Virus record (IMG/VR): IMGVR_UViG_3300022707_002424
Location: 1-27,992 of that record
Source: a virus
DNA length: 27,992 bases
Reading direction: 5' to 3' (one strand)
This document shows, piece by piece, positions 1 to 27,992 of the stretch. How positions within the stretch are numbered: the stretch's first letter is position 1; each line of letters begins with the position of its first letter. Below the pieces are notes generated by a model, which worked only from the letters and a program-made list of their open reading frames with translations, did not search any database and was not told where the DNA came from. The translations under genes and the position numbers were made by a program.

Positions 1-45
1 GAGCGACGCGTCAACAAGTGTCTAGGAATGGAGTTTATCAAATGA
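1..45 (+). CDS. 3' end of an unidentified gene (partial)
   Basis: An open frame runs from the left edge and ends in TGA at 43-45. Its last residues read ERRVNKCLGMEFIK. The stop overlaps the ATG at 42 of the next ORF in an ATGA junction, the same arrangement used by most neighbouring genes, and this is the main reason to accept it as coding. Only 14 residues are visible, so nothing can be said about function. Confidence 0.45.
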   Translation, partial: ERRVNKCLGMEFIK

Positions 46-173
46 ACAAACAAAAATTCTGTCCTGGTTGTAGAATCAAAGACGGAGGGATTCAAGGCAG
101 ACCAATTTATGACAAATGGAAATTCTGTCAGTTTTGCGGTTGCATACTAAAAACAGAGGATAGAGACCTTTGA
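42..173 (+). CDS. 43-aa zinc-ribbon microprotein
   Basis: This small protein has two cysteine knuckles, CPGC at residues 7-10 and CQFCGC at 29-34, spaced like a one-domain zinc ribbon. The ATG overlaps the previous stop (ATGA), and its own TGA overlaps the TTG start of the next ORF. No signal peptide or membrane segment is visible. Such ribbons usually bind nucleic acid or protein partners; the specific role here is unknown. It is the first of a run of coupled zinc-ribbon genes upstream of the terminase. Confidence 0.6.
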   Translation: MNKQKFCPGCRIKDGGIQGRPIYDKWKFCQFCGCILKTEDRDL

Positions 174-319
174 AACGCAACGCCGACGGTCGATACACTC
201 TACTAGAAAATAGATTATGCCAATGTTGCTGTCCCTTTGAGATAATAGGTTGGCTTGAGCTCAACCAAATAGTCTGTGATTATTGTCACAAAGTCTGTGG
301 GAGACCAGGTGAGCTATGA
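170..319 (+). CDS. 49-aa cysteine-rich zinc-ribbon microprotein
   Basis: I read this from a TTG start overlapping the previous TGA (TTGA). The product has a dense cysteine cluster, CQCCC at residues 17-21, followed by CDYCHKVC at 37-44, which could bind one or two zinc ions. Its TGA overlaps the ATG of the next gene at 316 in an ATGA junction. No ATG gives the same product, so the TTG start rests on the overlap pattern. The function is unknown. Coding is supported by the fit between two overlap junctions and by the paired knuckles. Confidence 0.55.
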   Translation: MKRNADGRYTLLENRLCQCCCPFEIIGWLELNQIVCDYCHKVCGRPGEL

Positions 320-528
320 AAAAAAAGCGCGATCTCGCAATAGAAATCCGAAAGCGAATTGGCGTTGATCCCTCTGATTGCCGTAACATTATGATTTTTA
401 CAGACTCTCTATGTCAAACATTCCCAGCCATTGAAATTTTAGAGAGAGCTCTTGACTTGTATATTCAAACACCCGAGGCCAGAATAGAGAGATTAACTAC
501 TACAACCGTCGAGGTAAATGACACATGA
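316..528 (+). CDS. 70-aa hypothetical helical protein
   Basis: The protein begins with a lysine-rich stretch (MKKKRD) and is predicted by eye to be mostly helical, with leucine and isoleucine at heptad-like intervals around residues 40-60 (EILERALDLYI). The threonine-rich tail TTTT near residue 61-64 looks disordered. It has two cysteines (23 and 33) but no zinc-ribbon pattern, unlike both neighbours. It is coupled at both ends by ATGA overlaps. I do not recognise a family. A small DNA-binding or anti-host factor would fit the context, but nothing in the sequence shows it. Confidence 0.65.
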   Translation: MKKKRDLAIEIRKRIGVDPSDCRNIMIFTDSLCQTFPAIEILERALDLYIQTPEARIERLTTTTVEVNDT

Positions 529-674
529 GCGAGCAATTTGATTTAGAGTGTAGGGTATGCAAAGCCAATATCACATTCAATAATACTACTGAGGCTCTCC
601 TTCATGAGATGTCTCACAAACTATCTGAAATTATAGAGGAATTAAGATTCATCAAGGCGGTCATACGAGATTAA
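525..674 (+). CDS. 49-aa protein with one CxxC knuckle
   Basis: The start ATG overlaps the previous stop (ATGA), and the TAA at 672-674 overlaps the next ATG (TAATG). Residues 9-12 are CRVC. A histidine at 28 and another at 31 could complete a CCHH zinc site, since the spacing resembles a degenerate C2H2 finger. The C-terminal half (about residues 24-47) is an amphipathic helix, HKLSEIIEELRFIKAV. The role is unknown. The coupling at both ends and the finger-like layout support a real gene. Confidence 0.6.
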   Translation: MSEQFDLECRVCKANITFNNTTEALLHEMSHKLSEIIEELRFIKAVIRD

Positions 675-850
675 TGAAGCACATTTGTCCAAAATGCGGT
701 AACGGTTGGAACTGCATACACTCCGAATCATGTGATCAAGGAATGGGTCTCACTTGTCCAATTTGTCACGCTGAGGAGCATGATTACAATCCAGACACTC
801 ACATCAAATCTCCTGGGGCTTTTAAAAAATGGGAGGCGTCTGTTAGATAA
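674..850 (+). CDS. 58-aa zinc-ribbon microprotein
   Basis: Two clear knuckles are present, CPKC at residues 5-8 and CPIC at 28-31, the second followed by histidines (CPICHAEEH). Additional cysteines at 14 and 20 between them may serve a second metal site. The gene starts inside the previous stop (TAATG) and ends with a TAA that overlaps the next ATG (TAATG). There is no transmembrane segment. The function is unrecognised; zinc-dependent binding is an inference from the motif. Confidence 0.65.
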   Translation: MKHICPKCGNGWNCIHSESCDQGMGLTCPICHAEEHDYNPDTHIKSPGAFKKWEASVR

Positions 851-1017
851 TGGACCGACACCCGTTATCATGTGTTAATTGCGGACAACTAATTGACGAG
901 CCTAAAACAACTATTACTATTATCTGTCCCAACTGTGGCCACACGTTGCTCGTTCTATCTTTTGAGGACTGGCTAGAAATGAAACGAAGCTATGAGGAGA
1001 TATCTAATGGGCCGTAG
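850..1017 (+). CDS. 55-aa zinc-ribbon microprotein
   Basis: The knuckles CVNC (residues 8-11) and CPNC (26-29) are separated by a beta-hairpin-like stretch, the standard layout of a small zinc ribbon. The C-terminal half (FEDWLEMKRSYEE) is helical. The gene is coupled to its upstream neighbour by TAATG and overlaps the next ORF. The sequence from 994 contains GAGGAG, which lies 7 bases before the ATG at 1007 and may serve as ribosome binding site for the next gene. No specific function is assignable. Confidence 0.65.
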   Translation: MDRHPLSCVNCGQLIDEPKTTITIICPNCGHTLLVLSFEDWLEMKRSYEEISNGP

Positions 1018-1192
1018 AGGGTATTATCCCCCACTTACACCGCAAAGCGTTGATATGCTCCATGTCAAAAAATGCGAAAAATGCAATAAAGTCTTTCAGG
1101 TGGGAGACCTAACTTATGTTAAAGTAACCAGGCGTAGTATAGTTAAGACAAAACGCTATCATAAAGAGTGCTGGGACACTATCGGCTATTGA
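1007..1192 (+). CDS. 61-aa treble-clef or zinc-finger microprotein
   Basis: I place the start at ATG 1007 because GAGGAG at 994-999 sits at Shine-Dalgarno distance; an in-frame ATG at 992 would add MRRYL. The product holds CEKC near residues 23-26 and ends with a YHKECW motif, giving a CxxC...HxxC pattern similar to LIM-like or treble-clef knuckles. The middle is basic (VTRRSIVKTKRYH). It closes the left-hand cluster and is followed by a 123-base gap with a new promoter. The function is unknown. Confidence 0.65.
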   Translation: MGRRGYYPPLTPQSVDMLHVKKCEKCNKVFQVGDLTYVKVTRRSIVKTKRYHKECWDTIGY

Positions 1193-1281
1193 GTATTCGG
1201 TAGTTTATTCTACGATTGAGGCCCTATTTCGTATCATAATGTACGGGCTTTACATATAGTTACGATAGCGATCACCCAGTC

Positions 1282-1291
1282 AATTAAATAG
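1282..1291 (+). promoter_or_regulatory. Putative TATA-like promoter of the terminase unit
   Basis: AATTAAATAG lies in the 1193-1315 gap, its centre about 29 bases before the ATG at 1316, the spacing expected for a leaderless archaeal transcript. It does not match the GCTAACA-type late element, so the terminase genes may be timed differently. A short inverted repeat (ATGTA at 1239-1243, TACAT at 1251-1255) lies upstream. Confidence 0.4.
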
Positions 1292-1315
1292 TAAATTGCT
1301 TAATTCTAGTCAGAT

Positions 1316-1717
1316 ATGTCTAGCAAACTTGAGGTTAAAGAGAGACGAGATGGCGTTCAGCTCGAACTAGCCAAGTGTAACTATAAGCCAGATGATATCG
1401 CCCATGTGCTCAACTGCACGGTAAAATCAGTCTATAATGATTTACAGTTTATTCGCAAGGATTCTCGCAAGTGGCTAGACGGTTGGGCTTTGGACGGATA
1501 TACAGAGGCTACTCATACCACTATTGAACAACTCAAACTAATTGAGAAAAATCTACAAGATTTTATTCGCATGACCAAAGACGATAAGCTTAGACTCAAG
1601 GCCATCGCTGAATTACGAGAGACCATAAATCTTCGGTGGGTCGTTCAAGGAGAGGGACCAACGCTAATGAATCTAAGGAGATTCGGACCTAATGAAACGG
1701 CCAAACAACCTGATTAG
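1316..1717 (+). CDS. terS: Probable terminase small subunit
   Basis: Residues about 24-47 form a helix-turn-helix (KPDDIAHVL, then TVKSVYNDL), the usual DNA-recognition fold of small terminase subunits. The rest is a helical, charged oligomerisation-type region. It would recognise the packaging site on viral DNA and hand it to the large subunit. The call rests on the helix-turn-helix, the 133-residue length and the position directly upstream of, and overlapping (26 bases), the large-subunit gene. It could instead be a transcription regulator, but adjacency to the terminase makes that less likely. Confidence 0.75.
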   Translation: MSSKLEVKERRDGVQLELAKCNYKPDDIAHVLNCTVKSVYNDLQFIRKDSRKWLDGWALDGYTEATHTTIEQLKLIEKNLQDFIRMTKDDKLRLKAIAELRETINLRWVVQGEGPTLMNLRRFGPNETAKQPD

Positions 1718-3476
1718 ATACCTCGAACAATTAACAGAATACAATCCTCTTGATTTACCAAAGTTATCCACTAATACTCTTAGGTGGATTGAACAAGCTC
1801 GCCCAATGGTAGGGGGCTTTTATCGAGACTTTCGATTAGAACCGTTCTGGATAGATGTGTATGAGGACAATCATTCTGACATACTAATCAGCAACGGACG
1901 CCAGACATTCAAATCAACGTTTGGGTGTGATATTATAGCCTGTGCTGTCACATCTCAAGAGAACGTCGAGGCCACTTACGTTGGAGATAGAGCTGACAGA
2001 GTCAACGCTTGGTCTAAACAGCGTATGCGCAAAGACACCTTTTTACGAAATCCAGTCCTCGCGCAATTCCTCCCACATGGTCACGCGAACGTTAGCGAGA
2101 TTAATCTTGTCAACAATTCTGTGGCGTATGCGCGTTCAGACGAGAACGAGTATAACAATGTCCAAGGAATGACAAACGTTACAATGGTCTTTGACGAATG
2201 TCAATTCCAGGATCAACTTCCGTTTAGGTCCAACGCTCTAAACTCAATGACACTAACCAAGGGCCGAGCTTATTGGCTTGGCATTGGAGGAGAGGCTGGG
2301 TCTGAGTGGCATAAGATGTGGACTCTGTCAGATCAAAGACAATGGATTTATGATGATAAGTTTTGGAGAGACAAACTAACATTTGACTCCAAGGGAAATA
2401 TTGACAATGATGTGGACAGACTCAAATCAATACTCGCCGGGCGCTGGGTTGCTCAAGCCCCCGAGAACCACAGGTATAGAGGATATAATATGCCTCAAAC
2501 AATTTTCGCAAGGATTCCCCTAACCATTGACGACGCGATTCTAAAATATCATACAAGACCGGACAACTCTATTGAATATCATCAAAAGTATGATCCTCAA
2601 TCATTATACACAGCTCAAATCATGGGAGGCTTTTACAAAGCTGTAAGACGACCAATCACTCCCGAAATGGTTAGAGCTTGTTACATTCCATACTTGAAAC
2701 TTTTATCGGGTTGGGAGGTAAGAGAGCTTAAGATAATCTATGGCAACCAAATTCGTATCTATATGGGAGTCGATTTTGGATCAGGACCTTCCGCCTCACA
2801 GACAGTTATTTCTGTTATTATTCATTGGAGAAAATCAAACAGATATCAACTTGCATGGATTGATCCAAGACCTCAAGAGAATCAGCTTGATCAAGCAAGA
2901 TACATCGCGGAACTTGGCCATTCGTATAACGTGGATTATGCTGTTGGGGACCTCGGGTATGGACAGTTGGCTGTCAAACTAATTCAAGACGGCGGTAGAG
3001 ATTCAAAGGACAATAAATTCAATGGACTAGGCCGTCGTAAATTCTCAGGTTGTAGGACCATAGGCTCTGAGGTAAAACCAACCGAGCAATACACGCAAGA
3101 CCGAGACGAGCATGGGACAGAGCTTGGCAGAATACAGATAGACAAGACCACATCTATTCAAGGATTTGTCGATATGATAGAGCGACACATCGCTCACCCG
3201 ATCAGACCAAATGATGAATCACTCAAGGTCCCTCAGTTTATGATCCCTTATGCAAATGATTACGACGTTGATTTTCTCCTGGACGACTTTTGTTCGATCA
3301 CACGCAAGGACCTAGAACAACAACAAGACATCGCAGTTGAGGACCCAAGACAACGCGCGCGTAAGGAGTTTAATCACCCGCCCGACTCTGTTATGAGTAT
3401 CATTTATTCATTGGTAGCGCTCAATAATTATGATGAGTCAAGATACTCGATCAGAAAAGCCCGGCGGGATATCTAA
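1692..3476 (+). CDS. terL: Terminase large subunit (packaging ATPase/nuclease)
   Basis: This is the motor that pumps DNA into the prohead and cuts it. The Walker A-like loop GRQTFKST is at residues 69-76, with Phe where most families have Gly, and the Walker B strand TMVFDE at 164-169 carries the catalytic Glu. The C-terminal RNase H-like nuclease shows acidic residues in MGVDFGSG (D361), AVGDLGYG (D420) and PPDSVMS (D565). The length of 594 residues is typical. The ATG at 1692 lies inside the small-subunit gene, indicating coupled translation. A seven-base T run follows the stop and may end the transcript. Confidence 0.96.
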   Translation: MKRPNNLIRYLEQLTEYNPLDLPKLSTNTLRWIEQARPMVGGFYRDFRLEPFWIDVYEDNHSDILISNGRQTFKSTFGCDIIACAVTSQENVEATYVGDRADRVNAWSKQRMRKDTFLRNPVLAQFLPHGHANVSEINLVNNSVAYARSDENEYNNVQGMTNVTMVFDECQFQDQLPFRSNALNSMTLTKGRAYWLGIGGEAGSEWHKMWTLSDQRQWIYDDKFWRDKLTFDSKGNIDNDVDRLKSILAGRWVAQAPENHRYRGYNMPQTIFARIPLTIDDAILKYHTRPDNSIEYHQKYDPQSLYTAQIMGGFYKAVRRPITPEMVRACYIPYLKLLSGWEVRELKIIYGNQIRIYMGVDFGSGPSASQTVISVIIHWRKSNRYQLAWIDPRPQENQLDQARYIAELGHSYNVDYAVGDLGYGQLAVKLIQDGGRDSKDNKFNGLGRRKFSGCRTIGSEVKPTEQYTQDRDEHGTELGRIQIDKTTSIQGFVDMIERHIAHPIRPNDESLKVPQFMIPYANDYDVDFLLDDFCSITRKDLEQQQDIAVEDPRQRARKEFNHPPDSVMSIIYSLVALNNYDESRYSIRKARRDI

Positions 3477-3477
3477 A

Positions 3478-3484
3478 TTTTTTT
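3478..3484 (+). terminator. Poly-T terminator after the terminase unit
   Basis: Seven consecutive T residues begin one base after the large terminase stop codon. Archaeal RNA polymerase terminates at such T tracts without needing a hairpin. A non-coding stretch of about 150 bases follows, which fits a transcript end. Confidence 0.5.
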
Positions 3485-3545
3485 CACTTACAACGGATAG
3501 ACGAATAGAGATAACAATTATCCCGGATCTCATACTAACAAAGAT

Positions 3546-3627
3546 TTGTAACGATCTAAAAATTAGGTCATTAGATTAAATTTATTTGGTAATAAATTAT
3601 TATTGTATAACGATCTAATGTTAGATC
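3546..3627 (+). promoter_or_regulatory. Promoter with paired operator-like dyads
   Basis: TTGTAACGATCTAA (3546-3559) recurs as TTGTATAACGATCTAA (3603-3618). Each copy begins a dyad: GATCTAA-AAA-TTAGGTC (3553-3569, one mismatch) and GATCTAA-TG-TTAGATC (3612-3627, perfect 7-base arms). The second contains or follows TTGTATAA (3603-3610), a TATA-like box about 28 bases before ATG 3636. A protein bound to the dyads would cover the promoter. This looks like a regulated promoter with two operators; the regulator is not identified. Confidence 0.5.
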
Positions 3628-3635
3628 CGTCTAGC

Positions 3636-3845
3636 ATGAAATGTGATAAGTGTGGTAAGACGTGCCGAACTCCAAAGGCTGAAAATTGGAAGCTCTGGCA
3701 ATTATGTTTTAAATGTGCTTTGATTGAACACCCCGAATTTTATGAAGGCAAACACAAACACGGCGTAGGTGGGACCTGGCTTGAGGAGGCTACTTGCTAT
3801 CCTATGGCTAGCCCAAAGATACCACTAACCCCAATCGTTAAATAA
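3636..3845 (+). CDS. 69-aa zinc-ribbon protein
   Basis: The protein opens with CDKCGKTC and continues with CFKC, a two-knuckle zinc ribbon in its first 35 residues. A His-rich stretch (EGKHKHGVG) follows. I chose ATG 3636 because TTGTATAA lies 28 bases upstream, matching the leaderless spacing of other unit-leading genes, and because the ribbon starts at once; in-frame alternatives are ATG 3618 and TTG 3603. It heads a unit behind an operator-bearing promoter, so a regulatory role is plausible but unproven. Confidence 0.65.
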   Translation: MKCDKCGKTCRTPKAENWKLWQLCFKCALIEHPEFYEGKHKHGVGGTWLEEATCYPMASPKIPLTPIVK

Positions 3846-3850
3846 TTATT
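3839..3850 (+). promoter_or_regulatory. Possible TATA-like element before the 104-aa gene
   Basis: An AT-only stretch, AAATAATTATTA, is centred about 21-22 bases before the ATG at 3866 in an otherwise unexplained 20-base gap. It could serve as a leaderless promoter. AT-rich spacer alone would look similar, so confidence is low. Confidence 0.25.
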
Positions 3851-3865
3851 AATTAATTCTCTTTT

Positions 3866-4180
3866 ATGAGCTTAAATTTTCTCATAGACAACAAACTCTT
3901 TGACGCTAAAATCAAAGAGGTCTATGAGGGCGCTAAAAAACAATTAGAGGCCAAGGACAAAAAACTCACAACGTCCCAGCCAGTCGAGATGATTGCAGAA
4001 TTTACAAAGATCCTAATTAACGCATATCGGAGCGGTGATCAAAAGGCAATTCTCAAGATTCGCCAAATGGTCGATTCGCATTTACCGTATATCTTAATGA
4101 TGTCTCACCCGTATCTAGTGGACCGAATCATGGTTGGAATCTTACGCGAGCGAGCCAGGGAGAAATTAAAAAATGACTAA
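3866..4180 (+). CDS. 104-aa hypothetical helical protein
   Basis: The sequence is strongly helical and charged (IKEVYEGAKKQLEAKDKKL, then PVEMIAEFTKILINAY), with no cysteines, membrane segment or signal peptide. The last residues, RERAREKLKND, are basic. It overlaps the next gene by eight bases, and GGGAG at 4157-4161 is at possible ribosome-binding distance from that start. I do not recognise the family. The helical layout is compatible with a small packaging or DNA-associated factor between terminase and portal, which is inference from position only. Confidence 0.7.
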   Translation: MSLNFLIDNKLFDAKIKEVYEGAKKQLEAKDKKLTTSQPVEMIAEFTKILINAYRSGDQKAILKIRQMVDSHLPYILMMSHPYLVDRIMVGILRERAREKLKND

Positions 4181-4355
4181 TCTCTATTATTGCGCGTGTC
4201 GTTGTGGTTGTACGGTTGTTCTAGCTGGTAAGGATAAACCTGGCTGTACGTTCTGCATGGAGGACAACGCACACAAACGCCAATTCCTAAAAGACGGTAT
4301 CGATTTAAAAAATCAATTCAATCCAATGACGGCGATACCTATTGGCGAGGACTAA
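4173..4355 (+). CDS. 60-aa zinc-binding microprotein
   Basis: Cysteines cluster as CACRCGC at residues 8-14 and CTFC at 25-28, a compact zinc-ribbon pattern, followed by a polar tail. It overlaps the upstream gene by eight bases and the downstream resolvase-like gene by fourteen, so it is probably translated with them. No function is assignable. It belongs to the unusually large set of tiny metal-binding proteins in this window. Confidence 0.65.
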   Translation: MTNLYYCACRCGCTVVLAGKDKPGCTFCMEDNAHKRQFLKDGIDLKNQFNPMTAIPIGED

Positions 4356-4653
4356 TTACATCAAAGGGAGAAATTTTGAATACCGTGTCATGGCGTATCT
4401 TACAGCACGAGGTTATTACTGCATACGCTCATACGCGAGCGCGGGACTGTTTGACATTATCGCGGTCCCCCCGAATAACTGTGGTCCAACACTAATGGTT
4501 CAAGCCAAATACAATGGCTATGTCAAGCCCATAGAATTACAACGCCTCAGAGCAAATGACAAGTGGGCCGGAGCGCCAATAATTGCGTACACAATTAAAC
4601 ACAAACTTAAATTTAGAAATTTAGGAGGACAGCCAGTTGAAATCTCTACTTGA
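4342..4653 (+). CDS. Hjc-like Holliday junction resolvase
   Basis: The 103-residue protein matches the layout of archaeal Hjc resolvases: KGRNFEYRV near the start with the conserved Glu (E13), an RGYYCIRSYASAG strand, FDI with the metal-binding Asp (D38), and VQAKYNG with the catalytic Lys (K56). Hjc normally has Glu two residues before that Lys; here it is Gln (Q54). It would cleave branched DNA, in a virus plausibly clearing junctions before packaging. The start is TTG 4342; the first internal ATG would delete E13. Confidence 0.85.
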   Translation: MARTNYIKGRNFEYRVMAYLTARGYYCIRSYASAGLFDIIAVPPNNCGPTLMVQAKYNGYVKPIELQRLRANDKWAGAPIIAYTIKHKLKFRNLGGQPVEIST

Positions 4654-4741
4654 GAAATGTCCTCATTGTGGGATTGATTTTAAACGAATTACTGAATATA
4701 GAATTAAAATGCATTTATTGGATTGTGTTGAGAAACCATGA
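4637..4741 (+). CDS. 34-aa C2HC zinc-finger microprotein
   Basis: Read from TTG 4637, with the strong Shine-Dalgarno-like GGAGGA at 4624-4629 just upstream. The product contains CPHC at residues 8-11 and HLLDC at 26-30, giving a CxxC...HxxxC finger of normal spacing. It overlaps the resolvase gene by 17 bases and the next gene by four (ATGA). The ribosome site, finger and overlaps together support a genuine gene despite its length. The target is unknown. Confidence 0.6.
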   Translation: MKSLLEKCPHCGIDFKRITEYRIKMHLLDCVEKP

Positions 4742-4875
4742 ATTTCATTAACATCACGCCAGATGAGCGCAAGGCGTTACGTCGATTCGCCGATAAGATA
4801 ACCAAGGTCCCCAAGGTAATCCAATCAATGCCAATAGAGTATATTCTGGATAAGGTATGGGAATCCAGGACCTAG
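4738..4875 (+). CDS. 45-aa hypothetical basic protein
   Basis: The start overlaps the preceding stop (ATGA), and its 3' end overlaps the next gene by 19 bases. The sequence TPDERKALRRFADKITK is a basic amphipathic helix, followed by PIEYILDKVWE, possibly a second helix. There is no cysteine and no recognised domain. It could be a ribbon-helix-helix-size DNA binder or a small partner of the adjacent nucleases, but this is a guess from size and charge. Confidence 0.5.
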   Translation: MNFINITPDERKALRRFADKITKVPKVIQSMPIEYILDKVWESRT

Positions 4876-5264
4876 AACGCATTTATCCGCTCTACCGCTA
4901 TCTTGTAGATTGCTACTCGAAATTTCATTGGGAGATTGACTCTGGCAAAATGGAGACAGTTATTGCAATTCAACCGGACGGGAAATTTTGGAGGCCCAAG
5001 GTCCTTGGAGACGCCGAACCCGAATACTGTCGTATCTTTGTGCCAGACATCATGTGCTATCATGCCAAGATTATCATTGAATACCAGGAGCAACCTCACC
5101 CGCGCAAACATCGGGGGCGCTACAAAAAAAAGGGACATACCGAATTGAGCGATGAGACAAAAGACTCATTTTATACATACGCCGGATTTCGTCAAATCAA
5201 AATATGGGACGACGATCCACATTGGAAAATTACTCTCGACACGGCATTAGTGAAATTACTCTAA
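4857..5264 (+). CDS. Possible PD-(D/E)XK endonuclease, 135 aa
   Basis: VPDIMCYHAKIIIEYQEQPH places P63-D64 ten residues before E75 and Q77, a PD-X10-EXQ version of the PD-(D/E)XK core. The later part, KKGHTELSDETKDSF followed by YAGFRQIKIWDDD, resembles the 'aspartate-rich helix then G-x-x-V-x-R-I/F-W' end of Vsr or DUF559-like nucleases. A packaging-linked nuclease beside terminase and resolvase would make sense. No family match can be confirmed by eye, and the Lys of the motif is Gln. It ends two bases before the first late promoter. Confidence 0.45.
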   Translation: MGIQDLERIYPLYRYLVDCYSKFHWEIDSGKMETVIAIQPDGKFWRPKVLGDAEPEYCRIFVPDIMCYHAKIIIEYQEQPHPRKHRGRYKKKGHTELSDETKDSFYTYAGFRQIKIWDDDPHWKITLDTALVKLL

Positions 5265-5265
5265 C

Positions 5266-5282
5266 GCTAACAGTTGTATAGT
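5266..5282 (+). promoter_or_regulatory. Late promoter element 1 (portal unit)
   Basis: GCTAACAGTTGTATAGT starts two bases after a stop codon (extended form TAACGCTAACA). The TATA core 5277-5280 is centred about 23 bases before the portal ATG, so the transcript would start at or next to the start codon. Confidence 0.75.
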
Positions 5283-5301
5283 TTGACGTAAAACGGTTCG
5301 T

Positions 5302-7044
5302 ATGGGTTGGCGTAATAGGCTAACAATGGGCCTCAAAAGTATTGGACTCATAGAGATTAGAGAGCCCTACATAGCACAGCGCCAGCAACCTACAAATTCT
5401 CTTAACGTTAATCAACTCAAAACGTCCTTTGCCGAACTCCTACCGCCGGAGAGTTATCCAGGGTCCGTCCAATCCCAGGGACCAACCGCCCCAGGATTAT
5501 CACAACCCGTTTGGGGTCCAGAGATATCGACCGTTGGCAAATACTCGCGCGAGGGCTATACCAGTAAAACTTTCGATAGACCCGTTATTCCATTTCAGCT
5601 TCAAGTCGTCGCTCTGCAAACAGACGAGGACGTTGCATTAGCAATTAATCATTTAGCGTCACAGGTCACAGGTGGCGAACATTATTGGAAGGGAGCTAAT
5701 GAACAAATTACTGAATACATTGAGGATTTCTCAACGAGGATAGACTTTGATGAGCTCGATACAAAAATGGTCAAGGAGCTTTTATGGTTCGGAAATTCAT
5801 TTTGGAAACCCAGGCGAGGCGTTGCGAACATTGAATCAAAAGATGATTTAATGCACATACCCATTTCCAGCGCCGTCCGTATATGGTGGGACAGACAAAG
5901 GATTCCGTACAAGTATGAGTTTAGAGGCGCTGAATACCAAGGCTATCACAATCCAGACGAGATCATTCATTTGAAATGGAATCCAATTAATGCGTCAGCC
6001 TATGGCGTGGGCTTTGGAATTGCCATGACTTCGCCCCATGTATTCCAACAAATTACAGCCAATGGTTTTGAGGAGAATCTTTTACCAAGTCTCCTGGATC
6101 GCAAATATTCCAATCAACAAACAATGCACATCGCAGAGCGTCGCTATACTCCAAGGAACGTGTATGTCGCAAAGGACGCCGATGATGATGAGAGAGCCGA
6201 ATTACAAAGACAGCTCCAGGAGCTTAGACTTGGAGAGGACTTTGTCGCTGGCTCAGCCTTAGAGGTCCAAGAGCTCGGATCGTCTGCGCGCGCGTTTAAC
6301 CCAACACAATTCACAGATACGGTCTTAGGACCTATAATGAAAGCCCTCAATGATTTTAGAGGTAAGCAAGGAACCGAATCGTCTCATCAGTTCGCAAACG
6401 CAAAGACTAGCGCATTGTTGGACCAAATCGGCTTATCGTCATTTCCGCTCACAGTCTCTCGAATGTTAATAGATCAGCTATTCCGCCCCTGGTATGAGTC
6501 CAACCCACTTTATGACCCGAGTTACGGCGGAGGCTATGTGGCTATCCCTTGGAAAGACTGTGATTATGATCTAAACTTTGGTCGAATACAAAAACAAGAC
6601 TTGGACGTAAAAGACCAAATTGAATTAATTAAACTAGCAACCGAGACGGGAGCCGTTGTCAATCCAGTTGAACTAAGAGAATTGTTGGAGGACGCTGGAC
6701 TTGGAGTTAGAGAGGATTACGCCAAGGAGACGGACCAATATTGGAACGGAGCGCCCCCAATGGAGCAAGACCCAGCACTTGATCCTCTATATTCTGACTA
6801 TGCCGGTATCGGTGGCGGACCAATCCCCGATAATTTTACAAATCAAAGCATGGGCTATCCTCCAATGAACGATCCAATCTACAACGACATGATTCAAAAT
6901 GTTCGTGGTCCTAATCCAGCAACGGAGAATAATCCCTTTGTCCCTAATCCTTATTCAGCACAGCCTAGCGACCCACGTCTTAATTTCACAGAGACAGCTA
7001 GACGGAATAGCGCCAAATATCACAACAAGAGGAAATATCAATAA
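5302..7044 (+). CDS. Portal protein
   Basis: The portal is the dodecameric ring at the capsid vertex through which DNA passes. Recognisable features are EEL-type helical wing sequences, the conserved core around residues 150-225 (KELLWFGNSFWKPRR, then DEIIHLKW), the central helix-rich segment TQFTDTVLGPIMKAL with FRGKQG, and the DQLFRPWYE motif before the clip/crown end. At 580 residues it has normal length, with a disordered Pro/Asn-rich C-terminus from about 490. It leads a unit starting with a late promoter and appears leaderless. Confidence 0.9.
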   Translation: MGWRNRLTMGLKSIGLIEIREPYIAQRQQPTNSLNVNQLKTSFAELLPPESYPGSVQSQGPTAPGLSQPVWGPEISTVGKYSREGYTSKTFDRPVIPFQLQVVALQTDEDVALAINHLASQVTGGEHYWKGANEQITEYIEDFSTRIDFDELDTKMVKELLWFGNSFWKPRRGVANIESKDDLMHIPISSAVRIWWDRQRIPYKYEFRGAEYQGYHNPDEIIHLKWNPINASAYGVGFGIAMTSPHVFQQITANGFEENLLPSLLDRKYSNQQTMHIAERRYTPRNVYVAKDADDDERAELQRQLQELRLGEDFVAGSALEVQELGSSARAFNPTQFTDTVLGPIMKALNDFRGKQGTESSHQFANAKTSALLDQIGLSSFPLTVSRMLIDQLFRPWYESNPLYDPSYGGGYVAIPWKDCDYDLNFGRIQKQDLDVKDQIELIKLATETGAVVNPVELRELLEDAGLGVREDYAKETDQYWNGAPPMEQDPALDPLYSDYAGIGGGPIPDNFTNQSMGYPPMNDPIYNDMIQNVRGPNPATENNPFVPNPYSAQPSDPRLNFTETARRNSAKYHNKRKYQ

Positions 7045-7172
7045 TGGTCGGCGTCTATGATGTAGTGACAACCAACGCGGGTCTCATTTGTACGGAGATC
7101 CATGACGCTAATCCAGTAGATGAAACGCAAGTTTATGATTTAGTTGGAATTGATTGGGTGGCTCAACCATGA
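7044..7172 (+). CDS. 42-aa hypothetical protein
   Basis: It starts inside the portal stop (TAATG) and ends in an ATGA overlap with the next ORF. The product MVGVYDVVTTNAG...IDWVAQP is acidic and likely beta-rich, with one cysteine. No family is recognised. Coupled junctions on both sides and lack of an alternative explanation for the 200-base gap after the portal are the evidence that it is translated. Confidence 0.45.
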   Translation: MVGVYDVVTTNAGLICTEIHDANPVDETQVYDLVGIDWVAQP

Positions 7173-7258
7173 CATCTAAAAAAATAAAAAGAGTAGAACG
7201 CGCCGAGCTTAGAAAATTATACAAAGCTATGGGATTGGAGTTAAAAAATGCCCGCTAA
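7169..7258 (+). CDS. 29-aa basic peptide ORF
   Basis: A very short frame, MTSKKIKRVERAELRKLYK and on to NAR, is strongly basic and helical. It starts in an ATGA overlap and overlaps the next gene by 11 bases. It may be a genuine small coupled gene or merely keep ribosomes on the message between portal and the next gene. At this size coding cannot be shown from sequence alone. Confidence 0.35.
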   Translation: MTSKKIKRVERAELRKLYKAMGLELKNAR

Positions 7259-7739
7259 ACTAGACCGTTGTGTTGCTGACGTAAAAGGAGACAAAGGTGT
7301 TGATAACCCCTGGGCCATATGCAACGCGTCCATAAAAGAGTCAGAGGACGATATTTGTCTTAACTGTGGCGAGGCACGCTCACAGCATGGACTATTTACT
7401 GATCATAAATTCGAGGAGGACGTCGAGGAGTTTGAGGACGAGGACGACGATATTGTTATCACCATTTCAGTTGGAGAGACAACTGACAAAGGTCCTAAAC
7501 CAATGCCTCCCGTCAATGTAGTTGAATCTCACAATCCCCTAGACATTCCATTCGGGCGCGAGGTCCCAGGAGATGATGATTCAATCAGCGACGGACTTGA
7601 TGAAGCTGTGGCCATTGGCGGAGGACTCTCAGCCGTATCCATTGGAGGCAAAAAAAAGTTAGAGGAATGTGAGCCATGCCAACACTTTGACGCGGTTCAT
7701 AAAGCTCTAACCACAAAGGCGAGTCATGTCTCAAGTTGA
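7248..7739 (+). CDS. 163-aa acidic head-module protein
   Basis: The first 30 residues (LDRCVADVKGDKG, DNPWAICNAS) match a short cysteine-containing motif often seen at the ends of phage head-morphogenesis and prohead protease proteins. Next comes a CLNCGE knuckle with a possible zinc site, then a very acidic stretch (EEDVEEFEDEDDDI, about 58-71), and a C-terminal CEPC pair near 140-143. It sits between portal and MuF-type protein and overlaps the latter by 14 bases. GGAG at 7237-7240 may be its ribosome site. The role is probably head assembly; details are unknown. Confidence 0.65.
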   Translation: MPAKLDRCVADVKGDKGVDNPWAICNASIKESEDDICLNCGEARSQHGLFTDHKFEEDVEEFEDEDDDIVITISVGETTDKGPKPMPPVNVVESHNPLDIPFGREVPGDDDSISDGLDEAVAIGGGLSAVSIGGKKKLEECEPCQHFDAVHKALTTKASHVSS

Positions 7740-9753
7740 GAATATTCTAGCACGTAACAAACAACTCGAGAACGAGGGAATCCCCGAGCCAGAGAGAGAC
7801 CGTGCGCTTATTGCAGAGTTTGAAGATCCCGTCATAGCTGACGACATTTGGACCAACCAACCTCAAGAGAATGTATTACCAAAACTTACGCTAAAAATTC
7901 CAGACACCGGTTATCCTCCAAAAGTTATGGACCGGGTTGATATTCCAGGACCGTTCGACAATGATGGCTTTGATCACAAAAACCCAGATCCTCAAGGATT
8001 TGCAGGAGGCAGAAACCTCGAGGACCTAAGTCAATACAAAACTAACGCGCCAGAAAATAAAGTTATCAAGTCACAATTAGTTTATGATCCAATGTATGAC
8101 GCAATTAGCAACGACCCAAACTCTGAGCCAAGTATGCACGGCGAGTATGGATTCAATGTGGCCAAAGCTATTCCAGAGTGGCGCTATGATGTAGAACAAG
8201 ACCAGGGCGGAGTTAGAGAACTAGACGAGGGAGGTCCCGGTAGTGGTTGTCATGGTCCTAACTGTGGACGTAAGCCGGGGGGAACGCCCGAGGAATGGAC
8301 CCAAGGATTACAATCTCGCGGAGTTGCGCCCGAACAAATCGAATTAGAATTAATGAAAGCTGACGAACTAATTAACAACGGAGGACAAATGAACACCGAC
8401 GGAACCGTCACTCTCTATCATAGAACAACGCCAGAAGCTAAGGCACAGATTCAACAAACGGGTCAAATGATTGGATTAGAGAACGGCGTATTTTTCTCAA
8501 CGAGTAATAAACCAGGTGGATCGGCGGAGGACTTTGGAACGGCAATTCTAACCGTTGACGTTCCATTAGAGATATTGGAGATTGATGATTTGTTTGGAGA
8601 CGAGGCTCATGTTAGAATCCCAACCACAGGACCAGGAGCTAGCGTCGATGTCTCAGATTATAATTTAAGAGAAACGATGGTCCATGACGACAAGTCACTA
8701 CCTCAAGTTTTAGATCATGCAAGAGAGGAATATCTACAAAGACAATCTGACGGTTATATTGAAATGCCTCACGTAGTTGTAGCTCCGCCAGAAATGCCAG
8801 ACGAGCCACACGTTGTCGTTGAACAAGAGGCATTAGAACCACTTTGGGGAAAATATCATTTAGGTCCTAAACACCCACGCTCTGACATTTGTGATAAATT
8901 CCAAATGAAAGTTTATGATCTTAACATTGAAAAAAACAGACCGGTCCCCCCAAGCGAGGGCCTGGGCTGGACCAACACACACCCTAATTGTCAATGTTAT
9001 TGGTTAATCATTAAACAACCAAGTAAGACGGCAAAAGCTACAAAGCCTCAGATTAAACAATTCCAGAAAATTAATCGACTCATTGGCCAAAAGGCCAGAT
9101 ACGGCACACTACACAAAGTCCACGCCGACGGCAAACTCTACAAGACTATGACTCACAAAAATGTAAGAGAGGCTCTCATGGAAATCAGAGACGAGTTTAG
9201 TTGGCTCCAACCTCAATACTTGGACAAGATTAAAGCAATCAACGCCCCTGGTCGAATGTATTTGATTAGAGCAAGTGAGGAGGCAATCACAGACCACAGA
9301 GGAGAGGGCGAACCATTAAGGCGCTGGCTCTCACCCGACGAGCTTCATGCTATGGCACGGACGGCCGTCAAAAAAGGAATGGATATCAATCATCACCCGG
9401 AATGGCGAACAAACTCAGAGGTCCTAGATTCTGAATATGACAAAATGCTAAAACAAATTCAAATGATTGTCTATGAGGAGGACCAGGAGATTAACGACGC
9501 AATCCAACGCGGAGATATCACAGCCGTCTCAATTAACGGCGGTAGCCCACGAAACGAATCGATCCAATGTCCAGCTTGTCAGTCCTCTACTAATTGCGAG
9601 TGCTTTATTGTCCCCGAGGGAGTAATCCTTGGAGAAGCTGACGACATCGCTCTCACTTGGGTTGTCACTAACCCTACCGGCATAATGTGGCATGGTCAGT
9701 TTATTCCTCCCGCGACCCCAGGAGTCAAGACCACAGCAATCGAGCCTTTGTAG
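7726..9753 (+). CDS. MuF-type minor head protein fused to ART-like and protease-like domains
   Basis: The 675 residues read as several modules. A GGPGSG linker (169-174) with CHGPNC precedes an ADP-ribosyltransferase-like fold: TLYHRTT (R233), GVFFSTS (254-260) and VDVPLEILEIDD. A MuF-type end follows, with HPRSDIC (383-389) and HPNCQC (419-424). Then comes a segment like XkdF or HK97 prohead proteases: INHHPE (H556/H557), DSEYDK, and AVSING with Ser602, 45-46 residues after the His. A CPAC...CEC knuckle (615-626) follows. The protein may enter the capsid, mature it and be delivered to the host. The domain calls are by eye; the third ART residue is not identified. Confidence 0.75.
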   Translation: MSQVENILARNKQLENEGIPEPERDRALIAEFEDPVIADDIWTNQPQENVLPKLTLKIPDTGYPPKVMDRVDIPGPFDNDGFDHKNPDPQGFAGGRNLEDLSQYKTNAPENKVIKSQLVYDPMYDAISNDPNSEPSMHGEYGFNVAKAIPEWRYDVEQDQGGVRELDEGGPGSGCHGPNCGRKPGGTPEEWTQGLQSRGVAPEQIELELMKADELINNGGQMNTDGTVTLYHRTTPEAKAQIQQTGQMIGLENGVFFSTSNKPGGSAEDFGTAILTVDVPLEILEIDDLFGDEAHVRIPTTGPGASVDVSDYNLRETMVHDDKSLPQVLDHAREEYLQRQSDGYIEMPHVVVAPPEMPDEPHVVVEQEALEPLWGKYHLGPKHPRSDICDKFQMKVYDLNIEKNRPVPPSEGLGWTNTHPNCQCYWLIIKQPSKTAKATKPQIKQFQKINRLIGQKARYGTLHKVHADGKLYKTMTHKNVREALMEIRDEFSWLQPQYLDKIKAINAPGRMYLIRASEEAITDHRGEGEPLRRWLSPDELHAMARTAVKKGMDINHHPEWRTNSEVLDSEYDKMLKQIQMIVYEEDQEINDAIQRGDITAVSINGGSPRNESIQCPACQSSTNCECFIVPEGVILGEADDIALTWVVTNPTGIMWHGQFIPPATPGVKTTAIEPL

Positions 9754-9755
9754 TT

Positions 9756-9772
9756 GCTAACACTTGTATAGT
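9756..9772 (+). promoter_or_regulatory. Late promoter element 2 (scaffold gene)
   Basis: GCTAACACTTGTATAGT begins two bases after the preceding stop. The TATA core 9767-9770 is centred about 27 bases before ATG 9796. The 51 bases from here through ATGACCGATTT are about 80% identical, ungapped, to the element before the next gene. Confidence 0.75.
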
Positions 9773-9795
9773 AATACACGCACGACAAATCAAGC

Positions 9796-10731
9796 ATGAC
9801 CGATTTTAAAAAACAACTAGAATCTTGTCGAACACTTACCGAAGCTCAGCCAATCATGGAGGCTTTGAAAGTGCGACCCTCAGAACGAAAATTAATTGAA
9901 ACTGCAATCCAACTCAAAAACAGTCCAGACAATAGACAAAAAGCCTATGGTCTCGACTTCATGCAGACAGCAATTAGAGAGTTAGAGGACGACGAGAAAA
10001 AAAATCTAAAAGAGGACGACGGCGGAGCACACCGAGATCAAGGTGGCGAAGCTGATATTTCGGGAATAATCAAAAAAAATCAAGAGGCCGACATGATAAC
10101 CGGCTCGCTCGACTCACATCAGTCTAGCGATATCGATCAACCTTATCCCAAAGAGGGAACCAATGCCCCTCAGAATGATATCGAGGGAACCGATACCGCA
10201 AGCGGAGAGAATCAAATGGGCGGTATTCGAGAGAATATGCCCCCAGCCCCAGGTATGCAACCAGGTATGCCCCCAATGCCCCCACAACAAATGGGCGGAA
10301 TGGGACAAATGCCCCCGGCTCCTGGTATGCCTCCAATGGCTCCCGACCTTCAAAGACAAATGGCCCCACAAATGCCACAAATGCCCCCGATGAATACACA
10401 GCAACAAATGAGACAAATGCAATATACAATCGACGTCAACTTTAAGAGACTTAACCCTCTTATCCGCGAAGTCAAAAAACTACGTGAGGCTAACATATCC
10501 TTAGACAAAAAAGTCCAAGAGCTCGAAAGTCAAAAAGGCGTGATGAAACTTGATATTGACAAAGTCAAAAACAATTCGATTGTACGCGATCACAATATGC
10601 GAGAGACAACCATGTACGACGGTATAACATTCCCACAACCAACTCAATATACCCGAATGGAGTTAGAGAACAAACGTCAACAAATCGCAGACATCGACAA
10701 AGAGTTAGCTAAAGCAAGTCCATACCAATAA
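9796..10731 (+). CDS. Probable scaffolding protein
   Basis: The 311-residue protein is acidic and low in complexity. A helical N-terminal third is followed by a disordered acidic region (about 70-140), a Met/Pro/Gln-rich stretch (about 145-210, with repeated PPAPGM and QMP units), and a C-terminal coiled-coil segment of about 45 residues (IREVKKLREANISLDKKV). Position immediately before decoration and capsid genes, plus this composition, is typical of scaffolding proteins that template prohead assembly and then leave. It has its own late promoter and a strong poly-T stop, so it may be produced independently of the capsid. Confidence 0.7.
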   Translation: MTDFKKQLESCRTLTEAQPIMEALKVRPSERKLIETAIQLKNSPDNRQKAYGLDFMQTAIRELEDDEKKNLKEDDGGAHRDQGGEADISGIIKKNQEADMITGSLDSHQSSDIDQPYPKEGTNAPQNDIEGTDTASGENQMGGIRENMPPAPGMQPGMPPMPPQQMGGMGQMPPAPGMPPMAPDLQRQMAPQMPQMPPMNTQQQMRQMQYTIDVNFKRLNPLIREVKKLREANISLDKKVQELESQKGVMKLDIDKVKNNSIVRDHNMRETTMYDGITFPQPTQYTRMELENKRQQIADIDKELAKASPYQ

Positions 10732-10736
10732 TCCTC

Positions 10737-10753
10737 TTTTTTCCTTTTTTTTT
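10737..10753 (+). terminator. Poly-T terminator after the scaffold gene
   Basis: T6-CC-T9 begins five bases after the scaffold stop and lies just before the next late promoter. This is the longest T tract in the window and fits archaeal intrinsic termination, separating the scaffold transcript from the decoration/capsid transcript. Confidence 0.65.
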
Positions 10754-10760
10754 CAAATAC

Positions 10761-10777
10761 GCTAACACTTGTATAGT
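10761..10777 (+). promoter_or_regulatory. Late promoter element 3 (decoration/capsid unit)
   Basis: GCTAACACTTGTATAGT, with TATA core 10772-10775 centred about 27 bases before ATG 10801. It is the only visible promoter upstream of the capsid gene. Its surroundings through the start codon closely copy those of element 2. Confidence 0.78.
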
Positions 10778-10800
10778 AACACACGAATCGACGAGTAAGC

Positions 10801-11262
10801 ATGACCGATTTATACCCAGGACTATTCGACGGCGCTATCGATCAAGAGGCGTACGTTGTTAACGCAATCGCAGACGAACAAATCACAATCGGATCACCTG
10901 TGAAATTAGTTGCCCCCGGAGCGGGAACGCAACTGCCAAGAGTTGAGCCCATTGACGCAAGTATTACGGAAGTAATATACGGCGTTTGTGTTGGCGGAGA
11001 CCAAAATGGCACATACGGCGGAGCAAGCGAAATCGCTGGCGAAGCTGGTGATTCTGTTAAGATTTGTGTGAACGGTCGATGTAAGGTAAGAGTTGACGGA
11101 TCAGGGACACCGATAGTTATCGGTAGCCCCTTGAGCGCAAGCACTACGGACGGAGTGGCTGTTATAGCAATCGCGACCGCACACGTATTCGCGCGCGCGC
11201 AACAAGTGTCAACCTCGACTGACTTCATCGCGTGCTTTGTGGACCAGGAGGGAATATTCTAA
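10801..11262 (+). CDS. Capsid decoration (DUF2190-like) protein
   Basis: This 153-residue protein is beta-rich with alternating short strands and glycine turns (ITIGSPVKLV, GEAGDSVKICVNGRCKVRVDG, IVIGSPLSAS, GVAVIAIA). That is the pattern of the DUF2190 or head-stabilising protein group, which cements capsomers. It lies directly before the capsid gene and its stop overlaps the capsid start (TAATG), which would keep the two products in step. The start is leaderless by promoter spacing. A tail-fibre-like beta protein is a less likely alternative. Confidence 0.7.
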   Translation: MTDLYPGLFDGAIDQEAYVVNAIADEQITIGSPVKLVAPGAGTQLPRVEPIDASITEVIYGVCVGGDQNGTYGGASEIAGEAGDSVKICVNGRCKVRVDGSGTPIVIGSPLSASTTDGVAVIAIATAHVFARAQQVSTSTDFIACFVDQEGIF

Positions 11263-12461
11263 TGGGAAAATTCAATTCTGAGAAATGGACTCGCTCAACC
11301 CTAATGGGAATGAGCGAGATGAATCATATCCGCGAAGCTCTAACGCTTGGAGCCGAGGCAACACAGGTCCCCGGACGTCCATTGGACATTTGGAGACCAA
11401 TCCGTGAAACCCCATTGTCAGCATTTTTCGACAAATCTCCGGGCTCAATGCTCGATATGAGATTGAATCCAAATCTGTCAAACATTTGGCATAGCCAGTA
11501 TGGAATTAGAATCGGCGATATGGCCCAAACTAATCCGTACATTGGAGGGAGACAATTACGCGAGACAATCGCTGTCCCCAATACTTTGTCAATTTTGAAA
11601 ATCGCAGATGAGATAATTGAAGGCGCTGAACCTTGGAGTGACTGGAAACAATACTCTCGCTTAATCGACATGGACACACCCAAAGTTAATGTCCCAAAGA
11701 CCAAATATACCGACACAGTTGGAGGCCAAACGGTTGACAACATAGACATCTTTGCTGAGTCGGGCGGTAAGCCCCCAGTAATAGGCGGTAAGATTGAACC
11801 AATAGAGCTAGATTGTAGCAATACAAAAAACAGCTTCAGAGGAACAATCCAGGTCGAGAGGAATGACGTCAAAGACAATAATTTCCTTGCAGTAGAACAA
11901 CCACTCAAAAACGCTGGCAACATGATCTATTTCCTAGTAGGCAATAGAATCATTGGCAACTTGGTAACTACAACCTCAACTAACACAGATACCAAGGCTA
12001 ACCTAGACTTAGCAACCAGCGTTCACGCAGAATTTGAGGCATTGTCAAGAGTAATTCGTAGCTTATTCCCAGGCACTCAGAGAAATCGTGCCGACACGAT
12101 GTTTATCAACCCAGCCGACGCGTTCCTAGCAATAGCAACGTCAACCGGCGCAAGTGGTTCGTATCCATTTTTGTCCCGATTTATCTTAGGACCTACTGAC
12201 AACAAAGACGTTGTCAACAATTCTGGCCTAGCGTCCGCGTTAGGACTGAAAAATGTGTGGGAGACCCCACAGATTGCAGAGGGAACCGTTATGATTACCA
12301 AACGAGACGTTGCCCAAGTGGTAGGACTCAGAGAGGATTTGACACTTGAGAACTTTGACTTAACTGTCGGCGGGCTCTATAATACGGACCTAGTGATTAG
12401 ATTCGACGTTCAGCAAGCATTTGAGGACGGCGCATTTAAAATCACAGCGTTCAACATATAG
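11262..12461 (+). CDS. Probable major capsid protein
   Basis: The 399-residue product has the size, position (after scaffold and decoration) and mixed alpha/beta character of an HK97-fold capsid protein. The N-terminal arm is helical (MNHIREALTLG), and the core includes the segment NTLSILKIADEII and a late domain ending ENFDLTVGG...LVIRFDVQQAF, as in other capsid proteins. The ATG overlaps the decoration stop, and AGGAGGGA at 11246-11253 gives the strongest ribosome binding site seen here, eight bases upstream; a GTG at 11232 is less likely. The fold assignment is by context, not by alignment. Confidence 0.82.
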   Translation: MGKFNSEKWTRSTLMGMSEMNHIREALTLGAEATQVPGRPLDIWRPIRETPLSAFFDKSPGSMLDMRLNPNLSNIWHSQYGIRIGDMAQTNPYIGGRQLRETIAVPNTLSILKIADEIIEGAEPWSDWKQYSRLIDMDTPKVNVPKTKYTDTVGGQTVDNIDIFAESGGKPPVIGGKIEPIELDCSNTKNSFRGTIQVERNDVKDNNFLAVEQPLKNAGNMIYFLVGNRIIGNLVTTTSTNTDTKANLDLATSVHAEFEALSRVIRSLFPGTQRNRADTMFINPADAFLAIATSTGASGSYPFLSRFILGPTDNKDVVNNSGLASALGLKNVWETPQIAEGTVMITKRDVAQVVGLREDLTLENFDLTVGGLYNTDLVIRFDVQQAFEDGAFKITAFNI

Positions 12462-12471
12462 GGAGACTGAC

Positions 12472-12711
12472 ATGGGACAACTAAGCTGTAATCGTTGCGG
12501 AGCAACGGCCGAGGGAGATACCCAAGAGCAAGCGGACGTTCTCATTGACCACGCAAGAGGTCAAATGATTGGACGACCATGTTCGGGCAAACAATCCGAT
12601 CTAGTTTGGAACGGACAAAAAACCGAGCCAAAAGCAGAGACGGATACCGAGCCAGAGAACGCAACTGAAAGCGATAGTCCAACAAAACCAAAAAAATCCA
12701 AACGGAGGTAA
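12472..12711 (+). CDS. 79-aa zinc-knuckle protein with charged tail
   Basis: The N-terminus holds CNRC (residues 6-9) and further along a DHARG and RPC segment that may complete one zinc site (CxxC...H...C). The C-terminal 35 residues are disordered and highly charged (TEPKAETDTEPENATES, then KPKKSKRR), a tail suited to binding DNA or capsid surfaces. GGGAGA at 12461-12466 is a likely ribosome site. It is the last gene of the capsid unit and could be a minor capsid or DNA-associated protein; the family is not recognised. Confidence 0.65.
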   Translation: MGQLSCNRCGATAEGDTQEQADVLIDHARGQMIGRPCSGKQSDLVWNGQKTEPKAETDTEPENATESDSPTKPKKSKRR

Positions 12712-12725
12712 AACTCCAATTTCTA

Positions 12726-12732
12726 TTTTTTT
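12726..12732 (+). terminator. Poly-T terminator after the capsid unit
   Basis: Seven T residues lie 15 bases after the stop of the zinc-knuckle gene, at the start of a 258-base gap. Consistent with archaeal intrinsic termination. Confidence 0.5.
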
Positions 12733-12969
12733 ATAGATCATCTAATAAATAATAACGCTGGCGCGTCAAGACCTTTGTTGAGTTTCATCTCTCCTTAATA
12801 TTGTGACATAGGCGCGTCAGCGAACAAAAGATAACCCGCCCAGTTTATCGATAATCAAAACCGTCTAGCATGACCAATTTTATTACCCGGGGCGGGTATG
12901 TAACAAATTATTTTGACTACGCATTGATATAAAGTTAATGCTAATGATTATGACTACGACTACAACTGT
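12733..12969. promoter_or_regulatory. Intergenic control region with repeats
   Basis: This is the largest gap without a confident gene. It contains GGCGCGTCA twice (12760-12768 and 12811-12819), and an inverted repeat ACCCGCCC (12834-12841) / GGGCGGGT (12890-12897). A TATA-like GATATAAAG (12926-12934) lies before the next gene. The sequence ATGATTATGACTAC just upstream of the true start is nearly repeated as ATGATAATGACTAC at 12973, a local duplication of the start region. No late element is present, so the next unit may be under different control. Confidence 0.45.
12870..12932 (+). CDS. Possible 20-aa leaderless microORF
   Basis: ATG 12870 opens a 20-codon frame beginning MTNFITRGG. Its start context, AGCATGACCAATTTT, closely resembles those of the scaffold (AGCATGACCGATTTT) and decoration (AGCATGACCGATTTA) genes. 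TTTATCGA lies about 23 bases upstream, the leaderless spacing. It may be a remnant copy of a late gene start rather than an active gene. Confidence 0.2.
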   Translation: MTNFITRGGYVTNYFDYALI

Positions 12970-12972
12970 GTG

Positions 12973-14127
12973 ATGATAATGACTACAATAAAACGAAGAT
13001 GTAAAAACTGCAATCATACGCAGACACTAAAAAACACTAACAAAAATCGCAGACATTGGGCTTGCTCTAACTGCAATCACAGGAATAGACTAAAACTCTC
13101 AATCCTGGCTATCCTGGTCTTGTTACCCTTGGCTGGAATAGCATACGCAGAGCAACAAGTCGTCGTCAGTTTGCCAGTTGATAGACCGTTCCAAAACGAT
13201 AGTTGCGGATTATTCACAACTAGCGACGGAATAACGTACAGTTGCTTTTGGAGTTGGGGTCTTGATCCTTTGCTTAAAGCAACGTTTGATCCAAGGCCAG
13301 TCAATAACGCGACGGCGTACGAGCTTTGGCTTGATGAGGTATTGCCCATAATTGAGGCTAATCCATATACAAAGCCAGAGGCCGAGCCAGACAGCGTATT
13401 AATTGGAACCGAGGAGGGAGATGAAACCCCAACTGGACCACTAGAGGATCTTGATCCCGAAGTACGCAAGGCACTAGACAAACTAGGCATTTGTCAATTT
13501 GGCGAGGGAGTTTGGGCCGGAATAGTGTCAAACTACACTAGAGAGGTTCCCGAGGAATTACCAATTTTCACAAGTGGACTCGATAAGAGGCACGTCTTGG
13601 GAGCATTGGCTCGAAACTTTGAGGAATGTAGAGGCATGACAGAATATCCTTGGTTAAGCGTACAATATCTCAATAGCTACTTAGCTGATCAACTTGGCCT
13701 CGATTATCTTGGTCGCGGAGATTTAGCGAGAGGTAACGAACCTAGTTTGGGATTTAAAGATACTAAGAGCGCAAGCTTAGAGGACAAAAAAGCCGAAGCT
13801 GACAAATGGAGAGAATGGTCTTGTAACGCTCAGAATCTACACTTGAAACTTTGTAACGCGTATCTCCCACGAACGGGAGATAACCGAGGCGGATATACTG
13901 CCGGAACTGAATGTCAGACATTCGGACAACCAGCAACCGAGGACGGAACTAGCTCTCGAGAGCGTTGTCCAATGAAAGAGTATATCGCGTTCCAATCAGC
14001 CGATCCAACAGCCGGAGACATACACAGAGCTATCCAACAAGCTATTTGTGATGAGTATGAAACTCAGTACGAATACTTAGAAATTGATAAACGACCAGGT
14101 TGGCTAAGCCATTGTTACAATGAATAA
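12973..14127 (+). CDS. Membrane-anchored protein: zinc ribbon plus secreted domain
   Basis: A cytoplasmic-type zinc ribbon (CKNC and CSNC, roughly residues 10-13 and 31-34) is followed by a hydrophobic segment LSILAILVLLPLAGIAYA, which could be a signal or anchor. The remaining ~320 residues are extracellular in character, with several cysteines (for example CGLF, SCFW, CRGM, CNAQ) that could form disulfides, and N-glycosylation-like sites. A metal-binding head on the inner side of a surface protein is unusual. GTG 12970 and ATG 12979 are other possible starts. It overlaps the next gene by eight bases. The family is unknown; a host-surface role is inferred. Confidence 0.7.
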   Translation: MIMTTIKRRCKNCNHTQTLKNTNKNRRHWACSNCNHRNRLKLSILAILVLLPLAGIAYAEQQVVVSLPVDRPFQNDSCGLFTTSDGITYSCFWSWGLDPLLKATFDPRPVNNATAYELWLDEVLPIIEANPYTKPEAEPDSVLIGTEEGDETPTGPLEDLDPEVRKALDKLGICQFGEGVWAGIVSNYTREVPEELPIFTSGLDKRHVLGALARNFEECRGMTEYPWLSVQYLNSYLADQLGLDYLGRGDLARGNEPSLGFKDTKSASLEDKKAEADKWREWSCNAQNLHLKLCNAYLPRTGDNRGGYTAGTECQTFGQPATEDGTSSRERCPMKEYIAFQSADPTAGDIHRAIQQAICDEYETQYEYLEIDKRPGWLSHCYNE

Positions 14128-14719
14128 ACAAGAGAAATATCTTGCATACGTTGTAATTGGGATCGTTGCGTTAGCGGGTGTCGTAGTGGGTATTAACTCA
14201 CAACTCGCCGACGCTGATATCTCAAACGAGTCAAAGGCGGAGATGTTTAACCACATGAACGATGTCTATGTCACAAAGACAGCTTTCGACAAATACAAAT
14301 CCGAAGTCAAGGACGAGGACGCAATACCACACACACACGTAGAGTTTGACGCAATCGCAGATCGATTCGCTAGCATGGAAAAAGCCCACAGAAATTTAAT
14401 GGCTATGGTAGTGACCGAGGAGACCACTACGAGTACAACCTCGCGCACGGGTGGTATATTCTCATTGGAGACAGATCCACAATGGACTAGAGGAGAATTG
14501 ATCACCGTGACGGGAGTCTTACAGGTCAAATCAACCTTAGAGGCTACAATCACCCATGAAACGGTTGAATACAAACGAACGTTCAACGTCGCTGTGTTTG
14601 ACGATAGATCGTTCACAATGCCATTCGCTTTGGCATCTGATGATCCGCTTGGAGAGTATCTTGTAACCTTCAAAAGCTCAGGTAAGTTCGACAGTATATC
14701 ATTCGAGGCAATCGAGTGA
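14120..14719 (+). CDS. Membrane-anchored Ig-like surface protein
   Basis: Residues about 9-26 (AYVVIGIVALAGVVVGI) form an N-terminal anchor. A helical stalk follows (about 35-90), then a Thr-rich linker (TTTSTTSRT), then a beta-sandwich of about 85 residues (GELITVTGVLQV, TFNVAVFDDRSFTMPF, GEYLVTFKSSG). That 'gd.i.vsG.v ... G.Y.v' layout is familiar from cell-surface proteins of ammonia-oxidising archaea. It may sit in the host envelope or in the virion. It overlaps genes on both sides (8 and 4 bases), so it is made with the other secreted proteins. Confidence 0.7.
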   Translation: MNKQEKYLAYVVIGIVALAGVVVGINSQLADADISNESKAEMFNHMNDVYVTKTAFDKYKSEVKDEDAIPHTHVEFDAIADRFASMEKAHRNLMAMVVTEETTTSTTSRTGGIFSLETDPQWTRGELITVTGVLQVKSTLEATITHETVEYKRTFNVAVFDDRSFTMPFALASDDPLGEYLVTFKSSGKFDSISFEAIE

Positions 14720-14982
14720 TCCCCTTACTTTTTTTACTAATTAATGGCGTTTGTGCGCCCTTTGATCAATCAGATTGTAGCTATACAATAATTATTTACG
14801 ACTCCTCTCACGCGTGGGGCGCGACCCTGGATAAGACGATCTATTTTGGCGGAGACTTTTACAACGAACGAGATTGTTGGGGGCTTAGATTTTACGAGCA
14901 TGAATGGCTCCATATCGCTTACGGTAGCTTTCATCTCAACGGGCCGGAGTGTATGCTGAGACATGGAATGTTTAGATCATAA
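14716..14982 (+). CDS. Tiny secreted HExxH metalloprotease-like protein
   Basis: A GTG start overlaps the previous TGA. The first 14 residues (IPLLFLLINGVCA) look like a signal peptide or lipoprotein-type leader. The remaining 74 carry HEWLHIAYGSFH (H62, E63, H66, H73) and then a methionine at 80 (PECM) that could form a Met-turn, as in metzincins. The spacing is HExxHxxxGxxH, one residue longer than the usual HExxHxxGxxH. If active it would be among the smallest zinc proteases known to me. It could act on the archaeal surface layer. Catalysis is an inference from motif. Confidence 0.6.
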   Translation: MIPLLFLLINGVCAPFDQSDCSYTIIIYDSSHAWGATLDKTIYFGGDFYNERDCWGLRFYEHEWLHIAYGSFHLNGPECMLRHGMFRS

Positions 14983-15076
14983 ATTTAGCGATCATAAAGT
15001 TGTCGTAACCCAGGGAGATAAATTGTTCTGTACGGCGTGCACTCGTTATCTTAGACTGATCGTTGTAGGAGCATAA
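14963..15076 (+). CDS. 37-aa zinc-knuckle microprotein
   Basis: The frame from ATG 14963 overlaps the metalloprotease-like gene by 20 bases and encodes MECLDHKF and later FCTACTRYL, giving Cys3, His6, Cys23 and Cys26 as possible zinc ligands. A short hydrophobic end (LRLIVVGA) follows. It is probably translated by coupling. Evidence for coding is the knuckle motif and the overlap only. Confidence 0.45.
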   Translation: MECLDHKFSDHKVVVTQGDKLFCTACTRYLRLIVVGA

Positions 15077-15106
15077 CAGTCTTAATCTATTACACTAACG
15101 AAAATC

Positions 15107-15403
15107 ATGTCACAACCTAACGTTAGCGTAGCGGGTAAGGACCTCAGAGAATGGGCGTTAATCATTCTCTTGTTTGTTTTAGTGATTGCCATATCGGTAT
15201 TCATGATCGCGTTTGTAATTGCGATAATGAATGAGCCAGATATTAAAATCACGGGACAAATCGATCTCGGACAATTCACCGGAATCATTATCGGGATTGC
15301 TATGGTCGCCGTTGTTCTAGTGTCTCAGCAATTAACAGCAAAACAGCAACAAAGCGCGGTTCAAGCGACCGACGACGTATGGCTAAAAGACAATAAGCCA
15401 TAA
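15107..15403 (+). CDS. 98-aa protein with two transmembrane segments, holin-like layout
   Basis: Two hydrophobic helices are clear: residues about 17-40 (LIILLFVLVIAISVFMIAFV) and 58-73 (TGIIIGIAMVAVVLV). A Gln-rich polar tail (QQLTAKQQQSAVQ) follows. Size and two-helix topology resemble small holins or other viral membrane proteins, and it lies between two protease candidates. An alternative is a virion membrane or tail-associated component. A TTAATCTA stretch about 22 bases before the ATG may act as a weak promoter. The stop is followed by eight T residues. Confidence 0.65.
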   Translation: MSQPNVSVAGKDLREWALIILLFVLVIAISVFMIAFVIAIMNEPDIKITGQIDLGQFTGIIIGIAMVAVVLVSQQLTAKQQQSAVQATDDVWLKDNKP

Positions 15404-15409
15404 ACTCCC

Positions 15410-15417
15410 TTTTTTTT
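15410..15417 (+). terminator. Poly-T terminator after the two-helix membrane gene
   Basis: Eight T residues lie between the stop at 15403 and the next late promoter, which begins at the very next base. This separates the membrane-protein unit from the metalloprotease unit. Confidence 0.55.
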
Positions 15418-15434
15418 GCTAACACTTGTATAGT
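15418..15434 (+). promoter_or_regulatory. Late promoter element 4 (matrixin gene)
   Basis: GCTAACACTTGTATAGT directly follows the poly-T tract. The TATA core 15429-15432 is centred about 24 bases before ATG 15455. Confidence 0.75.
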
Positions 15435-15454
15435 TTAGATCCCCCATATTTTTC

Positions 15455-16102
15455 ATGCACGATGCGAAGCTTGCGCGGTGTGAATGTTCTAATCAGAATG
15501 ATCAATCTATCCTATTCAAAGAGAACATCGAAGGTATTGCCGAGTGGCCCCATAATTGGCCCGACGGCGTTGTCACTTATCGATTAAACAATTTTTCAGA
15601 GGACTTTGCATATAGTTGGCAAACTCGAGCCATTGTCGTCGCTCTTAGAACTTGGCAACTTAGAATTAACAAATTAAGATTCAGGCGCGAGCGCAACATG
15701 ACCGCGCACGTTGACGCTAACATTTGGTTTAGACCCGCCGAGGCGTTTAGCTCTCCAAACGTATTCGCCCATGCGTGGTTCCCGGGCCAAGGAGAGGTTA
15801 GCGGAGACGTTGAGATAAACGACTCTTGGGATTGGGTCCCTGGTGTGCATTTGTCTCGAATGAATCACCCGCCAATGGTCCCCATTATGGTTCACGAATT
15901 TGGTCATTCTATAATTGGATTGAGGCATGATCCGACAGATAATCGACAAATGATGTTCCCGTCATTTAATATCGGTTCTAAAAAAACAACTCTTGGAGAT
16001 AGAGATATTTTTAGAGCTCAAGATAGACTCGGAGCTAGAACAATACATCAACATATTCTCGATTACTTTATGCGCCGACGTCGAGCGGGTTGGGATTTCT
16101 AA
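15455..16102 (+). CDS. Matrixin-like zinc metalloprotease
   Basis: The 215-residue protein has the matrixin plan. A WP...VTYRLNN start strand and a helix with AIVVALRTWQL lead to strands with IWFRP and GDVEINDSWDW. The zinc helix MVHEFGHSIIGLRHD follows (H147, E148, H151, H158), then a Met-turn (NRQMMFP, 165-169) and a C-terminal helix (GDRDIFRAQDRLG). The zinc motif is HExxHxxxGxxH, one residue longer than canonical. No signal peptide or pro-domain is visible, so it may be virion-borne or released on lysis. It has its own late promoter and could degrade surface-layer proteins. Confidence 0.88.
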   Translation: MHDAKLARCECSNQNDQSILFKENIEGIAEWPHNWPDGVVTYRLNNFSEDFAYSWQTRAIVVALRTWQLRINKLRFRRERNMTAHVDANIWFRPAEAFSSPNVFAHAWFPGQGEVSGDVEINDSWDWVPGVHLSRMNHPPMVPIMVHEFGHSIIGLRHDPTDNRQMMFPSFNIGSKKTTLGDRDIFRAQDRLGARTIHQHILDYFMRRRRAGWDF

Positions 16103-16103
16103 C

Positions 16104-16120
16104 GCTAACAGTTGTATAGT
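16104..16120 (+). promoter_or_regulatory. Late promoter element 5 (fibre unit A)
   Basis: GCTAACAGTTGTATAGT begins two bases after the matrixin stop (extended TAACGCTAACA). The TATA core 16115-16118 is centred about 23 bases before ATG 16140. Confidence 0.75.
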
Positions 16121-16139
16121 ATCTCACTAAGCTAACTCA

Positions 16140-16940
16140 ATGGCCTTTCATCTCTACTCGAGAGGGTCAGCAAGGGGACAATTTCTGCAAAACGTGATAT
16201 TTTTCCCGACCTTTTTGGACGCTGACATTCGCTGGGGTTTTGACGCGATATGGAATATCTCAATAATTTCTAACACTACAATAGCAACTAATGATCTTGA
16301 ATATACAATAGATAACGGAACCACATTTTTTCCTCTCAATGTCTCTGGACCAATCAACGCCTCCGATGAGAGGATATTCAACATAAAGGCCGGAGATAAA
16401 GAGAAATTTAATCTTAGATGTATAGGAGTGAGCGGTTGTACGCTATTTCGTGCTCTGATATCGATTGCGCCCCAGGATATACAGAGACCGAGCCAAGACA
16501 TCACCGTCAATATTCCAACGCCCTTAGACGTCAACATTTGTCCCGTGACTTGCGACGTCCCAATCATCAACGGTTCGATCAGTCCGTTACTCGTATCGGT
16601 TGGAGCTCCGCCAGTTGGAACGCCCAACGGTGTAATTATCCTAAGTAAAACAAATTCAGTCGAGACAGCAAACACGGACATCTCTGGCGTTGATCTATCT
16701 CCCTCGGGAACGAGCCCGGGAGACGCTGTAATATTTCGTATTGAATGGTCGGCTAGTGTTGTCGGAGTTTTGACTATGACACTAGACAGCACTACCTTTG
16801 TAGAGTTTAACAATGGAGCTAATTTAAGAGCCGACTCCTTACATCTCTTTGACGTGGTTGTAGAGGACGGCGATTTATTTAATTTACAATTTAACAAAAA
16901 CACAACGATAAGATTTTTGAGGGTGATCCAAGTATTATGA
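16140..16940 (+). CDS. Virion structural protein with two beta modules
   Basis: The 266-residue protein contains two copies of a beta module of about 70 residues. The first reads ...LEYTIDNGTTFFPLN...RIFNIKAGDKEKFNLRC, the second ...LTMTLDSTTFVEFNNG...LHLFDVVVEDGDLFNLQF and ends FLRVIQVL. A Pro/Ser-rich linker with ISPLLVSVGAPPVGTPNG separates them. The same module forms the next gene. Such 'tlDgttf.. .v.dGd..n.r' modules are common in phage neck, spike or fibre proteins. It starts a long fibre operon and overlaps the next gene by four bases. Confidence 0.65.
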   Translation: MAFHLYSRGSARGQFLQNVIFFPTFLDADIRWGFDAIWNISIISNTTIATNDLEYTIDNGTTFFPLNVSGPINASDERIFNIKAGDKEKFNLRCIGVSGCTLFRALISIAPQDIQRPSQDITVNIPTPLDVNICPVTCDVPIINGSISPLLVSVGAPPVGTPNGVIILSKTNSVETANTDISGVDLSPSGTSPGDAVIFRIEWSASVVGVLTMTLDSTTFVEFNNGANLRADSLHLFDVVVEDGDLFNLQFNKNTTIRFLRVIQVL

Positions 16941-17296
16941 GCTTTCCAGCCCAGGGCTACATTCCGACAACTACTCCCGTCCCCGTACTACGTGATCAAG
17001 TCACGGCTCTATCTAGGACGGCGAATCAAAATTGGTTCGCCTCTGATATTGTGCCAACTGTGGCCTCAGAAAATTCCAGCATTATAGAGATAACGTTTTG
17101 TTTTGAAAAGAGAATTAAAATGGAGGTCACGTTAGACGGGACGACATTTTGCGCACTAAACAATAATCTCCCTATTGAAGCCCAAACAATTAACACCTAT
17201 CAGATTCCCGTACTAAATGGAGACTTGGTAAATTTCAGAGTTAATCTAGCGGGGATCATTCGTTTCGCTAGAGTCACAGAGATTGGAGGTAACTAA
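16937..17296 (+). CDS. 119-aa structural protein, single beta module
   Basis: After an unstructured start of about 35 residues, this protein is one copy of the module found twice in the previous gene: KMEVTLDGTTFCALNNN, TYQIPVLNGDLVNFRVN, IIRFARVTEIGG. It therefore probably arose by duplication. The start lies in an ATGA overlap and the stop in a TAATG overlap; GGAGG at 17285-17289 belongs to the next gene's start. The likely role is a virion accessory or adaptor piece; the exact location is unknown. Confidence 0.65.
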   Translation: MSFPAQGYIPTTTPVPVLRDQVTALSRTANQNWFASDIVPTVASENSSIIEITFCFEKRIKMEVTLDGTTFCALNNNLPIEAQTINTYQIPVLNGDLVNFRVNLAGIIRFARVTEIGGN

Positions 17297-18162
17297 TGCC
17301 AACCCCCCAGGGCTTTAACATTTTTCAAGATATCATTCAATTACTACAAGACGAAGGCATTGATTTACCATTTCAACCGACAATTAATTTCACAGGGACC
17401 GGTGTAACAGCTAGCGACGATCCTGGAAATAATAGAACCAATGTGGATATCCCAGGGGGGACCACTCCTCACGATTTACTAGACGGAGTAATCAATCAGG
17501 ACACCGTCGCCAATCCCGCAACCTTTGGAGATTTAATTATCGGCAACGCGACTCCTCTGTGGGACGTCCTTAGCATTGGAGCTCTTGGTCAAGTCTTAAC
17601 AGTAGTAGCGGGCGCGCCCGCGTGGGCGACCCCAGGCAGTAGCTTTTATCAAACTATCGAGGACGAGGGGATTGCTCTCCCTCAGCAACCTACGTTTAAT
17701 TTCATTGGACCTATTGTCACAGCCGTTGACGATCCGGGTAACAATAGAACAAATATTACTATTACGGGCGGAGCGGGCGGAGCTAATACATTCATTCTAG
17801 GTTATGCTGAGGATCAATCACTAGACAATGGAGGCGATGAGTTTGCTAGTTTTTTCTCTAATGGAACTGACAGCGCAGAAGATGACGCTACGGGATTTTT
17901 GACTTTCGCATTGACGGTTAAGAGACTCACGGTTCACGTTGGAACTAACTCAAGTAGCGGAATTACAGATATAGCGATGAGAGATGATGGCGTTGACGTC
18001 CCAAATACTTTAATCAATATTCCGGTCTCTACTACGGGAGACTTTGACTCGGGAGCAATCTCTGAGGCAATCGTAGCAAATTCACAAATCAATATGAGAT
18101 TAAGACGAAATGGCTCATCAACCTTTGGCGACTATACACTCTTGGTGGAACTTGAGAAATGA
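17296..18162 (+). CDS. Tail-fibre-like protein with tandem motif
   Basis: The motif 'EGI.LP.QPT.NF.G..VTA.DDPGNNRTN' occurs twice (about residues 19-54 and 118-152), a repeat widely seen in phage fibre proteins. Between them lies a linker of the DQGVINQDTV / LSIGALGQVLTV type. The C-terminal half (from about 165) is beta-rich and ends DYTLLVELEK, perhaps a receptor-contacting or trimer head. GGAGG just upstream and a TAATG overlap define the start. The stop overlaps the next gene by four bases. Confidence 0.75.
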   Translation: MPTPQGFNIFQDIIQLLQDEGIDLPFQPTINFTGTGVTASDDPGNNRTNVDIPGGTTPHDLLDGVINQDTVANPATFGDLIIGNATPLWDVLSIGALGQVLTVVAGAPAWATPGSSFYQTIEDEGIALPQQPTFNFIGPIVTAVDDPGNNRTNITITGGAGGANTFILGYAEDQSLDNGGDEFASFFSNGTDSAEDDATGFLTFALTVKRLTVHVGTNSSSGITDIAMRDDGVDVPNTLINIPVSTTGDFDSGAISEAIVANSQINMRLRRNGSSTFGDYTLLVELEK

Positions 18163-18533
18163 CCAAAACTTTTACAGCTCGAGACGGGACTACAATCGAG
18201 GTTCGCTCCGATAAGGCGTGGGAGTGGCGACCCAATAGTTGTCGATGTGATCTAGTGTTTGAAACGGATACTCTTGAGTTAGACTTTGTTATTCATGTGT
18301 GCGAGCTTCATAAGACGGTAGTTGACGGTAGATTGTTCTCCGAAGTTCTCAATCATAATAATACAATAAACACGTCACTCCCTAATCCTCTAAGTGAGGC
18401 TGACAAAACTACGATCTCAACTGCAAGGCGAGCCGAACAACAAAGGATCGAAGCTCTAGGACCGGGAGAGACAAGAGCGGACTCTAACACAAAAGCTAGT
18501 ATAGAGGCTGATCTTAGGGATAAGGGACGTTGA
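18159..18533 (+). CDS. 124-aa fibre-cluster protein with CxC...C..H motif
   Basis: A beta-rich N-terminal half has SCRCDLVFE and VCELH (cysteines around residues 24, 26, 48 and a His at 51), which may bind zinc. The C-terminal half is a charged helix (ADKTTISTARRAEQQRIEAL) ending in a polar tail. Similar small proteins accompany fibre genes in other tailed viruses, but I cannot name a family. It is coupled on both sides (ATGA at the start, TTGA at the end). Confidence 0.6.
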   Translation: MTKTFTARDGTTIEVRSDKAWEWRPNSCRCDLVFETDTLELDFVIHVCELHKTVVDGRLFSEVLNHNNTINTSLPNPLSEADKTTISTARRAEQQRIEALGPGETRADSNTKASIEADLRDKGR

Positions 18534-18739
18534 CCTCTCAAGATGTTATGGACAAAGGATCAGAGCTGAAAAACCTAATCAGCCAAATGTCAAGACTTAT
18601 GATGATAATTGAGAATCCCACAGTTGAGGGCGTGGACATTTCATCGTCTGATTTTACCACTAGATATGACGGTCTTAAAACTGAGCTTGATTCGGCTGAG
18701 ACCGATTACAAAACAACCCGAGACGCCTACACACCCTAA
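18530..18739 (+). CDS. 69-aa helical hypothetical protein
   Basis: The TTG at 18530 overlaps the previous stop as TTGA, a junction also used at 170; ATG 18548 is the alternative start (MDKGSEL). The protein is largely helical, with a repeated charged pattern (LKTELDSAETDYKTTRDAY). No motif is recognised. Its stop codon lies inside late promoter element 6. It is probably a coupled accessory of the fibre unit. Confidence 0.55.
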   Translation: MTSQDVMDKGSELKNLISQMSRLMMIIENPTVEGVDISSSDFTTRYDGLKTELDSAETDYKTTRDAYTP

Positions 18740-18751
18740 CAGTTGTATAGT
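18735..18751 (+). promoter_or_regulatory. Late promoter element 6 (fibre unit B)
   Basis: CCTAACAGTTGTATAGT differs from the others only in its first base. The stop codon of the previous gene (18737-18739) is part of the element. The TATA core 18746-18749 is centred about 26 bases before ATG 18774. Confidence 0.72.
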
Positions 18752-18773
18752 TTAAGACTAACACAAAATCAGC

Positions 18774-20342
18774 ATGGCCGTTATTGGTAATCTGAGAATC
18801 CCTTGGACCACAACTAAATCTCAAGATAATAATTTTGATGTTAGTCGCAATCAATTAACCAATCCCGGTAATCAGATAGAGGTCCTAGACAGCGCCGGAC
18901 TACCGGCAACCGTAATCGATTGGGCTAATGTAGATTTCACTAATGTTGGAGAGATTAACGGAATACCAGTCTCTAATTTTCTAACCGATTTAACAGCCCA
19001 AAATTTAGGAACCTTACTAGACGTTGACGTAACTGTCAGCACGGTTCCAATCGAGGGCGATGTTTTGTTCTATGATGGGGCAATCTGGAATAGATTGCCA
19101 AGAGGCACGGACGGACAATTTTTAAAATCAACCACAACCGGAATCGCCTGGGGGACGGGAACCGCTCAACTCAACGATTTCTCTGACGCTCTGTTTAGAA
19201 TATTCAGCGACGCCGACGCTGGAAAAATCATAGCCTTTGATGTAAGTCAAATTACTAGCGGATTTACTAGGACTTTCACTCTGCCAGACGGGGACGGCGT
19301 ACTCGCCAGAATTTCAGATATTCCAGTTGTTAGCGGTTCGTTTAGCGATACCGCATTTAATGTCTTTAATGACGCCGATACCACTACCAAACTCGAGTTT
19401 CAAATTAGCGGTTTAACTCCTGGTGTAACTAGGACGGCAACGTGGCCAGATAAGGACGGTATTGTAGCCTTTATCTCTGACATTGTCGCCCCAGGTAACA
19501 CGTTCGAGGATAACGTATGGAGAATATTAGACAATGTTGATAACTCAAAACAATTCGCCCTCCAAATGGATCAGCTTACCACAGCGACAACATTCACAAT
19601 TCGTCCATTAACAACGGCTACCAAGACCTTTGATATTCCAGACGCCGTCGATGGCGACGAATTTCTCATGGAGACATTCGCACAGACCGTCCAAAACAAA
19701 ACACTTGACGGAACCAACTCCATAGACGACGGAGCTCTATCTACTAATGTAGTCTTAGAAGATCAAGCTAATACTTACACAGCCGGATCTCTACAACAAT
19801 TCCTCGGAGATATTGCGGGAACGTCTGGATTAAACGTTGGCGGTATTGCTGGCAATCCGTCGTCCCAGGCAGACGGTGACATTTGGCTAAACACATCGAG
19901 TAATCAAATGTTCGCTAGAATCAACGGAGTTGACGTTGATCTTAGTAGCGTCACAATCAAAGACTCGGCCTTTGTTATTACAGCGTCAGATGAATCAACT
20001 GACTTGGATACAACGAACAATCCAAAGACAACATTCCGCATGACGTTTCCATTTACACTCAACACAGGAACCGGCCTAGACCTTGGCGTAAGAGCTAGCG
20101 TTAGAGACGCCCCAACTGGCTCAGATGATATCATTATTGACATCAAACAAAACGGTGTCAGCATATTATCGACGTTGCTACACATTGATCCAGGCGATGA
20201 GGAGAGCGTCTCATCGGCTACACAGGCGGTTATCTCAACCTCGGCTCTAACCGACAATGCAGAGATGAGCGTAGAGATCAATCAAGTTGGCGACACAACT
20301 CCCGGTAACGGACTCAAAGTCTATCTAATCGGAACGAGTTAA
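18774..20342 (+). CDS. Tail fibre protein with three internal repeats
   Basis: After a short N-terminal adaptor region, a pattern of about 50-55 residues repeats: FSDALFRIFSDADAGK...TLPDGDGVLA, then FSDTAFNVFNDADTTTK...TWPDKDGIVA, then a diverged FEDNVWRILDNVDNSK. Such 'F.D..fri.d.aD..k...f......tr..t.PD.dG' repeats are a hallmark of phage tail fibres. A 'QNKTLDGTNSIDDG' turn follows, then a beta-rich C-terminal domain (about 390-522). It leads the second fibre unit from a late promoter and is coupled to the next gene by TAATG. Confidence 0.8.
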   Translation: MAVIGNLRIPWTTTKSQDNNFDVSRNQLTNPGNQIEVLDSAGLPATVIDWANVDFTNVGEINGIPVSNFLTDLTAQNLGTLLDVDVTVSTVPIEGDVLFYDGAIWNRLPRGTDGQFLKSTTTGIAWGTGTAQLNDFSDALFRIFSDADAGKIIAFDVSQITSGFTRTFTLPDGDGVLARISDIPVVSGSFSDTAFNVFNDADTTTKLEFQISGLTPGVTRTATWPDKDGIVAFISDIVAPGNTFEDNVWRILDNVDNSKQFALQMDQLTTATTFTIRPLTTATKTFDIPDAVDGDEFLMETFAQTVQNKTLDGTNSIDDGALSTNVVLEDQANTYTAGSLQQFLGDIAGTSGLNVGGIAGNPSSQADGDIWLNTSSNQMFARINGVDVDLSSVTIKDSAFVITASDESTDLDTTNNPKTTFRMTFPFTLNTGTGLDLGVRASVRDAPTGSDDIIIDIKQNGVSILSTLLHIDPGDEESVSSATQAVISTSALTDNAEMSVEINQVGDTTPGNGLKVYLIGTS

Positions 20343-21409
20343 TGAGCCATTATATTGTCAATCCCTTTTTTCAATTTGGTGGTCCTCCGCCTCCGCCTAC
20401 GCGCAACGCATGGATTGAGGTTGGACGAACCACTCTTGGATCAGCTCAAACAACTATTACAGTTTCGAGTCTCCCAAACAAAAGATACTATATGGTCTTA
20501 ATGTCTTTGTTAGCGGAAGGAGGCAACACAAACGCTAAACTCCGATTCAATGGAGATTCGGGGAACAATTATGCTAGGAGTAATTCAATTAACGGAGCGG
20601 TTGACAACAAAGCGGGTAATCAAAACGAAGTCACTATTAATTTTGGCGGGGCTAATATTACTAACAAGTGGATCTATATGTATATCGATAATAATCCTAA
20701 CGGAGAAAAACTCCTCACGGCTCATTATTTACAACAAGAGGTGGGATCTGGCACAGCCCCCACTAGAACCGAAAGTATAGGTAAATGGATTCTAAAAGAC
20801 ATTCCAGATAATGTCATTTCACAAATACAGATTTTGACAGACGGGGCGGGATCACAATATAGTATAGGCTCTGAAATGGTTGTCTTGGGATTTGATCCGG
20901 CTGACGGACTAGATTCAACCTTTAACTTTTGGCAAGAGCTAGCAAATGTAGAACTAGCGACTCAAGCCGATATCCTCACAGCTAATTTCTCAGCGAGAAA
21001 ATATCTATGGGTTCAAATCCATGTCAAGGCGATTGATGGAACCATTGACACACGAATCCAATTTAACGGGGACGTTGGGACAAATTATGCCAACCGTCAA
21101 AGCAAAAATGGAGGAGCGGACACTACTACTGGCAATCCCGCAACATCTACTCAACCCGATGTCACAATAGGAGATGAACCTCGATTCTATGAGTTTTTTA
21201 TTGTAAATGAAACTAACGAGGAAAAATTAGGAATCAATCATACGGTAGAACAGACAGGACCCGGGGCGGGGAATATCCCTCAAAGACAAGAGAGTGTATT
21301 CAAGTGGATCAATGTAATAGCACAGATCACGACAATAGACGTCAAAAATCAAGGAGGCACAGGTGACTACGCTACCGGATCAAAGATCACAGTATGGGGG
21401 CATGACTAA
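20342..21409 (+). CDS. Receptor-binding candidate: two tandem jelly-roll-like domains
   Basis: The 355 residues form two homologous halves of about 165 residues. Each has a strand with 'lRFNGDsGnNYA', then an 'nG..dn..GN' loop, a 'f.. .yi.N...ekl' strand, 'R.ESi.KW', and an end 'Y..GS...v.G.D'. A third copy lies at the C-terminus of the next protein. A Pro-rich start (GGPPPPPT) follows about 12 residues. The domains probably sit at the tip or side of the fibre and bind surface sugars or protein; that is inference from context. The two halves diverged strongly. Confidence 0.7.
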   Translation: MSHYIVNPFFQFGGPPPPPTRNAWIEVGRTTLGSAQTTITVSSLPNKRYYMVLMSLLAEGGNTNAKLRFNGDSGNNYARSNSINGAVDNKAGNQNEVTINFGGANITNKWIYMYIDNNPNGEKLLTAHYLQQEVGSGTAPTRTESIGKWILKDIPDNVISQIQILTDGAGSQYSIGSEMVVLGFDPADGLDSTFNFWQELANVELATQADILTANFSARKYLWVQIHVKAIDGTIDTRIQFNGDVGTNYANRQSKNGGADTTTGNPATSTQPDVTIGDEPRFYEFFIVNETNEEKLGINHTVEQTGPGAGNIPQRQESVFKWINVIAQITTIDVKNQGGTGDYATGSKITVWGHD

Positions 21410-24400
21410 ATGAGCCAATGGGAATGTCTAGTAGTTAAAAAAGTCGGGGACGATGTTAGCGGAAACTTTGGCGCAAACGCTGGCGGTCTGCCAGACATTA
21501 ACAGATTCGGAGGCTTTGCTCAATTTTCCGATAACATGAATTTCTATACGGGAGATCAAACAAAGTTCGACACTAATTGGATTCCTAACGATACCGTCAG
21601 AGCTAGAGGCAATCCCTCAACTAATGTTATTGATTTTACTTACAATGCTATCTCAGTCAATGGTTCAATAGCTTTTGATTTATGGAGTCACGGGATTTTT
21701 CCAAGCGACACAAATTGGACTCTAAGATTCAAACTCAACTTTGCGACATTGGTAGAGGACACAAATACCGTGATGTATATCGGATTATCAGATAAGGATC
21801 AATCGGCCGGAAGTTCTGACTCACAAGATGGCATATTCCTAAAACCTCGGTTCACGTCTGGAAGGGATTGGAGATTCGTAGATGTCGATAACACGGATCT
21901 TAATGGCGCGGGCGCGGGGGACTTGATAAATGCAGAAGATCCTCTTACTAGCACAGATTACTTTTGTGAATTAAAACGAACGTCTGATATAACTTTCGAG
22001 GCTACGATATTTGTTGATTCTAATTACTCGGTTGTGAGATTCAAAGGTAAAACATCGACCGTCGTTGGCATTGTCGATTTACGTTTCATAAAGATCACAA
22101 ACGCGAATCTTACCCAAGTAGGAAATATGACGGGAACCGTTGACGACGTACAATTTTTCAACGATACCGAAGGGACATTTACTGATCTTGTTTTGCATGG
22201 AGACGAGGATCTAACTCCGCCAAGTGTATTTCTCCCAGGAGGAGCCACGAAAGTAATCACGGGAGCTGACGACGCTAATTGGGTAGTAATCGGAGGAATA
22301 ACTGTCTCGGGGGGAATTATCAACGGTTGGTTTAACGGTGGCGGAGGCGTAAATCGGAGAGCTGGGGCCTATGACTTGGACGCTAATGACGGAATCACAT
22401 TAGATGATCTTAACTGGACCATTGACTTTGAATTTGAGCGAACCGATAATGACACTAATCCGTCAGCCCTTCCATTTACTGTCCAAGCTGATCCCTTCGA
22501 TATAGATCCCACAAACAACTCTGGCAATACTTTTGGAATCGGATTCAAATATGGTCTTAACGTAGTCAATGGACAAAAGGCTATTCTAATTTTCTCTAAT
22601 GGCTCAGGGGATTTTGGCACACCCGCCGACTCGAACCACGTTACAAATGATCCGTCGCAAGATATCTTCATCGCACAAAATGTCCCGGTCTTTATGAGGT
22701 TAATGAGAATTAACGGAACGAAAATAGTTTTGGAAGTCTATACCGATTCAAACAGAACGACTCTTTTAGGCAGACTTGAATTAAACGGTGTCCCTTCAAC
22801 TATCAATACACTAACCTGGATTAATTCGGCTAACTCGACTAACGCTGGCATGGGACGAATCATTAATGGCACACTAAGGGATATTAGAATTTTCAACGGA
22901 GTCGCCGGGGCGTTTGACGGAGGCATAATATTAGACGAGGATTTCTCAACCTATGGAACCCCGGTAAATCCAAATTTTACAGACAGCTTTGACAGCGCTA
23001 CTGGCTGGACCACAACTGACTCAACAAGAGTCCGAATTGAGGACGATCAAGGCTTTTTGTTTATGATGGCAGTAGCTGACCTCTCTAATGACGCCATCGC
23101 TTTTGACTTGGGAGCTACTGTTAATCCTGGTCCAAATATTGTCAGCGATACAGAATGGATCTTACGATATAAAATATCATTCCAAGTCGTAGATGATGGC
23201 GCTAGCTCAGCAAACAAATCGGTTATTGTTGGACTGTTTGACGGGGATCAGACAGTAGATTCTAGTGTTAATCAGGATTGTATTTGTCAAATTTGGTTAT
23301 TAGATAATACGAAGGCAGAATTAAGACTCGTCAGAACTAACAACGCTGTGCCAGAAGATAACGCTAATGTGGACAAGACAATACTCAATATAATTACTAC
23401 GAGAACATTTTACACCGAATTAAAAAGGACTGGCTCGAACTCTTACGAAATGTCCATTTACGACGACGCACAATATAGTAATCTAATCAACCGTCAAGTT
23501 GGCACGTTGTCACTCTCAGGTATAATCAATTTGAGATATCTGAAAGTATTGAATGAAGTCTCGCAGAACGGAGCTGGTCAACTAGACGCTACCATTGACG
23601 ATATTCAGTTTTGGGACGGAAGGAGTACGACCTGTGATGTCGATGTAGCTAACCCTTGGATTACAACTGACTCGGACTTGTGGGACGTTGAAATTTGTCA
23701 GGAAAATATACAGTATAGACTAGAGGGGGACGGCACAACCGGAACCGATGTATTGTCTTTAGATTTGGGAAATCCGCTAGCAACCCAATGGGTAATGAGA
23801 TGGGTTCAAACTGTTTTGGAGTTTGATGATTCTGACACCGTTAGTATAGCGATGTATGTCGGCCTCTCTGATAACGATGATGGGAGGGACACCGTACAGG
23901 ATTCAATATTTATGACAATGGTTCTCGATTTCAACGGACCAACGCAGTTCAGAACTCATGTGACAAACGGCACAAATATTGGCGGTGGGGTCCAAGGGAC
24001 GATATTTACTTTTGTTCCGCAACTAGGGAAATTCTATTGGGAGCTAATTCGTTTATCAAACACCCAAATCCAACTAAGCTTATTTTCTGACGAAAATTAC
24101 ACGTTCCTAATTGAAACTCGTATAGAGACAATTAATGCCAATATAGTAAGTCTCCAATTTGTTAAACTCATTCAAGGGAGTCAAGTATCTACTAATTTCG
24201 CTACGGGTCAGATTGACGACATTAAAATTTGGGACGGAGTGGACGTGGCTGACTCTTTTGACGCCAGGCGATATCTCCAAGTCCTAACAACTGGAATCGG
24301 AAGCTCGGGATTCATAAATTGGGAGCATAGGTATAATCTTGACAATGAAGATAATTACGCCAACCGTCAGTCATTTAACGGAGGAGCTGACACAACTTTT

Positions 24401-24673
24401 GGAAATCAGACGTTTGCCCATTTGCTAAACCTAAACGCTCAAGAGGCCATATTTGGAGATACTTCGATTTACAATAGACTTGACGACGTGAAGATCGTTC
24501 AAACTCATATAGATAGCATTGGAATAATAGGTTCAAGTAATCCGCCAAACAGAATCGAGATAGCTACAAAATGGGCTAATCAACTTACAAAAATTTCACG
24601 AATATCAATAATCAATAGTTCATCAGGTGTATTGGACACCGACACGGAGGCCGTTGTGTTTGGCTCAGAGTAA
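21410..24673 (+). CDS. Large adhesin-like fibre with four LamG-like domains
   Basis: The 1087-residue protein is built from four repeats of about 210 residues (roughly 40-257, 288-500, 520-738, 744-945). Each has a concanavalin/laminin-G-like pattern: 'w.. .D...FDLG', 'W.lRfk..f', 'vGLsD.Dq..ds..D.if', 'f..eLkRt....f...iy.d..y', 'Gti.dIqf.dG'. A last domain (about 950-1087) copies the module of the preceding gene (NYANRQSFNGGADTT). Such folds bind glycans. It is probably the largest fibre or spike. It begins one base after the previous stop and ends two bases before the last late promoter. Confidence 0.78.
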   Translation: MSQWECLVVKKVGDDVSGNFGANAGGLPDINRFGGFAQFSDNMNFYTGDQTKFDTNWIPNDTVRARGNPSTNVIDFTYNAISVNGSIAFDLWSHGIFPSDTNWTLRFKLNFATLVEDTNTVMYIGLSDKDQSAGSSDSQDGIFLKPRFTSGRDWRFVDVDNTDLNGAGAGDLINAEDPLTSTDYFCELKRTSDITFEATIFVDSNYSVVRFKGKTSTVVGIVDLRFIKITNANLTQVGNMTGTVDDVQFFNDTEGTFTDLVLHGDEDLTPPSVFLPGGATKVITGADDANWVVIGGITVSGGIINGWFNGGGGVNRRAGAYDLDANDGITLDDLNWTIDFEFERTDNDTNPSALPFTVQADPFDIDPTNNSGNTFGIGFKYGLNVVNGQKAILIFSNGSGDFGTPADSNHVTNDPSQDIFIAQNVPVFMRLMRINGTKIVLEVYTDSNRTTLLGRLELNGVPSTINTLTWINSANSTNAGMGRIINGTLRDIRIFNGVAGAFDGGIILDEDFSTYGTPVNPNFTDSFDSATGWTTTDSTRVRIEDDQGFLFMMAVADLSNDAIAFDLGATVNPGPNIVSDTEWILRYKISFQVVDDGASSANKSVIVGLFDGDQTVDSSVNQDCICQIWLLDNTKAELRLVRTNNAVPEDNANVDKTILNIITTRTFYTELKRTGSNSYEMSIYDDAQYSNLINRQVGTLSLSGIINLRYLKVLNEVSQNGAGQLDATIDDIQFWDGRSTTCDVDVANPWITTDSDLWDVEICQENIQYRLEGDGTTGTDVLSLDLGNPLATQWVMRWVQTVLEFDDSDTVSIAMYVGLSDNDDGRDTVQDSIFMTMVLDFNGPTQFRTHVTNGTNIGGGVQGTIFTFVPQLGKFYWELIRLSNTQIQLSLFSDENYTFLIETRIETINANIVSLQFVKLIQGSQVSTNFATGQIDDIKIWDGVDVADSFDARRYLQVLTTGIGSSGFINWEHRYNLDNEDNYANRQSFNGGADTTFGNQTFAHLLNLNAQEAIFGDTSIYNRLDDVKIVQTHIDSIGIIGSSNPPNRIEIATKWANQLTKISRISIINSSSGVLDTDTEAVVFGSE

Positions 24674-24674
24674 C

Positions 24675-24691
24675 GCTAACACTTGTATAAT
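24675..24691 (+). promoter_or_regulatory. Late promoter element 7 (connector/tail unit)
   Basis: GCTAACACTTGTATAAT, with one base different from the consensus near the end. It starts two bases after the previous stop (extended TAACGCTAACA). The TATA core 24686-24689 is centred about 23 bases before ATG 24711. GGGAGGA at 24694-24700 would lie upstream of the predicted transcript start. Confidence 0.72.
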
Positions 24692-24710
24692 TTGGGAGGA
24701 ATGGTAAATC

Positions 24711-24863
24711 ATGCCAGGAATATTTGACGGTTTTTCATTTAGTATCTTTGACGACGCGATCTTTGACACCGTTGACGATCAGCCCCCAGTATTGGAGATT
24801 AGACAACGAGTGGTCAATGGTGTCCCTCCAACAAAATACACTAACCAGGTGATAGATATCTAA
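24711..24863 (+). CDS. 50-aa structural microprotein
   Basis: The frame from ATG 24711 begins MPGIFDGFSFSIFDDAIFDT and ends VIDI, with its stop in a TAATG overlap with the next gene. Phe and Asp recur (GFSFSIFDDAIFD) in a hydrophobic/acidic pattern; the run of LFDG/IFDG also occurs at the start of the decoration protein. ATG 24711 fits the leaderless spacing of the late promoter, so it is taken as start rather than ATG 24701, which is out of frame. Function unknown; a small virion or adaptor peptide is possible. Confidence 0.55.
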   Translation: MPGIFDGFSFSIFDDAIFDTVDDQPPVLEIRQRVVNGVPPTKYTNQVIDI

Positions 24864-25204
24864 TGCCAAGCGTTGATCTAACAATAGGCGAGGGCGACTT
24901 TGGGATCGAGTTTGAGGAGATTAACGAGACAACCGGAGGAGCTTTTGATCTCACAGGATTTGACAACATTCGGCTATTCATCTCAACCACAGACTTTGTG
25001 ACAAGTATTGTCCCTGGTGGTATAATCCTCACACTTGCTGGATTGCCAGAGACGGGAATACTAGAATGGGACGTCAATTCATCTCATGTCCCACAAAACC
25101 CAGGCCAGTTCTACGGTCAGATTGTTTTTGAGAATACTACAACCAACGAAATTCGCAAAGGCAGACAGTTCGATATTCGAGCATTGAGGGCTCTACCAAC
25201 ATGA
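24863..25204 (+). CDS. 113-aa Ig-like structural protein
   Basis: The sequence is beta-rich: DLTIGEGDFGIEFEE, FDLTGFDNIRLFIST, GIILTLAG...GILEWDVNSSH, then GQFYGQIVFENT and a final strand KGRQFDI. This resembles the N-terminal domain of baseplate upper proteins (BppU-like) and other Ig-like phage adaptors, where 'dltG.. ..v.. .tG.w..' is typical. It opens the connector and tail unit and overlaps the next gene by four bases. The family assignment is by pattern only. Confidence 0.55.
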   Translation: MPSVDLTIGEGDFGIEFEEINETTGGAFDLTGFDNIRLFISTTDFVTSIVPGGIILTLAGLPETGILEWDVNSSHVPQNPGQFYGQIVFENTTTNEIRKGRQFDIRALRALPT

Positions 25205-25599
25205 GCGCTCCAACTACTACCAACTACGCCAACCTTGAGGACATTAAGAGGCGTCTTAATATTCCGCAAAACCAAACAGTCTCAGACGAAAAGATTGGTG
25301 TGGCCATGCGAGAGGCTGACGCATTTGTCAACATACAAATCTCCGTTCACGCAACCACGCCGTTAAGGAATCCAGACCCACAGATTGTCTCTATGGCTGG
25401 CGGACTAGCCTCTGCATTGTTTAATTTGTGGCAATCTCCCGCAAAGGAACCGCTATTAGAATTAGTGAAATTATACAAAAAAGACATCACAGACCATATC
25501 AAAGCCGTCTATACTGGCGAAGATATTTCAGGTCACACCGGCGGGACGTTCACATCAACAACTGGAATCACGGGGCTCGGTAGTACGCGAACGGTATAA
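25201..25599 (+). CDS. Head-tail connector (adaptor) protein, gp6-like
   Basis: The 132 residues show the helical plan of gp6/gp15-type connectors: 'LEDIKRRLNI...SDEKIGVAMREADAFVN', a central helix 'IVSMAGGLASALFNLWQSPA', and 'LLELVKLYKKDITDHIKAV', with a Gly/Thr-rich tail. These form a ring below the portal. The call fits its place ahead of neck and tail-tube genes, though it is unusually far from the portal. Its ATGA start and TAATG end are coupled to both neighbours. Confidence 0.68.
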   Translation: MSAPTTTNYANLEDIKRRLNIPQNQTVSDEKIGVAMREADAFVNIQISVHATTPLRNPDPQIVSMAGGLASALFNLWQSPAKEPLLELVKLYKKDITDHIKAVYTGEDISGHTGGTFTSTTGITGLGSTRTV

Positions 25600-26537
25600 T
25601 GGTATTTTCAGCCGACACTCTACGAGATTTCATTGAGAACGCTTGGAATCTCTCTGGACGACTAAGTAAGACGGGGACAGATAACATGAAGGAAATAGTA
25701 TTTTTCTATGCGTATCCTCAAGTGATTGGAAATGAAACGAGCAAGGCGGTAATTGTCCAAAAGATTAACGCACTTGAGAACGAGCTTGTTGTCCAACACC
25801 CAAATTTTAACGAGGTCAGCGACATCTTTGAGATTGAGATCCGCTATCGTACATTCGACGTCCAGCAAGACAGTCGAGACCTTGCGTTCTCTGACTTGGA
25901 GGACATGGGCGACGAGATTGAGAGAATCCTAAAATTACAATTTAATCCTGGAAATGACACCGGGATTTATTTCAGAGTACGCAGAGATTGGCAAAGACTA
26001 GATGATTACTTGTTGTCTGCACAGCCAGACCTCAGACGCAAATTACGTTTTACACTTACAACTTTAACAAGTGATTCTCCCGAGGTCTATACTGGATTCG
26101 GAGGAGTCTTAGTGTATGACAAAGACCAGGGAACCGGCAACCAACCAGGATCAGATTTTACTTATACCGAGGTTGAGAACGTCCGACAAAGCGGAGGAAC
26201 CAAGGTGGCCAAACTACTCACGCGCGCGCGTCGTAACATACCTCAAAGATTTAGCACTCGATACGAGGGGGAATTTACATTTGAGACAAAGGCCAAATCG
26301 GGCGACATTGGATCTAGCACTACAAACTTTTTGAATCAAATTGGAGCTTTATTATCCAATGGTTATCACCCGGAAGTATTTTTAATTCAATCAGTAGATA
26401 ACGGCTCAGGTGACACACTCAACCAATCAACTCGAATGGTTATCACAGACTTTGAGCAACTCTATGACGTCGAGGAATTAGTCGCTTTTAGAATCAGGGC
26501 CGATGTATTCCAACCCCCGGTATTTACAAAGACATGA
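25599..26537 (+). CDS. Neck/tail-terminator protein with extra beta domain
   Basis: The first ~155 residues look like a tail terminator or neck protein: 'YPQVIGNETSKAVIVQKI', 'IFEIEIRYRTFDVQQDSRD', 'DYLLSAQPDLRRKLRFTLTT'. The remaining ~155 (from DFTYTEVENV to VFQPPVF) form a second beta-rich domain with RYEGEFTFETKAKSGD that resembles a tail-tube or tube-like fold. At 312 residues it is about twice the usual terminator length, so a fusion is suspected. It couples to the next gene by an ATGA overlap. Confidence 0.6.
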   Translation: MVFSADTLRDFIENAWNLSGRLSKTGTDNMKEIVFFYAYPQVIGNETSKAVIVQKINALENELVVQHPNFNEVSDIFEIEIRYRTFDVQQDSRDLAFSDLEDMGDEIERILKLQFNPGNDTGIYFRVRRDWQRLDDYLLSAQPDLRRKLRFTLTTLTSDSPEVYTGFGGVLVYDKDQGTGNQPGSDFTYTEVENVRQSGGTKVAKLLTRARRNIPQRFSTRYEGEFTFETKAKSGDIGSSTTNFLNQIGALLSNGYHPEVFLIQSVDNGSGDTLNQSTRMVITDFEQLYDVEELVAFRIRADVFQPPVFTKT

Positions 26538-26956
26538 CTGACCTAGGACCCGAGACTCTACTTGTTGACGCCCAAGACGTTAAGCTATTTACTAATGGCG
26601 ACGAGTATATCCAACTCTACAACATTAGACCACACTTCGGCATACCCGAGGATCGGAGGACCACAACCGACGGCGGAGTCCAGTATTTCTATGGCTCAGG
26701 TGATCACTCTTTTATTGCAGACTTCGCCCTAACAACTGACCAACTCCAAACACTCAACTCAAGGCTTGGAGTTGATTCCTTTGGCAACGCACAAACTTTC
26801 GATTATCAAATTAAGGTAACGTCCAAGAGTGGCGCTGTAAAAACGATCTCCGTTGTCTGTGTCATTAAGGACTTTGAGCCCGAAGCTCTTGAGGACGGAC
26901 CCGCAACAATGAGAGCGGTTTTTAGAATCATTGGAAATACGGTGACGATTAGCTAA
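26534..26956 (+). CDS. Major tail tube protein candidate
   Basis: The 140-residue protein is a beta barrel-like sequence: 'DVKLFTNGDEYIQLYNI', 'HSFIADFALTTDQLQTLNS', 'FDYQIKVTSKSGAVKTISVVCVIKDFEPEALEDGPATMRAVFRI', with the 'F.i..f....dgpa.......' run seen near the end of tail tube subunits. Size and place between the neck protein and the likely tape measure favour this role. No sheath gene is visible after it within the window, so a non-contractile tail is more likely but not proved. Confidence 0.62.
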   Translation: MTDLGPETLLVDAQDVKLFTNGDEYIQLYNIRPHFGIPEDRRTTTDGGVQYFYGSGDHSFIADFALTTDQLQTLNSRLGVDSFGNAQTFDYQIKVTSKSGAVKTISVVCVIKDFEPEALEDGPATMRAVFRIIGNTVTIS

Positions 26957-27687
26957 TGGGATTTACTGACGTACTCAGACAATTTATCGAGAGAGCTCTA
27001 TTCTCCCAGGCTATTTCGTCCGCTAACCCTACTCATACGAACGTAACTAGGTCCGTTGACATCAACCCCGAGGACTTTGACGGGCTGATCCGTGAGGAGA
27101 TTCAAAAAACAGTAGGAGGCAAAACAACCGGCGGAGTAGCTCAATCAGCAAAAGATACCAAAGATCAAAGAGAGCAACTTAAAGGTCTCTTAGATGGGAA
27201 CGTTGGAGACCTCAACAATTTCACATCAAAACAGTTTGGCAATATCAAAGCTATGTCAATGAATCCGATTGGCTGGATTAGTATGGTATTCGCTGGCAAA
27301 CTGGCCAAGGTTGCGTCTGTGATTGGTCTTACTCTGATTATCATGGAGATTGTTAAATTCGTCATAGATGAGTCTATGAAACCAGGGAGAGGACTAGACC
27401 GACGTTTCAAGAGATTGGCGTCCGAGGAGATTATGCTGTTTATGAATCATCAAGAGCAAGAGAAGCTCCGACGAGGATTCCGGGACGTAAGGGTCACAAC
27501 AAATCCGGGATTGAGAGGGGGAATGGGCATGGTAAGCGGTAATCTATTCCAACACCAGGCCGTCGCCGGGACCTTGGGAGGGCCTACCGATTATTACTAT
27601 GACACTAAAGTATCTCTAACAAAATACACGAGCTCCTTTGCTACTGACGCGAATGGCAACCCGCGCGGGGGACACAGATTAAGATAA
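26956..27687 (+). CDS. Possible short tape-measure or tail-tip membrane-active protein
   Basis: After an N-terminal helical region with a polar, Gln/Lys-rich stretch (KDTKDQREQLKGLLDG), there is a long hydrophobic segment at about 104-137 (IGWISMVFAGKL...VIGLTLIIMEIVKFVI). A basic, Gly-rich C-terminal part with GLRGGMGMVSG and a Tyr-rich end follows. Tape measures usually follow the tube gene and carry such membrane-spanning segments, but 243 residues would measure only about 36 nm at 0.15 nm per residue. It may instead be a chaperone-type or membrane-penetrating protein. Confidence 0.4.
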   Translation: MGFTDVLRQFIERALFSQAISSANPTHTNVTRSVDINPEDFDGLIREEIQKTVGGKTTGGVAQSAKDTKDQREQLKGLLDGNVGDLNNFTSKQFGNIKAMSMNPIGWISMVFAGKLAKVASVIGLTLIIMEIVKFVIDESMKPGRGLDRRFKRLASEEIMLFMNHQEQEKLRRGFRDVRVTTNPGLRGGMGMVSGNLFQHQAVAGTLGGPTDYYYDTKVSLTKYTSSFATDANGNPRGGHRLR

Positions 27688-27992
27688 TGGCCGGAGAAAA
27701 TACCGCAATATTTCGAGTCACAACGGCGGGACAAGATGAGAGCAACGTGCCAAACGATGAAAAAATATTATTCAATCCAACCGATCTCCAAACAAACAAC
27801 GGATACGTGTTTGCGAGTGAGGTATTCTATCGAAATAGCATACCCGAGAACCCCAAAGTAGCCGGACAAATCAACGAGGTTCAAGACATGGGCCTTGACG
27901 GTATCGATGTCCAGCTCACAACCAGGATTCAAAACTCGTCTAACGTATCAGCCGGTTCCAAAATGTCCATTCTAAAAAAATGGTTGATAGAG
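27687..27992 (+). CDS. Unidentified tail-module protein (partial, runs off the window)
   Basis: ATG 27687 overlaps the previous stop (TAATG), and 102 codons are open to the window edge. The visible part (MAGENTAIFRVTTAGQDE, VFASEVFYRNSIPENPK, INEVQDMGLDGIDVQLTTRI) mixes polar loops with a beta-type stretch. I do not recognise the family. The phrase 'GLDGIDVQLTT' resembles parts of tail or tube-associated proteins, but no claim can be made without the rest of the gene. Confidence 0.55.
   Translation, partial: MAGENTAIFRVTTAGQDESNVPNDEKILFNPTDLQTNNGYVFASEVFYRNSIPENPKVAGQINEVQDMGLDGIDVQLTTRIQNSSNVSAGSKMSILKKWLIE

Follow-up and report, generated by a model that had tools for sequence, protein, structure and literature searches.

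Short repeated promoter-like elements precede virion genes in tailed viruses of probable archaeal hosts and differ from one viral lineage to the next

Results

Gene content of the window and placement of the repeated element

The window, i.e. the whole stretch of DNA analysed here, is the complete IMG/VR record IMGVR_UViG_3300022707_002424, a viral fragment of 27,992 bases that carries mostly virion genes. The gene for the terminase large subunit (TerL; 1692-3476, + strand; PHROG 675, E 2e-31) has no repeated element in front of it. Downstream, seven copies of a short element were found on the + strand, each heading a gene or group of genes. Copy 1 (5266-5282, with G at position 8) heads a portal-like gene (5302-7044), the same gene that is preceded by an element in relatives, and copy 2 (9756-9772, C) heads a gene in the scaffold position (9796-10731). 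Copy 3 (10761-10777, C) precedes the genes encoding a structural cement-like protein (10801-11262) and the major capsid protein (MCP; 11262-12461), copy 4 (15418-15434, C) a matrixin (M10 peptidase) gene (15455-16102), copy 5 (16104-16120, G) the gene at 16140-16940, and copy 6 (18735-18751, first base C and G at position 8) the gene at 18774-20342. Copy 7 (24675-24691, C, with a TATAAT end) heads a small open reading frame (ORF; 24711-24863), followed by a run of tail-type genes (24863-27992, + strand) which ends with the window and whose members are for the most part conserved across 12 or 13 of the 15 genomes. Copies 5266, 9756, 16104 and 24675 start 2 or 3 bases past the stop codon of the preceding gene (2 bases in the case of 16104) and copy 18735 overlaps the end of the preceding ORF; copies 10761 and 15418 come after T-runs that could be terminators.

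The portal, cement and MCP assignments were weaker than that of TerL. The portal (+ strand) was called from two alignment members matching PHROG 64 (portal; best E 0.015) together with synteny, and the cement-like protein (+ strand) from a match to PF22758 (E 3.7e-4) that falls under the curated cut-off, together with gene order. Weak matches plus synteny also identified the MCP (+ strand): 11 of 13 members matched PHROG 371 (major head protein; best E 0.0043), PHROG 544 and 1650 were matched as well, and the best E values across the three families were about 0.002-0.004. AlphaFold models of the MCP and portal, built on shallow alignments, were too poor for use (mean pLDDT of 38 and 37, respectively), and a PDB sequence search with the same two proteins returned nothing meaningful. 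The element-headed matrixin metalloprotease, which has a relative in genome G005, is unusual for a tailed virus.

Sequence and spacing of the element

A search of the window with GCTAACASTTGTATAGT allowing up to three mismatches yielded exactly seven matches, all on the + strand and starting at 5266, 9756, 10761, 15418, 16104, 18735 and 24675, while 100 dinucleotide shuffles gave a mean of 0.07 matches, a maximum of 2 and never 7. The seven copies listed in the initial annotation were thus recovered exactly. The 17-base repeat described there proved to be repeated as claimed; its conserved part, however, is a block of 16 bases, CTAACA(C/G)TTGTATA(G/A)T, corresponding to motif positions 2-17, the first base lying outside it. 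Two sites vary inside the block in the seven-copy alignment, namely position 8 (C in four copies, G in three) and position 16, where copy 24675 has A in place of G; copy 18735 differs by its first base, C. Both flanks fall to background conservation within a few bases of the block, no further conserved bases were seen beyond the BRE/TATA register, and inspection of the element revealed neither an inverted nor a tandem repeat. Both in the window and in its sister contig, the portal copies carry G at position 8 and the scaffold and cement copies C, an alternation that looks gene-specific.

In coordinate order, the motif begins 36, 40, 40, 37, 36, 39 and 36 bases ahead of the start codon. TTGTATAG is centred 24.5-28.5 bases upstream of that codon, close to the 23-28 bases first reported, and AACA begins 33-37 bases upstream of it. 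For copy 24675, the start was set at 24711, since the ATG at 24700 opens just 8 codons and a 52-residue counterpart of this ORF of about 50 residues is found behind an element in G005. The window copies combine a TATA-like core with a purine/A-rich BRE directly upstream, a combination that is weaker in two of the related lineages described below (E3 and E7). In host intergenic regions, positions -34 to -32 relative to start codons are A-rich and positions -30 to -24 A/T-rich, which places the viral element in the BRE/TATA register and agrees with its earlier description as promoter-like and archaeal. In the window and in relatives alike, the spacing between element and start codon is compatible with a leaderless start. 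Of the seven headed genes, six show no Shine-Dalgarno match and one has a GGGAGG well ahead of its start; a match of at least four bases precedes 13 of the 24 other genes. As regards geometry, then (36-40 bases from motif start to start codon, six of seven genes devoid of a Shine-Dalgarno match), the leaderless mRNAs proposed in the initial annotation appear plausible.

Different elements occupy the same places in related viruses

The initial annotation had suggested searching related contigs with the pattern. MCP relatives were found at 49 viral loci. The sister contig (L006/L014; TerL 91% identical) carries the identical element before identical genes, but the wider virus group was found to have other elements in the same place, a real finding that the initial annotation had missed. 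Viruses whose MCP is 83-87% identical to that of the window display AAAACACTTGTATAGT, ATAACACTTGTATAGT or ATAACCCTTGTATAGT at corresponding places, and two viruses with an MCP 57-58% identical display TTAATACTTGTATA or TTTAACACTTGTATA; together with the window, these relatives form class E1, with the common core CTTGTATA. At least nine lineages with the same virion genes carry a different element of 12-16 bases in the same place, i.e. before the portal, scaffold, cement/MCP and tail genes, with up to 13 repeats per genome. These are AACACTCAAATA in G009 (E3), AACACTGATATA in G031 (E4), AAATGCATATAW in G024, G025, L033 and others (E5), AATACCYTTAWY in G018, G021, G029 and others (E6), TAGTTCTCTTTA in G030 and L024 (E7) and AAACAGTTTTATCC in L018, L021 and kin (E8), to which are added further versions in L048/L023/L025 and in L029/L050 and kin, and yet another element, present as a single copy, in L051. 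In G009 and G031, the element of the MCP operon differs from that of the other virion genes.

When all elements were tabulated against all records counting only copies at promoter distance, the resulting table was close to block-diagonal and cross-lineage matches at promoter position were near zero; total counts at one mismatch include chance matches off this position. A search of viral contigs with the 16-mer returned 53 contig stretches, among which positioned copies in true relatives were limited to L178 (three copies), L286 and L322. A similar search of all viral contigs with a 14-mer was dropped, as a sequence of this length is too short and its matches were mostly single chance hits.

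Because the window holds mostly virion genes, the absence of the element from early genes could be assessed only in relatives. Among 11 long related contigs, 78 of the 82 positioned copies fell in the virion module, in line with the initial annotation's view that the element marks virion genes. This module represents 58% of the sequence length and 43% of the genes predicted, giving binomial tails of 4e-14 and 6e-24, respectively, values that are indicative since the module borders were partly set by hand from marker genes. The four other copies were in G018, G021, G024 and G030. Spacing was again narrow, with element-to-start distances of 32-33 in nearly all E6 copies, GTG and TTG starts included, 34-36 in nearly all E5 copies and 33-38 in E1.

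Element classes on gene trees

Maximum-likelihood trees (quick search) were built for the MCP, portal and TerL. The element classes require nine changes on the MCP tree and eight on the portal tree, which is the minimum for the 10 and 9 classes represented, and eight on the TerL tree against a minimum of seven. E1 occupies more than one clade of the MCP tree and therefore may be ancestral. Genome G003 (L012/L033), which offers a natural test, has a TerL 69-71% identical to that of E6 viruses and 32-34% identical to that of E5 viruses, and a portal 62-81% identical to that of E5 viruses. The TerS-TerL pair is headed by E6 in E6 viruses and, in G003, by TAATGCATATAT, which matches E5 but for one base, so that the swapped-in terminase of G003 (L012 2121-4221, equivalent to L033 451-2551) sits behind a resident-type element. 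Either the incoming terminase was placed behind a resident promoter or its own promoter was replaced, and both scenarios fit a need to match the resident element. Gene conversion by itself is an unlikely source of such concerted evolution, given that homogenisation is limited to about 16 bases and spares their flanks. The same contig carries three tandem extra cement-like genes between terminase and portal (L012 4434-6199), the first with its own element.

Probable host and host promoters

Only four relatives of TerL were found among 84,980 bacterial and archaeal species genomes, all of them thaumarchaeal (two named as Nitrosopumilus or Nitrosopumilales, one from Marine Group I and one with no label beyond Thaumarchaeota). 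On account of these terminases, 44-46% identical, the host is most likely a Nitrosopumilales-type ammonia-oxidising archaeon, and a reading of the element as a bacterial -10 or extended -10 promoter was rejected on the same grounds. Terminase matches occurred in 26 of 250 host-family genomes. The MCP was found in none of the 250, nor in genome contigs, so that a provirus with this capsid is absent from the genomes searched. On host-family chromosomes, TerS-TerL pairs related to those of this virus were noted standing alone (L136 4866-7059, L139 10446-12661, L141 15547-17809 and L142 6958-9262); their flanks look cellular and lack an MCP gene, and they are possibly domesticated or relict terminases.

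The E1 14-mer had two matches in the 250 host-family genomes, both antisense inside ORFs. The E6 12-mer was matched 19 times across 61 host genomes, less often than the reversed control, to be compared with several copies in a single 48-kb virus, and most element classes showed no promoter enrichment in 376 kb of host DNA. The elements tested thus appear not to serve as promoters in these host genomes, which stand in for the true host of each lineage, and within this set the earlier claim of a virus-specific element holds.

Candidates for a recognising factor

Neither a viral TFB (PF00382; 0 of 37 viral records) nor a viral TBP (PF00352; 0 of 20) was detected in records many of which are fragments, the controls of both searches being positive. 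Among the non-virion genes of the window and of four E1 viruses, Pfam matches comprised methylases, queuosine genes, ParB-like and nuclease domains and included no clear transcription factor or DNA-binding regulator. At blastp level, no non-virion gene family was widely shared across these genomes; a single orthologous viral factor is thus not visible, and a viral factor, if present, would need either to evolve rapidly or to have its gene within the virion region. Two small proteins that look zinc-binding, encoded at 3636-3845 and 12478-12711 of the window, have counterparts in 7 and 11 of the 15 genomes, respectively, and are candidates only.

Discussion

From the sequences compared here we infer promoter activity, leaderless starts, late timing and a trans-acting factor; the late timing and the single switch of the initial annotation stay hypothetical. 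In a tailed virus, most likely of Nitrosopumilales-type archaea, the element probably serves as a BRE/TATA core promoter from which virion genes are transcribed into leaderless mRNAs. It covers both the BRE and the TATA positions and would govern a virion-gene regulon, the host RNA polymerase starting at, or a few bases from, the start codon. The invariant 16 bases, uniform within a genome and different between lineages, would be recognised by a sequence-specific initiation or activator factor supplied or redirected by the virus. All virion promoters would then be obliged to match this factor, so that a change of factor would entail a change of the entire promoter set. Weighing against this reading are the four positioned copies outside the virion module, the distinct MCP-operon element of G009 and G031, the negative searches for a viral TFB, TBP or other regulator in the records surveyed, non-virion families that are not widely shared, and a host assignment based on terminases 44-46% identical.

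A somewhat unlikely explanation is that the elements are ordinary host-type BRE/TATA promoters tuned in each virus to one host TFB paralogue, lineage differences reflecting host switching with no virus-specific factor. TFIIB-repeat matches number 10-24 per host genome, equivalent to roughly 5-12 TFB genes, and this multiplicity keeps the explanation alive, as do the coincidence of the element with the BRE/TATA position of host promoters and the failure to find a viral factor in the records surveyed. Yet the elements exceed host TATA boxes by far in length and exactness, and neither E1, E6 nor most other classes were enriched at promoters in the host sequences searched, taken as proxies for the lineages' true hosts. 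That the element is instead the operator of a virus repressor or activator acting over a generic promoter, as proposed for early genes of Sulfolobales viruses, seems to us distinctly improbable. PMC11065993 reports repeated, virus-specific sequences with a regulatory role near early promoters, and TAGTTCTCTTTA (G030) and AACACTCAAATA (G009) resemble TATA little; a repressor site, on the other hand, could do without constant spacing from the start codon, and the element has neither the internal repeats nor the additional conserved bases outside the BRE/TATA register. There is very little to recommend the view that the repeats are recombination, packaging or replication sites in DNA, or RNA leader motifs, and not promoters at all. 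Short repeats at gene borders could promote module exchange, and exchange is seen in the TerL swap, but the repeats are strand-specific, locked to start codons that include GTG and TTG, almost confined to virion genes, and embedded in flanks that are not homogenised.

Returning to the core-promoter reading, the distribution of elements suggests a private promoter code in each lineage. As a more tentative extension, which we regard as possible without favouring it, each lineage may have its own promoter-recognition factor overriding or replacing host TBP/TFB specificity at virion genes, factor and promoter set changing together to generate at least nine mutually private codes. If true, these codes would be the archaeal counterpart of the divergence of T7-type polymerase/promoter pairs. 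The promoters of T7-like phages and the late promoters of T4 are short exact sets distributed genome-wide, which diverge between phage lineages with their recogniser, a phage RNA polymerase or sigma factor, in bacterial systems. The present elements likewise form short, exact, genome-wide sets, but no equivalent recogniser was found.

Virus-wide repeated promoter elements are already known in archaeal viruses, namely HF2 and those of Sulfolobales. According to the part of PMC8707807 devoted to them, the class II intergenic repeats of halovirus HF2 (29 bp, two near-identical copies in the morphogenesis region) carry late-region promoters with a TATA box at -19 to -26 and activity shown with a reporter, one of them driving a 35-kb late transcript. 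Like the elements described here, they are virus-specific repeats among the morphogenesis genes of a tailed virus of archaea; HF2, however, is a haloarchaeal virus, and that part of the report describes no lineage-by-lineage replacement of the core. The early elements of SIRV2 and other Sulfolobales viruses resemble ours in that a near-identical element, with a consensus for each virus, precedes many genes of one temporal class. As presented in the relevant portion of PMC11065993, though, their TATA/BRE core is highly similar and their flanks vary, whereas here the core changes and the flanks are mostly unconserved, and they precede early anti-defence genes where ours precede virion genes. The GTC element of SIRV1 and SIRV2 (Kessler et al. 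2004, as summarised in PMC5569661) is also a virus-specific cis element tied to an archaeal core promoter; unlike the present elements, it is a small addition of three bases downstream of a normal TATA box. Two features set the present elements apart from known systems: the core is exchanged from one lineage to another, gene content and position being kept, and the genes so marked are virion genes. We encountered no account of these elements in the open-access papers searched, and very little published work on gene timing in the tailed viruses that infect ammonia-oxidising archaea.

Uniform within each genome but replaced wholesale from lineage to lineage, these promoter sets provide a natural experiment on the evolution of promoter recognition in archaea. 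The elements further allow virion operons to be called, and fragments to be assigned to lineages, from sequence alone, and offer a bait for the recognising factor.

Other arrangements were noted in some relatives. The cement/MCP operons of G009 (L090 12188) and G031 (11978) carry a bipartite element, GAAAYACTTAGTCSCYTATATA. Upstream of the cement gene of L027, L028, L029, L050 and L055, the spacer between element and ATG is conserved too (TTCGAGNGCGATT-type), which is not so in the lineage of the window. Finally, a second repeated sequence, AAAACTATACGG, precedes TerS and a small gene in G006 (19717 and 22106) and is possibly another promoter class.
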